From Lactobacillus kullabergensis (GTDB taxonomy: Bacteria; Bacillota; Bacilli; Lactobacillales; Lactobacillaceae): a DNA stretch of 64,000 bases. The stretch spans positions 758,817 through 822,816 of the forward strand of contig NZ_KQ033871.1 in the NCBI RefSeq assembly GCF_000967195.1, given 5' to 3'. Numbering within the stretch: the stretch's first letter is position 1; each line of letters starts with the position of its first letter. Made by a program: the position numbers and the translations under genes. The notes under the pieces were generated by a model. The model was not told the DNA's origin. It was given only the letters and a program-made list of their open reading frames with translations, and did no database searches. This document shows, one piece after another, positions 1 to 64,000 of the stretch.

Positions 1-1
1 C

Positions 2-373
2 AAAACATCGAGTGCTGTGCGTATGACTCACTTGCCGACAGGAATCGTTGTCGCAATGCAGGATCAACGTAGTCAGCAGCAAAACCGGGAAAAAGCGATG
101 CAGATTTTAAAATCTCGTGTCTATGATTATTATGAAAGTCAAAATCGGGATCAATATGATGCTAAACGCAAAAATGCTGTCGGGACTGGTGACAGGTCAG
201 AGCGCATCAGAACTTATAACTACCCGCAAAACCGTGTGACTGATCATCGTATCGGCTTGACGCTTAATAAACTTGACCGGGTAATGAATGGTGAACTTGA
301 TGAAATCATTGATGCTTTGATTTTGTATAATCAAACTAAGCAACTAGAGGAGCTGGCTGAACAAAATGTCTAA
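2..373 (+). CDS. prfA: Peptide chain release factor 1 (RF1), C-terminal part, cut by the window edge
   Basis: RF1 recognises UAA and UAG stop codons in the ribosomal A site and triggers release of the finished protein. Only the last 123 residues are present. The frame is already open at base 2 and continues through the first visible ATG (base 17), which is internal. The stretch [18 protein letters not shown] is the conserved RF1/RF2 segment just after the GGQ catalytic loop, which lies off the window. The end holds the family segment [15 protein letters not shown] and a helical tail. The stop codon overlaps the start of prmC by eight bases, so the two are translationally coupled. This fits, because PrmC methylates the glutamine of the RF1 GGQ motif. 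The identification is secure; the 5' end is missing only because of the window. Confidence 0.95.
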
Positions 374-1214
374 GATTGACACTTTAAAGAGTCTGAGAAT
401 CTGGGCTGCGGAAACGGCACCAGAAGAAAGGCCGGAAGACATCGCTTTTTTGCTGGCTGAAAGATTGCAACTCAGTCCAAGTGAGTTTCAATTAAAACAA
501 GATATGGAACTAACTCCTCAGCAGGTTAAACAGGCACAAAATGATGTCCGCAAGCTGGCTAAAGGAATATCACCTCAGTATATTTTGGGTTATTCTTGGT
601 TTTTTGGCTACAAGATTTTAGTAAAACGCGGCGTCTTAATACCCCGCTTTGAAACAGAAGAATTGGTTGAATGGACTCTGCAGGATCTAGCTAATGGTGA
701 CAAAGTGCTTGATTTAGGTACAGGTTCTGGGTGCATTACTGTAGCCCTAGCTAAAGAAGCTGCGAAAAAGCAAATTACGAATCTTGATTTATACGCTTCC
801 GATGTTACCGATGCCGCCTTAAGAACAAGCGAAGAAAACTTTTTGATTCATAAAGTGGATGTAACAGTCCGCAAAGCCAATATCTTAATCGGACTGGAAA
901 AATTCGATAAAATAATTTCTAATCCACCCTATATTAAGGAAACAGAAAAAGACGTAATGGATCAGAATGTTCTGCAAAATGAACCGAAAGAAGCGCTTTT
1001 TGGTGGTAAAAACGGCATTGAATTTTATCAAAAATTTGTTAAACAGGTGCGCGATCACTTAAATAGTGGCGGAGAATTTTTCCTGGAGTTTGGCTTTAGC
1101 GAAAAAGACCAGCTGGCTGAATTATTTGCTCAAGAATTGCCTGATTTTACTATTGAATTTAAGAAAGATTTAGCCGGGAAACCGCGTATGGTTAAGGGAA
1201 AGTGGAATAAATGA
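366..1214 (+). CDS. prmC: Release factor glutamine methyltransferase PrmC (HemK)
   Basis: The protein transfers a methyl group from S-adenosylmethionine to the glutamine side chain of the GGQ motif in release factors, raising termination efficiency. It is 282 residues, normal for the family. An N-terminal helical substrate-binding region (about 1-85) precedes a Rossmann-fold methyltransferase domain. The SAM-binding motif DLGTGSG is at 116-122 and the catalytic NPPY motif, which holds the target amide, is at 186-189. The segment [10 protein letters not shown] (91-100) is typical of PrmC. The start overlaps prfA by eight bases and the stop overlaps the next gene by four (ATGA), so the three genes form a tight translation-related operon. 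No odd features seen. Confidence 0.97.
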
Positions 1215-2218
1215 TGGAAACAAAAATTTTTTCACAAGATCAAATAGATGATGCAGTAAAATTGCTTGCTGAAGGGGAGTTAGTTGCTTTTCCCACCGAA
1301 ACCGTTTATGGCTTAGGTGCGATTGCTACAAATGAGCAAGCCGTTAAAAATGTATACGCAGCTAAAGGTCGTCCTAGTGACAATCCCTTAATTGTGACAG
1401 TCACTGATGCTCAAATGATGTCTAAATATGCCAAAGAAGTTCCAGAACGTGCTCAAAAGTTAATTAAAAAATTTTGGCCTGGTCCGCTAACTCTCTTGCT
1501 ATATGTTAAACCTGACAGTTTGCCTAAAGCTGTAACCGGTGGTCTTGACACCGTGGCTTTTCGTTGCCCTCATGATGCTCTGACTCATGAATTGATCAGT
1601 AAATTGGGTTATCCAATTGTCGGGCCTTCTGCAAACACATCAACTAAGCCCAGCCCAACTACTGCCCAGCATGTTTATCATGACTTAAAAGGTAAAATTG
1701 CAGGGATTATTGATGGCGGACCTACAGAAGTGGGATTAGAATCAACAATTATTGACCTCTCTGTTCCAACTCCAGTCGTTTTACGTCCTGGTGCAATAAC
1801 ACCGGAAGAGTTGAGCAATGCCTTGGGAGAAAAAGTTTTAATTAACAGCGGCAAGGTTTCTGATAAGGATGTTCCAAAAGCTCCGGGGATGAAATATCGC
1901 CATTATGCTCCTAGCGCTCCTGTAGTCGTTGTCGATGATCCGCAGGATTTTGCAAAAATTGATTTAACCAGTGCGACAGGCGTAATGGCTTTAGCCGATG
2001 TGCTTAAAAAAATCAATCTGCCGACAGTTAATAAATTTAATTTGGGTGAAAATTTAGCAGATGCTGATCATAACCTGTTCGGGGGCTTGCGTTATTTTGA
2101 TGATAAGCCCGAAATTAAACAAATTTTTGTGCAGGGATTTAACGGCAGTGAGGACACTCTAGCCTACATGAATCGGCTTAATAAGGCTGCTGCAGGTCAT
2201 CATTATATGGGAAAATAA
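1211..2218 (+). CDS. ywlC: L-threonylcarbamoyladenylate synthase, Sua5 type
   Basis: The enzyme makes threonylcarbamoyl-AMP from threonine, bicarbonate and ATP, the first step of t6A modification at position 37 of ANN-decoding tRNAs. At 335 residues it is the long Sua5 form: a YrdC catalytic domain (about 10-200) plus a C-terminal Sua5 domain (about 220-335). Visible signatures are FPTETVYGLG (27-36), KGRPSDNPL (52-60), the GPSAN segment near 138-142, and PGMKYRHYAP (225-234) opening the Sua5 domain. The ATG overlaps the prmC stop as ATGA, so translation is coupled. A small hairpin terminator follows the stop, which separates this operon from upp. A glyA gene, common before upp in related bacteria, is absent here. 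Confidence 0.95.
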   Translation: MMETKIFSQDQIDDAVKLLAEGELVAFPTETVYGLGAIATNEQAVKNVYAAKGRPSDNPLIVTVTDAQMMSKYAKEVPERAQKLIKKFWPGPLTLLLYVKPDSLPKAVTGGLDTVAFRCPHDALTHELISKLGYPIVGPSANTSTKPSPTTAQHVYHDLKGKIAGIIDGGPTEVGLESTIIDLSVPTPVVLRPGAITPEELSNALGEKVLINSGKVSDKDVPKAPGMKYRHYAPSAPVVVVDDPQDFAKIDLTSATGVMALADVLKKINLPTVNKFNLGENLADADHNLFGGLRYFDDKPEIKQIFVQGFNGSEDTLAYMNRLNKAAAGHHYMGK

Positions 2219-2229
2219 AAATTTACTAG

Positions 2230-2258
2230 CAAAGGACTTTAAACCCTTTGTTTTTTTT
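2230..2258 (+). terminator. Rho-independent terminator after the prfA-prmC-ywlC operon
   Basis: A six-base-pair stem (CAAAGG at 2230-2235 with CCTTTG at 2245-2250) and a nine-base loop are followed directly by eight T residues. The stem is short, so read-through into upp is possible. Confidence 0.6.
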
Positions 2259-2302
2259 ATTAAAATACTCGTAAACGTAATTATGTTTATAGGAGGAAAA
2301 AG

Positions 2303-2932
2303 ATGGGCAAATTTACGGTTTTGAATCATCCGTTAATTCAACACAAGTTAACAATTATTAGGCGTAAGGAGACAAGTTCCAACGAGTTTCGGCGTATTGT
2401 CGGTGAAATCGGGGGACTGATGACTTATGAAATTACCAGAGATTTGCCGCTAAAAGATGTTGAAATTGAAACACCGATTGGCAAGACCACACAAAAAGAA
2501 ATTGCCGGCAAAAAATTGACTATTGTACCAATTTTACGTGCCGGTATTGGTATGCTTAATGGTGTTATGGAAATGATTCCTTCGGCTAAAGTTGGAGTAA
2601 TTGGCATGTACCGGGATGAAGAAACCCTTACGCCACATGAATATTTCTGTAAAATGCCAAAAGATGTTGCCGAACGCGAATGTTTGGTAGTTGATCCAAT
2701 GCTTGCTACTGGTGGTTCAGCTAATATGGCGATTGGTGCGCTTAAAAAGCGTGGCGTCAAAGTTATCAAACTGGCTGTACTGGTAGCTGCTCCTGAAGGT
2801 GTCAAAGCTATTCAAAAAGAAAATCCGGACGTTGATATCTATGCTGCTGCAGAAGACGAAAAATTGTTGCCAAATGGCTATATTATGCCAGGTTTGGGAG
2901 ATGCAGGCGACAGATTATTTGGTACTAAATAA
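2303..2932 (+). CDS. upp: Uracil phosphoribosyltransferase
   Basis: This cytoplasmic enzyme salvages uracil, joining it to PRPP to give UMP. It is 209 residues, the standard length. The PRPP-binding loop [10 protein letters not shown] is at 131-140, the flexible-arm region PILRAGIGM at about 76-84, and the uracil-binding C-terminal signature [12 protein letters not shown] near 193-204. A strong AGGAGG ribosome-binding site lies a few bases before the ATG. The gene stands alone between a terminator and the ATP synthase operon promoter; upp directly upstream of atpB is a familiar Firmicutes order. Confidence 0.97.
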
Positions 2933-2972
2933 CTGTTTTTAGGTAAATTAATTGCAAAATACGCTTACATTT

Positions 2973-3001
2973 TTCACAAAATTATTGAATGGTGTTAATA
3001 T
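2973..3001 (+). promoter_or_regulatory. Probable sigma-A promoter of the ATP synthase operon
   Basis: TTCACA at 2973-2978 is separated by 17 bases from TAATAT at 2996-3001, about 49 bases before the atpB start. The match to consensus is moderate and no other candidate in this gap is better. Confidence 0.4.
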
Positions 3002-3049
3002 TGTATGAGTGTTCGATAATTTGGGCACGAGAAGGGAGGTCACGAAGAA

Positions 3050-3763
3050 TTGGAGCAATCATTTGTTTTTAAATTTCTGGGTTTGACATTTGATCTTTCT
3101 GGGATCATCGGCTCAACTTTAATGGCAGCTGTAGTATTGTTTGTCTGCATATGGTTATCACGAAAAGTTGAGATGAAACCGAATAAAAAGCAAAATATCA
3201 TGGAATATTTGATAGACTTCACTGATGGTATTGTTAAAGACAATGTCAGTGATGTTGATGCGCGAAAGCACCTTTCGCTTTATGCTTTTGTTCTGTTCAT
3301 CTACATTTGGTTCATGAACCAGTTGGGCCTCTTCCTAGAGGTTAAAGCGGGGGACAATATTTTTGTTAAATCTCCCACAGCAGATCCGGTGACGACAATG
3401 TCGTTTGCAATGATGACCTTGCTTCTTTCATTTACATTTGGAATGCAAAAATTCGGTACCGGTGGCTACTGGCGTAATTATGCTGAACCTGTTAGTTTCC
3501 TGTTCCCCATTAATATGATTGAAGAGGTCACTAACTTCTTGACATTATCTTTGCGTTTATATGGTAATATCTACGCAGGTGAAGTGTTATTAACTTTAAT
3601 AGGTAATAGCTTTGCTCCTAGCTTTGGTGTTATCACTTTGGTTTTAGCAGCACCGTTAGCTATGATCTGGCAAGGATTCTCTGTCTTCATTGGCTCTATC
3701 CAGGCATATGTTTTCGTAACTTTATCCATGGTCTATGTCGGAAAAAAGGTTACAAAAGAATAA
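3050..3763 (+). CDS. atpB: ATP synthase F0 subunit a
   Basis: Subunit a provides the two proton half-channels beside the c-ring in the membrane. The 237-residue protein has five to six hydrophobic helices. The segment SLRLYGN near residue 167 carries the essential arginine (R169) that separates the half-channels. The start is a TTG nine bases after a GGGAGGT ribosome-binding site at 3034-3040. It is the first gene of the eight-gene atp operon. In fermenting lactobacilli the complex works mostly as a proton-exporting ATPase for pH homeostasis (family knowledge). Confidence 0.97.
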   Translation: MEQSFVFKFLGLTFDLSGIIGSTLMAAVVLFVCIWLSRKVEMKPNKKQNIMEYLIDFTDGIVKDNVSDVDARKHLSLYAFVLFIYIWFMNQLGLFLEVKAGDNIFVKSPTADPVTTMSFAMMTLLLSFTFGMQKFGTGGYWRNYAEPVSFLFPINMIEEVTNFLTLSLRLYGNIYAGEVLLTLIGNSFAPSFGVITLVLAAPLAMIWQGFSVFIGSIQAYVFVTLSMVYVGKKVTKE

Positions 3764-3781
3764 TTTTTTGGAGGTTTAAAC

Positions 3782-4006
3782 ATGTCACAAGCTTTTAAAT
3801 ATATCTCAGCAGCTATCGTAGCTGGTATCGCTGCTTTAGCAGCTTCTTGGGGTAACGGTAAAGTTATTACTAAGACAGTTGAGAGCATGGCTCGTCAACC
3901 AGAAAGCGCTGGTAACTTAAGATCAACAATGTTCATTGGTGTTGGTCTGATTGAAGCCGTTCCTATTTTGGCGATTGTTGTTGCTTTCCTGATTCTCTTC
4001 GTTTAA
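3782..4006 (+). CDS. atpE: ATP synthase F0 subunit c
   Basis: This proteolipid forms the rotating c-ring. It is 74 residues with two transmembrane helices joined by the polar RQP loop (38-40) that contacts the central stalk. The proton-carrying carboxylate is E58, in the context GLIEAVP. The ATG follows a GGAGG site by about eight bases. The first helix carries an alanine-rich segment and SWGNG in place of the common GxGxG run, a minor variation. Confidence 0.97.
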
Positions 4007-4048
4007 TTTTATTTAAAATAATTTAGGTAAAAGAGAGAAGGGCAGTAA

Positions 4049-4560
4049 ATGACATTTCAAATTTTATTTGCAGCCTCAGCAGGTCACATTTACCTTGGAA
4101 ATACTCTTTGGTATTTAATTGTTTTCGCAATTTTGCTTATTTTGGTTAAACATTATGCCTGGGGACCTGTTTCCGACATGATGGAAAAAAGACGCCAAAA
4201 GGTAATCAGTGATCTTGATTCAGCTGCAGACAATCGCAAAAAGGCCGAAGTTTTGGCTAATGAGCGTGAAGCTGCCTTGAAGAACTCAAGACAAGAAGCA
4301 ACGCAAATTTTGACTGACGCAAAGGCAAGTGCTGAGAAAACCAGTACGCAAATTGTGGCAGAAGCAAATGATAATGCGGCTTCTATTCATGAAAAAGCAA
4401 AAGCTGATGCTGCTCAGGCAAAAGCTGATGCCTTAGATGAAGCTCGTGCACAAGTTGCAGATATTTCTGTAACGATTGCGGAAAAAGTGATTTCTAAGAA
4501 TTTATCTGCTGATGACCAAAAAGATTTGGTTGATCAATTTATTAAGGGGCTGAATAAATA

Positions 4561-4561
<1 letters not shown>
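4049..4561 (+). CDS. atpF: ATP synthase F0 subunit b
   Basis: Subunit b is the peripheral stalk, anchoring the F1 head to subunit a. The 170-residue protein has one N-terminal membrane helix (about 16-36) followed by a long charged coiled coil rich in A, K, E and D, as expected. The ribosome-binding site AGAAGGG precedes the ATG by about eight bases. The stop shares one base with the start of atpH, so the two are translationally coupled. Confidence 0.96.
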
Positions 4562-6635
<2,074 letters not shown>

Positions 6636-6646
6636 GAGGTAGTTAT

Positions 6647-7609
6647 ATGCCTGCATCTTTACTTGCGTTGAAGAAAAAAATAGCTTCAGTTAAGCAAACT
6701 GGTAAAATTACCGAAGCTATGAGAATGGTTTCGGCATCGAAATTAAACCAAACAGAAAAACGGGATAAAGGTTACACGATTTATAATGATCATGTGCGAC
6801 AAACTTTATCACGCTTGATGAGTGCTGAGGTAGTCAATCACTTGCGTAAAGAGCATGTAGCAATTGACGAAGACAGCATTGGCAAGATTGATTATGAAAA
6901 TGTCTTTGGCTTAGGGATTGTTTCTGATATGGTTCAGGCACGCAAAAAGATCAATTCTACCGGTTACTTGGTTATTACCGGTGATCGTGGTCTGGTCGGA
7001 TCATATAACAGTGCCGTCATTAAAAACATGATGGGTCTGTTTGAGGATTCAAAAGTTGAACATAAAGACGTTAAAGTCTTAGCCGTTGGTTCGGTTGGTG
7101 CAGACTTTTTCAAGAAAAACAATCTCAATGTCGTGTATGAAAATGATAGCATTAGCGATGTACCAACATTCGATGAAGTTTTGCCTATTGTTTCAACTGC
7201 GATCAAAATGTATTTAAACGGAGTTTATGATGAGCTGTATGTTTGTTACACCCACTACATTAACTCGTTATCATCTGCATTTCGGGTTGAAAAAATGCTG
7301 CCGATCGTTGACATTGATATTGGTGTCAAAGAAGCTGAAGCTCATAAAGACTTAGAATACGATATCGAACCTGATGTTAATGCCGTTTTAACGACACTAA
7401 TTCCTCAATATGCCCGTTCTACAATTTACGGAGCTATTCTGGATGCAAAAACTGCAGAACATGCCAGTTCAATGACTGCAATGCAGAGTGCTACGGACAA
7501 CGTTGATGATTTGGTTTCGAGTTTAACTACTAAATTAAACCGTGCAAGACAAGCAGAAATCACTACTGAAATTACTGAAATTGTCAGTGGTGCTAATGCT
7601 TTGAAATAA
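6647..7609 (+). CDS. atpG: ATP synthase F1 subunit gamma
   Basis: Gamma is the central rotating shaft, transmitting torque between c-ring and catalytic head. It is 320 residues, somewhat longer than the ~285-residue enteric form, with extra sequence around residues 60-100 as is usual in lactobacilli. The N-terminal helix ([20 protein letters not shown]) and the C-terminal helix ending [16 protein letters not shown] are the conserved coiled-coil pair. GGAGG precedes the ATG. Confidence 0.96.
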
Positions 7610-7613
7610 TTAA

Positions 7614-9071
<1,458 letters not shown>

Positions 9072-9082
9072 GGTGATGTCAA

Positions 9083-9520
9083 ATGGCAGATCCAGAAAAA
9101 CTTTTTATGGTAAATGTTGTAACTCCAGATGGACTGATATTTTCTCACCACTCCAGTATTGTGGAAATGCGGGCAATTGACGGTCAACGTTCAGTGATGT
9201 ACAATCACTTGCCGATATTGACCCCTCTGGCAATTGGTGAGATTAAGGTCAAAAGAAGCCGCGAAATGAACAATATTGTCAATCACATTGCTGTTAGCGG
9301 TGGCTACTTTGAATTTTCTAATAATGTAGCTACGATTATTGCTGACAGTGCTGAACGAGCAGGCAATATTGATGTATCTCGGGCTAAAGCAGCTAGAGAA
9401 CGTGCACAAAATGCACTGAAAAAAGCTCAAGCTGCTCATGACCAGCGATCACTTGAGAGGGCACAGGTTGCACTCAGAAGAGCCATCAATCGAATAAGTG
9501 TTTACAATTCAGACAAATAG
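9083..9520 (+). CDS. atpC: ATP synthase F1 subunit epsilon
   Basis: Epsilon sits at the foot of the gamma shaft and inhibits wasteful hydrolysis. The 145-residue protein has the N-terminal beta-sandwich (about 1-90, including GEIKVKR and the [10 protein letters not shown] strand) and a C-terminal two-helix hairpin of charged residues (about 95-140). It ends the operon and is followed at once by a strong terminator. Confidence 0.95.
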
Positions 9521-9532
9521 AACTAAAGTTTT

Positions 9533-9564
9533 AAGCGGATGCACTGCTTTGTGCGTCCGCTTTT
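9533..9564 (+). terminator. Strong terminator of the atp operon
   Basis: A twelve-base-pair stem, AAGCGGATGCAC (9533-9544) with GTGCGTCCGCTT (9551-9562, one wobble pair), is followed by a short T run. Confidence 0.85.
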
Positions 9565-9593
9565 ATTGTGACTTAAGAAAAGTGATAAAGAAT

Positions 9594-9824
9594 ATGTTTC
9601 AACTTGGCGTTCACGCCCTAATTAGTATAGTAATTTATTTAATTACAATCGGTTTGTCCTTTCAAATTATGAAAAGCGTCCGTATTGAAAAAATAATTCG
9701 TAAAAACAGGATCTTCGAAGCACAGCTGCTGCTGATTTTTGCTGCGATTGCTCTAGGTTTTCTTGTTGGTAATTTTTTCATCACATTAATTGATACTTCT
9801 TTGCAATTAAGTAATTTCTTTTAA
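9594..9824 (+). CDS. DUF1146 family small membrane protein
   Basis: A 76-residue protein with two hydrophobic helices (about 6-25 and 44-70) and a basic loop between them (RIEKIIRKNR). It matches the DUF1146 (YwzB-like) family that sits between atpC and mbl/mreB across lactobacilli and bacilli; its function is not known to me. The open frame reaches back into atpC, but an ATG at 9594 after the atp terminator gives the expected size. A GTG at 9582 is a possible alternative start. Its position after the terminator implies a separate promoter or leaky termination. Confidence 0.75.
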   Translation: MFQLGVHALISIVIYLITIGLSFQIMKSVRIEKIIRKNRIFEAQLLLIFAAIALGFLVGNFFITLIDTSLQLSNFF

Positions 9825-9869
9825 GACTTGGTAAAGCGGATAAAGTCGCAAACAAACTTGAAATCTTTA

Positions 9870-9878
9870 TGGTAAAAT
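9870..9878 (+). promoter_or_regulatory. Possible extended -10 promoter for mbl
   Basis: TGGTAAAAT is an extended -10 element (TGnTAAAAT) 28 bases before the mbl GTG start. No good -35 box is seen, as is common for extended -10 promoters. Confidence 0.35.
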
Positions 9879-9905
9879 ATACATTGAATATGATGGAGGA
9901 TTATC

Positions 9906-10895
9906 GTGGCAAGAGATATAGGAATAGATTTAGGGACAGCAAATGTGCTCATCAATGTTTCCGGCAAGGGAATTGTCTTAAATGAGCCATCAGTTGTTGC
10001 CGTTAATACAAGTACAAATAAAGTAGTAGCTGTCGGGACAGAAGCATATAAGATGGTAGGGAGAACTCCGGGCAATATCCGTGTAATTCGTCCTTTAAAA
10101 AATGGTGTTATTGCCGATTTTGATATTACCGAAGCAATGCTGTCATACTTTATTGAAAAGCTAAACGTCAAGGGCTTTATGTCCAAGCCAAATATTTTGA
10201 TTTGTGCTCCTACAGGAGTAACATCAATTGAACAGAAAGCGATTATTCAGGCTGCTGAAAAATCTGGTGGTGGAAAAGTCTACCTTGATTTTGAGCCTAA
10301 AGTTGCTGCTGTTGGTGCTGGTCTTGATATTTTTAAACCTCAAGGCAACATCGTTATCGATATTGGCGGTGGTACTACTGATATTGCTGTTCTGTCAATG
10401 GGTGAAATTGTTACCAGTCAATCACTGCGCTATGCCGGTGATCATATGAATCAGGCTGTTGTTTCTTATATCAAAAATAAGCATAACTTGCTGATTGGTT
10501 CTCGTACCGCTGAACAAATTAAAATTGAAATTGGTAGTGCTTTTGAACCAGATAAGGATGAAACAATCACTGTTCGCGGTCGTGATGTGGTTGATGGCTT
10601 GCCGAAGCAGGCCACTGTGACTGCGCCTGAAATTCAGGAAGCACTTCACGATGGTTTGATGACTATTATCGCGTCTACTAAAGAAGTTTTGGAAAAAACA
10701 CCACCTGAGCTTTCGGCGGATATCATTGATCGCGGTATCATGTTGACTGGTGGTGGGGCGCTTTTGAAAAATATTGACAAGCTGATTTCATATTATCTTA
10801 AAGTGCCGGTACTTACAGCTGACCACCCACTTGAAGCGGTAGCACTTGGTACCGGAATTTTGCTCAAGAATATTGAAAAGCATCAGCGCCACTAA
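9906..10895 (+). CDS. mbl: Rod-shape protein Mbl (MreB-family actin)
   Basis: A bacterial actin that polymerises on the inner face of the membrane and guides cylindrical wall synthesis. It is 329 residues. The phosphate-1 loop [12 protein letters not shown] is at about 5-16, the phosphate-2 loop [17 protein letters not shown] near 148-164 and the adenosine motif [11 protein letters not shown] near 280-290. The N-terminus [15 protein letters not shown] and the segment [17 protein letters not shown] resemble Mbl more than MreB. The start is GTG after GGAGG. The downstream neighbours yidD, DUF2969 and rodA are the usual partners in lactobacilli and fit a role in elongation. Confidence 0.9.
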
Positions 10896-10911
10896 TTTTT
10901 GGAGGCTCGAT

Positions 10912-11205
10912 TTGCGAAAAATACTGATTTATTTAGTTAAAATTTACCAGAGATTCATTTCTCCGGCTTTACCAAAATCTTGCCGTTATTATCCAACTTG
11001 CTCAACCTATATGGTTGATGCATTAACCAAATTTGGGCCATTTTTAGGACTAATAATGGGGATTTGCCGGATATTGCGTTGCAATCCTTTTGTGCGCGGT
11101 GGAGTTGATCCTGTACCAGATAAATTTACTATTTTTCGAAATCCTCATCCAGAACGATATGAAGATGAAATTATAGCGAAAAAGTTTCATCCAAATATAA
11201 AGTAG
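10912..11205 (+). CDS. yidD: Membrane protein insertion efficiency factor YidD
   Basis: YidD is a small membrane-associated protein thought to assist YidC-dependent insertion. The 97-residue product has the family signature [12 protein letters not shown] with its paired cysteines, followed by [20 protein letters not shown]. An upstream ATG at 10846 lies inside mbl; the TTG at 10912, nine bases after GGAGG at 10901, is the proper start. Confidence 0.9.
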
Positions 11206-11213
11206 GAGAATTT

Positions 11214-11441
11214 ATGTCAAAAAAACCAGAAAATATTAACGTTGAAATCAATGAAATCAAGGGTAAAGAAAACCCTACCTGGGAAGTTGTAATTCCTCAG
11301 AAAAAATCTATTGGTGTAATTGAAAAAATTGCAGGTCGTTATCGGGCTACAACTGGCAAAACCAATAGCATCTTGTATGCAAAAAGCTTAGAAAGCAGCA
11401 TTAATGATTTGCTTTCATACTTTGCTTTACATGAAAAATAA
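11214..11441 (+). CDS. DUF2969 family protein
   Basis: A 75-residue soluble protein of unknown function that resembles DUF2969, a small family found almost only in Lactobacillales. It is rich in lysine and glutamate, with the conserved-looking cores TWEVVIPQKK and the C-terminal LYAKSLESSINDLLSYF. A TAGGAGAA ribosome-binding site precedes the ATG. It lies eight bases after yidD and just before rodA, so it is probably part of the mbl-rodA unit. Confidence 0.75.
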   Translation: MSKKPENINVEINEIKGKENPTWEVVIPQKKSIGVIEKIAGRYRATTGKTNSILYAKSLESSINDLLSYFALHEK

Positions 11442-11457
11442 TAGGTTGTGATAATTA

Positions 11458-12651
11458 ATGGTCAAAGTACAAAATAAAACCAATCTTTTTGATCGAATTG
11501 CCTGGAATATTGTTGTCCCTGTGCTATTGCTGGCAGCAGTGGGCCTTTATTCCATTTATTTTGCGGCAGTTGATGATCCCAGTCACATGGGCAGCCCGGT
11601 AAAAGCTGTGGCAATGCAGGGACTTTGGTATATTATTTCAGTGGCCATCGTTGTTTTTGTAATTCAGTTTGATGCTGAGCAATTGTATAGGATTGCGCCT
11701 TATGTTTATGGGCTGGGTATCTTGCTCTTGATTGCGGTTTTGTTCTTTTACAATCGCAGTATTGCCGCAGATGCCGGCGCCAAAAGCTGGTTTAAGCTGG
11801 GGCCAATTTCTTTTCAGCCATCAGAGGTCATGAAACCCGCTTTTATACTGATGCTGGCACGGGTCGTGCGCGAGCATAATGACAAGTTTGCCCATACTAT
11901 CAAAAATGATTGGGTTTTAATTGGCAAAATGCTGGCTTGGCTTTTACCGATTGCCATTCTGTTAAAATTGCAAAATGACTTCGGTACGATGCTGGTCTTT
12001 ATTGCAATCGTAGGGGGCGTTGTATTAGTTTCCGGTATTTCTTGGAAAATAATTGCACCGATGTTTGCGGCGGTCTTTATTCTGGGAGTCGTAGTCATTT
12101 ACATGGTTACAACGCCTGGAGGACAATCAATTTTAAGTCACTTTTTCCAACCATACCAGTTCAGACGTATTATGTCTTGGCTGAATCCATCTACTGATAC
12201 TTCCAAAGCTGCCTATCAATTGTGGCAAAGTATGCAGTCGATTGGTTCTGGACAAATTTTTGGCAATGGCTTTGGCAAGCTGAGTGTTTACGTACCAGTG
12301 CGGGGCTCTGACATGGTTTATTCAGTAATTGGTGAATCATTCGGCTTTGTTGGTAGTGTAGCCGTCATTTTGCTTTACTTATACTTGATCGTGCAGATGG
12401 TTCGCATCACATTTGATACTAAAAACGCCTTTTATTCTTACGTCTCAACCGGGGTAATTATGATGATACTTTTCCATGTGTTTGAAAATATCGGCATGAG
12501 TATTGATCTCTTGCCGCTCACAGGTATTCCATTGCCTTTTATTTCCCAGGGTGGTTCAGCCCTGATTGGAAATATGATTGGTATTGGGATGATTTTGTCC
12601 ATGAAGTTTCATAATAAAGACTACATGTTCAGCCAAGCGGGCGATTTCTAA
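11458..12651 (+). CDS. rodA: SEDS peptidoglycan glycosyltransferase RodA
   Basis: RodA is the membrane-embedded glycosyltransferase of the elongation machinery, polymerising lipid II into glycan strands together with a class B penicillin-binding protein. The 397-residue protein has about ten hydrophobic helices. SEDS signatures include SWFKLGPISFQPSEVMK near residue 110-126 and GIPLPFISQGGSA at 356-368. It lacks FtsW-specific features, and the mbl/yidD neighbourhood favours RodA over FtsW. It is the last + strand gene before a bidirectional terminator. Confidence 0.92.
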   Translation: MVKVQNKTNLFDRIAWNIVVPVLLLAAVGLYSIYFAAVDDPSHMGSPVKAVAMQGLWYIISVAIVVFVIQFDAEQLYRIAPYVYGLGILLLIAVLFFYNRSIAADAGAKSWFKLGPISFQPSEVMKPAFILMLARVVREHNDKFAHTIKNDWVLIGKMLAWLLPIAILLKLQNDFGTMLVFIAIVGGVVLVSGISWKIIAPMFAAVFILGVVVIYMVTTPGGQSILSHFFQPYQFRRIMSWLNPSTDTSKAAYQLWQSMQSIGSGQIFGNGFGKLSVYVPVRGSDMVYSVIGESFGFVGSVAVILLYLYLIVQMVRITFDTKNAFYSYVSTGVIMMILFHVFENIGMSIDLLPLTGIPLPFISQGGSALIGNMIGIGMILSMKFHNKDYMFSQAGDF

Positions 12652-12666
12652 AAATTTAATAGACAC

Positions 12667-12700
12667 AAAAAAAGCATTTCATTTCTGAAATGCTTTTTTT
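12667..12700. terminator. Bidirectional terminator between rodA and the stress-protein unit
   Basis: A perfect 15-base-pair stem (12667-12681 with 12686-12700) and a four-base TTTC loop; A-runs on one side and T-runs on the other let it end transcription from rodA (+) and from the universal stress protein gene (-). Confidence 0.9.
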
Positions 12701-13156
12701 CTACTTGGTTAAGTTTTCGTTTGAGCGACAGACTAAGACGTCACAATCAGCAGTTCTGGTAACATATTCTGTTACGCTGCCGATTAGTATGCGCTCAACA
12801 GCGTTCAGACCTGTAGCTCCTAATACGATTAAATCAATTTGGTGCTTTTTAGGAAACTGATGGGCAATGATTGCCTTGGGAGCTCCAAATTCAATCGAAT
12901 AGTGAACCTCCTTTACGCCAGCTTCCGTAGCTTGCTTGTAGTAATTCTGCAATTTTTCCTTAGCATCATTTGATACTTGCTCAACCATCTCTGAATCAAA
13001 GCTGGAGACATTTTGGAAAGATCTGGTATCAATGACATGCAGAATTTCCAATGCAGCATCGTTCCGTTTAGCAGCAGCGATAGCTTTTTTAAAAGCTAAG
13101 TCGGCTTCCTTGGAGCCATCAACTGCGACTTGAATACGGTGATATTGTTTCATCAT
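12701..13156 (-). CDS. Universal stress protein, UspA family
   Basis: A 151-residue single-domain Usp protein of the ATP-binding type. It opens with a conserved strand (YHRIQVAVDGSKEADLAFKKA) and ends with the nucleotide-binding motif G-2x-G-9x-G-S, seen as GATGLNAVERILIGS, then VTEYVTRTADCDVLVCR. Such proteins aid survival under acid, starvation or oxidative stress; the exact task here is unknown. Two adjacent ATG codons are possible starts; AGAGGTG lies six bases before the first. It follows the small membrane protein by 44 bases with no terminator between, so the two are probably cotranscribed leftward. Confidence 0.92.
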   Translation of the reverse strand: MMKQYHRIQVAVDGSKEADLAFKKAIAAAKRNDAALEILHVIDTRSFQNVSSFDSEMVEQVSNDAKEKLQNYYKQATEAGVKEVHYSIEFGAPKAIIAHQFPKKHQIDLIVLGATGLNAVERILIGSVTEYVTRTADCDVLVCRSNENLTK

Positions 13157-13200
13157 TTAAAACACCTCTCTTACCATTATTTTACCAAATTTCTGGGCAA

Positions 13201-13482
13201 TTAATCACCCTTTTGATTAAGTATAAGACTAAAAATTAAAATAGTGATGCTGCTGAGAGCTAAGGTAATTAAATTCAGATACTTATTTTCATGAAATACT
13301 AAAATCAAACCTAGCAAAGTTTCTAAAAGCAAGATGATTGCAGTCCATGACATGATAGAGCTGAAATTAGAAATGTTCTTACTATTATAAATCAGAAAAT
13401 GACTGTGGCGGTTATGCCATAAATAAAAGGCAGTCAAAAGTAATATTGCTAGATATATCGTGATAACAACTTTTATAGCCAT
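13201..13482 (-). CDS. Small three-helix membrane protein, function unknown
   Basis: I do not recognise this 93-residue protein. It has three hydrophobic helices: about 3-21 (VVITIYLAILLLTAFYLW), about 43-63 and about 68-88, with a polar loop rich in H, N and S between the first two. The open frame can begin five codons earlier, but the ribosome-binding site GGAGA lies between the two ATGs, so 13482 is the better start. It is cotranscribed with the stress-protein gene. An intrinsic terminator sits only about 13 bases upstream of its start, so its expression must depend on read-through or a promoter I cannot see. Confidence 0.6.
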   Translation of the reverse strand: MAIKVVITIYLAILLLTAFYLWHNRHSHFLIYNSKNISNFSSIMSWTAIILLLETLLGLILVFHENKYLNLITLALSSITILIFSLILNQKGD

Positions 13483-13494
13483 AAAATCTCCAAA

Positions 13495-13518
13495 CAAAAA
13501 ACGGTCCGCAGACCGTTT
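13495..13518 (-). terminator. Intrinsic terminator of the small RNA, directly before the membrane-protein gene
   Basis: Read on the - strand, an eight-base-pair stem (13511-13518 with 13499-13506) and a TGCG loop are followed by a T run. It ends the RNA started near 13725, or acts as an attenuator for the gene whose start is at 13482. Confidence 0.75.
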
Positions 13519-13535
13519 CCTAATATTCTCAAGAA

Positions 13536-13725
13536 ATCCGAGTCATCGAAACATAGCAAAACAATGCTTGTTGAACCCGCAGTGTTCAAAAAATGAGACG
13601 TATCGCAACGAATGTGGATCCTATCGCAAAAGATAGTTTTCCGATTCGAAAGTTATTTACTATCTCGCATGTCTTATGTTTGACCGGTCAACCTTATACA
13701 ATTAAGCTATTCGATCGACTCAGAT
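13536..13725 (-). ncRNA. ssrS: Probable 6S RNA (ssrS): ~190-nt closed-hairpin RNA
   Basis: The ends of this segment pair with each other. On the + strand, 13536-13544 complements 13717-13725 (nine pairs, one wobble), 13545-13550 complements 13710-13715, and 13554-13557 complements 13706-13709. The result is a closing stem of about 19 pairs with small bulges. Inside are an unpaired bubble, then a second stem (GTTGACC against GGTTCAAC-like sequence) and an apical hairpin (GATAGT/ACTATC). A promoter places the 5' end at the first base of the closing stem, and a terminator follows its 3' end. Length, closed rod shape and central bubble match 6S RNA, which binds sigma-70-type RNA polymerase. From memory, Firmicutes 6S genes lie near rarA and lactobacillar usp genes, which supports the call. 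No conserved primary sequence was verified, so a novel leader RNA remains possible. Confidence 0.5.
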
Positions 13726-13730
13726 CAATT

Positions 13731-13762
13731 ATTATACTACTAAGCATCATAACTTTTGTCAA
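13731..13762 (-). promoter_or_regulatory. Sigma-A promoter of the 6S-like RNA
   Basis: On the - strand, a perfect TTGACA (13757-13762) is followed by TAGTATAAT. The -10 box is either TAGTAT (13734-13739, 17-base spacer) or TATAAT (13731-13736, 20-base spacer). Either puts the start at about 13724-13727, the first base of the RNA closing stem. Confidence 0.75.
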
Positions 13763-14312
13763 GATAGAAAACTAAATATCTGTTCCAGCAAAAATAAAAT
13801 ATTTTATTTGTCCAAAATCAGTGCTATATATTTAATGCTATTTTTTTGCTATTTATTTTTTATAGTCTAAAAAGTTGTACAAATATATTACAAAAAATAA
13901 GTTTTTTATTACAAACTTTTACTAATAAAAAGATAAATTTGTTATAAAACTTCTATGATTAAATTATATTCATGTAATTTTAAATATTTTTCAAATTTAT
14001 AAACAAGAAATATTTTATTATCTAACAAACCCTATTCCTATAACGAAACGAACATCACTAAAAGGTGATTTATGGTATTATTTAAAATTCAAAAAAACAT
14101 AGTTTTTAATCTCACAATTTTATTTATAATAATTATTTTCTTCAAAAAAACATACGAAAGTCAATTTTTTTGTAAGTTATAATGTTATTTTTTGTAAATA
14201 GTAGAGTAAATTAATAAAAAATTTAACTTTTACAGCATTTCTTAGTATTTAAAATTTATCAATTTTTAAATCATAGTTATTTATAAATACCATATTTGTT
14301 TTAAATATTATA
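13763..14312. other. AT-rich gap between core genome and the giant-gene cluster
   Basis: About 550 bases, almost entirely A and T, with many homopolymer runs and several weak -10-like sequences. Apart from one possible 36-codon reading frame I see no gene, terminator or insertion-sequence end. The other four intergenic regions of the cluster have the same composition. Confidence 0.6.
14072..14182 (+). CDS. Possible 36-residue hydrophobic peptide
   Basis: A short frame with ATG at 14072, five bases after AAAGGTG. The product has a basic start (MVLFKIQKN), one membrane helix (about residues 10-24, rich in I, F and L) and a polar tail containing one cysteine. The shape resembles small membrane peptides, including type I toxins, but in DNA this rich in A and T such a frame can arise by chance. 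No homologue is recognised. Confidence 0.18.
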   Translation: MVLFKIQKNIVFNLTILFIIIIFFKKTYESQFFCKL

Positions 14313-14341
14313 TTGACAATACAAATTTACAATCCTAGAAT
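14313..14341 (+). promoter_or_regulatory. Promoter of giant gene 1
   Basis: TTGACA (14313-14318), a 17-base spacer and TAGAAT (14336-14341). The bases before the -35 box, ATATTATATTGACA, closely match those at genes 2, 4 and 5. The ATG is 47 bases after the -10 box. Confidence 0.85.
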
Positions 14342-14387
14342 AGTATTCGAACATACTAATCATACATACTTTTTAGGAAGGATAAAT

Positions 14388-17300
14388 ATGCTAGGAAAAA
14401 ATAATTATAATGAAAGACTAAGGAAGATGGAGATGCAGGACAAGCAGGACCACTTCTCAATTCGTAAATTGAGTATTGGTGCTGCTTCTGTTTTGCTGGG
14501 TTTTACTTTCTTTGGTTTGAATAGCCAAAGCGTAAAAGCTGATACTATAGATCCATCGCAAAATGTCACAGAGGAGTCGAACAGGGATAACTCTAATACT
14601 GAAACTAAGGAAACAGGTACTAAGGATAAAACCAAGGCAGACGCTGCTGCGTCTAAAAAGAAGAATGAAACGGACTTGTCAACTTTTTCAGGTTTGAGTT
14701 CATTCTTAAAAGACTCAAAGAGTGATGAAGTAAAAGATACCAGTTCTAAGGACAAGACTGATACTACTGCTAAAGATAAAACTGATAAGGATAAACAGGA
14801 AACTTCTGATTCAACTGGCAATAGTGCAACTACTCCTGCAACCGGCTCAGATAAAGGTAATCAAGATACCACTACTGATAAAACTCCAACTGACATAACT
14901 GGTTCAGATGATCAAAATTCTGATAGTAGTAAGTTGCCAACTGACGTGACTGGTGACACTACTAATTCAGGTAAAGATACTGATACTACTCAAGATTCAA
15001 AAGCTAATGAAGCTAAGAAATTGGCTAATGATACAGCTAACGACGATAAAACCGGTGACTATGCAACTGTGGTAAATGGCGTAGCACACGCATATAATTG
15101 GAATCAGTTTCTCAATGCTTTTAAAAATGATGAATGCTTTAAAAATGTAAATCAGCCTGATGAGACTAAACGTATATCTGAGATTGATATTATGCAAGAC
15201 ATTTACGCTGACAATGGATCTAGTAATAGTTCATATAAATATATATACGGCAGAAAGCTCTTGGTAAAATCATATGGAAATGAACGTAGAAAAATAGATT
15301 TCAATGGATATGATCCGTGTGTAAGAGCTTCTAGTAGTGAAGCATTGGATTTGACTTATGAAAATTTGAATTTGTATAGTGGTGATGATTATGGTGTTAT
15401 CAGAACTGACAACTATAGAAAAGGTTGTGATGTAACATTTAAGAATGTTGAATATCACGGAACACAATTGGTTCATAGTACATCTGGTGCAAGAATCCAC
15501 ATAAAAGGCAATGTTTTTGCGGAAACAATCTACGTTCCATATGTAAGACATGATGGAACAAACAGCGCTTATGCAGACAATAAACAACAGCTTTTTGAGT
15601 TCACCGAATCTAATAACAGTATTGATTTTGAAAGTAATTGTACTTTCACAGGAACTACATTTGGTGGAAACGTCATTGAAATGCGCGGCGATAACTGCAA
15701 TGTCACGGTCGAAAAAGGTGCAAAAGTAACCTTAAATCCAAGACTTAATTCTGACGGGAAAACGTTAGGAAATAATCCAGCAGAAAATACTGGTGTAGTT
15801 CACGCAATCTATATCTCAGGTACTGGAAAAGTTGATGTTAAAGGTGAATTAAATATTAATGTCGGAATTAATTCTGGAGATAACGCATATCAGGGCACAC
15901 TTGATGCAAATAGAGCTACAGCCATCAGATTAAATGACAAGGCATCTCAGTTTACTGTTGAAAGTGGTGGCTCGGTTAAAGTTACAACAAACGGTGATAT
16001 TTCAGACTCTAACACTGGCAACCTGATTTATGACGGTGGTAATTTTACTGTCAAGCCTGATGGAAAATTAAGTATTATCGGTAAACATATGGGTGATTAT
16101 AAGGGTACTTTGGTTCAAATTGCTGGAATAGCTAATGTCCAAAATGGTACATTCGAAATCAGACTTGAAGAAGACCCGAACCATCCTTATGATAAAAGCG
16201 ATCCAACCAGTGCTCAAAATAAGGATGCTCAAATCTTTGGTGCAGGAACTAACCCAATTGTGTTAGTAGACGTTACTGGTAGTGATAGTAAATTGATTGT
16301 GAACAACCCACAATCACTTGTACTTGATTCACATTTAAACACAGCAACAGGCACTAGTATTATTGGTGATGGTAATGATGTCACGATTACCAATGTCCGC
16401 CAGAAATTAAACTTTTTAGGTAATAGTTTAACCTTGCCACCATTCCATACTTTACAAGTTAGCAAAGATAAAAAGACTAAAAATATTATAGTTGATAAAC
16501 TTGTACTACTTAATGGACAAGGTGATGAAAATAACAAATATATGTTCACACCTGAGTTGTGGGAGAAAGTTAGTCAATTATCTTACTTTAAAATTCCAGC
16601 ATTAAAGAACATTAAGATTTTATTAGATAACTTGGCTGACGAGAATAAACCAATAAACTATGATACAATTTTTTCAAAAATTATTAATGAAGCTTTCTCC
16701 AATCCAACTAACATTGGGTATAATGACATTGCCTTTGGTCCGGCCAATACTTCTGGATTTTTAGATATCAAGCCTGAAAATGTCACTGCTACACCAAATG
16801 TTGATGCTTCAGGTAAAAAAGATGGTTCTTGGACAATTTCTGGAATTGTAGATGGTTATAAGAATGAATATGATGGACCTGATTCAGACCCCAAAAACCC
16901 ATTTAGAGAGTTTTTGAAGTTGCCTCTTGGCACTAAAGCATATATCATGGCAGAGATAGATTATGGAAAAGGTACTAAACCTTTAAGCTTAAATAATAAT
17001 ATCGAAGATCCTCCATATCAATATACAAATAATGATGATAAAAAATTGCCAACTGCGTTTGCTGGTGAAGTTACCAAATCTGAAAATGGTAATTATATAT
17101 TTAAGGTTAATGTACCTGCTGATGTTGTGGGTAAGATTAAATCCGATACTAAAATTAAACTAACACCTACTGCTAACTTTATTGACTACAACCCATTGGA
17201 AGAAAATCGACCTGTATCTGTAAACATCTTAAAAATAGCCCAGGATACTGCAGCTAATAATATTAATTCAAAAGTAAACGCAGCTAATGATTTAGATGGT

Positions 17301-20300
17301 CAATTCCCTAAGTCAGATCCTAAATCGAAAGAACAAGTTGCTCTTGAAACTGCAATTAATAATGCAGCAGAAGTTGCAAAAACTGCACTGGATCCTGGTT
17401 ACGAGTCTGGGAAATCTGTATATGGTGCGGGAAATGTAAATGAAGTATCTCAGCGTGAAGAAAATGCATTAAAAGATTTACAAACAGCTATGGATGCAGC
17501 CCAGAAAGTGGTTAAACAAATTCATGACGCTAAAGAGGCTAAAGACAAGGCACAAAAAGCTATCACTACTGCAGCTAATAACGCGATTTCGCGTGTAGAG
17601 CAGCAATCAGCCTTAACTGATGCGGAAAAAGCACAATACATTGACGCCATTAATAGCGCTGAAAAGGTCGCTCTGGAAAACCCTTCGACTAACAAGAATT
17701 CAATTTACAATCCTGCGAATAAGCCAAGCGATATTACAAACATCCAAAATGCATTTGAAAACAAAGTTAATAAAGAAGCAGCAAAAGCCGAAGTTGCTGG
17801 TTATACTGAAAACGGCAAGAAAACTTTAGGTGTTTCTTCAGATAAAATTGATAATGCATTGTCTGAACAACTTAAGGCTATTGACAATGCTACTGACATA
17901 GCTACGGCTGAAAATGATGCCAAATTAAACATTTTAGGCAAACTAAAGGATGCCGCTAAAGCTAAAGTTAAAAATGATGCTGAAGCTGCCAAAGAAGGTC
18001 TTGGAGTTAAATCCGACACCAAGATTGATCAGGCCGTTAGTGAAGCTGCAAAAGCTATTGATGATCACACTGATTTTAATGAAATCAAGAAAGATATGAC
18101 TAATGGTCAGAACAACGTCTTAAGCAAATATAAGGACGCTGCTAAGAATCAGCTTGCTGAAGTTGCTAAGTCCGATAAAAAGGCACTTGGTGTAGAATCT
18201 GACTCTAATATTGACCAAGCTGTTGATAACGCCAATACTTTAATTGGTCAGGCTAGCTCGGTTGAATTAGTTACTGAAGATTTAAACAGTGCTAAGTCCA
18301 ATATTGCGGACAAGTTCAAGGACTCTGCTAAGAAGCAAGTTCAAGATTATGCCGATGAAGCTAAGAGCAACCTCGGTGTTGACACAGATACTGGTATTGA
18401 TGCTGCTGCTAAGACGGCTGAAGATGCTATAGATGGTGATACCGCAGCAAGTGCCATTGGTACTGATATTACTAACGGTAAGAATGCTATTTTAGCTGCC
18501 TACAAAGACTCTGCAAAGAAGCAACTTGATCAAGCTGAAAAGGATATAGAAAGCAAACTTGAAAACGTCAAGGGCTTGACTGCTGATGATATTGAAAAAG
18601 CTAAGAAAGTAGCTAAAGGTCTGCTAACTAATAACGAGAAGACTGGTTACAAGGACAAAGTTGATGCTGCTGAAACTTTTGAAGATGTTAATACTGCCAC
18701 TAAGGATGGTATTGCTGCTCTAAACAAATTATTGACGGACAAGTCCTCTCTTGGTAACAAGAACGATGCAATCGATGCTATTAATCAAGCAAGAGACAAA
18801 GCTATTAATGATATTAATGATAAAACTAAATATCCTAACTTATCTGATGAAGATAGAAATTCATTAATTAACACTATTAAAGATGATGCTACTGAAGGTG
18901 TTGACAATGTCAACAAAGATACTGATCCTGCTAAGATCACAGCTGATAAACAGGCGGCAATAGACAAAATTAATAGTGTCACGGCCACAGCTTCAAGCAA
19001 AGATTTGGCAGATCTTAAGAATGAGCAAAAATCACAAACAGCAGCTTTACAAGATGCAGCTGCAAAAGCTAAGGAAACTATTGACCAGATTGATAACAAG
19101 TATCTTAGCCCAAGTGACAAGCAGTACTACAAAGATTTGATTGATAAGCATGCTGCTTCCGCAACTAACGCCATCAACTCAGCAAGTAACAAAGATGATA
19201 TTGATACTGCTGAAAAAGACGGTGAAAGTAACATAAATAGTGATCTTGTTTCAGCCCAAGTTGCTGCTGCTAAATCACAAGCAATTGCGGAACTGAATAA
19301 GGCAAAGAGTGATGACAAGAAAGCTATTAATGATGTTCATAAGAACGGTACACTTTCTGACGATGACTGGGAGAAAGCTCTTGATGCTATTGACAATGCC
19401 TATACCACTGCGATAACTGCTGTATCTAATGACCATACTCCAGCCGATATTGTTACTGACAAGAACACTGGTATCAATGCTATGCAGACAGTTGTTGACA
19501 GCGTTTCTGGAAATGCAGAACAGGCTGAATTAGCAAAAACTAAGAATAAAGCGATTGCAGATCTGAAAGATCAAGCTCAAGAACTGCATGACCATATTCA
19601 AGCAGACCCTAATTTATCTAACACTGAAAAGAACGATTACCTTGACCAGGTTGCTTCTGCTTTGAATAATGCAGAACAAGCTGTTAGCGCAGCTGATAAG
19701 AACACTGTTAATTCAGCACACAATGCAGGTATTGAAGAATTAAATAACATTAGAAATAACGCTGACTTGCAATCTGCTAGAGACAAGGCTCTAACTGATT
19801 TACAAAACGAATTCAATACTGATAATGCAGCTATTGACGGCTTAACCAATATTAGCACTGCTGGTAAAACTGGTATTAAGACGGACCTGCAAAATGCGTA
19901 TAATGAAGCCGTCAACAAGGTTAAAGATCCAGCTTCTAATACTATTGCTTTGATTAATTCGGCAAGTGATGCTGGCATTACCAATATGGAGAATATTCTG
20001 GGTAAGGCCAAGGGCTTAGACCAGACAATAGCTGATGATCAGCAAAAGCTGGAAGACTATGCTCAAAAAGCAATTGACCGGATTAACAGTTCAACTATGT
20101 CAGACGCTGATAAAGGAAAAGCCATTAAGGATATTCAAAATGCCCGTGATGATGCTCAAGGAGAAGTTGGCAACAAACTTACCGTTGAAGATGCTAATCA
20201 GGCCGAAAAAGATGGTGAAACCAGCATCCAAAAAGCTGAAGCTAATGCTAATCAGACAGATTTGAACAAGGCCAAGGATGCAGCCAAAGCTAGAATTGAT

Positions 20301-23300
20301 GGTGCTAGAGACAAAGCTTTACAGAACTTAAAGGATGTATATGATACTCTAACTGACGATGAAAAGAAGCAAGCTCAGGCTGCATACAATAAGGCTGTCA
20401 AAGATATTCCAGCACTTGCTGAACAAGCTGAGGCCGCAATTGATAATGCCTTTGACAAAGGTGCTATTAGTGACTTAACTAACGATACCATCAATTCAAT
20501 TAACTCAACTGGTGACACAGCCAACGTAGCAATGACTAAGGTTGTCGCTGTTCAAGCTGTTAAGGATGCTGCACAAGCCGCTAAGGATAAATTGACTAAC
20601 CCAAGAGACAAAGCCGGCGTTGATGATGTTGCTAACTTAGGAATTGCTGATATTAATGCGGCAACTACCAGTTCGACAGTACTTGACATCAAAGATAATG
20701 CCCTTAACAGTATTAAGAACATTAAAGATTCTGGTACTGGTGATACAGATAAAGATAATGCTCTCTGGGATAAGAAGAATAAGGCTAATGCTGAACTTGC
20801 TCAAGAATTAGCCGATACTACCGCTGCTATTGACAAGCTGACTGATCTAACTTCTGATCAAAAGAAGCAATTTAAAGCTCAGGCTCAGGCTGCTCACGAT
20901 AGAGCACATATCAGAATTGAAGGTGCTGCTGAAACAGACATTCAGTCAGAAAAGGGCATTGGCATTGATAATATTGATAAAGCACTAACAGATGCTAAAC
21001 TGCAAGCTGTTAAGAATGTTGCTAAAGCAGATGTTGACAAGACCGCTGATGATGCCATTGATAAAGTTAATAAGGACGATACTATTAATAAAGATGATAA
21101 ACAAAATATCATCGATAATATCAACAAAGACCGCGACAAGACTAAAGAAGACATTGATAATGCCGACACACCTGATAAAGTTAATAATGCTAAAAACGAT
21201 GGTGAAGGAGAAATCAAGGGTCACGTTGATAATGGTACCTCATCAGCTAAAGAGAAACAGACTGCTAAAGATAAGCTTGCTGCTGCCGCTGATAAAATTT
21301 ATGACCGTCTGAAGAATGACAGGAATAGTGGAAAGCTAGATTATAATCAATATCAAGACCTGAAAGACAAGGTAGATAATGCTGTTGATGCAGCAAACGG
21401 AGCTATTTCAAATGCTGATGGTACATCAAACATTAATGGTGCTGAAAGTGATGGTGAAAGTGCCTTAAGCGGAATTAATACCGATATAGATAAAGTCGAA
21501 GCAGTTAATACCGCTTTAGGCAAATTATCTGATGCGGTTAACAAAGCTAATGATGCAGCTGATGCGGTTGCTAAAGAAGTAGGCAAGACTGAGAAAGAGC
21601 AGCAAAAACTTGCCAAACAAATGAAGGATGCTATCGAAAAACAGCGTGCTGCTGCAGCTAAGAACATTAAAGATGCTCAAAATGCGGCAGATGATCCATT
21701 AAATGCCATTAAGACTGCTGGCCAAAAAGGTGTTGATTCCATTACAGGTCTGACTAATGATTACACCGATAAGGTTGACCAGATTAAGACTCTGAAACAA
21801 AAAGCCGATGCAGCTAAGGACGATCTTAACAATCTTAAGACAGATGAAAATGGCAACCCTGTACTTACTGCAAGCGATGTTGCACAAGGTGAAGCTGATA
21901 TTGACGACGCTGTGCAAACTGGAATCAGCGATATTTACCAAGCATCTTCTGTAGATGATGCAAAAACAGCGGAACAAAAAGCTGAAGACGCGGTTGGGTT
22001 AGCTAAATTACCAACTGAACTTCTTGCAGAAAAGAACAAACAGATTGCTGCTATCAACCAGTATGCTGCTGATGCTGACAAGACAATTGATGGTTTTGCT
22101 CAATCCGATCAGAATAAGGATGGTCTACCAGCTGATACTATCGCAGAACTTAAGGCGCAAGTTGAAGCTGCTAAGAAAAAGGCTATTTCTAAGATCAATG
22201 CTGTTACTTTAGCAAAAGGCGCAAGCCAAGGTGACTTTGACAAAGCTAAGGACAAGGTTGATAAGGCAGAAAAAGGTCATGCTGAAAGTAACGAAACAGT
22301 TGACTTTGGTGAAGCTGGAATTGACAAAGTTAAGACGCTTGCCAAGCAAAAAGCCGATGTTGTTAAGGCTAAGAATGACAAAATTGCTGAACTTGAGCAG
22401 AAACAAAAAGATGCCAATAACGATATCGAAAACTCTGGCATGTCTCCTGCTGATCAAGGACCTTTGAAGGATCAAGTACAAAAGCTCGTTGATAAAGCTA
22501 AGGATCAGATAATTAATATCTCTGACACAGATGATAAGGGTAATGTTAAGACTCCTGAGCAGGTAAAAGATGAAGCTGATACAATTATTAACAATACTGT
22601 TGATGGTTTCAAAGATCCGGATGACAATAATAAAGTACCTGGAATTAGCGATATTATTAACAATGCTCAACTTGAAGGTGCTAAGACAACAGCTGAAAAA
22701 ACTCTTAATAATAAGCGTGCTCAAGCGCATGACATTATTAACGGGTCACAATTAACTGCAGATCAAAAGCAAAAAGCTAATAAAGCTATCGACGATGCCT
22801 TTAATACCGAAAAGTCTGATATTGATGCTAAGACAAACATAAATGATGTTCCAAAAGATGAAGATCAGATTGGTCAAGCAATCGATGCTATCTGGAACAA
22901 ACCTACTTCTTCTGATGAAAAGAATGAATGGTTCAATGACGAAGAAAATAATGCTTTGTCAGGTACAGATGGTGTAGCTGGTTTAGAAACTGAAGCTGGT
23001 CTTGATAAATTAACCGACAAGCAGAAGGCTGATTACAAAGACTACATCGACGATATTACTAATGCTATTACAGCAATTAAAGATGCTAAGAACATTAAGG
23101 ACGCAAGTTCAGCTTACGACAAGGGTATGACTTCACTTAACAAGTTGAAGGCTCTTGAACAAGTTAAGGCAGATGCTGATAAGGCTAAAGGTGATATTGA
23201 TAAGAGTGATTTAAATGATACAGCTAAAGATCGTCTAAAAGGTGACGTTGAGAAAGTTGTTGAAGACACCAAGGACAAGCTTAACCAGATCGATTCTTCT

Positions 23301-24797
23301 ATCGGTAACGCGTCAACTAACAAGGACAAGATTGATCAGATTACCCATGATGCTCAAAGCGATATTAGCACCATTAAAGACGACTTCGGTATTGAAGACC
23401 AGTCTAATGATGTTGTTAATGCCAACGATGAAATTTCCAAGAACCATAGTGATGCGATTGATACCATTCACAATGAATTTGGTGATGACAGCAAGACGCC
23501 TAAGACAGATGATGCGTATGAAAAGAACAAACATGTTCATAGTACAACTGATGAAGGTATCAACTCTGATAAGACCAATGCTGATAAGGAAATTTCTAAA
23601 GGCGCAATTGACGATGCAGCTGATATTGCTAAAGATAAAGTCAACCATCTGAAACATGAAGACGGTACCGATTACACTGATGCAGATAAGAATAAGATTA
23701 ATGAGCAGATTGATAAAGATGCTAAAGATGCCAAGGATAAGATCGATAAAGCTGACAAAGTAACTGATATTGATAATATTCGTAATAACGGTATCCACCA
23801 AATCCATCAAGATTGCTCTGACCCAGCTACAATTGATAATATTTTGCATGGTAATAACAGCAATGACAATAACGGTGGTGGCGGAGTTGTTGCTCCTATT
23901 CAACCAGCAAATCCTGCTAAGAAGCCGACTACCACTAACACTTCTGATAAGGATAAACCTAACGGAACCAATGTTGATTTGAGCAATGCTTCAGATGTAA
24001 CTTTGATGCACAACGCATATCTTTATGATGAAACTGGCAAACGTGCTAACAAGATAACTCTTGGAGCTGGCTCAGTCTTGACTACTTATGACACTAAGAC
24101 CATCAACGGTAAGGACTACTACGTCCTTGTTGATAAAGGTGCTAACAACAAGAAATATTATGTTGCTGTCGGTAATGTTGTTGCGGCTACTCGCAAACTG
24201 AAGCATAACGCATATATTTACAATCAATTTGGCAAACGGGTAAAGAATACTGGCGTATTCAAGAAGGGCAAGCTGATTAAGACCTTCGGTAATGCCGTCA
24301 AGATTCGTGGCAAGAAGTACTTCATCATTGACAAGAACCGCTTCGTTAAAGCTGCCAACTTTGCTAAAGGAGTTGTTACTGTAAGCACAGCCAAAGTTGA
24401 AGTAGTTCCAACAAGTGCGGTTGCTGAAAAACCAAAAACTATTGTTGAAAAGACTTTAATGCATAATGCTTACCTGTATGATCAAAATGGTACTCGTGCT
24501 AATAAGTTGATCTTCCAGGCAGGTTCTAAAGTCGGAACTGTTGGCAAGAAGACAGTCAACGGCAAGGTTTGTTACGAACTTCCAGATGGTATGTTTATTG
24601 CAGCTGGCAATATTGATGCCAAGAAGTTGAAGTTAAAGCACAATGCCTATGTATACAACCAATACGGTCATCGTGCAAACAAGAAAGTGCTGAAGAAACG
24701 TAAGTCAGTTAAGACTTATGGTAATTCAGTCAAGATAAACGGCAAGAGATATTTCATTATTTCAAAAGGACGTTTTGTTAAAAAAGCTAACTTTTAA
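14388..24797 (+). CDS. Giant surface protein 1: signal peptide, pectate-lyase-like adhesin domain, helical repeats, SLAP anchor
   Basis: This 3469-residue secreted protein probably acts as a wall-attached adhesive fibre. The FSIRK signal (motif 23-38) has likely cleavage after A51 in VKADT. A D/K/S/T-rich linker (52-225) holds TFSGLSSFL at 99-107. A beta-helical region of pectate-lyase-like adhesive type (about 229-711) contains short repeated strands such as NLIYDGGNF and the closing NVRQ...LPPFHTLQV. A beta-rich domain (about 780-950) contains ANTSGFLDI. Helical, Ala/Asp/Lys-rich DUF1542-like repeats run about 955-3190, including a private four-copy array. Four SLAP repeats (about 3204-3469), each opening with HNAY, bind the wall. 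The open frame extends to a TTG that is the -35 box; the ATG at 14388 after AGGAAGGA is the true start. No LPXTG is present. The exact ligand is unknown. Confidence 0.9.
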   Translation: MLGKNNYNERLRKMEMQDKQDHFSIRKLSIGAASVLLGFTFFGLNSQSVKADTIDPSQNVTEESNRDNSNTETKETGTKDKTKADAAASKKKNETDLSTFSGLSSFLKDSKSDEVKDTSSKDKTDTTAKDKTDKDKQETSDSTGNSATTPATGSDKGNQDTTTDKTPTDITGSDDQNSDSSKLPTDVTGDTTNSGKDTDTTQDSKANEAKKLANDTANDDKTGDYATVVNGVAHAYNWNQFLNAFKNDECFKNVNQPDETKRISEIDIMQDIYADNGSSNSSYKYIYGRKLLVKSYGNERRKIDFNGYDPCVRASSSEALDLTYENLNLYSGDDYGVIRTDNYRKGCDVTFKNVEYHGTQLVHSTSGARIHIKGNVFAETIYVPYVRHDGTNSAYADNKQQLFEFTESNNSIDFESNCTFTGTTFGGNVIEMRGDNCNVTVEKGAKVTLNPRLNSDGKTLGNNPAENTGVVHAIYISGTGKVDVKGELNINVGINSGDNAYQGTLDANRATAIRLNDKASQFTVESGGSVKVTTNGDISDSNTGNLIYDGGNFTVKPDGKLSIIGKHMGDYKGTLVQIAGIANVQNGTFEIRLEEDPNHPYDKSDPTSAQNKDAQIFGAGTNPIVLVDVTGSDSKLIVNNPQSLVLDSHLNTATGTSIIGDGNDVTITNVRQKLNFLGNSLTLPPFHTLQVSKDKKTKNIIVDKLVLLNGQGDENNKYMFTPELWEKVSQLSYFKIPALKNIKILLDNLADENKPINYDTIFSKIINEAFSNPTNIGYNDIAFGPANTSGFLDIKPENVTATPNVDASGKKDGSWTISGIVDGYKNEYDGPDSDPKNPFREFLKLPLGTKAYIMAEIDYGKGTKPLSLNNNIEDPPYQYTNNDDKKLPTAFAGEVTKSENGNYIFKVNVPADVVGKIKSDTKIKLTPTANFIDYNPLEENRPVSVNILKIAQDTAANNINSKVNAANDLDGQFPKSDPKSKEQVALETAINNAAEVAKTALDPGYESGKSVYGAGNVNEVSQREENALKDLQTAMDAAQKVVKQIHDAKEAKDKAQKAITTAANNAISRVEQQSALTDAEKAQYIDAINSAEKVALENPSTNKNSIYNPANKPSDITNIQNAFENKVNKEAAKAEVAGYTENGKKTLGVSSDKIDNALSEQLKAIDNATDIATAENDAKLNILGKLKDAAKAKVKNDAEAAKEGLGVKSDTKIDQAVSEAAKAIDDHTDFNEIKKDMTNGQNNVLSKYKDAAKNQLAEVAKSDKKALGVESDSNIDQAVDNANTLIGQASSVELVTEDLNSAKSNIADKFKDSAKKQVQDYADEAKSNLGVDTDTGIDAAAKTAEDAIDGDTAASAIGTDITNGKNAILAAYKDSAKKQLDQAEKDIESKLENVKGLTADDIEKAKKVAKGLLTNNEKTGYKDKVDAAETFEDVNTATKDGIAALNKLLTDKSSLGNKNDAIDAINQARDKAINDINDKTKYPNLSDEDRNSLINTIKDDATEGVDNVNKDTDPAKITADKQAAIDKINSVTATASSKDLADLKNEQKSQTAALQDAAAKAKETIDQIDNKYLSPSDKQYYKDLIDKHAASATNAINSASNKDDIDTAEKDGESNINSDLVSAQVAAAKSQAIAELNKAKSDDKKAINDVHKNGTLSDDDWEKALDAIDNAYTTAITAVSNDHTPADIVTDKNTGINAMQTVVDSVSGNAEQAELAKTKNKAIADLKDQAQELHDHIQADPNLSNTEKNDYLDQVASALNNAEQAVSAADKNTVNSAHNAGIEELNNIRNNADLQSARDKALTDLQNEFNTDNAAIDGLTNISTAGKTGIKTDLQNAYNEAVNKVKDPASNTIALINSASDAGITNMENILGKAKGLDQTIADDQQKLEDYAQKAIDRINSSTMSDADKGKAIKDIQNARDDAQGEVGNKLTVEDANQAEKDGETSIQKAEANANQTDLNKAKDAAKARIDGARDKALQNLKDVYDTLTDDEKKQAQAAYNKAVKDIPALAEQAEAAIDNAFDKGAISDLTNDTINSINSTGDTANVAMTKVVAVQAVKDAAQAAKDKLTNPRDKAGVDDVANLGIADINAATTSSTVLDIKDNALNSIKNIKDSGTGDTDKDNALWDKKNKANAELAQELADTTAAIDKLTDLTSDQKKQFKAQAQAAHDRAHIRIEGAAETDIQSEKGIGIDNIDKALTDAKLQAVKNVAKADVDKTADDAIDKVNKDDTINKDDKQNIIDNINKDRDKTKEDIDNADTPDKVNNAKNDGEGEIKGHVDNGTSSAKEKQTAKDKLAAAADKIYDRLKNDRNSGKLDYNQYQDLKDKVDNAVDAANGAISNADGTSNINGAESDGESALSGINTDIDKVEAVNTALGKLSDAVNKANDAADAVAKEVGKTEKEQQKLAKQMKDAIEKQRAAAAKNIKDAQNAADDPLNAIKTAGQKGVDSITGLTNDYTDKVDQIKTLKQKADAAKDDLNNLKTDENGNPVLTASDVAQGEADIDDAVQTGISDIYQASSVDDAKTAEQKAEDAVGLAKLPTELLAEKNKQIAAINQYAADADKTIDGFAQSDQNKDGLPADTIAELKAQVEAAKKKAISKINAVTLAKGASQGDFDKAKDKVDKAEKGHAESNETVDFGEAGIDKVKTLAKQKADVVKAKNDKIAELEQKQKDANNDIENSGMSPADQGPLKDQVQKLVDKAKDQIINISDTDDKGNVKTPEQVKDEADTIINNTVDGFKDPDDNNKVPGISDIINNAQLEGAKTTAEKTLNNKRAQAHDIINGSQLTADQKQKANKAIDDAFNTEKSDIDAKTNINDVPKDEDQIGQAIDAIWNKPTSSDEKNEWFNDEENNALSGTDGVAGLETEAGLDKLTDKQKADYKDYIDDITNAITAIKDAKNIKDASSAYDKGMTSLNKLKALEQVKADADKAKGDIDKSDLNDTAKDRLKGDVEKVVEDTKDKLNQIDSSIGNASTNKDKIDQITHDAQSDISTIKDDFGIEDQSNDVVNANDEISKNHSDAIDTIHNEFGDDSKTPKTDDAYEKNKHVHSTTDEGINSDKTNADKEISKGAIDDAADIAKDKVNHLKHEDGTDYTDADKNKINEQIDKDAKDAKDKIDKADKVTDIDNIRNNGIHQIHQDCSDPATIDNILHGNNSNDNNGGGGVVAPIQPANPAKKPTTTNTSDKDKPNGTNVDLSNASDVTLMHNAYLYDETGKRANKITLGAGSVLTTYDTKTINGKDYYVLVDKGANNKKYYVAVGNVVAATRKLKHNAYIYNQFGKRVKNTGVFKKGKLIKTFGNAVKIRGKKYFIIDKNRFVKAANFAKGVVTVSTAKVEVVPTSAVAEKPKTIVEKTLMHNAYLYDQNGTRANKLIFQAGSKVGTVGKKTVNGKVCYELPDGMFIAAGNIDAKKLKLKHNAYVYNQYGHRANKKVLKKRKSVKTYGNSVKINGKRYFIISKGRFVKKANF
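17781..18512 (+). repeat. Four tandem ~60-residue repeats inside giant gene 1
   Basis: Four consecutive units begin at 17781, 17955, 18141 and 18327, with lengths of 174, 186, 186 and 186 bases. Each has the pattern AK-x-(Q/E)-(L/V) ... LGV-x-(S/T)-D-x-x-ID ... A-x-x-AI, closing with YKD(A/S) or a similar triplet. Genes 2 and 3 carry only one related copy at the matching place, so the array expanded in gene 1. Confidence 0.85.
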
Positions 24798-24815
24798 ATT
24801 GAAATAGTTTAAATA

Positions 24816-24861
24816 AAGTGTCGCGAATTGTTAAAAACAACAATTCGTGGCACTTTTTTTT
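24816..24861 (+). terminator. Terminator of giant gene 1
   Basis: A 17-base-pair stem with two wobble pairs (24816-24832 with 24839-24855) and a run of eight T. Confidence 0.9.
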
Positions 24862-25231
24862 GCATTTTTTTAATTTTTATAAATAAATACTATATAAATA
24901 TAATTTTATATATTATTTATTAAAACGATAGATTTAATTTTAAAAAATTAAGCTATTAAAGGGTTTGCATAAATAGTTGAATATAGTAAATAGCATTTAA
25001 AATCACGTATAGTATATATAAATATATGAAGATATAAAGTAATGAAAATGTTTCTTATATACATAAAAATATTACAAATTTCCGTTTTTTTATAAATTAT
25101 TAATGTTATTTTATATCAGAATAAACCTTATATTTATAGATAAATTAAGATATTTTAAAGTTATTTAAAAAAACTGAATTTTTATTTTTTATCTATATGT
25201 TATTTAAGACTAGTTTATAATGAATACTATA
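24862..25231. other. AT-rich intergenic region between giant genes 1 and 2
   Basis: About 370 bases of A/T-dominated sequence between the terminator of gene 1 and the promoter of gene 2. I see no open frame with a ribosome-binding site, no repeat arms and no RNA gene. Its composition would favour DNA curvature or silencing-protein binding, but no specific site is visible. Confidence 0.5.
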
Positions 25232-25260
25232 TTGACACAAAATACACCTAGCATTAAAAT
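25232..25260 (+). promoter_or_regulatory. Promoter of giant gene 2
   Basis: TTGACA (25232-25237), a 17-base spacer and TAAAAT (25255-25260), preceded by AATACTATA exactly as at gene 4. Confidence 0.85.
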
Positions 25261-25297
25261 ATTGCTATAAATAGTATTTTTGAGAAAGGATTATTTT

Positions 25298-28200
25298 ATG
25301 CTAGGTAAAAATAATAATAAAGAAAGAATACGTAAAATGGAAATGCAGGCAAAGCAAGACCACTTCTCAATTCGTAAATTGACAATTGGTGCTGCTTCTG
25401 TCTTGCTCGGTTTTACTTTCTTTGGCTTGAATAGTCAGACCGCTAAGGCTGATACTGTTGATCCTGCAAAGGAAGAAATTAATACTAAAACTAATGAGTC
25501 TCAGACAGAGCTTGATCAAACAGCAGATAAAGCCCAAACTCCAAGTGAAAACAAGCAAAGTAACTCAACGAAAAAGGATGCAGACTTAACTACATTTTCT
25601 GGTCTGAGTTCTTTTTTAAAGAGTACCGATACTGAAAAACCGATCACTTCAGGAAAAGATTCTACAGATAAAACTGAGGATACCAAGACTGAGGATTCCA
25701 AGACTGATGATTCAAAAGATAAGGACAAGGATAAGGATAATACTGTTGACGACAGTTCCAAAACACCTGATCAGGATCAAAGTAATGCTAAGGATCCAGC
25801 TAAAACTGATGATGACACAAATCAGGATACTTCAGAAACGAATAATCCTGAAAAAACTGATTCTCAGGATCCTCAATTAGTTGATAAAGATGCAAAAAAG
25901 GATGCTACCAGTCCAATTGCTGAGGTAAAAAATTGGGACGCTTTTTGTGATGCTTTACTAGATGCAAATGTAAACGAAATTCGTATCATGAATGATATTG
26001 CTGCCCCAGATGGTGGTGGACGTAAGTCCATTGGTAGAGTTCCTGGAAGAACGTTGCGCATCATATCCGATGGGGATACGCGACATTTAATTGATTTTAA
26101 ACGAAATCACCCTGGAATTATTCAGCGTAATTCCTTTGACGTAACTTTTGAAAATGTTGCAATGAAAAGCACAGATTATTATGGTGTATTTGATACTGAT
26201 GGGCTAAATAATAATCAATATGCCAACATTACCTTTATAAATACAACATTTGAAGGTTCTCAGTTAATTTATTCTGGTCGGAACACTCACATCTTCTTTC
26301 GTGGTGATAACGTAATAAGAACGGTTAAAGGAAATTCTGACGGTGACAACCAGCAGTTATTCCAGTTTACTGGTCCAAATTGTAGTGTTGAATTTGTAGA
26401 CGGTACATTCACAGGCTCTACTTTTGGCGGCAGCGTGATTGAAATGGAAAGCGATAATGACGTTGTTACAGTTCATCAAGGTGCCATTGTTAATTTGACG
26501 CCCTTATTAGAGTATGATGGTTCTCATGGTTCAAATGGTGAATGGGGGAGACCATTTACTGTTATTGCTATTACCGGTAGTGGCACCGTAAACGTTGCCG
26601 GCGAACTGAATATTAATATGACTGATAACTCAAAGGCAAATCCATATAAAGGAACTCGCAATGACAATAAATGTAGAGCCATATATTTACGGAATTCTAA
26701 ATCTAGCTTCAATATTGAAACCAATGGTACAGTAAATATTACTACTAACGGTAACATCAGTGACGCAAATGGTGGCGGCTACCTTATTTATGATGGTGGT
26801 AATTTTAACATTAAACCTAAGGGCACCTTAAATGTCAAAGGTCAGGACATGGGTGACTATAGTGGAACTTTAGTATTGGTTAAGGGCAAAGCTGATGTTG
26901 AAAACGGTGCTTTTAATATTGTTCTCGATGGTTCCACCGACATTGGTAACGGGACTGGTGCCGGAGACGGTAAAAAACCTATTACGTTAGTAGACGTTCA
27001 GGGTGGTACTTTAATTGTCAATAACCCAACCTCTCTAATTTTGAATGCGCAGGCTAACAAGAATCCAGATACCAGTATCGTTGGTGAAAATAATATTACT
27101 ATAACAAACGTACGGCAACAATTTGATCTTACTAATTTAAACATTGGACTTGGCAAAATTACTTTACCGCCATTCCACGTTTTAAATGTTAGAAAACAAA
27201 GAAAAGGCACCATTCTTGTAGACAAACTTGAGCTGCTGAATGGTAAAATGACGCTAACTAAAGATCTATTGGATCAATTAAAAGCCAAAATAACATCTGC
27301 TGGTATTAATTATGAAAAGTTACCAAATGATGTGAAAGAATCTTTAGAAGAAACTGCAGGCAGCAATAGCAATAATACTTTTGACGATCTTTTTATTGAT
27401 ATTATTCAAAGAGCATTCAACAATAGCGAAAACTTTGGCTATAATAATATTGCCTTTATTCCTGCTAACCCAAGTGGTTTTATGGACATTGACACCAGCA
27501 AAGTCACTGTCACTAGAAATGACGATGGTTCAAACACTATTACGGGTGCTGCAGGTAGTGTAATAAATTATAACCCTGATATAGATGGTCCGGATGATCC
27601 TAAAGGCAATCCGCAAAAGTTTAAAAATCCATTTAGTTTGATTATGCCTGTAGCTACCAAGGCTTATATTGTTGCCAATATTGTTGATGATAAAAATAAG
27701 AAAACTATCTGGGCAGATGATTCTATAGCAAATCCATACCAGAATACGGTTGACAATGCCAAAAATAATACTCATAACCCTTCACTAAACCCTCTGCCAA
27801 CTAAGTACGCTGCTGTTGTCAATGACGATGGTTCATTTACCATTAATATTCCGGCAGATAAAACCATTAAATTTAATAAAAATTATAGTATTGAGTTGTC
27901 TCCGAGTGCTAACTTCATTGGATATGATCCGACTGATACCAGTAAGCCTGTCAGAGTAGGTTTGGATATTCTGACATTGAGTGAAGCTCGCGATCAAGCT
28001 GCCCAGGCTATTAATGATGCAATTAACACTGCTAAAAATAATAAGCCTAATAATTTGACGGATGAGCAAAATAAAGCATTTAATGATGCAATGACTCAAG
28101 CTGCTGCAGCAGCTTCAAAGACCATCAATAGTGCTAACAAGGAGACATCTGTTTACTCCTCTGATGCAAATACGATTTCGATTGTAAACAAGCGTCGGGA

Positions 28201-31200
28201 TGATGCTTTAAAGATTATTGATGATGCGATTAAAGCTGCTAATGGCTCAGCTCAAATTGAAACTAATAAAACTAATGCCATTAATGAATTGAATAATGAG
28301 GCAAGTAAACAATCTGGATACTATCCTTCACAAACTCAGGCAATTAATCAAGCGCGAGATAAAGCAATTGACCAGGTTAAGGCTGCACAAAATAACAATG
28401 ATGTTGCTACAGCTAGAGATGAGGGAATAAAGGCAATTGATCAAGTTGCTCTTGTCTATAAGGATTCTATCAAATCTGATCTTAATAAGCAGATTGAACA
28501 GGTAAAAACTGATATAGCAGAAACTGCAAAAGATTCTAACTTAAGCGACACTGAAAAAGAAGAGGTTAACAGCTTAGTTGATAGACTTAAGCGTCCAGAA
28601 GCAATTGCTGCAGATCATGGTGACATTGATAAGGATTCTGATGAAAATTCGGTTAAAGGTCACCAAAAAGAAGCTCAAGATACGATTGATGCTCTTAAGA
28701 ACACTATCAGTACAATTAAAAAATTGCAAGATGCCGCTAAAGATGAAATTTCTAAGCACAGCGACAAAACGACTGATATTCAAAATTCTTTAAATGATGC
28801 TGTACATAAAGTCATCAATGGCGATGACCCTGACGGCTCAGAAGGTCTTGAAGCGATCAAACAGGTATATGCGGATCAGGAAGCTGCCAATATTAATAAG
28901 GCAGCTGAAGCAGCCAAAAAGAGAGTACAGAAATCAGGACTTGCAGCAGCAGATCAAGCAGATTACTTAAATGCAATCGATAATGCTGCTAAAGTTGCAA
29001 CTGCTAAACCTGGCGCCCCAGGCTATGATGCAAGCAAATCTATTTACGGTACGTCAGATGGTGCGGCTATAAAGCAAAGAGAAGCTATAGCACAGACAGC
29101 TTTTGATAAAGCTGCAGCAAAGGCTGAAGTTGCAGGTTTTGCTGTAACTAATCAAAATGATTTATCAGTTAACTCAAATAGCGATATTGCAAAAGCAATT
29201 AGTGATGGGTTGGCAAATATTGATAAGGCAGCTGACTCTAGTGCAGTAGCAACTGCAGAAGATACTGCCAAAAAGAATGTGCTTAAAGCAATTTCTAAAC
29301 AGAAATTAGCTGATGTTGAAGCTGATGTTGAAAATCAAATCAGCAACATTTCCGGCTTGACCGCTCAAAATATTGACGATGCCAAAAAGAAGGCCCAAAA
29401 GATTTTAAGCAATAATGTCGATCCACTGGGATATACTCAAAGGGTTGATCAAGCTGACTCGCTTACAACAATTGACGGAGCCAGAAATGACGGTATTACA
29501 GCTCTGAACAATCTGTTGACTAAGCAACAAGAGTTAGGTAAGCGTAACACTCAGGTAAGTGACGCTGTTGCACAAATTAGGCAAAAGCAACAAGATGCTG
29601 AAAAAGCTATTAATGATATAACAGGCTTAAGTGACCAAGATAAAAAGACATACCTTGATCAAATTAAGAAGGTTGCTGACGACAGTATTAATGGTTTAAG
29701 CAATATTGACACTGCAAAGATTGATGATGCTGTGACAACAGCCAAAGGTAAAATTGACAGTATTGTTGCTGATGCGCAGAATAAAGGCGATAGTGTAATC
29801 AAGGATGCACGGTCAAAAGCATCACAAGCAATTGACGAGGCGGCAAAGTCTGCCAAGCAAAAGATTGAAAGCATACCTGACAGTCAACTTAGTCAATCAA
29901 ACAAGAAACACTATGAAGATTTGATCGATCAAGATGCGCAAGCCGCTAAAGATAAGATTGCTGCTGCTCAAGATGAAGACACTGTTAAATCAGCTACTCA
30001 AGATGGTGCAAACAATATTACCAGGGACTTAAACGATGCACAGGTTTCTGCGGCACGCGCTAAAGCAATTTCTGATTTGCAAACTGCCAAGAATAAAGCC
30101 AGAGAGACCATTTCTGCAGCACATGATAAGGGTTCACTTAAAGACAAGGACTGGGAAGACAAATTAAACCAGATTGACAATGCCTATGACCAAGCTGTTC
30201 AAGCAGTAACAGGTGACCTTAATGTTTCAGATATTAATGATGATGCTGATAAAGGCAAAAAGAATATTCAAAGCATTGTTGACAGTATCTCGGATGATGA
30301 AGCAACAAAAGATTTGGTAGCAAAGCGTGATGATGCTATTAAGAAATTAAGACAGGCTCGCGATAATGCGAATACTCAAATAACTACTGATCCTAATTTA
30401 AGTGTTACCGAAAAGAACGATTATTATAACCAAATCTCAAATGCCTTCAATAATGCTCAATCGGCTATTCAGTCAGCAGGTAAAGAAGACGATATCGATG
30501 ACGCTCTTACAAATGGTACGAGGAAACTGACTGAGATTCAGGAAGCTGCAAACCTCCAATCTGCCAAAGATCAAGCTCTAAATGACTTGCTTGCGGAAAG
30601 AAGCAAAATTAGAGAGCAAATTGGCAATATGGATCAAGTTACAAGTGCCAATAAGAATGATTTACGTAATAAAGTTGATGAACAATATAATCAAGCTGTC
30701 AAGAATATTAACTCTGCAAGTACATCTTCTATTCAACAAGTTACTCAATATGCCCAACAAGGAAAAGCTGCTATTGATAATGTAATCAGTGATCTGAACA
30801 TTAACAAAGTCATTAACAAGCAAAAACTTGATGATTATGCTCAAAAAGCAATAGATCGCATTAGCAATGCAACAGATATTGCTCAGACAGTGAAGGACTC
30901 CACTATTGCCGGAATCAAAGCTGCTCGTGATGAGGCGAAGGCTAATGTCGATAAGGTCGATAAGCAAGAAGATATCCCAGCTTCTAATCTTGCAGAACAA
31001 AATGGTGAACTGGCAATTGATGCGGCAGAAGCAAAAGGTAACGGTCTTGACAGCTATAAGGAAAGTGCCATTGATCAAATTTCTACTGCTGCAGATGACG
31101 CTACTTCACGTTTGACTGAAATTTATAATGGTCTTAGTGAAAGTGAACAAACAGCTGCTAAGGACGCATTTGATAACGCTATTAATACTATTCAGCAAAG

Positions 31201-34200
31201 TTCAAGCGATGCAATTGATAGTATTAGGAACGCAACTAATAAAGACCAGGTAGAAAAAACTACTAAAGATGCAATAGCTGCTATTAACAAGGCAGAAACA
31301 AGTGCTGACTTGGCTGCTGCCAAAGCTACTGCAATAACTGCAATTAAAGAAGAGGGTGCTAAAGCAAACACCCAACTTACAAACCAAAAAGATAAGGATG
31401 CAGTCAAAGCTGTTACCGATCTTGGTGAGAAAGATATAAACGTAGCAAGTGATATTGCAACAGTTAATAAGATTAAAGGCAATACTATCCAAAGCATACA
31501 AAATATCCTTGATATTGCTTCTGCTTCTAATGCAGATGAAATAAGAGATCAACGTAATCAAGCAATTGATGAACTTGACCAAGCGCTTAATGGCGGCGGA
31601 AATTATGTTGGAGTCACTAATCAAATTGATAGCCTAACTGATCTAAGTAAAGACGAAAAGGATAAGTTTAAGAACCAGGCTCAAGAAGCGCATGATCGCG
31701 CTGTAGCCAAGGTTGATGGTGCCACTGCTGACCAGATAGATACGGAAAAGAATACTGGATTAGTGGACATTAACAAGGCACTATCTGATGCTAAATTGCA
31801 AGCAGCTAAAAACAAGGCTAAATCTGAAGTGGATAAGACAGCAGATACTGCTGTTAATAATGATTCAAATGACAAAGATGCTAAAGATGCTATTAACAAC
31901 GAACGTGATAAGGCTAAAGACAAAATAGATCAATCAGATACTATTGACAAAGTTAATAAAGCTAAAGAAGAAGGCCAAAGTGCTATTACGGGTATAGAGC
32001 AGACAGGTAAGGATGCTCAACTTGCAAATGATAAAGCTGCAGCTAAAAATGATCTGAAAAGTGCTGCAGACAAACTGCAACAACGGATTGATCAAGATTT
32101 AGCCGATAAGAAACTGGGTCAAGACCAATATGATAAGCTAAAAGACAAAATTGATCAGGCTCGTTCAGATGGTGAAACTAGGATAAACTCGGCCACTGAT
32201 AAAGGTAGTTTGTCTAATGCCCAGAACCAGAACAAAAATGATCTAAGTCAAATCGGCGCTGAAATTGGTAAAGAAGAATCACTGACAAATGCGTTAACTC
32301 AGTTGCAAGATGCCGTCAATAAGGCTTCTGCTACAGCAGACGAGATCGCTAAGGATGATCCAAATCTGGCTGATCAAATGAGAGATCAGATCAAAGCTGA
32401 ACGCGATAAAGCTGCGCAAAACATTCAAAGTGCTAAAAATGATGTAAACGATCCTAACAACGCTATGAATCAGGCCGCACAAGATGGGGTTTCAGCAATT
32501 ACTGGTTTAACTGATCGCTTTGCAGCTAAGAATGAAGCTATTAACAAGTTGAAGCAGCATGCTCAAACTGCAAAGAACGGCTTGCAGAGTGATCATCTTG
32601 ATGCTAATGAAATTAGCCAAGGCGAAAAAGACATTAATAACGCTCTGCAAGGCGCTATCAGCAACATATATGGCGCCCAAGATAGTGACAATTTAACCGA
32701 AATTGAAGCTGCTGGCGAAAAGGCCATCAATCAAGCTAAATTGCCGAGTGATTTGCTAGCTGAAAAGAACAAGCAGATTGCTGCTATTGATGATTATGTC
32801 AAAGGAAAAGGTGATATCAGTTCAGTTGCCTCTAGTTTAAGTGATGAGCAAAAGGCTGATTTGCAAAAGCAACTTGATGAAGTTGTGCAAAGTACCAAGG
32901 ACAAAATCGGCAAAGTTACCTTACCTGAGAATGCAACTGCATCTGACTTGGAGGCAGCAAAGAATAAGCTGTCTAATGTCGAAAAAGGTGTTCCAGAAAA
33001 TAATGAGCCAATTAACTTCGGTGAAGCCGGTGTAGATAAGATCTACGATATAGCTAAGAATAAACAGGATATCTACGAAGCTAAGCAAGATGCTATCAAA
33101 GAGCTGCAAAATATTAAGGATGAAGCTGATAAAAAGATTGAAGATTCTGGTTTATCGGCAGCTGATCAAGATACGGAAAAGCAAAAAGTACAGGATATCT
33201 TTGACAAGAGTAAGACAGAAATAAATGATATACCTGTCAAAGGAGAGGATGGTACTACCGATAGAACTGCTGATGAAGTCAAAAACGATGCTCAAGCTAT
33301 AATTGATAAGGCCAAGAACGGCTACAAAGATCCTTCAACTGGAAAAGATGTTCCTGGTATTTCAAATATTACTGATCAAGCAGATCTTGCCGGAGCCAAA
33401 ACCCAGGCAGAAGGCCATCTGAAAGAAAAGCAAAATCAGGCTCATGATATTATTAATAAGTCGCAGTTAACTGATTCTGAAAAGAAGGAAGCTATTAAGG
33501 CTATTGATGATGCTTATGATGCTGAAAAAGCAAAAATTGAAGCTATTAAAGATGTTGACAATGTTCCAAAAGATAAAGATCATGTTGGAACTAGCATTGA
33601 TCAGATTTGGCAAAATTCTTCTGAATGGGTTGTTAAAGATAAGCATGATGCTGTAAATGGCACTAATGGTTTGCAAAATGAATATGACAAATTAACTAGT
33701 GACCAGAGAGCTAATCCAAAGTATAAGGATCATATTAAAGATATAACTGATGCTCTAGCCAGCATCAATAAGGCCGACAATATTCCGGCTATCAGTTCTG
33801 CCTACGATAAAGGCATTACAGCTTTGAATAAACTTAAAGCTAAGGAAGAAATTAAAAATGCTGCTGACAAGGCCAAAACTGAGATTAACAATAATAAAGA
33901 TTTAGACGATAAAACTAAGCAAGATTATATTGATAAAGTTGATCAGCACGTTACAGAAAGTAATAATGCAGTTGATCAAGTTAATGCACCTAGTGATGAT
34001 CCTGCTGGTAAGAAGACTAATATTGATAAAGTAGTTGACACGGCTAAAAACGATATCCAAGTTGAGGTTAACAAGACAAATCAAATTAGCAAAAACAAGG
34101 CTGATCAGGAAATTGCTGATAAAGCAAAAGAGGCTATTGATAAGATTCATAAAGAATTTGGTGATGATGCTGATACTTCTTCAATCCAAAATGCTTTTGA

Positions 34201-35491
34201 CAAAAACAAACACACTGAAGGCAATTCTTATGATGAGATTCAAAAGAATAAACTTGAAGCTGAAAAGGAAATTGCCAAAGGTGCCGTTGATGATGCTGCT
34301 AAGAACGCTAAAAAGGATGTTGACAATAATAAGGGCAAACACCAAGATGGCACTGACTTAACTGACGGTGAAAAACAAAAGGTTAAGGATGAGATCGACC
34401 GTCAAAAAGATAATGCCAAAGATAAAATTGATCAATCAAATAGCAGTGATGATATAGACAAGCATCGTGATGAAGGGATAGATACTATTCATCAAGACAG
34501 TTCTGATCCGTCAACAATCGACAAGGTTATTCAAAGCGGAAATAATAACGGTGGTGGTTCAGGTACTGGAGGCGGTTCTGCAGTAACTCCTGTAACTGAT
34601 CCAAATAAGAAGCCTGACGACAATGCTGACAGCAATAAAGACGATGGCAAGGATAAAGATTCGGATGTTGATTTAACGAACTCTTCTGCAGTCGAATTGC
34701 TGCATAATGCGTACCTGTACGACGAAACTGGCAAACGGGCTAACCAGATTACTTTAGGTGTTGGTTCAATCCTTACTATCTATGGTACTAAGACAATTAA
34801 TGGTAAAGAATACTACATCTTAGTTGATCAAGGTGCCAAGAACAAGAAGTACTATGTTGCTGTGGGTAATGCACAGGCTACTAAGCAAAAGTTGACTCAC
34901 AATGCGTATATCTATAACCAGCTTGGCAAGCGGGTTAAGAAGTCAGGCGTTTACAAGAAGGGGCAGACGCTGAATACTTATGGCGATGCCGTTAAGATCC
35001 GCGGTAAGAAATACTTTACTATTGGCAAGAACCGCTTTGTGAAAGCAGCAAACGTTAAATTGATAACTGCTTCAAAATCAGCAAATGAAGAAGTAGTACC
35101 AACAAATGTCAATACTGTTGAGAAACCTGTTGTAACTGTTGCTAAGAACTTGAAGCATAATGCTTACCTCTATAATGAAAGCGGCAAACGTGCGAATAAG
35201 CTGATCTTTAATGCAGGCTCGGTAGTTGAAACTACCGGCAAGAAGAAGATCAATGGTCGGACATACTATGCCTTACCTGATGGACTCTATATAGCCAGTG
35301 GCAATATTGATGCGAAGAAATTAAAGCTGAAGCATAATGCGTACACATACAACAAGTATGGTCATCGAGTAGGCAAGACAGTGCTGAAGAAGCGTAAGTC
35401 CGTTAAAACTTATGGTAATTCAGTCAAAATAAATGGTAAGAGATATTTCATTACTACAAAAGGACGTTTTGTTAAAAAAGCCAACTTTTAA
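25298..35491 (+). CDS. Giant surface protein 2: same architecture, 3397 residues
   Basis: A paralogue of the preceding gene, colinear with it and closest to giant protein 3. The FSIRK signal has predicted cleavage after A51 (TAKADT). TFSGLSSFL is at 99-107, followed by a linker very rich in D, K, S and T. The pectate-lyase-like beta-helix region is at about 205-647, with YDGGNFNIKP and LPPFHVLNV. The beta-rich domain (about 714-890) contains ANPSGFMDI. Helical repeats span about 890-3120 and include one KLDDYAQKAIDRI module. Four HNAY-type SLAP repeats are at 3131-3397. The frame opens at a TTG six codons upstream, but the ribosome-binding site GAAAGGA lies between, so the ATG at 25298 is the start. 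Its last ~100 coding bases are almost the same as in gene 1, and its first ~117 almost the same as in gene 3. Confidence 0.9.
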   Translation: MLGKNNNKERIRKMEMQAKQDHFSIRKLTIGAASVLLGFTFFGLNSQTAKADTVDPAKEEINTKTNESQTELDQTADKAQTPSENKQSNSTKKDADLTTFSGLSSFLKSTDTEKPITSGKDSTDKTEDTKTEDSKTDDSKDKDKDKDNTVDDSSKTPDQDQSNAKDPAKTDDDTNQDTSETNNPEKTDSQDPQLVDKDAKKDATSPIAEVKNWDAFCDALLDANVNEIRIMNDIAAPDGGGRKSIGRVPGRTLRIISDGDTRHLIDFKRNHPGIIQRNSFDVTFENVAMKSTDYYGVFDTDGLNNNQYANITFINTTFEGSQLIYSGRNTHIFFRGDNVIRTVKGNSDGDNQQLFQFTGPNCSVEFVDGTFTGSTFGGSVIEMESDNDVVTVHQGAIVNLTPLLEYDGSHGSNGEWGRPFTVIAITGSGTVNVAGELNINMTDNSKANPYKGTRNDNKCRAIYLRNSKSSFNIETNGTVNITTNGNISDANGGGYLIYDGGNFNIKPKGTLNVKGQDMGDYSGTLVLVKGKADVENGAFNIVLDGSTDIGNGTGAGDGKKPITLVDVQGGTLIVNNPTSLILNAQANKNPDTSIVGENNITITNVRQQFDLTNLNIGLGKITLPPFHVLNVRKQRKGTILVDKLELLNGKMTLTKDLLDQLKAKITSAGINYEKLPNDVKESLEETAGSNSNNTFDDLFIDIIQRAFNNSENFGYNNIAFIPANPSGFMDIDTSKVTVTRNDDGSNTITGAAGSVINYNPDIDGPDDPKGNPQKFKNPFSLIMPVATKAYIVANIVDDKNKKTIWADDSIANPYQNTVDNAKNNTHNPSLNPLPTKYAAVVNDDGSFTINIPADKTIKFNKNYSIELSPSANFIGYDPTDTSKPVRVGLDILTLSEARDQAAQAINDAINTAKNNKPNNLTDEQNKAFNDAMTQAAAAASKTINSANKETSVYSSDANTISIVNKRRDDALKIIDDAIKAANGSAQIETNKTNAINELNNEASKQSGYYPSQTQAINQARDKAIDQVKAAQNNNDVATARDEGIKAIDQVALVYKDSIKSDLNKQIEQVKTDIAETAKDSNLSDTEKEEVNSLVDRLKRPEAIAADHGDIDKDSDENSVKGHQKEAQDTIDALKNTISTIKKLQDAAKDEISKHSDKTTDIQNSLNDAVHKVINGDDPDGSEGLEAIKQVYADQEAANINKAAEAAKKRVQKSGLAAADQADYLNAIDNAAKVATAKPGAPGYDASKSIYGTSDGAAIKQREAIAQTAFDKAAAKAEVAGFAVTNQNDLSVNSNSDIAKAISDGLANIDKAADSSAVATAEDTAKKNVLKAISKQKLADVEADVENQISNISGLTAQNIDDAKKKAQKILSNNVDPLGYTQRVDQADSLTTIDGARNDGITALNNLLTKQQELGKRNTQVSDAVAQIRQKQQDAEKAINDITGLSDQDKKTYLDQIKKVADDSINGLSNIDTAKIDDAVTTAKGKIDSIVADAQNKGDSVIKDARSKASQAIDEAAKSAKQKIESIPDSQLSQSNKKHYEDLIDQDAQAAKDKIAAAQDEDTVKSATQDGANNITRDLNDAQVSAARAKAISDLQTAKNKARETISAAHDKGSLKDKDWEDKLNQIDNAYDQAVQAVTGDLNVSDINDDADKGKKNIQSIVDSISDDEATKDLVAKRDDAIKKLRQARDNANTQITTDPNLSVTEKNDYYNQISNAFNNAQSAIQSAGKEDDIDDALTNGTRKLTEIQEAANLQSAKDQALNDLLAERSKIREQIGNMDQVTSANKNDLRNKVDEQYNQAVKNINSASTSSIQQVTQYAQQGKAAIDNVISDLNINKVINKQKLDDYAQKAIDRISNATDIAQTVKDSTIAGIKAARDEAKANVDKVDKQEDIPASNLAEQNGELAIDAAEAKGNGLDSYKESAIDQISTAADDATSRLTEIYNGLSESEQTAAKDAFDNAINTIQQSSSDAIDSIRNATNKDQVEKTTKDAIAAINKAETSADLAAAKATAITAIKEEGAKANTQLTNQKDKDAVKAVTDLGEKDINVASDIATVNKIKGNTIQSIQNILDIASASNADEIRDQRNQAIDELDQALNGGGNYVGVTNQIDSLTDLSKDEKDKFKNQAQEAHDRAVAKVDGATADQIDTEKNTGLVDINKALSDAKLQAAKNKAKSEVDKTADTAVNNDSNDKDAKDAINNERDKAKDKIDQSDTIDKVNKAKEEGQSAITGIEQTGKDAQLANDKAAAKNDLKSAADKLQQRIDQDLADKKLGQDQYDKLKDKIDQARSDGETRINSATDKGSLSNAQNQNKNDLSQIGAEIGKEESLTNALTQLQDAVNKASATADEIAKDDPNLADQMRDQIKAERDKAAQNIQSAKNDVNDPNNAMNQAAQDGVSAITGLTDRFAAKNEAINKLKQHAQTAKNGLQSDHLDANEISQGEKDINNALQGAISNIYGAQDSDNLTEIEAAGEKAINQAKLPSDLLAEKNKQIAAIDDYVKGKGDISSVASSLSDEQKADLQKQLDEVVQSTKDKIGKVTLPENATASDLEAAKNKLSNVEKGVPENNEPINFGEAGVDKIYDIAKNKQDIYEAKQDAIKELQNIKDEADKKIEDSGLSAADQDTEKQKVQDIFDKSKTEINDIPVKGEDGTTDRTADEVKNDAQAIIDKAKNGYKDPSTGKDVPGISNITDQADLAGAKTQAEGHLKEKQNQAHDIINKSQLTDSEKKEAIKAIDDAYDAEKAKIEAIKDVDNVPKDKDHVGTSIDQIWQNSSEWVVKDKHDAVNGTNGLQNEYDKLTSDQRANPKYKDHIKDITDALASINKADNIPAISSAYDKGITALNKLKAKEEIKNAADKAKTEINNNKDLDDKTKQDYIDKVDQHVTESNNAVDQVNAPSDDPAGKKTNIDKVVDTAKNDIQVEVNKTNQISKNKADQEIADKAKEAIDKIHKEFGDDADTSSIQNAFDKNKHTEGNSYDEIQKNKLEAEKEIAKGAVDDAAKNAKKDVDNNKGKHQDGTDLTDGEKQKVKDEIDRQKDNAKDKIDQSNSSDDIDKHRDEGIDTIHQDSSDPSTIDKVIQSGNNNGGGSGTGGGSAVTPVTDPNKKPDDNADSNKDDGKDKDSDVDLTNSSAVELLHNAYLYDETGKRANQITLGVGSILTIYGTKTINGKEYYILVDQGAKNKKYYVAVGNAQATKQKLTHNAYIYNQLGKRVKKSGVYKKGQTLNTYGDAVKIRGKKYFTIGKNRFVKAANVKLITASKSANEEVVPTNVNTVEKPVVTVAKNLKHNAYLYNESGKRANKLIFNAGSVVETTGKKKINGRTYYALPDGLYIASGNIDAKKLKLKHNAYTYNKYGHRVGKTVLKKRKSVKTYGNSVKINGKRYFITTKGRFVKKANF

Positions 35492-35530
35492 ATAACTTGA
35501 GCTTTAAAACATACAGCTTAAATATCATGA

Positions 35531-35560
35531 AAGAAGTGTCACAATTGTGGCACTTCTTTT
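35531..35560 (+). terminator. Terminator of giant gene 2
   Basis: A twelve-base-pair stem (AAGAAGTGTCAC with GTGGCACTTCTT, one wobble) around AATT, ending in a T run. The core resembles the terminators of genes 1 and 4. Confidence 0.88.
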
Positions 35561-35980
35561 GTATTTTCGGATCAAAGATAATAAAAGTTTTAATAACTAT
35601 TACAATTAGTTATTTTTAAAGGGGACGTGTTTTCTTCTTTTTCTGCAAATCAAATTAAAAAGCGTATAAATTTAAACAGATAAAAATGATCTAAACAAGT
35701 CGGAGAAATGAAGTTTACCTAATTAATCGTGTTAAATAAATCACAAACATATTCATGTATACACAGCAAAACACTATATTGTATATTATATATAAATATT
35801 ATTTTTAAAATTAAATTGAATTTATAGATAATATATAAAGTGCGTATTAATAAATGCAATTATTGTTATTTTAATCATAAATATGTCTATAAAACAGTAT
35901 TTTATCCTAAAGTATAGTTATTTAATAAACATAAGTTTTAAATTTTATTACATATTTAAGTGCATAATAATGTTACTAAA
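35561..35980. other. Intergenic region between giant genes 2 and 3
   Basis: About 420 AT-rich bases. A slightly less AT-rich patch near 35620-35720 carries no convincing reading frame. No RNA gene, repeat or mobile-element end is recognised. Confidence 0.5.
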
Positions 35981-36009
35981 TTGACAGTAAAAATAACAGG
36001 ATTTACAAT
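35981..36009 (+). promoter_or_regulatory. Promoter of giant gene 3
   Basis: TTGACA (35981-35986), a 17-base spacer and TACAAT (36004-36009). The bases before the -35 box (TTACTAAA) diverge slightly from the other four. Confidence 0.82.
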
Positions 36010-36043
36010 TAATATGTAATCATAATTTTGAGGAAGGATTATT

Positions 36044-39000
36044 ATGCTAGGTAAAAATAACAATAAGGAAAGAATACGTAAAATGGAAATGCAGGCAAAG
36101 CAAGACCACTTTTCAATTCGTAAATTGACAATTGGTGCTGCTTCTGTCTTGCTCGGTTTTACATTTTTTGGCTTAAACAATCAAACAGTGAAAGCAGATA
36201 CAGTTGATCCGGCAAATGAAGAAGTAAATTCTCAAAAAAATGAGAATGAAACAACTAAAACAGAACAAACTGGGGATACTGCAAAAACTGCAACTACAGA
36301 AAAGCAATCAAGTCAAGATAATACAAAGCACGATTTAAGCACTTTTTCTGGCTTAAGTTCGTTTTTAAGAGATAGTGGCAGTGACTCAAAAGCTAGTCAC
36401 AGTTTATCAACTGGTCAGAAAAAATTAGAAAAGACAACCTCTGAGCCAACAAATAGCTCGGAACAACAGTCTAGTCAGGATCAACAAGCCAATGATGTTT
36501 CATCTCCTAAAGGAGATACAACAAAGCCTGTTGACTCAACTGCTGCAGTGGCTAATGATTCAAATGCTGCTGAAAACACAGAAATAAATACTAGGGATGC
36601 TAGTTTAGCACAGGTCCATAACTTTACTGAACTTATAGCTGCATTTCAGAATGAATCTATTTCAGAAATTGACGTCATGAACGATATTACTGACGGACCA
36701 GAGAATGGATCACAGGCGTTCTACTTTTACGGCAGGAAAATGCTGATTAAATCCGCTGGCAATGGTAATACCAGATTTAAAGTCGATTTAAAAGGTAACC
36801 ACCTCCAATTAAATAGTGGCAGTACGCAGGATCTAGATATAACCTACGATAACCTTGATTTATGGAGTGCTGATATCTGGGGCGTCATCATGACTGATGA
36901 TTACAACAAGGACGGGCATTTTTCAAAAGTAACGTTTAATAATGTTAATTTCCATGGTTCGCAAATGGTTCACTGTGGTAACAATACTAAAATTTACTTT
37001 ACAGGAACTAACTATGGTGAAGTGACTCATACACCATATCCTGGCATTACAATCTCAAGTGGTGATGTTCAACAACTATTTGAATTTACAGGTTCAAACA
37101 ACTCAATTGATTTTAGCGGTACTTTTACCGGTAAAACCGTTGGTGGTAACGTATTAGAAATGGCTGGGAGCAACAATGTTGTTAATATTGCCAAGGATGC
37201 CAAGGTAACACTTGCTCCTCGAATCTATGTTCCTAATAATAACTTAGGCTCTAACGCTGCTGAACATACTGGGCTTCCTTTGGCCATCGCCATGTTAGGT
37301 AATAATGAAGCCGTCAACGTTGATGGTGAGCTGAATATTATTACTGGTAGCGATCACTATAGTGGCACAAATGACAACGATCAATCCAGTGCAATCCTGA
37401 TCAATGATGGCAACTCTGTTTTTAATATTAATAGTGATGCGAAAGTCAATATTACTACTAACGGTGATATAGCTAATAACTGGGGCAATAGAAACCTGAT
37501 TTATGATGGTGGTAATTTTAACATTTTACCAGGAGGATCGTTAAACATTAACGGTTCAAATATGGGCGACTATTCTGGCACGTTAGTTCTTATTAAGGGT
37601 ACGGCTAATATAGAAAACGGTGGTTTCAATATCGTTCTTGGAAAGCTAGGTCCAAATGGTAGATACGTAGATGGCGGTAATGGCCAAATACTTTTGGTAG
37701 ATGTGCAAGGCGGGAAGTTATTTGTTAATAATCCTACTTCATTAATTTTGAATGTCCAGGGCAATACCAATCCTGCTACAAGTATTATAGGCACAATGCC
37801 GATTACCTTAACAAATGTGCGGCAGCAGTTTGATTTGAGCTCAACACAAACTGGAGTTGGTAAAGTAACATTGCCACCATTTCACGTTTTAACTGTTAGG
37901 AAAACTGACAATACAATTGCAGTTGATAATATTGAGTTGCTTAATGGTCAAGAAAAGCTAACTGCAGATAAATTAGCAGAAATTAAAGCACAGGCAGCCA
38001 AAGCTCATATTTCATTTGATAAATTGCCGGCTGATGTTCAAAATTCGTTGGCTGATGGTATTAAGAACGGCTGGACTTACGATCAAATCTTTTCGGATAT
38101 TATTCAAAAAGCATTCAACAATAGCAATAATTTTGGCTATAACAACATTAGTTTTATTCCAGCCAATCCGAGTGGTTTTTTGGATATTGATCCTGGTAAG
38201 GTACAGATAACCAGAAATTCTGATGGTTCACAAACAATTTCCGGTGAACCAGGCAGCGTAATTAATTATAATTCTACTGTTGATGGTCCGGATTCAGATC
38301 CAGAAAATTTGAAAAACCCATTTAGTTTGATTCTTCCAGTTGCGACTAAAGCATATATTATGGCTAATTTAATTGATAGTATGGGAGTAAAAACTGCGTG
38401 GACACCAAAGGATCAAAATGGCAAGAATTTAATTGACAACCCATATTCGCAAACAAGAGACACTACAAGAGATTCAAGCAACAGTTCTTTGAATCCTTTA
38501 CCAACAGAATTTGCAGCGATTGTAAATGATGATGGTTCATTTAGTTTTACTATTCCAGCCGATCAAACGATTAAGTTTGATAAAGGCTACTCTGTAGAAT
38601 TAACTCCAGATGCAAACTTTGTTAGCTACGATCCGTCTAGTGTAGCTGCAGGACGTCGCCCAATAATTAAAAACTTGGATATTCTAACTTTATCAGATGC
38701 TCAAGATCAAGCTGCTAAGGCAATTACTGACGCAATTAGTGATGCGAAAATTCATAGACCTAACAACCTATCTGAAGCTCAAGTTAAAGACTTTAATGAA
38801 CAGTTAGATAAAGTTGCGTCTGCTGCATCCAAAACAGTTGATACTAATAACGAAAAAACTTCAGTTTATGCTTCAAGTGCAAACACTTTAACAGAGGTTA
38901 ACAATCGTAAGAATGCTGCCCTTGATGCAATTAAGAATATCGTAAGTCAGGCGCAAAATTCTTCAACTATCGAGTCGTCTCGGGATAGCGCAATAACGAA

Positions 39001-42000
39001 TTTAAATAATGAAGCCATATTGCAGTCAAAGAGATTCCCTACAATGATAGATGCAATTAATGCTGCACGTGATAAAGCTATAAATACTGTGAAAGCTTTT
39101 CAAACTGATAAAGGTATTTCAGAAGCAGAGAAGAATGGTATTAATGCGATTGATCAGGCAGCTTATGGCTATAAGCAGAGTATTGAAATTGATCTTAAAC
39201 AAAAAATTGATCAGGTCTATGTCGATACTTACAAGCTTGCAAACGATCCTAATTTGAGTAAAGAAGAGAAGGACGAAGTATTAAAGCTAACTAGTCGTTT
39301 GTCGCGCGCTCAGGCTATTGCTCAACCGGAAGGTGACATTGAAAAAGACCTTGATCAAGTATCAGTGGATGGACACCAAAAAGAAGCTCAAGGTATAATT
39401 GATCAAGTTAACAAAACGATTCAGGCCCTAAAAGACCTACAGGCTGTTGCTCAAAATGAAATTAAAAACCATGCCGATAAAACTGCAGAAATAAAAGATT
39501 CTTATAATCAAGCAGTTCATAACATTATTACCGGTGATGATCCTGATGGTTCCAAGGGTAAGGAGTCTATTAAGGAGATAAATGCTGATCAAGAAGCAAG
39601 TAAAATTAATGCTGCAGCTGCGGCTGCCAAAAAGCGAGTACAAAATTCAGGCATTAGTTTAAATCAACAGACTCCTTTACTAGATGCAATTGATCAAGCA
39701 ACTGAAGTTGCAACTGCTAAACCAGGAAGTTCTAAGTATGATGAGCAAAAGTCAATTTATGGCACTTCTAATAACACTGCGATCAAACAAAGAGAAGCAG
39801 CTGCACAAACTATTTTTGATCAAAATGCTGCAAAGGCTGAGATTTTGGGTTATGCGAGCGCCAATGAAAATTCGTTAGGGATTTCTTCAAACTCTGATAT
39901 CGAGAAAACAGTAAATGATGGTTTGACCAATATTGATCAAGCCAGCGATTCTGCTGCTGTTTCAACAACCGAGGAGTCAACTAAGCGATCAATTTTAAGA
40001 CAGCTTTCTAAGATTAAACTTGCTAAAGCTGAAAGCGATATCGAAACCCAACTGCGTAGTTTGCCTGGTTTGTCAGCAAATGATATTGATGATAGCGTTG
40101 CGGCTGCACAGAAGTTACTTAACAATTTAACAACTCCTCTTGGTTATAACCAGCGCATTGATCAGGCAGACAGTTTAACTGCAATTGATTCAGCGCGTAA
40201 TGATGGTATCAATGCCTTGAACAACTTACTGGCTTCAGCTAAAGCTAAGGGTGAGCGTAACAATTCCTTAGCTGATGCTATCAAGCAGATCAGACAAGCG
40301 CAAACAAAAGCTAATAATCAAATCGATCAGACAAGCAATCTGACTGATGAACAAAAGAAAGCATATCATGATCAAATCAGCAAGGTAGTTAACGACAGTA
40401 TAGATACTTTAAACAAGGTCGATAGTTCTAAAATCGCTGAGACAGTCACTAACGCTAAAAACAGTATAGATAATATTGTAAGCGATGCACAGGGTACTGC
40501 CAATAAGGAGGTAGAAGAAGCTAGAACCAATGCAGCTCAAGACATTGATACAGCTGTTAATGATGCAAAAGCTAAAATTGAAAGCATTGATGATAGTCAA
40601 CTCAGTCCTTCAAATAAGAAGTATTATGAAGACCAAATTGATCAAGATGCCCAGGCTGCAAAGGCTAAAATTGCTTCGTCTCAAAATGTTTCTGATATCA
40701 CTTCGGCAAAGCAAGAAGGTCAAAACAATATTCTTAAAGTTTTAGGTGCTGCTCAAATCACAGCCACTAAGGCTCAGGCAATAAGTAAATTGCAACAGGC
40801 CAAGGCTAATGCCAAAAATACTCTTGCAAATTCTCATCTTGATCCGGCAATAGTTCAAGCAAAACAGGACCAGATTGATGCGGGTTATGATCAAGCAATC
40901 CAGGCGATCACTAATGACCATACAGTAACTGATATTAACACTGATGCTCAAACAGGAATTGATGCCATTAATTCTGTTATTAATTCTCTTTCTCCTGATC
41001 TCGAAGCTCAGGCCTTAGAACAACAGCGTCAAACTGCAATTGGAAAATTAAAAGATGCGCGTGATTCTGCAAGCAGTCAGATTACTAATGATCCTAATTT
41101 AGGAGTAACCGAAAAGAATGACTACTATAATCAGATTACCAATGCCTTCAATCAGGCTCAAACTGCCATTCAAGGTGCAAATAAAGATGATATAGATGCA
41201 GCATTAACTAAAGGTAAAAATGATTTAGCAAACATTCAAACTGCAGCAAACTTGCAGTCTGCAAAAGATCAGGCTTTAGCAGCTTTAATGGATGAGCGCA
41301 ATAAAGTAAAAGAACAGATTGGCAATATGGATCAGATTACCAGTGCCAACAAAGCAGATTTACGTGCAAAAGTGGATGCTATATATAATATCGGTGTTAA
41401 TGGAATTAATAATAAAACCACCACTACTAACGGGCAACTTAATGAAATCGTTCAAAGCGGTAAGTCATTAATTGATAATGTGATTAGTGATGTAAATGTT
41501 AACAAGATTCTCAATAAGCAAAAGCTTGATGATTATGCTCAAAAGGCGATTGACCGAATTAATAATTCGTCGGATATTACCAATGATGCCAAGAACACAA
41601 CGATTAGTAACATTACATCCGCACGTGATAATGCAAAATCAGCAGTTGATTCTACAGATGCCATTTCCGATGCTAATACAGCTGAGAAAAAGGGCGAATC
41701 AGATATTGACGCTGCAGAAGCTACAGGTAATGGTTTTAATACATCTAAAACTGACATTAAGAATAGTATTGCCAATGCTGCTAGCAGTGCCAATAATCGC
41801 TTAAGTGACATTTTTAGCAAATTATCGACAGACCAAAGAAATGAAGTAAAAGATAAATTTAATGATGCAATTAATCAACTTGGTACAATCCCAACAGATG
41901 CAAACAGTAAAATTGACGCTGCCACAAATAAAGAGCAACTAACCGGTATTTATCAAGATGCATTAAATAAAATTAATAACATTGAATCTGCTGCCAAGTT

Positions 42001-45000
42001 AGCTAGTGATAAAGTTGTTGCCACCGATTTGATTAAAAATACAGCATACGCGGCTCGAGCTAAACTAAATGATTCACGAGACCAAAACGCAGTTTTTGCA
42101 GTGGCTGATTTAGGCATTAAAGATATTGGAGCGGCCAATGATAGCGCTACAGTTGAGAAAATCAAAAACAATACCTTACAGGGAATTAGTAACGTAGTTG
42201 CTAATGCAAGTAAGAGTGATGCAGAGGATATTCGTAAGCAAAGAGATCAAGCAATTAAAGAGCTTGATAAAGCTCTTGGAAAGGACTCAACTGATACCGG
42301 TGTTCTACCAGAAATAAATGGTTTAAGTGATTTAACCTCTGATCAGCTGGCTAAGTTTAAACAGCAAGCACAAGATGCTTATGATCATGCGGTTGCAAAC
42401 GTTAGTGGCGCTCTATTAGAGAACATTGACACAGAAAAGAATACGGGTTTAAGCAATATTTATCAGGCTTTAGCTGATGCTAAACTGCAGGCGGCCAAAA
42501 ATAAAGCAAAATCTGCTTTAGATGATAAAGCCCAAACTTCAATTGATGGTGATGCTAAAGATAAATCTACAATTGAGAGCGAGCGGGATAAGGCCAAAGA
42601 CAATATTGATAAAGCTCAAAATCAAGATGATGTGCAAAAGGCTCAAGATGAGGGTAATAAAGCAATTGAAGCAATTGTTGATACAGCTAATGATGAGAAC
42701 ATTACTAACGCTAAGACTTCTGCTAAAAATGATTTTGATAATTCAACTAATAAATTACAACAGCAAATTGATCAAGACTTAGCTGATAAGAAATTAGGTC
42801 AAGACCAATATAATGATTTGAAGAATAAAATTGATCAAATTCGCCAGTCTGGTGAAACCAGAATTAATTCTGCTACCACTCAGGATCAATTAGCTGATGT
42901 TAAAGGTCAGAATAATGCTGATTTGAATAAAGTTAATAATGAAATTGTCAAGGCAGAATCTGTCAATAATGCATTGACTAAGTTGCAAGATGCAGTTAAC
43001 AAGGCAAATGAAGCTGCAGATAAGATTGCTAAAGATAATCCTAGTTTGGCAGATCAGATGAGAGATCGCATTAAGTCAGAACGTGATAAAGCTGCTCAAA
43101 ATATTCAAGCTGCTCAAAACAATTCAACAGATGCCAATAGTGCAATGAATCAAGCAGCGCAAGCTGGTAATGATGCAATTACTGGTTTAACCCAGAGATT
43201 CGAAGAAAAGAACAAGCAAATTAATACTCTGAAAGAATATGCTGAAGCTGCTAAGGCAAAATTGCCAAGTTCAGGACTTGATCCAAACGAAATAAACCAA
43301 AATGAAGCTGCAATAAATGACGCGATGCAAAAAGCTGTTAGCGACTTATATAGTGCCGATGATAATGCAGACTTAGGTCAAGTTGAAAAAGCTGGTGAGG
43401 CCGCTATAGATCAAGCAGGTATTCCAGCCAATTTACTAAGTGAAAAGAATAAGCAAATTGCGGCTATTGATAAGTATGTCAAAGATAAGGGCAGTATTAG
43501 CCAAGTTGCCAGCGATTTAACTGATCAGCAAAAGGCGGATTTACAGGATCAACTTAATCAGCTGGTTCAAAAGACCAAGGATGAAATTAGTAAAGTTGCT
43601 TTACCAAGCAGTCCGACAACAACAGATCTCGAAAATGCTAAACAAAAATTGCAAAACATTGAAAAGGGGCTCGATAGCGAAGGACACCCAATCAATTTAG
43701 GTGAAACTGGAATTAACCAGCTTTACCAAACTGCCCAAGATAAAGAAAAAATATATCAAATTAAGCAAAATGCTATTAATAATCTTCTTGAGCAAAAAGC
43801 AGAAGCTGATAAAAAGCTTGAAGATTCTGGTTTAGTAAACTCTGATTTACAAAAGCAAAAGCAGAAGATTCAAGATATTTACGATCAGAACAAAGCAAAG
43901 ATTAATGCAGTTCCAACAATAGATAAGAACGGAAATGAACGTTCTACAGATGACGTCAAAAAGGACGTTGATCAGATTGTCAACAATGCAACTCAAGGAT
44001 ATTCTGATAGCGATTCTGGCAGTCACGTTCCTGGATTTGCTGATGTCGAAAAAGATACTGATCTTGCTGCTGCCAAAGCAAAGGCCGAGGATATTTTACA
44101 AAGAAAATATGCAACAACTCACAACATTATTGGGTTATCTCAACTAACTGCCGCTCAAAAGAAAGCATTAAATAAGATAGTTGATGACCTATATGCAAAT
44201 GAAAAAGCAAGCATAGAGCAGCAAACTGATATCAACAAAATTCCGACTGACGAAAATCAAATTGGTACTAAGCTAACTAATACTTATCAAAATACTTCTG
44301 AATGGTTTGATTATAATCAAGCTAATGCCTTAAAGGGTGCTGGAAATGAAATAACAGGTCTAGAAGCTGGATACAATGGGTTAACTGAAGAACAAAAAGC
44401 CAATTCTGATTATCAAAGGAATATTCAAGCTATACGTGAAGCAATTGATGCAATTAAACATTCAACAAATATTGGCTCTACAACCCAGTCGTATAGCAAA
44501 GGAATCAATGCTTATAATGAGCTAATGGCCAAAGAACAAGTTAATGATATGTTTAATAAAGCAAAGGACACGCTTAATGATATAGATAGTCTACTTCCTC
44601 AGGATAGGGATCATTTCAAAAATAGACTTGATGGCATACACGGAAGTATCAATACTGTGCTTACTCAGGATGCTCAAGCTGATGCATCTTATGAAAATAT
44701 TGCCAATCAGATGAACCATGATATTGACATGACAAGACAAGCAATTGATCAGTTAATGCAGCAAGCATTGTACACAGTTAAGAGTTCTGCCAATAGGGAT
44801 ATTGAGGCTGAGTACAAAGGTGCAGTTGCTCAGAATCAAAAATATTTTGGTGATTCTGCATGGATTTATGCAACTAACAGTGAGCATGACAAATATAAAT
44901 ATATCTCTGGTAATTCTTACGATGAAGTTTCGAATAATAGACTAACTGGAATAAGGGAAATTGCCAAGGCTGCTGTTTCTGATGCTGCTACTAATGCTAA

Positions 45001-46192
45001 GAAGAAAATTGATAATAACAAAGTAAAGCATGAGAATGGTGATAATTATACTGACGATGAAAAAGCTGTGATTAAGACTGAAATCGACCGCATTTTAGCT
45101 GATGCTCAGGAAAAGATTAATCAAAATAATACTCTAACTGATATTGACGGCAAGCGTGACGATGGTATTGAGACGATTAATAAGGCTTCATCGGATTCAA
45201 CTGTCATTGATAAAATTATTAAAGATAGTGCCAACAGCAATAATAATGGCAATAATGATAATTCCAATTCCAATGGTAATGGCAGTGTTTCATCTATTCC
45301 TACTAACCCTGCTGACCCAGCTAAGCAACCAACTACTGATAAAGAAAATGGAACAAATGGAACTCCAAATGATTTAGGTGAAAGCACTAATGTGACTTTA
45401 ATGCACAATGCTTATCTTTATGACGAAGATGGTAAACGCGCAAACAAGGTTACTTTAGGAGCTGGCTCTACAATTACCACTTATGGTACCAAGACAATTA
45501 ATGGTAAAGAATACTACATTCTAGTTGATCAAGGTGCCAACAATAAGAAATATTATGTTGCTGCAACAAATGGTCAAGCTACTGCCCAAAAAGTTAAGCA
45601 TAATTCTTATGTATATAATCAAGTGGGCAAGAGAGTTAAGAAGTCTGGAGTGTTCAAGAAAGGTAAAACAGTTAACACTTACGGCGCAGCAGTCAAAATT
45701 CGCGGTAAGAAATACTTTACTATTGGTAAAAACCGCTATATCAAAGCTGCTAACGTTGCACCAGTCACGGCAGCCCAAACTGCTAAGGAAGAAGTGACAG
45801 CAACAAGTAGCAATACTAGTACTCCAGCAACTACCACTGTAGTTAAAAAGTTAATGCACAATGCTTATCTCTATGATGAAAACGGCCAACGTGCCAACAA
45901 GTTAATCATTAATTCCGGTTCAGAAATAGAAACTATTGGCAAAAAGACGGTTAAGGGCAAAACATATTATGCCTTAGCAGATGGTCTACTGATAGATAGT
46001 GGTAATGTTGACGCTAAGAAATTAAAGCTGAAACATAATGCTTATATCTATAGCAAGTATGGTCATCGTTTAGGTAAAAAAGTTTTGAAGAAACATAAAG
46101 TTGTAAAAACTTATGGTAATCCAGTTAAAATCGGTCATAAGAAATTTTATGTTGTAGCTAGTGGTAAATATGTGAAGAAGGCAAACTTTTAG
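36044..46192 (+). CDS. Giant surface protein 3: same architecture, 3382 residues
   Basis: A sister of giant protein 2 by colinear repeats and a nearly shared signal-peptide coding sequence. The FSIRK signal is followed by a linker with TFSGLSSFL at 100-108, richer in S, Q and T than in the paralogues. The beta-helix adhesive region is at about 189-636 (YDGGNFNILP, MGDYSGTLV, LPPFHVLTV), the beta-rich domain at about 699-882 and the helical repeats at about 885-3100. The segment before the anchor is degenerate: the FGDD helix seen in proteins 1 and 2 is replaced by unrelated residues around YFGDSAWIY. Four SLAP repeats occupy about 3116-3382. GAGGAAGGA precedes the ATG. An N/S/G-rich spacer directly precedes the anchor. 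No LPXTG or C-terminal membrane helix is present. Confidence 0.9.
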   Translation: MLGKNNNKERIRKMEMQAKQDHFSIRKLTIGAASVLLGFTFFGLNNQTVKADTVDPANEEVNSQKNENETTKTEQTGDTAKTATTEKQSSQDNTKHDLSTFSGLSSFLRDSGSDSKASHSLSTGQKKLEKTTSEPTNSSEQQSSQDQQANDVSSPKGDTTKPVDSTAAVANDSNAAENTEINTRDASLAQVHNFTELIAAFQNESISEIDVMNDITDGPENGSQAFYFYGRKMLIKSAGNGNTRFKVDLKGNHLQLNSGSTQDLDITYDNLDLWSADIWGVIMTDDYNKDGHFSKVTFNNVNFHGSQMVHCGNNTKIYFTGTNYGEVTHTPYPGITISSGDVQQLFEFTGSNNSIDFSGTFTGKTVGGNVLEMAGSNNVVNIAKDAKVTLAPRIYVPNNNLGSNAAEHTGLPLAIAMLGNNEAVNVDGELNIITGSDHYSGTNDNDQSSAILINDGNSVFNINSDAKVNITTNGDIANNWGNRNLIYDGGNFNILPGGSLNINGSNMGDYSGTLVLIKGTANIENGGFNIVLGKLGPNGRYVDGGNGQILLVDVQGGKLFVNNPTSLILNVQGNTNPATSIIGTMPITLTNVRQQFDLSSTQTGVGKVTLPPFHVLTVRKTDNTIAVDNIELLNGQEKLTADKLAEIKAQAAKAHISFDKLPADVQNSLADGIKNGWTYDQIFSDIIQKAFNNSNNFGYNNISFIPANPSGFLDIDPGKVQITRNSDGSQTISGEPGSVINYNSTVDGPDSDPENLKNPFSLILPVATKAYIMANLIDSMGVKTAWTPKDQNGKNLIDNPYSQTRDTTRDSSNSSLNPLPTEFAAIVNDDGSFSFTIPADQTIKFDKGYSVELTPDANFVSYDPSSVAAGRRPIIKNLDILTLSDAQDQAAKAITDAISDAKIHRPNNLSEAQVKDFNEQLDKVASAASKTVDTNNEKTSVYASSANTLTEVNNRKNAALDAIKNIVSQAQNSSTIESSRDSAITNLNNEAILQSKRFPTMIDAINAARDKAINTVKAFQTDKGISEAEKNGINAIDQAAYGYKQSIEIDLKQKIDQVYVDTYKLANDPNLSKEEKDEVLKLTSRLSRAQAIAQPEGDIEKDLDQVSVDGHQKEAQGIIDQVNKTIQALKDLQAVAQNEIKNHADKTAEIKDSYNQAVHNIITGDDPDGSKGKESIKEINADQEASKINAAAAAAKKRVQNSGISLNQQTPLLDAIDQATEVATAKPGSSKYDEQKSIYGTSNNTAIKQREAAAQTIFDQNAAKAEILGYASANENSLGISSNSDIEKTVNDGLTNIDQASDSAAVSTTEESTKRSILRQLSKIKLAKAESDIETQLRSLPGLSANDIDDSVAAAQKLLNNLTTPLGYNQRIDQADSLTAIDSARNDGINALNNLLASAKAKGERNNSLADAIKQIRQAQTKANNQIDQTSNLTDEQKKAYHDQISKVVNDSIDTLNKVDSSKIAETVTNAKNSIDNIVSDAQGTANKEVEEARTNAAQDIDTAVNDAKAKIESIDDSQLSPSNKKYYEDQIDQDAQAAKAKIASSQNVSDITSAKQEGQNNILKVLGAAQITATKAQAISKLQQAKANAKNTLANSHLDPAIVQAKQDQIDAGYDQAIQAITNDHTVTDINTDAQTGIDAINSVINSLSPDLEAQALEQQRQTAIGKLKDARDSASSQITNDPNLGVTEKNDYYNQITNAFNQAQTAIQGANKDDIDAALTKGKNDLANIQTAANLQSAKDQALAALMDERNKVKEQIGNMDQITSANKADLRAKVDAIYNIGVNGINNKTTTTNGQLNEIVQSGKSLIDNVISDVNVNKILNKQKLDDYAQKAIDRINNSSDITNDAKNTTISNITSARDNAKSAVDSTDAISDANTAEKKGESDIDAAEATGNGFNTSKTDIKNSIANAASSANNRLSDIFSKLSTDQRNEVKDKFNDAINQLGTIPTDANSKIDAATNKEQLTGIYQDALNKINNIESAAKLASDKVVATDLIKNTAYAARAKLNDSRDQNAVFAVADLGIKDIGAANDSATVEKIKNNTLQGISNVVANASKSDAEDIRKQRDQAIKELDKALGKDSTDTGVLPEINGLSDLTSDQLAKFKQQAQDAYDHAVANVSGALLENIDTEKNTGLSNIYQALADAKLQAAKNKAKSALDDKAQTSIDGDAKDKSTIESERDKAKDNIDKAQNQDDVQKAQDEGNKAIEAIVDTANDENITNAKTSAKNDFDNSTNKLQQQIDQDLADKKLGQDQYNDLKNKIDQIRQSGETRINSATTQDQLADVKGQNNADLNKVNNEIVKAESVNNALTKLQDAVNKANEAADKIAKDNPSLADQMRDRIKSERDKAAQNIQAAQNNSTDANSAMNQAAQAGNDAITGLTQRFEEKNKQINTLKEYAEAAKAKLPSSGLDPNEINQNEAAINDAMQKAVSDLYSADDNADLGQVEKAGEAAIDQAGIPANLLSEKNKQIAAIDKYVKDKGSISQVASDLTDQQKADLQDQLNQLVQKTKDEISKVALPSSPTTTDLENAKQKLQNIEKGLDSEGHPINLGETGINQLYQTAQDKEKIYQIKQNAINNLLEQKAEADKKLEDSGLVNSDLQKQKQKIQDIYDQNKAKINAVPTIDKNGNERSTDDVKKDVDQIVNNATQGYSDSDSGSHVPGFADVEKDTDLAAAKAKAEDILQRKYATTHNIIGLSQLTAAQKKALNKIVDDLYANEKASIEQQTDINKIPTDENQIGTKLTNTYQNTSEWFDYNQANALKGAGNEITGLEAGYNGLTEEQKANSDYQRNIQAIREAIDAIKHSTNIGSTTQSYSKGINAYNELMAKEQVNDMFNKAKDTLNDIDSLLPQDRDHFKNRLDGIHGSINTVLTQDAQADASYENIANQMNHDIDMTRQAIDQLMQQALYTVKSSANRDIEAEYKGAVAQNQKYFGDSAWIYATNSEHDKYKYISGNSYDEVSNNRLTGIREIAKAAVSDAATNAKKKIDNNKVKHENGDNYTDDEKAVIKTEIDRILADAQEKINQNNTLTDIDGKRDDGIETINKASSDSTVIDKIIKDSANSNNNGNNDNSNSNGNGSVSSIPTNPADPAKQPTTDKENGTNGTPNDLGESTNVTLMHNAYLYDEDGKRANKVTLGAGSTITTYGTKTINGKEYYILVDQGANNKKYYVAATNGQATAQKVKHNSYVYNQVGKRVKKSGVFKKGKTVNTYGAAVKIRGKKYFTIGKNRYIKAANVAPVTAAQTAKEEVTATSSNTSTPATTTVVKKLMHNAYLYDENGQRANKLIINSGSEIETIGKKTVKGKTYYALADGLLIDSGNVDAKKLKLKHNAYIYSKYGHRLGKKVLKKHKVVKTYGNPVKIGHKKFYVVASGKYVKKANF

Positions 46193-46230
46193 GCAATTAA
46201 TCTTTAAGATTGACTAGTTGCTAAAACCAC

Positions 46231-46268
46231 AAAATACCCCAAATTTAAGGTAAATTTGGGGTATTTTT
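46231..46268 (+). terminator. Terminator of giant gene 3
   Basis: A perfect 17-base-pair stem (46231-46247 with 46251-46267) with a three-base loop, ending in T residues. Confidence 0.92.
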
Positions 46269-46705
46269 GCGTCTGGACTTTTTATTAAAACACTATTCTT
46301 AATTACTGCTAAAAATAGGTTTGCTGCTTTAAGCTGCTAGTTGCTTTAACATAAATAATTGGATATTACAGCGCTTTGCTTTCTGGTCGTAATTCCAGAC
46401 GAGTAATTTTAGTTTAATAGCAGGAAAAGTAAATGAATAGCCACTGAAATTTTAAAAGAAAGTCTTAGCTATTAAGTATGTGGCTGTTTATTTGCTATAG
46501 TTTTAATGCCGGCAAAATGATCATAACAAAAGAAGTTACATTTCTAGACTAAAATTAGCACTTCCAGGGTTAGAACCAAGCAAAAATTATTTTGATGACC
46601 AGTCAGAGTAGAAATTAAAGGTCATCATTTCATGTCTGTTAACGAAGTGATCAAGTCGCAAAATCACCTATTTAAAGAAGTTATTTCAGTTTATTTAAAT
46701 GATAT
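46269..46705. other. Unexplained ~440-bp segment between two look-alike terminators
   Basis: This stretch is less AT-rich than the other gaps of the cluster. It has a small hairpin (TCTGG/CCAGA near 46380-46402) and only short frames without ribosome-binding sites, such as one from ATG 46632 that runs through the next terminator. It could be a decayed gene or an untranslated RNA, but I recognise nothing. Confidence 0.4.
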
Positions 46706-46741
46706 TACTCCCAAATTTTGGCTAGATTTGGGAGTATTTTT
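46706..46741 (+). terminator. Second terminator-like hairpin, similar to that of gene 3
   Basis: TACTCCCAAAT (46706-46716) pairs perfectly with ATTTGGGAGTA (46726-46736), followed by a T run. It shares the CCCAAAT core with the hairpin at 46231 and may be a diverged copy. Confidence 0.75.
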
Positions 46742-47062
46742 GTGGGCAAAAATTTACTACTAATTTAAATAACATAGTTAAAAATAATAAATAAATAAGT
46801 TATAACCAAAAATAATTTGTATGTGTTATTTAATATACGAAAACATACTAGATAAATTTGTATCACAAATGTAATAAAAAACATTTTTAAACTAATTTGC
46901 AAAATAGTTTTTCCTTTAATCACTTTTAGTTATTTTTATTTAATTGGCTTAAATAGCAGTAAAATAGTAACTTATAAAAATAATAAAGTTATTTTTAATC
47001 AGAATTAACATTTTTAAAAATAACAGTTATTTATAGCTTAACACCTATTGCTAAATACTATA
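46742..47062. other. AT-rich upstream region of giant gene 4
   Basis: About 320 bases of A/T-dominated sequence with several TTATTTTT tracts just before the promoter. No gene or RNA is recognised. Confidence 0.5.
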
Positions 47063-47091
47063 TTGACAATTAATAACGATAGTTATAAAAT
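47063..47091 (+). promoter_or_regulatory. Promoter of giant gene 4
   Basis: TTGACA (47063-47068), a 17-base spacer and TAAAAT (47086-47091), preceded by AATACTATA as at gene 2. Confidence 0.87.
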
Positions 47092-47127
47092 TCAAAATGT
47101 ATTTTTAATTTCAAGGAAGGACAACTT

Positions 47128-50100
47128 ATGTTAGGCAAAAATAACTTTAAAGAACGCTTAAGAAAAATGGAAATGCAACAAAAGCAAGACCGCTTTTCAA
47201 TTCGCAAATTGACAATCGGTGCTGCTTCTGTTTTGTTAGGATTCACTTTTCTGGGTTTAGGCAGTCAAACGGTTAAAGCCGATACTGAGCCATCAACTCA
47301 ACAAGTCGATAGTAAAACTGAAACCAAATCATCCGAGTCTGATTTGAGTAAAGCTGCATCAGAAAATAAGAAAGCTGATTCTCAATCAACTCAAAATGAT
47401 AGACAAACCCAAAAGACCGAAAAAGAGCCAAAATTATCTACCTTTTCAGGCTTATCTTCATTTTTGAAGAGTAGTGATGAAGACTCGAAATCTGTCAGCA
47501 AGACAAAAACCACAAAAGAGCAGACAAAGAAAGATAGTAAAGAATCCGATCAATCTACTGCTGTTAAGCAGCCAGATACTGAGGCAAATGATGCAAATGC
47601 AGTCACACCGGGAAAAACTGATTCAACTGGTAAAGACACTAACACTGATATTACCTCAGGAGACAACACAGCCAGTGATGGCAAATTGCCAGAAGATTCA
47701 CAGGCAAATGTGATTAAGCCGGGTGATGATACTAGCAATAATGATGAGCAAAATAACAGCACGGATAAAATTGCGCCTGCTAAAAATAAAAATCCATTAG
47801 TCAAGGATGCTGGCGATGGTTTTTCTTATCAGGTTTATAACTGGAAAGATTTTCAAGATGCGCTTAACAATATAAATATCACTGAAATTATTTTAATGAA
47901 TGATGTTAGCGCAAATCCTAATAATGGTAATAATAATTTTGATGTTCCAGGGCGTACTCTTTTAATTAGATCAAACGGAAATGCCAAATATAAACTTGAT
48001 TTCACTGGTTATTCACCTAAACAAACCAGTCGTACAAATGCAGATGTTACTTATCAAAGTCTTAGTATGCGCAGTGGGGACTATTATGGTGTTTGGAATA
48101 CCGATAATGTAAATGGTAATTATCATGCCAATATCATGTTTAAGGACTGCTCGTTTGAAGGGTCGCAATTAATCTATGCTGGTAGCAATACTCATATCTT
48201 TTTTACCGGAAATAATGATGTTCATACCGCAAAATGGCCCAACCATAGTGATCAACAAATGTTTGAGTTTACTGGTGGTAAGGAAAATGACAGCATAGAA
48301 TTCTTGGATGGTGAATTTGTCGGTTCAACGTACGGTGGCACTATAATCGAAATGAAGAGTAAGACTAACACTGTTAAAATTAACAGAGGTGCAACCGTAA
48401 CACTTAATCCCGTGCAAGACTTTGATGAAAACAGAAGCACTGGTGAGGGGGGCAAACCTTTTAGCGCCATTTACATGGAAAGCGGCGGAATTGTTCAAGT
48501 TGGTGGCGTCTTGAATATTAATATTGGCCTAAATAAAGTGAGACCTTATAAGGGCACAAGAGATGCCGGTAAAGCCAGGGCTGTTTATTTAAAAGATTCG
48601 GGTTCAACATTTAACATTTTACAGAATGGCCAAGTCAATATTAATACGAATGGTAATATTACTGATGCTGCTTCAGGAAATCTATTTTATGATAACGGTA
48701 ATTTGAACATTAGTCCTAATGGCGAATTAAATATTCTGGGTAGTAACATGGGTGATTACTCAGGCACACTAGTTTATGTTACTGGCTCTGCTGATGTTGA
48801 AAATGGTGCCTTTAATATCAGATTAGGCGATGATCCAGGCACAGGAGCTATTAAACTACTTGATGTTCAAGGTGGAACTTTAAAAATTAACAACCCGACA
48901 TCATTTATTTTGGATTCTCATAATAATAAAAACACTGCAACCAGCATTATTGGCAATAACAAGATCACAATTACTAATGTTCGCCAGCAGCTGCAAACTA
49001 ACTCTGGCAGCAGATTCACATTGCCGCCTTTGCATGTTTTACAACTGCAGAAATCAGCGAAGGGTATTTCTGTAAATACTATCGAAATGCTTGATGGCAA
49101 TAAGACTTTGACTCAAGAGCAGTTAGATGAAATTAAGAACGATCCTGCCATTAAAGATATTATTAACGACAGAAAATTTGGTTCTTTCTTAACTGCTGCT
49201 GAAGCTGCTGTTAAGAATCTAGAATCTAATAGATTAGATGATATTATCAAAAATGCTTTAGAAAATGCTCTCAGCAGTTCAGATTCTGACAGCTATAATA
49301 ACGTGACCTTTGTTCCTGCTAACCCAAGTGGATTTTTGGATATTGATGATGATAATTTACAAGTTATCAAGAATAACGATGGTTCTAGGACTATCAAAGG
49401 CAAAGTTAAGAACTACACCGAAGCAGAAGATGGTCCAAGTAATGATAATGCCTTTTATAAGTACTTCCCCAAGGGTACTAAGGGTTATGTAATTATTAGA
49501 TACATTAGCAGCAATGCTAAATATAACCAGGTTATTCAGGAAGATAAAAATCTGAAGCCTTATGCCAATACTAATGATACATACCGTGGCAATATTATTG
49601 ACCGGGTTCCGGAACTGCCTAAGGTCTTTACTTCCGCAATTAACCCAGACGGTACTTTTGCAGTAACAATACCTGCTGATATTACCCTAAATATGAATAA
49701 GGGTGATAAAGTTGAAATAACACCTAACGCCAATTTCGTTGAATACAGTCCAGAAGTTGTCGCAGTAGGTTCTCGTCCGATAGTTAAGAGTATAGATATC
49801 CTTACTTTATCAGAAGCTCAAGACGACGCTGCTACTACGATCAGAAACGCGATAAAAGATGCCGAAAGCAAGAAGCCAACTAACTTAAAAGAAAGTCAAT
49901 CACAGGCCTTTGAAGATGAGCTGGCTAAAGCATTGGCAATGGCAGATTCAGTCACTGAATCTAATAAAGACACAACAGTGTATGGTGCAGATACAATTGC
50001 TGAAGTCAACAGACGTAGAGGAGCGGCTCTTGATCTTGTGAATAAAGCTTTGCAAATTGCTAATGAAGAATCAGCAGAGCAAGATAAATTAGCTTCAGCC

Positions 50101-53100
50101 AAAGAAGCTGCTAAACAAGCACTTGAAAATGAACTTAATGGTAACGGTACTTCTGGGATGCCGGGTGTAGTTAACCAAATTGCTGATTTAGCAAACAGTG
50201 GTTTAACTCAGGACAACGTTAAGATATATCAAGATCAGGCTCAAAAAGCATACGATGCCGCAAAGAAAGCTATTGATGACTGTGAAAGTTTTGATGAAAT
50301 CACTAAAGCGCAAGCTAAGGGTGTAGCAGACATTGATCAAGCTTTGACAGATGCTAAAACACAACAACTTATTGATAAAGCTGCAAGTGACTTAAAGACT
50401 GCTAAAGAAGACGCTTTGGACGAATTAGCAGCTGAAAAGGCAACTGTTGAAGATAACATCGCTAATTTAAAGAATATCAGTACTGAAGCTAAAACTGCAT
50501 TTAATAAGGAAGTTGAAGCTTACTATCAAGACGCTGTTGACAAAGTTAATAACCCGTCACCAGCAAGCGTTGAACAAGTAGACATTGAGAAGAACACTGG
50601 GATTATAAACATTAACAGTGTTTGGAACAAAGCTGCAGCACTGGGTAAGGAAATTGTTTTTGACCAGAAAAAACTTGATGAATACGCCCAAGCTGCAGCA
50701 GACCGCATCAATAAGACGGACATGTCTGATGAAGACAAGCAAAAAGCAGTAACCGATATTAACAAGGCGCGTGATGAGGCCAAGATAAATGTGGGCAAAC
50801 AATTAACGGCTGAAGATGCAGATAAGGCAGAAGATGATGGCGAAAAGGCGATAAAAGCAGTTGAAGACAACGCAAATGCAGCCAACATTGAAGCTATTAA
50901 AACTTCTAACATTGCTAACGTTAACGCTGCTGCTGATAGCGCAATTGACCGTGTGAATAAAGCTTATAATAGTTTGACAGAAGCTGGTCAGCAGGAAAAA
51001 GCTGCTGCCGATAAAGCGGCTGCAATTTTAGCTATTAATCAGGCTAAAGCCGCAGCCACCGAAACGATTAACGCTGCTACAACCAAAGATGCAATCATCA
51101 ATGCCTTTAATGCTGCTAAAAACAAGTTTGACAATGCGGCAACTACAGCTGAAGTTGCTTTTGCCAAAATAGCAGCTATTGATGCTGTCAAGAAAGCAGC
51201 TGAAACTGTCAAGCCGAATTTAAGTGCAGCTGATCAACAGACAGTTGATGGTATCGTAGCAACAGCTAATAGCGATTTCCAAAAAGCGACAACAGTCGAC
51301 AAGGTCAACAGCATTAAAGATCAGGCAATTAAAGATATTGCTAATGTTAAAACTACTGCTGATGTAGTTAAGGAAGCCGAAATCAAGGCTAACAAGGATA
51401 CTCAAACTGCTAATATTGATACGGCAGCCACAGCAGCCAAGAAACGGATAACTGATGCTTACAATAAGTTGTCACAGGCTAACCAAACTAGTTACCAAGA
51501 ATCGTTACAGAAAGCTTTAGATGATATTGACCAAGCTGCAAAAGCTGCTAAAAATAATATTCAGAGTGCCCAAAATGTGGCAGACATTATAACTGCAGCA
51601 GAAAAAGGCACACAAGCAATTGCTGCTATTGAGACTAAGACAGAAGTAACATTTGCCCAAGCCGATGCTAAAGAAACAATTGCAAATGAAGCTGCTAAGG
51701 TTAAGCCGAATTTAAGTGCAGCTGATCAACAAACAGTTGATGGCATTGTGACTACAGCTAATGGCAAAATTGATGCGGCTACAGATATTCCAACAATTAA
51801 TAATATTAAAAATCAGGCGATCAAAGATATTGATCAGGTCAAAACCACCGCTGATTCAAATTCAAAGGAAAAAGTTGAAAAGGCAAAAGAGCTGAATAGG
51901 ACTAGTATTGATGATGCAGCTAAAGCAGCGGTTGCTCGCGTTGAGGCAGCTTATAAGAACTTAACACCTGCTGAACAGTCGGCTAATAAAGCTGCTTTTG
52001 ACCAAGCTGTTACCGCCATTAAGAATGCCCAAACTACAGCTGAAGCCAAGATTGCAGCTGCGACTACTGAAACTGAAGTTGCTGCCGCAGCTAGTGAAGG
52101 TACAACAAACATTAATAAGCTGGCAGATGCAGCTGAATTAAACTTTGTCAAGATTACTGCTAACGACGCAGTACAAGCTGAAGCTGGAAAGGTAAAACCC
52201 AACCTCAAAGAAACAGCTGATCAAAATAAAGTAGATGAAATTGTTGACCAAGCTAAAGCCGACATTGGTGCTGCTGAGACCGTTGATAACGTAAACAGAA
52301 TAAAAGAGAATGCAATCAAGGCAATTGACAACGTCAAAAGTAATGCAGAGCAAACAATTCAAAAAGCACAAGAATTAAGCAAGGCAAGTGTTGATGCCCA
52401 AGCAGATGCCGCTAAGAAGCGGGTCAAAGATGCTTATGATAAGCTCACAGCTGATGAGCAAAAGACGACCGCAGTTCAAACTGCTTATAACGCAGCTAAT
52501 AATGCCATTGATAAAGCTAAGACTGTAGCAGAGACTGCAATAGCTGCTGCACAAACTAATTCAGAAATTACGACAGCTGTTGATAATGCTAATAAAGCCT
52601 TTACACAAGCAGCTTCTGACGCCGAATTGGCCTTTGCCAAGGTGGCTGCGATGGATGCAGTTCAGAGTGAAGCGGACAAAGTCAAGCAAGGCTTAAAGCA
52701 AACAGTTGATCTTAATAAAGTAGATAGTATAGTAACCCAGGCTCAAACTGATTTGAACAATGCTGATAGTGTTACCAAAGTTGACTTCATTAGAGACCAG
52801 GCAATTAAAGACATTGATAATGTTAAAGCTACAGCTGATGCAGCAATTGACAATTCCCAAACAGTTAATAAAGCTAATATTGATAAAGCTGCAGCTGATG
52901 CAACTCAACGCGTTCAGAATGCTTATAACCAGTTAAGTGCACCTGAAAAAGAGCAGGCTAAGTCAGAATATAATAAAGCTCTCAGCGATATTAATGACGC
53001 AAAGAATACTGCGGATGCGGCAATTCAAGCTGCAAAGACAGTAGATGATGCTACCAGTGCCGCTACAACAGGAATTTCTGCAGTTAATGATATTGCCAAC

Positions 53101-56100
53101 AAAGCTGAACTATCATTTGCAAAATTGGGAGCTAAAGTTGCAGTTAAAGCAGCAGCAGATGCTGTCACTAACGGTCTTGATAATGAAAATAAGCAAAAGG
53201 TACAAGAGATAGTAACTACAGCAAATTCTAACATTGACAATGCTACTACTATAACTGACGTGGTTAGATTTAGGGACCAGGCTATCAATGATATTAATGG
53301 TGTCAAAGCTGTGGCAGATGCTGTTAAAGAAGCACAGCTAAATGAAAACAAGAAAAACAACACCGCTAATGTTAATGAAGCTGCTGACGCTGCTAGAAAA
53401 CGTGTCGATGATGCTTATAACAAATTAAATGATTCTCAAAAGAATGCCAATCATCAGACTTACCAAAACGCCCATGATGCGATTGACAATGCTGCAACTA
53501 GTGCGAATAACCAAATTGCACTGGCACAGTCAAGTGATCAAATATCAGAGACAGTTAACACTGCTAAAGCTCAGTTTGATAATGCAGCCACAAAAGCTGA
53601 AATAGATTTTGCTAAGGTAACAGCTGTTGCAGATATTTCGAATGAAGCTAATAAGGTTAAACAAGACCTAAAGGCTGATTCTGATAAGAATCGGGTTGAC
53701 AATATTGCTACTACTGCTACTACTAGTATTAATAGCACTAATACTGATACTGTAACTAAAGTAACCAGTATTAGGGATCAGGCCATTAAAGATATCGACG
53801 CTGTTAGAGCTGAAGCTAATGGTGGTGAACAAGCCAGTCTGGAAGAAACTAAGAATAATCGGACTGGTGATGTTAACAAAGCAGCAGCAAACGCTAAAAC
53901 CCGGGTTGATACGGCATACGCTCAGCTGACACCTGCTGAACAAGATGCAACAAAGCAGGCCTATACTGATGCTCTTTCTGCTATTGAGAATACGCGTCTT
54001 AAAGCAAATAACGATATTGCCAGTGCTGAAACTAAGGATGCGGTAAGCGACATAGCAGCAACAGCAGAGCAGGAACTTGATCAAGAAGCAACAAAAGCAG
54101 AGGTAGCCTTTGCCAAAACAGCTGCTAAAGATGCGATTCAGGCTGAAGAAAAGAATGCTATTGCCGATCTGAAAGGTCAAGACGATAAGACTTCTGTGCA
54201 AAATATCGCTAACAATGCTATTACAGAAATTGACCAAAATTCAACAGATACTGTTGCCAAAGTAAACAGCATTAAAGACAGCGCAATTAGTGCTATTAAG
54301 GCTGTTAAAAATACAGCAAATGCAGTAGATAAAGCTATTGTTGACGAAGCTCGCAAAGACAGCTCTGAGAATATTAATGAAGCAGCTGAAACAGCTAAGA
54401 AGAGAGTTGAAGCAGCATATAGTAAGCTGACGGGAACTGAACAAGCAGTTGCCAAACAGGCTCATGATGACGCCCTTAGCGCAATTGCAAGTGCACAAAA
54501 AGCTGCTAATGATGCAATTTCTTCATTAAATTCAAAAGCAGAAATTACTCAGGCAGCAAATGAGGGTATTAATAAGATTGATGCAGCAGCAAACGAAGCA
54601 GAAGTAGCTTTCGCCAAGGTAGCAGCTAAGGATGCAGTTCATGAAAAAGCCAAATCTGTCATAGATCAGTTAAATAAATCTGATGATAAGAAAAAAGTGC
54701 AGGAAATTTCTGATCAAGCAGATAAAGATATCGACGCAACTGGAACAGATACTGTAGATAAGGTAAACAGCATTAGAGATAAAGCAATCAGCGATATAAG
54801 TAATGTAAAAGCAACTGCGGATGACAATGAACAGAAAGAACTGGAGCAAACTAAGGAAAATAATAAGACTAGTGTTGATGATTTAGTTAAAGCTGCTAAA
54901 AAACGTGTTCAAGATGCTTATGACAAACTCGGAAAAGACGAAAAAGTTTTAGCTGCAAGTGATTACAATAAAGCCATGGCTGACATCACTCAAGCCCAAG
55001 CAACAGCAAATGATGCGATTAGTGCGGCTGCAAATGCGGATGCAATTGTTAAGGCGGTAAGTACTGCGTCTACTGCCTTTGATGCGGCAGCTACAACAGC
55101 TGAGGTGGCATTTGCTAGAGTGACAGCTAAGACTGCAATCCAAGCTGAAGCTGATAAAGTCAAAAAAGGTTTGAAACAGGAAGTTGACCAAGCTAAAGTC
55201 GATAATATAGTGTTACGGGCAGAAAATGATCTTGCTGCAGCTGTAAGCGTAGATAATGTAAATACTATTGCGGCTCAAGCTATTAAAGACATCGATGCCG
55301 TTAAAGATACTGCTGAGGAAAATGAGCAGAAGGATTTAGCTAAAGTTAAGGATGATTCTAAGCAGAGTATTGATCAAGCTGCCACAGCCGCAAAGCAAAG
55401 AATTAAGGATGCATATAATACTCTTAGTGCAGATGAACAGGCAGCAACTAAGACAGATTATGACAAGGCAATCCAAACCATTACCGATGCTCAAACTGCA
55501 GCTAAAGCTGCTATAGAAAAAGCAACAGATAAGGATGCCGTAAGTAAAGCTGTCGGAGACGCCGATCAGGCTTTCACCCAAGCAGAAACGGAAGCTAAAT
55601 TAGCATTTGCCAAAGTAGCAGCTAAAGATGCTGTTGATAAAGTGGCAAGTACTGTTAAGGGTAATTTGAGTAAGGATGCTGATAAGAAACAAGTAGATGT
55701 AATTTCAACTCAAGCTGATACTGCTATTGATAAAGCTACCGATATCACAATGGTCAATCAATTAAGAGATAAGGCAATTAGCGACATCAATGCTGTTAAA
55801 GCAACCGCCGAGGCAGTCGACAAAGCTACCTTGGAGCAAGCTAAGGATAATGGTAAGACCAATGTTAATGGTGCTGCTGCTGATGCTAAAAAACGGGTAG
55901 AGAATGCTTATAATAATCTTAATTCTGACCAAAAGAATGATAATTATCAAGCATACCAAAATGCTCTTACTGCAATTGACAATGCCGCCGATGCAGCAAA
56001 TATCAAAATTGGTCAAGCCCAAACTGCTGACGAAATTAAAGGGGCAGTTGATGATGCTAAGACTAAGTTTAATGATATTGCAACCAAAGCTGAAGTAGCC

Positions 56101-59100
56101 TTTGCTAAAGTTATAGCTAAAGCTGCTGTTCAAAAGGAAGCAACAAAGATTAAGAATGATCTGAAGTCTCAAGCTGATAAAAGCAAGGTTGATGGTATTG
56201 TTACCCAAGCTAATATCCAGTTTAACGATAGCAATACGGACACCGTGCAAGAGGTAAACAGCATTAGAGATAAAGCAATTGATGATATTGATGCTGTTAA
56301 AGACGCAGCTAATGGTAATGAGCAAGCAAGCTTAGAAGAAACTAAGAATAATCAAAAGAGTAATGTGAACAGTGCAGCAGATGCAGCTAAGGCTCGAGTA
56401 GAAAAAGCTTATGGGGATCTAGAAAAAGATCAACAACAAAAAACTAAGCAGGCTCATGATGATGCTATTACTGCCATTGACAATACACTTCAAAAAGCAA
56501 TTGCCGATATTCAAAATGCTGAAACTAAAGATGCTGTGGTTGCCATAGCAGCAACAGCAGACCAAAAATTTGATCAGGAAGCAACAAAAGCAGAGGTCGA
56601 CTTCGCAAAAGTAGCAGCTAAAGATGCAGTTCACAAAGAAGCCGCCGATGCCCAAAGTCAGTTAAATAACACTGATGATAAACAAAAAGTTAAAAACATT
56701 TCTGATCAAGCAGATACTGATTTTGATACTGCTGCAACAGATACGGTAGACAAAGTAAACAGCATCAAAGAGAACGCCATTAGCGCCATTAATGCTGTTA
56801 AAAATACAGCATCAGCAGTAGACAAGGCTTTGCTAGATCAAGCTCGCAAAGACAGCACTCAGAATATCACTAATGCCGCAGAAGCAGCTAAGAAGCAAGT
56901 TGATGATGCTTATGAAAAACTAAGTTCAAGTCAAAAGGCAGCAACAAAACTTGACCATGATAATGCAATTACCGCAATTGACAATGCCAAAACTGCAGCC
57001 ATTGATGCAGTCAATGCAGCAACAAGCAAAGATGCTATTACTTCAGCAGCTAATGATGGAGTTAACAAGATTAACGAAGCAGCAACTACTGCAGAGGTAG
57101 CTTTTGCAAAAGCAGCTGCTAAAGATGCGGTTCAGGCTGAAGCTGCAAATGTGATTAAGAATCTGAAAGATGAAAAGGATCAGGAAGCAGTTCAGAAAAT
57201 CGCTGACGATGCAGTGGCAAATATTGACAATGCTTCAATTGATACAGTGCAAAAGGTCAATGACATCAGAGATCAAGCTATCAATGATATTGATAAGGTA
57301 AAGAATACTATTGAAACCGCTGAACAAGCTAAGTTAGAAGAAGCTAAGGATAACAGTCAGGCAAGTGTTGATGAAGCTGCTGCAGCCGCTACAAAACGGG
57401 TTGAAGATGCATATAATAAGCTTAGTTCGCTGCAACAAACCATGACTGAAGGAGATCATGATGTAGCTATTACTGCAATTAAAAATGCACAAAAAGCAGC
57501 AAATGAAGCTATTGCGCAAGCAAAAGATAAGAGTGCAGTGGCTGGAGCTGTTTCAACTGCAAATACAGCCTTTGATCAGGCGGCCACTCAGGCTGAAGTA
57601 GCTTTTGCAAGGGTAGTTGCTAAAGAAGATATTAGGAATGAAGCAGATAAGATCGAAAATGGCTTGAGCCTTGAAAGTGATAGGACTAAAGTTGAAGGCA
57701 TTGTCAACGAAGCTAATACACGGTTAAATACAGCTGATACAGTGCAAAAAGTCAATGATATTAGAGATCAAGCCATCAGTGATATTGATAGTGTCAAGAC
57801 AACTGCAGATCAAACTGCTGCTACTAAGCTTGATAATGACAAGAAAGATGCAATTACTGCTTTAACTAACAAACAAACTGAAGTTAAAAATGGCATCGAT
57901 TCCCTGAAAAATGTCAGTGCTGAAAACAAGACCGCTCTAAAAGATAAAGTAGATCGCTTCTATCAAGATGCAGTTAACAAGATTAAAGATGCAGGTACAA
58001 CTACTTCTGACCAAGTTAACAGTGCTAAACAAGAAGGCATCGATAACATGAGCAAAGTTCTTGAGGATGCAAAAGCTTTAGATACAGCTATTACAAATGA
58101 CCAAAAGAAATTAGATGATCATGCTTCTGCAGCAATTGACAAGATTAATAAGTCTGATTTATCTGACGCTGATAAAGAAAAGGCTATTGAATCAATCAAT
58201 AAAGCTCGTGATGATGCTAAAGAGACTGTTGGTTCGCAGCCAACTGTCGAAAAGGCAGACGCAGCTGAAAAAGCTGGAGAAAGTGCAATTGATACAGCTG
58301 AAAAAACTGCTACAGATACAGATTTAGGAAATACTAAACTAACCGAAAAGACCAAAGTCGAGGCTGCGGCAGACAATGCTAAGAAACAACTTGATGATGA
58401 TTATAATAAGCTGACTCTTGACCAGCAAAAGGAAGTTAAAGATAAGTATGACAAAGCTAAAGCAGATATTGATCAGGCTAAAGCTGATGCTGAAAAAGCA
58501 ATAGATTCAGCTACTTCCAAACAAGATGTCAATAATGCTTCTGATAAAGCTAAGACTGACATTGACAAAGCTAAAAATGACGCTGAATTAGCTTTTGCTC
58601 AAGCTGCAGCTAAAGACGCAGTTAAAGCAGTTGCTGAAGATATCAAGAGTGGCTTAAATAAACAAGAGGATAAGAACAAGGTTGACGATCTTGTTACTCA
58701 AGCTAATAAAGATATTGACGCTGCAACTACAATTGATTCTGTAAATAGCACTCGTGACAAAGCGATTACTGCAATTAAGGGTATTAAGAATTCTGCAGAT
58801 CAATCAGATAAAGATGACTTAGCTGCTATCAAGTCAACTAATAAAACAAATGTTGACCAGGCAGCAACTAAAGCTAAAAACCGTGTTGATGAAGCTTATA
58901 ACAAGCTTGATGACACTCAAAAAGCAACTACTAAAACTGATTATGACAATGCTTTAGCCGCTATTGAGGATGCTAAGAAAGCAGCCGAAGCTAAGATAAA
59001 CAGTGCTACTAATGCAGACGCGGTTGCAGCAGCAGTTGACAATGCTTCTAGACAATTTGATTCTGCGGCGACAACAGCAGAACTAGCCTTCAGTAAAGTG

Positions 59101-61104
59101 GCTGCAAAAGATGAAGTCAATAAAGCAGCTTCTACAGCTAAACCAAGCTTGAGTAAAGATAATCAGGATCGGGTAGATGAGATAGCAAAACAGGCAAGTG
59201 TTGATATTGATTCAGCTGAAACTGTTGCCAATGTTGATAGAATTAAGCAAAACGCTATTGATAAAATTAATGCCTTAAAAGGTAATGATGAAAAAGACTT
59301 AGCCGAAGCTATCTCAGATGCCAAAGCAGAATTGAGTAAAAAGCATGATGATGCGGTAGCAAGACTAAAAGATAAGTTTGGCAAAGATGCAGATACTACT
59401 GAAGTAGATAAAGCATTCAACTCGAATAAGGACATCACTGGAGCATCGGTTGATGAAGTTAAAGAGCACGAATTAGCAGCCGAAAGGGAATTGGCTAAAG
59501 GCGAAGTTCAAGATACTGGCACAAATGCTAAGAAGAAAGTTGATGAATTAAAGCACAAGGATGGTACTGACTATACCCAAGCTGAAAAAGATGCTATCAA
59601 GAACCAAATTGACCAAGACGTTCATCACGCTATTGATAAGAATGGTACTATTGATCAAGCAAGCGATTCAGCTGGTGTGGATAAAGCTCGTAAGGATGCA
59701 ATTGACAAGATAATTGGTGAAACAATTCCTGACAGTCAGGAAGTTAACAACGTCATAAATCAAGATAAAGACGTTCTCAGTCAAAGACTAGCCGCAGCGC
59801 GCACGGCTGCTTCAAAATATTTGAAAGATAAGTTTACTCCTGACACTGATGATAGTACCATTCAGCAAAGTTATGAAGCTGCGCTAGCAAAACTTAAAGC
59901 AAATCCTACAGACTTAACAACTGAACTTGAAGGTGAAAAGCTAATTGCCCAGGGTGCATTAGCAGATGCACAAAAGGCTGCCAATAAGCTCGTTGATGGT
60001 AATTCTGATTATGATTCTGATGCTAAAAAGCAAATCAAAGAGCATATTGTGAAGGATTACAATGAATTTTTGAACAGTATTAATGCATGTTCAACAGTCA
60101 GTGAGGTAATCTCTGCGCAACGTAACCTTGGTATTGATCAATTAAAACGCGATGCCACGGAGTCTAATGTTAATGTAACCAATATTATAGAAAACGGTGG
60201 TAGCGGACAGCAAGTTCAACCGATAGCACCTGCTCAACCTGATAAGACTGATGATAAAGATAAGGAAACTGATAAGAAGAACGAAGACTCTGAAAGAGTA
60301 ATCTTAATGCATAATGCCTACCTGTACAATAGTAAAGGTAAACGTGCAAATGGCATTACTTTGAGAGCCGGATCAATTCTTGATACTTACGGTATTGAAA
60401 CAATTAACGGTGAACAATATTATGTTTTAGTTGACAAAGGTGCCGATAATAAGAAGTACTATGTCTCAGTTGGAAATGTTAAGAAAACAGCTCAAAAGCT
60501 GAAACATAATGCATACATTTACAACCAATACGGCAAGCGGGTTAAGAAGTCAGGTAAACTGAAGTCAGGCAAAGTTATTAATACTTACGGCAGTAGCGTT
60601 AAGATTCGCGGTAAGAAGTACTTCATCATTGCCAAGAATCGTTATGTCAAAGCGGCAAATATTGCAAGCCAAAATGTACCTTTAAAGACAACAACGGCTA
60701 ATCAAACTGCTGCTGTTGAAGCAGGAGACCAATCTCATATCATTGTTAATAAAAAGATAATGCACAATGCATATCTTTATGATCAAAATGGTATTCGTGC
60801 AAATGGCTTAGTAATAAATGCCGGTTCAAACATTGACGTAGTATCGCAAAAAGTTGTCAACAAGAAGTTATATTACGTTCTTGAAGACGGGTTGTATATA
60901 GCTGCAGGAAATATAGATGCTAAGAAACTGAAATTGAAGCATAATGCTTATGTATACAGTAAATATGGTAATCGCCTAGGTAAGAAAGTACTGAAGAAAC
61001 GTAAATCAATTAAGACTTACGGTAATCCAGTAAAGATTAAAGGTAAAAAGTACTACACTATAACAACAAGTAAATTTGTTAAAAAAGCCAATGTTAAAGG
61101 TTAG
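47128..61104 (+). CDS. Giant surface protein 4: 4658 residues with sixteen long helical repeats
   Basis: The largest protein of the window. The FSIRK signal (cleavage probably after VKA) leads to a linker with TFSGLSSFL at 105-113. The beta-helix adhesive region (about 234-658) and beta-rich domain (about 723-893, ANPSGFLDI) match the paralogues. After other helical sequence, sixteen units of about 161-167 residues span about 1264-4060. Each has a (N/S)(V/I)-x-x-AA helix with KRV-x-x-AY, then AEVAFAKVAAKDAV, then KVNSIRDQAIKDID. A KLDDYA-type module lies before unit 1 and again between units 14 and 15. The pre-anchor FG-D-DADT module is doubled. Four SLAP repeats (4391-4658) end the protein, with three extra residues (VKG). 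AAGGAAGGA precedes the ATG. The repeat type resembles DUF1542 and other bacterial surface-stalk repeats; the function as a long adhesive stalk is inference. Confidence 0.9.
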   Translation: MLGKNNFKERLRKMEMQQKQDRFSIRKLTIGAASVLLGFTFLGLGSQTVKADTEPSTQQVDSKTETKSSESDLSKAASENKKADSQSTQNDRQTQKTEKEPKLSTFSGLSSFLKSSDEDSKSVSKTKTTKEQTKKDSKESDQSTAVKQPDTEANDANAVTPGKTDSTGKDTNTDITSGDNTASDGKLPEDSQANVIKPGDDTSNNDEQNNSTDKIAPAKNKNPLVKDAGDGFSYQVYNWKDFQDALNNINITEIILMNDVSANPNNGNNNFDVPGRTLLIRSNGNAKYKLDFTGYSPKQTSRTNADVTYQSLSMRSGDYYGVWNTDNVNGNYHANIMFKDCSFEGSQLIYAGSNTHIFFTGNNDVHTAKWPNHSDQQMFEFTGGKENDSIEFLDGEFVGSTYGGTIIEMKSKTNTVKINRGATVTLNPVQDFDENRSTGEGGKPFSAIYMESGGIVQVGGVLNINIGLNKVRPYKGTRDAGKARAVYLKDSGSTFNILQNGQVNINTNGNITDAASGNLFYDNGNLNISPNGELNILGSNMGDYSGTLVYVTGSADVENGAFNIRLGDDPGTGAIKLLDVQGGTLKINNPTSFILDSHNNKNTATSIIGNNKITITNVRQQLQTNSGSRFTLPPLHVLQLQKSAKGISVNTIEMLDGNKTLTQEQLDEIKNDPAIKDIINDRKFGSFLTAAEAAVKNLESNRLDDIIKNALENALSSSDSDSYNNVTFVPANPSGFLDIDDDNLQVIKNNDGSRTIKGKVKNYTEAEDGPSNDNAFYKYFPKGTKGYVIIRYISSNAKYNQVIQEDKNLKPYANTNDTYRGNIIDRVPELPKVFTSAINPDGTFAVTIPADITLNMNKGDKVEITPNANFVEYSPEVVAVGSRPIVKSIDILTLSEAQDDAATTIRNAIKDAESKKPTNLKESQSQAFEDELAKALAMADSVTESNKDTTVYGADTIAEVNRRRGAALDLVNKALQIANEESAEQDKLASAKEAAKQALENELNGNGTSGMPGVVNQIADLANSGLTQDNVKIYQDQAQKAYDAAKKAIDDCESFDEITKAQAKGVADIDQALTDAKTQQLIDKAASDLKTAKEDALDELAAEKATVEDNIANLKNISTEAKTAFNKEVEAYYQDAVDKVNNPSPASVEQVDIEKNTGIININSVWNKAAALGKEIVFDQKKLDEYAQAAADRINKTDMSDEDKQKAVTDINKARDEAKINVGKQLTAEDADKAEDDGEKAIKAVEDNANAANIEAIKTSNIANVNAAADSAIDRVNKAYNSLTEAGQQEKAAADKAAAILAINQAKAAATETINAATTKDAIINAFNAAKNKFDNAATTAEVAFAKIAAIDAVKKAAETVKPNLSAADQQTVDGIVATANSDFQKATTVDKVNSIKDQAIKDIANVKTTADVVKEAEIKANKDTQTANIDTAATAAKKRITDAYNKLSQANQTSYQESLQKALDDIDQAAKAAKNNIQSAQNVADIITAAEKGTQAIAAIETKTEVTFAQADAKETIANEAAKVKPNLSAADQQTVDGIVTTANGKIDAATDIPTINNIKNQAIKDIDQVKTTADSNSKEKVEKAKELNRTSIDDAAKAAVARVEAAYKNLTPAEQSANKAAFDQAVTAIKNAQTTAEAKIAAATTETEVAAAASEGTTNINKLADAAELNFVKITANDAVQAEAGKVKPNLKETADQNKVDEIVDQAKADIGAAETVDNVNRIKENAIKAIDNVKSNAEQTIQKAQELSKASVDAQADAAKKRVKDAYDKLTADEQKTTAVQTAYNAANNAIDKAKTVAETAIAAAQTNSEITTAVDNANKAFTQAASDAELAFAKVAAMDAVQSEADKVKQGLKQTVDLNKVDSIVTQAQTDLNNADSVTKVDFIRDQAIKDIDNVKATADAAIDNSQTVNKANIDKAAADATQRVQNAYNQLSAPEKEQAKSEYNKALSDINDAKNTADAAIQAAKTVDDATSAATTGISAVNDIANKAELSFAKLGAKVAVKAAADAVTNGLDNENKQKVQEIVTTANSNIDNATTITDVVRFRDQAINDINGVKAVADAVKEAQLNENKKNNTANVNEAADAARKRVDDAYNKLNDSQKNANHQTYQNAHDAIDNAATSANNQIALAQSSDQISETVNTAKAQFDNAATKAEIDFAKVTAVADISNEANKVKQDLKADSDKNRVDNIATTATTSINSTNTDTVTKVTSIRDQAIKDIDAVRAEANGGEQASLEETKNNRTGDVNKAAANAKTRVDTAYAQLTPAEQDATKQAYTDALSAIENTRLKANNDIASAETKDAVSDIAATAEQELDQEATKAEVAFAKTAAKDAIQAEEKNAIADLKGQDDKTSVQNIANNAITEIDQNSTDTVAKVNSIKDSAISAIKAVKNTANAVDKAIVDEARKDSSENINEAAETAKKRVEAAYSKLTGTEQAVAKQAHDDALSAIASAQKAANDAISSLNSKAEITQAANEGINKIDAAANEAEVAFAKVAAKDAVHEKAKSVIDQLNKSDDKKKVQEISDQADKDIDATGTDTVDKVNSIRDKAISDISNVKATADDNEQKELEQTKENNKTSVDDLVKAAKKRVQDAYDKLGKDEKVLAASDYNKAMADITQAQATANDAISAAANADAIVKAVSTASTAFDAAATTAEVAFARVTAKTAIQAEADKVKKGLKQEVDQAKVDNIVLRAENDLAAAVSVDNVNTIAAQAIKDIDAVKDTAEENEQKDLAKVKDDSKQSIDQAATAAKQRIKDAYNTLSADEQAATKTDYDKAIQTITDAQTAAKAAIEKATDKDAVSKAVGDADQAFTQAETEAKLAFAKVAAKDAVDKVASTVKGNLSKDADKKQVDVISTQADTAIDKATDITMVNQLRDKAISDINAVKATAEAVDKATLEQAKDNGKTNVNGAAADAKKRVENAYNNLNSDQKNDNYQAYQNALTAIDNAADAANIKIGQAQTADEIKGAVDDAKTKFNDIATKAEVAFAKVIAKAAVQKEATKIKNDLKSQADKSKVDGIVTQANIQFNDSNTDTVQEVNSIRDKAIDDIDAVKDAANGNEQASLEETKNNQKSNVNSAADAAKARVEKAYGDLEKDQQQKTKQAHDDAITAIDNTLQKAIADIQNAETKDAVVAIAATADQKFDQEATKAEVDFAKVAAKDAVHKEAADAQSQLNNTDDKQKVKNISDQADTDFDTAATDTVDKVNSIKENAISAINAVKNTASAVDKALLDQARKDSTQNITNAAEAAKKQVDDAYEKLSSSQKAATKLDHDNAITAIDNAKTAAIDAVNAATSKDAITSAANDGVNKINEAATTAEVAFAKAAAKDAVQAEAANVIKNLKDEKDQEAVQKIADDAVANIDNASIDTVQKVNDIRDQAINDIDKVKNTIETAEQAKLEEAKDNSQASVDEAAAAATKRVEDAYNKLSSLQQTMTEGDHDVAITAIKNAQKAANEAIAQAKDKSAVAGAVSTANTAFDQAATQAEVAFARVVAKEDIRNEADKIENGLSLESDRTKVEGIVNEANTRLNTADTVQKVNDIRDQAISDIDSVKTTADQTAATKLDNDKKDAITALTNKQTEVKNGIDSLKNVSAENKTALKDKVDRFYQDAVNKIKDAGTTTSDQVNSAKQEGIDNMSKVLEDAKALDTAITNDQKKLDDHASAAIDKINKSDLSDADKEKAIESINKARDDAKETVGSQPTVEKADAAEKAGESAIDTAEKTATDTDLGNTKLTEKTKVEAAADNAKKQLDDDYNKLTLDQQKEVKDKYDKAKADIDQAKADAEKAIDSATSKQDVNNASDKAKTDIDKAKNDAELAFAQAAAKDAVKAVAEDIKSGLNKQEDKNKVDDLVTQANKDIDAATTIDSVNSTRDKAITAIKGIKNSADQSDKDDLAAIKSTNKTNVDQAATKAKNRVDEAYNKLDDTQKATTKTDYDNALAAIEDAKKAAEAKINSATNADAVAAAVDNASRQFDSAATTAELAFSKVAAKDEVNKAASTAKPSLSKDNQDRVDEIAKQASVDIDSAETVANVDRIKQNAIDKINALKGNDEKDLAEAISDAKAELSKKHDDAVARLKDKFGKDADTTEVDKAFNSNKDITGASVDEVKEHELAAERELAKGEVQDTGTNAKKKVDELKHKDGTDYTQAEKDAIKNQIDQDVHHAIDKNGTIDQASDSAGVDKARKDAIDKIIGETIPDSQEVNNVINQDKDVLSQRLAAARTAASKYLKDKFTPDTDDSTIQQSYEAALAKLKANPTDLTTELEGEKLIAQGALADAQKAANKLVDGNSDYDSDAKKQIKEHIVKDYNEFLNSINACSTVSEVISAQRNLGIDQLKRDATESNVNVTNIIENGGSGQQVQPIAPAQPDKTDDKDKETDKKNEDSERVILMHNAYLYNSKGKRANGITLRAGSILDTYGIETINGEQYYVLVDKGADNKKYYVSVGNVKKTAQKLKHNAYIYNQYGKRVKKSGKLKSGKVINTYGSSVKIRGKKYFIIAKNRYVKAANIASQNVPLKTTTANQTAAVEAGDQSHIIVNKKIMHNAYLYDQNGIRANGLVINAGSNIDVVSQKVVNKKLYYVLEDGLYIAAGNIDAKKLKLKHNAYVYSKYGNRLGKKVLKKRKSIKTYGNPVKIKGKKYYTITTSKFVKKANVKG
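52876..55365 (+). repeat. Five-unit super-repeat, copy A (units 5-9)
   Basis: Units 5-9 correspond one-to-one to units 10-14. Anchor-to-anchor distances are 2490 (5 to 10) and 2493 for each of the pairs 6-11, 7-12, 8-13 and 9-14. Shared private words include GEQASLEETKNN or NEQASLEETKNN, LNDSQKN or LNSDQKN, and QARKDS or EARKDS. Confidence 0.8.
55366..57826 (+). repeat. Five-unit super-repeat, copy B (units 10-14)
   Basis: Second copy of the block starting at 52876, directly adjacent to it. It ends where the KLDDHA-type module begins. Confidence 0.8.
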
Positions 61105-61126
61105 TTTAACTAGCTGATAACGAGAG

Positions 61127-61163
61127 AAGAGCCACAATTGTAAAAAATTATGGCTCTTTTTTT
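61127..61163 (+). terminator. Terminator of giant gene 4
   Basis: AAGAGCCA (61127-61134) pairs with TGGCTCTT (61151-61158), with an inner AATT/AATT helix and a run of T. Confidence 0.85.
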
Positions 61164-61481
61164 CTAAATATTTTTTGACTTATCAATATATAACACATTA
61201 AAACTATAACCAACTATTTCAGTTAATATTTAACACTAAAATCAGTTGAAAAAAGCTTTAAAAATTAAAATAAAATATATTTATATATAAATATAATCTA
61301 TAACAAGATTTTGTATAAATATATTTATTAAAAACCAAATTTTCATGCTTATACGAGTATTAAAACTGCTATATTTACTTTGACTTTTGATATTAAAAAT
61401 TAAATAAATATAACAGATGTAATACTACTTATATTAAAATAAGTAATATTTATAATTAAATACAAAAAAATATACATTATA
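61164..61481. other. AT-rich intergenic region before giant gene 5
   Basis: About 320 bases, nearly all A and T. No reading frame with a ribosome-binding site, RNA or mobile element is recognised. Confidence 0.5.
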
Positions 61482-61510
61482 TTGACAGTAAATAACAAAT
61501 GTTATAAAAT
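61482..61510 (+). promoter_or_regulatory. Promoter of gene 5
   Basis: TTGACA (61482-61487), a 17-base spacer and TAAAAT (61505-61510), preceded by ATTATA. Confidence 0.85.
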
Positions 61511-61544
61511 TTAGGTGCGTCTAAATAACAAGGAAGGACTAATA

Positions 61545-64000
61545 ATGCTAAGTAAGAATAACTATAATGAGAAATTAAGAAAAATGAAATTACAAGCAAG
61601 GCAGGATCATTTTTCAATTCGCAAATTAACAATTGGAGTAGCTTCTGTTTTATTGGGATACGCTTTTTTCGGAGCTGGCAGTCAAACAGTTAAAGCTGAT
61701 ACTGAATCGACAGCACAGCAAGCCGATGCTAAAACAGAATCAGTTTCTGATAAACCTCATGTTAATGATAATGTTGTCAAACTTGGTTCTAGTAAAAATA
61801 CTGGGACTGATGGTGACAAGAAAAATGCCGCAAGCACTTCCTCTGTCCAAAAGTCTGCACCTGATAATACTGTTTCAGGTGTTCAAACAGACGTTGCTAA
61901 AAAAGCTGATACTGATCAAGTTGCAAAAAACGGTCTTACTAAAGAACACTTGAAAAAAGATGGATCCGATCAAGGTGATATTGAATCAGTACGAAATAAT
62001 AGAAAATTTGATATAACATCTACAATTCAAACTGTGCAAATTAGAGTAAATAATGCATATAGTTCTTCCTCAAAAGATCAAGACGACTTGAACACTAAAA
62101 ATGATTATTTGGCTCAGATTGATAAAATTGATACTGATGTGATAGCTAAACTCAATGCAGGAAAAAATGTCGAAGAAATAGATTCAACAGCAGAAACTGC
62201 TATTAGGGACATTTTAAATCTTGCAGCGGCTGCAGAACTGCATTTTGCCAAAAAGACAACTATTGATGCTATTACAAGCAAAGCAAACGTTGACGAACAA
62301 GCTAAATTAGCAGCAAGTAAAGCTAATAGTCATGCCAATATAAATTCTGCAGCTAATGCTGCAAAAAATCAGATACTTGAAGCTTATAGCAAACTTAGTA
62401 CGACTAATAGGACTGAAACTGGAAAAAAATGTGTAGCTGCTCTTGATGACATTGAGGCAACTGCAACAGAGGCGAATGATCAAATTGATAAAGCTGATGA
62501 CGCTAATTCCATAACAAATATAGTGAAAACGGCTGTTGATAAGTTTTTTAAAACAGTAGACAAAGCGAAAATTGCTTTTGCCACTGCACTTGCCAAGGAC
62601 CTAGTTGGAGAAGGAGCAGATAAAGTTAGTGATAGCTTATCAAGTCAAGCTGACAAAGACTTGGTTAATGAAATTTTAAGCCAAGCTGATACAGATTTTG
62701 CCACTGCTGACTCCCTTCAAAAAGTATTTGAAATAACGAGTAAAGCTATAAGAGATATTGATGCTGTCAAATCAGATGCATTAAATAAGCTTAATCAATA
62801 TAAATTAGCTGCTAGTAAAAAGTTAGGTGACGTACAGTTCTGTGATAATGAAGATATTGATGGTTTACCAAATATTAGTGCTGAAAATAAGAGTACTCTA
62901 AAAGATAAAGTTAACTTGTATTATCAGACTGCTATCAGTAATATAGAAAATGCTGTCGATTTTGACCAAGTTGATAAAGAAGAAAATGCTGGTCATTTAA
63001 ATATGGGTAGGGTAGTAGTGGATGCTCAAAATCTGAATAAAAAAATTGCGTCAGACCAAAAGCAACTTGATGATCATACACAAAAAGCAACTGAAAATAT
63101 CAATAATTCTAATTTATCAGAAGCTGATAAAGAAAAAGCAATAGAGGCAATCGGTCAGGCTCGTGATGATGCCAAAAATATAGTTGGACAGCAACCTACT
63201 GTTGAGAGGGCAGATGCGGCTGAAAAAGCTGGAGAAGCTACTATTGATGCGATTGAGCAAGCAGCTTATTTAACTGATCTTGAAAGGGCTAAACTTATTG
63301 AGAAAATAAGAGTTGAAAATGCAGCCGAAAATGCCAAGAATAAAGTTGAAGATGAATTTAATCACTTGGACACTAGTGGCCTAGATAAAGAAAAAGACAA
63401 ACTTGAAACTGCATTAGAAACTATTGAAAAAGTTAAAAATGATGCTGAAACAGCAGTTTCAAGTGCTACAGATAAAAATGCTGTAAGCACCATATCTAAA
63501 ACCGGAATTGATAAGATTAATGGTGTAGCAGATGATACTTCACTAGAATTTGCCAAGGAGGCAGCAAAAGAAATTATTCAACAAATAAGTGATATTGTCA
63601 AACAGAATTTAAAGGACCCGAAAGATCGGAATGCTGTTGATGAGATTATTAAGGAAACAACCGTTGACTTGGCTAAAACCATTCACGATGTGACCAAGAT
63701 TCGGGAATATATTATCGACGGAATTAAACAAATTAAAAATACAGCTGACAATAAAGAAAATAATGACTTGTCTAACGCTAAAAGCAGCAGTAAAGATACA
63801 GTCAATGTAGATGCAAGTGCAGCACTTGATCGTGTCAAAAAAGCTTATGAAAAATTAACCGAAGCTGAAAGAACTGCTAAAAAAGATGAGTACGATACTG
63901 CTATTAAAGCTATAAATGATGCCAGGACTGCTGCAGAAGATAAAATTGATAATGCTACAAATGTAGATGCTATTATTGCTGCAGTAAGTAACGCAAAACA
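61545..64000 (+). CDS. Giant surface protein 5, N-terminal part (at least 818 residues), cut by the window
   Basis: The frame is open from the ATG at 61545 (after AAGGAAGGA) to the right edge without a stop. The FSIRK signal peptide (motif 23-38, cleavage probably after A51 in VKADT) is clear. A D/K/S/T-rich linker of about 100 residues follows, but TFSGLSSFL and the whole beta-helix and beta-rich domains are absent. Helical repeats begin at about residue 155: a shortened unit, a full unit of the gene 4 type (anchor at 62565), the KLDDHT module (from about 63060), then another unit (anchor about 63537) and the start of a next one. The order matches units 14, module, 15, 16 of gene 4. A SLAP anchor would be expected beyond the window. 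One cysteine each in KKCVAA and QFCDN is unusual for these repeats. Confidence 0.85.
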   Translation, partial: MLSKNNYNEKLRKMKLQARQDHFSIRKLTIGVASVLLGYAFFGAGSQTVKADTESTAQQADAKTESVSDKPHVNDNVVKLGSSKNTGTDGDKKNAASTSSVQKSAPDNTVSGVQTDVAKKADTDQVAKNGLTKEHLKKDGSDQGDIESVRNNRKFDITSTIQTVQIRVNNAYSSSSKDQDDLNTKNDYLAQIDKIDTDVIAKLNAGKNVEEIDSTAETAIRDILNLAAAAELHFAKKTTIDAITSKANVDEQAKLAASKANSHANINSAANAAKNQILEAYSKLSTTNRTETGKKCVAALDDIEATATEANDQIDKADDANSITNIVKTAVDKFFKTVDKAKIAFATALAKDLVGEGADKVSDSLSSQADKDLVNEILSQADTDFATADSLQKVFEITSKAIRDIDAVKSDALNKLNQYKLAASKKLGDVQFCDNEDIDGLPNISAENKSTLKDKVNLYYQTAISNIENAVDFDQVDKEENAGHLNMGRVVVDAQNLNKKIASDQKQLDDHTQKATENINNSNLSEADKEKAIEAIGQARDDAKNIVGQQPTVERADAAEKAGEATIDAIEQAAYLTDLERAKLIEKIRVENAAENAKNKVEDEFNHLDTSGLDKEKDKLETALETIEKVKNDAETAVSSATDKNAVSTISKTGIDKINGVADDTSLEFAKEAAKEIIQQISDIVKQNLKDPKDRNAVDEIIKETTVDLAKTIHDVTKIREYIIDGIKQIKNTADNKENNDLSNAKSSSKDTVNVDASAALDRVKKAYEKLTEAERTAKKDEYDTAIKAINDARTAAEDKIDNATNVDAIIAAVSNAK

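Follow-up and report, generated by a model that had tools for sequence, protein, structure and literature searches.

A tandem array of giant SLAP-domain surface proteins in Lactobacillus kullabergensis, with putative adhesive tips and signs of exchange between species

What are the giant genes that stand side by side in Lactobacillus kullabergensis, and how do such genes change among related species? We analysed a 64,000-nucleotide stretch of contig NZ_KQ033871.1 (the window), in which five paralogous giant genes, g1 to g5, lie head to tail from position 14,388. The species compared here (genomes carry G numbers, L. kullabergensis being G000) we take to be Firm-5 lactobacilli, whose tandem giant surface proteins were the subject of a 2015 paper reportedly with Ellegaard as first author. 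The existence of the locus is no discovery, because the 2015 paper (PMC4449606) already described the gene family with its pair of loci and varying number of copies; in bee Firm-5 lactobacilli, tandem YSIRK/DUF1542/SLAP genes of 1,500-4,600 amino acids are reported there from two widely separated loci, and the available text of that paper leaves a tip domain, positional orthology and ectodomain exchange of these genes unmentioned. What comparison of the sequences adds is a predicted tip domain in g1-g4 and g6, a position-wise grouping of tips and an apparent exchange of ectodomains across species.

The array genes encode 1508-4658 amino acids at one locus, and a sixth copy, g6 (3646 amino acids), lies about 0.8 Mb away at a second locus, locus B (Table 1). 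The lengths that an earlier note on this DNA gave for the four complete genes hold exactly if the conserved MLGKNN is taken as the start. Its minimum of 818 residues for g5 holds for the window, which contains 818 codons, and the whole genome supplies the remainder. Its start for g1 at 14,313 must be moved, as the TTG there belongs to the g1 promoter's -35 box and the conserved start is the ATG at 14,388.

Table 1 Features of the array in window positions; promoters and hairpins are predictions
Feature	Position	Strand	Description
g1	14388..24797	+	3469 aa; YSIRK signal, Pectate_lyase_5 tip, DUF1542 stalk, 4 SlpA
g1 Pectate_lyase_5 match (tip)	15168..15476	+	tip sequence varies block-wise among species
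g1 four SlpA (SLAP) matches	23991..24785	+	
g2	25298..35491	+	3397 aa; architecture as g1; Pectate_lyase_5 25919-26272, SlpA 34682-35479
g3	36044..46192	+	3382 aa; Pectate_lyase_5 36608-36973, SlpA 45383-46180
g4	47128..61104	+	4658 aa; longest stalk, 167-aa period; Pectate_lyase_5 47830-48177, SlpA 60289-61086
g5	61545..64000, continues beyond window	+	1508 aa in total; without tip match; 1 DUF1542 match, 4 SlpA
g1 promoter	14313..14341	+	TTGACA-17-TAGAAT
g2 promoter	25232..25260	+	
g3 promoter	35981..36009	+	
g4 promoter	47063..47091	+	
g5 promoter	61482..61510	+	
g1 terminator-like hairpin	24815..24856	+	-23.4 kcal/mol
g2 terminator-like hairpin	35529..35560	+	-18.6 kcal/mol
g3 terminator-like hairpin	46234..46264	+	-16.2 kcal/mol
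g4 terminator-like hairpin	61126..61159	+	-14.2 kcal/mol
Inferred exchanged segment	14300..59700	+	of 46 1-kb windows, 45 match G017 DNA at 91-100% identity and one at 87%

Pfam scans matched YSIRK, DUF1542 (once or more) and four C-terminal SlpA domains in g1-g5, and reported no SH3 family at the C terminus of these genes; SLAP was matched in g6 too. FSIRK/YSIRK signals are present in all five array genes, as had been claimed, and the fourfold SLAP ending described for the complete genes extends to g5. The SLAP region matches solved structures (PDB 7qeh, 7qfg, 8alu and 8aol), which are S-layer domains, in agreement with the dedicated surface-protein locus proposed earlier. An N-terminal Pectate_lyase_5 tip occurs in g1-g4 and g6 and not in g5, which is homologous to the C-terminal third of g4; these five matches are all that the genome holds, and none was found in 14 control genomes. 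Whole-protein hmmscan of g1 and g4 gave no Pectate_lyase_5, which was matched once the tip was scanned alone, and the tip profile weakly matches open reading frames of 8.2-8.7 thousand residues in 1.4-Mb genomes. From the Pfam match, the tip is a putative beta-helix; DUF1542 matches and composition point to a putative extended stalk, and a solved-structure profile search with the g4 stalk returned zero matches. The staphylococcal proteins Ebh and SasC likewise combine a YSIRK signal with DUF1542 repeats, and differ in their anchor.

Each array gene is predicted to be a separate transcription unit. A TTGACA-17-TAnAAT promoter stands at a near-fixed distance upstream of every one, and of 45 gene starts of the family (orthologues, and so non-independent), 37 have TTGACA-N17-TANNWT 63-76 bp upstream of the ATG, against 0.0014 expected per upstream region by Markov resampling. 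The terminators proposed earlier for the complete genes stand as predictions, as do the promoters: hairpins followed by a T-rich tail (-14 to -23 kcal/mol), chosen as lowest-energy picks with no shuffled control, lie 3' of all five array genes and of g6. Across 46.1-64 kb, a scan for generic consensus motifs was barely over chance as a whole, with 59 promoter-like sites against 54.0 expected (sd 7.0) and 20 terminator-like sites against 13.9 (sd 3.6); the g4 and g5 promoters were among its best-ranked (11 of 12), and the g4 hairpin was absent from its listing.

Seven genomes, those with both locus edges read, carry 5, 5, 5, 4, 4, 3 and 1 copies in the array (G030 spans two contigs, and its g3 was counted once). 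Because copy number differs among these genomes, independent loss, which the earlier note envisaged, or gain of copies is supported; its suggestion that copies can be switched is not, and TRF returned no long tandem array of DNA at the genes (best score 68). DNA slippage was rejected as a source of length change, as long tandem DNA repeats are missing and lengths are largely kept by position, and recent homogenisation between array genes was also rejected, the longest identical DNA common to two of the five being 56 bp. Comparison of length across genomes gave 4657-4661 amino acids for g4 in five of five genomes, with 0-1 gaps over about 3,407 stalk residues in the orthologues compared; exceptions are g1 of G028 (3834 amino acids) and g5 of G030 (1413 amino acids). 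Tips cluster mainly by array position and not by genome. For the g3 tip, six compared orthologues agree at 92-96% identity, one of them the only copy carried by G006 (putative L. apis LMG 26964); the g1 tip is a patchwork, with conflicting ancestry in tip blocks among other genomes too. Alignment A2 dropped L017 (the third gene of G017, containing a run of unknown residues) and L023 for stops in the chosen frame, with L024 removed untried alongside L023, and did not use L013, L016, L018 and L025. The best explanation of the tip patterns would be specialisation by position, g3 keeping one tip and g1 swapping blocks.

The same genes could instead build a non-adhesive structural brush, or an S-layer-associated coat that shields the cell, in which length would be the property that counts and the tip would serve as a cap. 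We consider this unlikely. It would account for the retention of length by position, for the stalk and anchor of g5 without a tip match and for SLAP domains that are those of S-layer proteins; however, a passive cap needs neither the strong conservation of the g3 tip nor the block replacement of the g1 tip, tips are distinct by position, and the exceptions in G028 and G030 show that length is not absolute.

The ancestry of the array conflicts with that of its surroundings. L. kullabergensis is represented in the comparison by a sole assembly, a draft of 6 contigs, and two core loci put it nearest G028 (putative L. kimbladii Dan47; 97% and 96%), so that placing it by a g3 stretch, 97% identical to L. 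helsingborgensis, is misleading. Its identity to G017 (putative L. helsingborgensis Bma5) is 82-83% at two core loci, 77-85% in pieces of 600 bases or more from four other 10-kb regions and 77-93% in sampled other DNA. Seven genes next to the array show a dS of 0.36-2.62 between these two genomes; the values are 0.08-0.16 for g1, g2 and g4 minus the last 450 codons, and 1.28 for the g4 anchor; g3 of G017 was left out of this table because of a gap of unknown residues. Within the array the close relatives G025 and G030 lie farther from L. kullabergensis (dS 0.34-0.73) than G017 does. For G017 and G025, dS is 0.39-0.72 in array genes against 1.2-2.5 in neighbours and 0.36 in rpsD, which may reflect an older exchange or codon constraint. 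The inferred exchanged segment of Table 1 begins close to the g1 leader and stops short of the g4 SLAP domains, both edges being approximate at 150-bp steps. Inner anchors carry the exchanged ancestry in g1 (dS 0.13 to G017) and g3 (0.05 to G066, a 54%-complete MAG), the g2 anchor is intermediate (0.45), and only the outermost anchors, those of g4 and g6, behave as kept ends. AU tests of groups picked after the 1-kb window identities were seen reject G000+G017+G066 in the 3' flank (p 5e-60) and G000+G025+G030 in the g2 ectodomain (p 3e-6); in the g4 SLAP tree alone, grouping with G017 is not rejected (p 0.32). These patterns suggest that large exposed protein parts have been exchanged between species. 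Exchange is apparently not confined to the giant genes: over 5.7 kb of one control region, identity to G065 reaches 90%, the usual value being 80-82%.

Locus B appears to resemble the array. In g6, identity to G017 is 91-100% in 20 of 22 500-bp windows and 78-79% in the last two, and the flanks show 70-84% in nearly all windows. With G065, a third species, identity is 91% in the g6 tip and 89% in the stalk, against 76% in the anchor and 80% in the flank (g6 of G017 was left out of this comparison because of a run of unknown residues). Over the last 2.4 kb before the g6 anchor, G017, G028 and G019, the last two of them close relatives, are equally near to L. kullabergensis.

A mixed culture assembled into a chimera, with joins in conserved leader and anchor sequence, might mimic such exchange, and the draft state of the assembly and edges near sequences common to paralogues and species are what it would predict. 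Yet both loci lie within one 2.0-Mb contig of a genome with an estimated contamination of 0.82%, many array windows differ by several per cent from both G017 and G066, and conflicting ancestry recurs with G065 at locus B and in the g1 tip blocks of other genomes. We therefore judge a chimera improbable.

The earlier proposal that the proteins are adhesive gains some ground from the match of the N-terminal tips of g1-g4 and g6 to a Pfam family described as a 'putative pectate lyase-like adhesive domain'. It remains a proposal, under which the tips may bind pollen, neighbouring cells or bee cuticle. That the tips are enzymes cutting pollen pectin is very unlikely: the Pectate_lyase_5 match and a host that presumably eats pollen would favour it, but Pfam words the domain as putatively adhesive and a solved-structure profile search with the tip gave no enzyme (best E 0.6). 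Plain conservation as the cause of the likeness to G017, which the g3 tips and the lowish array dS of G017 and G025 might recommend, is scarcely credible and was rejected on dS, as it would need codon constraint on the G000-G017 pair alone, with the g4 anchor diverged and G025 and G030 more distant.

Parts of this plan recur in known systems. The genes here and the Firm-5 giants of PMC4449606 have in common tandem order, two distant loci, YSIRK, DUF1542 and SLAP (C-terminal in g1-g5) and variable copy number; two SLAP domains are reported there against four SlpA matches here. Lactobacillus S-layer and S-layer-associated proteins (SlpA/SlpX) also carry SLAP domains at the C terminus, but S-layer proteins measure 40-200 kDa (PMC4449606), whereas here four SlpA matches close a giant stalked protein. 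Giant1-5 of Apilactobacillus kunkeei (PMC4494060, 2015; PMC12863079, 2026) likewise form a tandem giant array in a bee lactic acid bacterium, with positional homologues and recombination in the cluster; a predicted N-terminal beta-solenoid, to which the putative beta-helix tip here may correspond, is followed in them by a long helical rod and a C-terminal wall-binding domain; they differ in ending in an SH3b-like domain rather than SLAP, and their exchange is reported within A. kunkeei and with Fructobacillus (PMC4494060; PMC12863079). The available text of PMC12863079 contains none of the terms Firm5, Firm-5, SLAP and Ellegaard, and gives weaker hits in a few Lactobacillus species.

We regard it as probable that the genes encode SLAP-anchored, stalked, beta-helix-tipped adhesins whose exposed parts are mobile between species, a reading that draws on domain order, predicted promoters and hairpins, copy number and conflicting ancestry with approximate edges. 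The locus would be an array of giant adhesins bound to the wall of a Firm-5 Lactobacillus, with each gene forming a transcription unit by itself. The YSIRK signal would direct export, four C-terminal SLAP domains would hold the protein non-covalently on the wall, and a DUF1542-type stalk, of a length characteristic of array position, would in g1-g4 and g6 raise the pectate-lyase-like tip off the cell. Homologous recombination in the well-conserved leader and anchor ends would swap the interior while export and anchoring are retained; in L. kullabergensis the array from the g1 leader as far as the g4 stalk, including the g1-g3 anchors, and most of g6 would share recent ancestry with another species. 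We infer both the direction of exchange and selection on surface specificity as its driver.

Low recombination is reported in the core genes (PMC4449606). More tentatively, and a little short of an even chance, Firm-5 giant arrays may form a cross-species pool of surface specificities, in which leaders and SLAP anchors act as homology arms that trade tips, ectodomains or some 45 kb of four genes between species whose two sampled core loci differ by about 17%, and in which array position sets the evolutionary mode, g3 being a fixed common binder and g1 variable. Related lactobacilli share the bee gut, reportedly through different pollen-derived resources (PMC8456714), and the largest surface proteins of these coexisting bacteria appear to cross species borders. 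This raises the question of whether species that share tips share a place in the gut, and offers a system for the study of modular adhesin evolution in which leader and outer anchor are retained and the stretch between them is traded.

The window spans positions 758817–822816 of C2 in G000, a 2.1-Mb Lactobacillus genome. The array consists of five genes arranged head to tail (g1–g5) that encode proteins of 3469, 3397, 3382, 4658 and 1508 amino acids; the first four lengths are those of the earlier note, and the last is that of g5 in full. The locus start at 14,313 proposed there is not borne out, because the TTG that opens this reading frame is part of the g1 promoter (−35 hexamer); M-L-(G/S)-K-N-N is the protein start in all copies. 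An ftsW/rodA-like gene and then a universal-stress-like gene lie upstream of the array, and rarA, rpsD and ezrA-like genes downstream (names read from translations). A sixth copy (g6, 3646 amino acids) sits next to a glmU-like gene at a distance of approximately 0.8 Mb. Paralogues share 32–51% identity (best local alignments, more than 1,400 residues). Across 1443 residues g5 is 48% identical to g4, of which it matches the C-terminal third. The g3–g4 spacer, which contains two similar hairpins, is 935 bp long compared with 437 bp in the close relative G025, and may mark where a copy has been lost. Long antisense open reading frames within the giant genes are probably a by-product of biased codons.

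Coordinates of features in and around the giant-gene loci
Feature	Reference	Coordinates	Strand
High-identity edge, g1 leader	window	~14.2–14.4 kb	
High-identity edge, before g4 SLAP domains	window	~59.6–59.9 kb	
g3–g4 spacer	window	46193–47127	
Spacer hairpins	window	46231–46267; 46706–46736	
Antisense open reading frames	window	22209–22730; 23313–23903; 53668–54237; 55762–56325	minus
Further SlpA clusters	G000	~60–73 kb; 105–109 kb; 1.704–1.712, 1.758–1.764 and 1.774–1.783 Mb	
Two open reading frames with SLAP end	L011 (C2 ~750.0–751.1 kb)	965–1393; 1426–2100	
Control region	L066 (C2 ~1.904–1.910 Mb)	4314–9996	
2227-amino-acid gene of G063	L041	192–6875	

Each of the five array genes has four C-terminal SlpA matches (the anchor), a YSIRK signal and, in the middle part or stalk, one or more DUF1542 matches (ten in g1, one in g5; the scan covered g1–g5); this confirms the FSIRK signals of all five genes and the SLAP repeats of the four complete ones that had been read from the sequence, and adds SLAP repeats in g5. 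The N-terminal tip matches Pectate_lyase_5 (PF20585) five times in this genome (G000), in g1–g4 and g6, and in all 12 aligned tips (best 2.6e-18); there was no such match in g5 or in any of 14 control genomes. Among solved structures, S-layer domains match the SLAP end of g4 (7qeh, E 1.5e-19). In the stalks, A, K, D and N are abundant and W and C almost lacking; they have an 11-residue period in all six proteins, with a strong 167-residue period also in g4; we assume that they are extended.

At two core loci, G000, the one assembly of its species, is 92–97% identical to its close relatives G028, G019, G025 and G030, and 82–83% identical to G017, which belongs to another species. Four other 10-kb stretches (pieces of at least 600 bases) are 77–85% identical to G017 and 91–97% to G025 and G028, bar one G028 piece at 79%. 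Across the array (14,001–59,001), identity to G017 is 91–100% in 45 of 46 1-kb windows and 87% in the remaining one; in window 15,001 the alignment covers just 359 bases, because part of the g1 tip is unshared, and in window 37,001 it covers 494, at a gap in G017. The left flank is 81–93% identical, with its peak in an ATP-synthase window, the right flank 78–88%, and the stretch between 60,001 and the g5 end at most 78%. Finer scans place the edges of high identity at the g1 leader and before the g4 SLAP domains (Table).

Between G000 and G017, dS is 0.36–2.62 in seven genes beside the array, 0.08–0.16 in g1, g2 and g4 once their final 450 codons are removed, and as high as 1.28 for the g4 anchor; between G000 and G025 the corresponding values are 0.09–0.37 (neighbouring genes), 0.34–0.73 and 0.14. 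Inside the block, the anchors of g1 (dS 0.13 to G017) and g3 (0.05 to G066) are of block ancestry and the g2 anchor lies in between (0.45 to G017), which leaves the outermost anchor alone as a retained end. With groups picked after the distances were seen, AU tests rejected the opposite grouping, at p 5e-60 for the 3′ flank and at p 3e-6 for the g2 ectodomain. For the g4 SLAP piece, grouping with G017 was not rejected (p 0.32), and the five-row unrooted g4 tree is compatible with both groupings; the case for exchange in g4 therefore rests on distances.

In a FastTree phylogeny of N termini, tips of G000, G017, G025, G030 and G066 group by array position, not genome, and those of G032, G007, G063 and G028 g1 are less neatly placed. 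Protein length also tracks position (g4 has 4657–4661 amino acids in five genomes), although not without exceptions, for instance G028 g1 (3834). Tips of g3 are 92–96% identical (six orthologues compared). Those of g1 are 42–81% identical, yet the g1 linker and stalk reach 90–96% in the two closest genomes. Block 151–450 of g1 pairs G000 with G066 (95%) and G017 with G025 (84%), block 451–1000 pairs G000 with G017 (91%; G066 is only 46% identical to G000), and the stalk unites G000, G017 and G066 again (92–97%). Between G000 and G066, dS is 1.4–1.6 in residues 451–1050, 0.57 in the next window and 0.01–0.24 in the remainder. Point changes alone do not account for the g1 tip differences, which are block replacements.

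At the second locus, g6 of G000 and G017 is 91–100% identical in 20 of 22 500-bp windows and 78–79% in the last two, and flank windows are at 70–84%, except that one match of 77 bases reaches 94%. At finer resolution, the stretch of high identity starts 150–300 bp upstream of the ATG and ends near residue 3250, with local dips to 87–89%; the SLAP region is at 68–91%. G028 and G019 are farther from G000 than is G017 over ~3–10 kb of locus L010 and about as near over 10–12.4 kb, a pattern compatible with either direction of exchange. Compared with G065, a third species, g6 is 91% identical in the tip, 89% in the stalk, 76% in the anchor and 80% in the flank, and compared with the close relative G028, 87%, 83%, 96% and 96%, respectively; the anchor thus tracks species, unlike a large share of the exposed part. 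The giant genes are not alone in this: control region L066, a possible separate interspecies exchange, shares 90% identity with G065 along 5.7 kb, compared with 80–82% for the remaining long G065 pieces in control regions.

Of 75 genomes in the genus, 69 gave a match to the N-terminal alignment; among the matches listed, many span the leader part only. Tip-only searches, scoring at most two candidates per genome, matched 55 of the 397 family genomes sampled, in 19 of 40 genera, mostly among the first 400 of the 753 tip positions; single near-full-length matches were within the genus only, and G330, from another genus, matched most of the tip in three pieces. In G112, G144 and G140, of other genera, open reading frames of 8,175–8,738 amino acids contain matches to the initial part of the tip profile; they are perhaps A. 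kunkeei-type giants, and a common origin of the tips in the two giant families is possible. Among genomes with both locus edges read, the array has five copies in G000, G025 and G030 (which spans two contigs, g3 counted once), four in G017 and the incomplete MAG G066, three in G032 and one in G006; G019, G028, G007 and the incomplete bin G063, with assemblies too broken, and the G065 array were left out. In G063, a 2227-amino-acid gene with a g4-like end precedes g5 and groups with tip-less g5 genes in the N-terminal tree. The whole G000 genome has 75 SlpA matches. Upstream of the window, two consecutive open reading frames, perhaps one broken gene, have leucine-rich repeats that we take to be BspA-like. 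They belong to the broad type whose rise with pollen is reported in PMC8456714.

Each gene had been credited with its own promoter, and each of the four complete ones with a terminator. Separate transcription is well predicted from promoters: TTGACA-N17-TANNWT occurs 63–76 bp upstream of the ATG in 37 of 45 family gene starts of the compared genomes, many mutually orthologous (chance expectation, 0.0014 per upstream region), and is absent from those of G006, both G007 genes, g5 of G025, G030 and G063, and two of three G032 genes. Terminators are predicted less firmly: a hairpin with a T-rich tail, a lowest-energy pick without shuffled control, lies 3′ of each array gene and g6. A generic consensus scan for promoters and terminators (46.1–64 kb) was overall barely above chance, with the g4 hairpin missing from its list.

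The 2015 paper on the Firm-5 giant family is said to be by Ellegaard, and the 2021 pollen-response paper reportedly by Brochet. The former (PMC4449606) covers this family in Firm-5 strains and reports that core genes recombine little (signal in 8.7% of Firm-5 core genes). An analogous array in A. kunkeei is the subject of PMC4494060 (2015) and PMC12863079 (2026); its proteins are predicted to have beta-solenoid tips and helical rods, and recombination tracts, some longer than 25 kb, are reported. PMC10496945 (2023) detected A. kunkeei giant proteins in extracellular fractions. In bees, PMC8456714 (2021) saw an increase with pollen in clusters of surface proteins that carry leucine-rich repeats, LPXT motifs and SLAP domains. 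We found no report of ectodomain exchange in Firm-5 arrays in the open literature, subscription journals being mostly outside the scope of the search. The locus is real and already described in print; the new part is cross-species exchange, which, judged from sequence, would add a testable layer to it.
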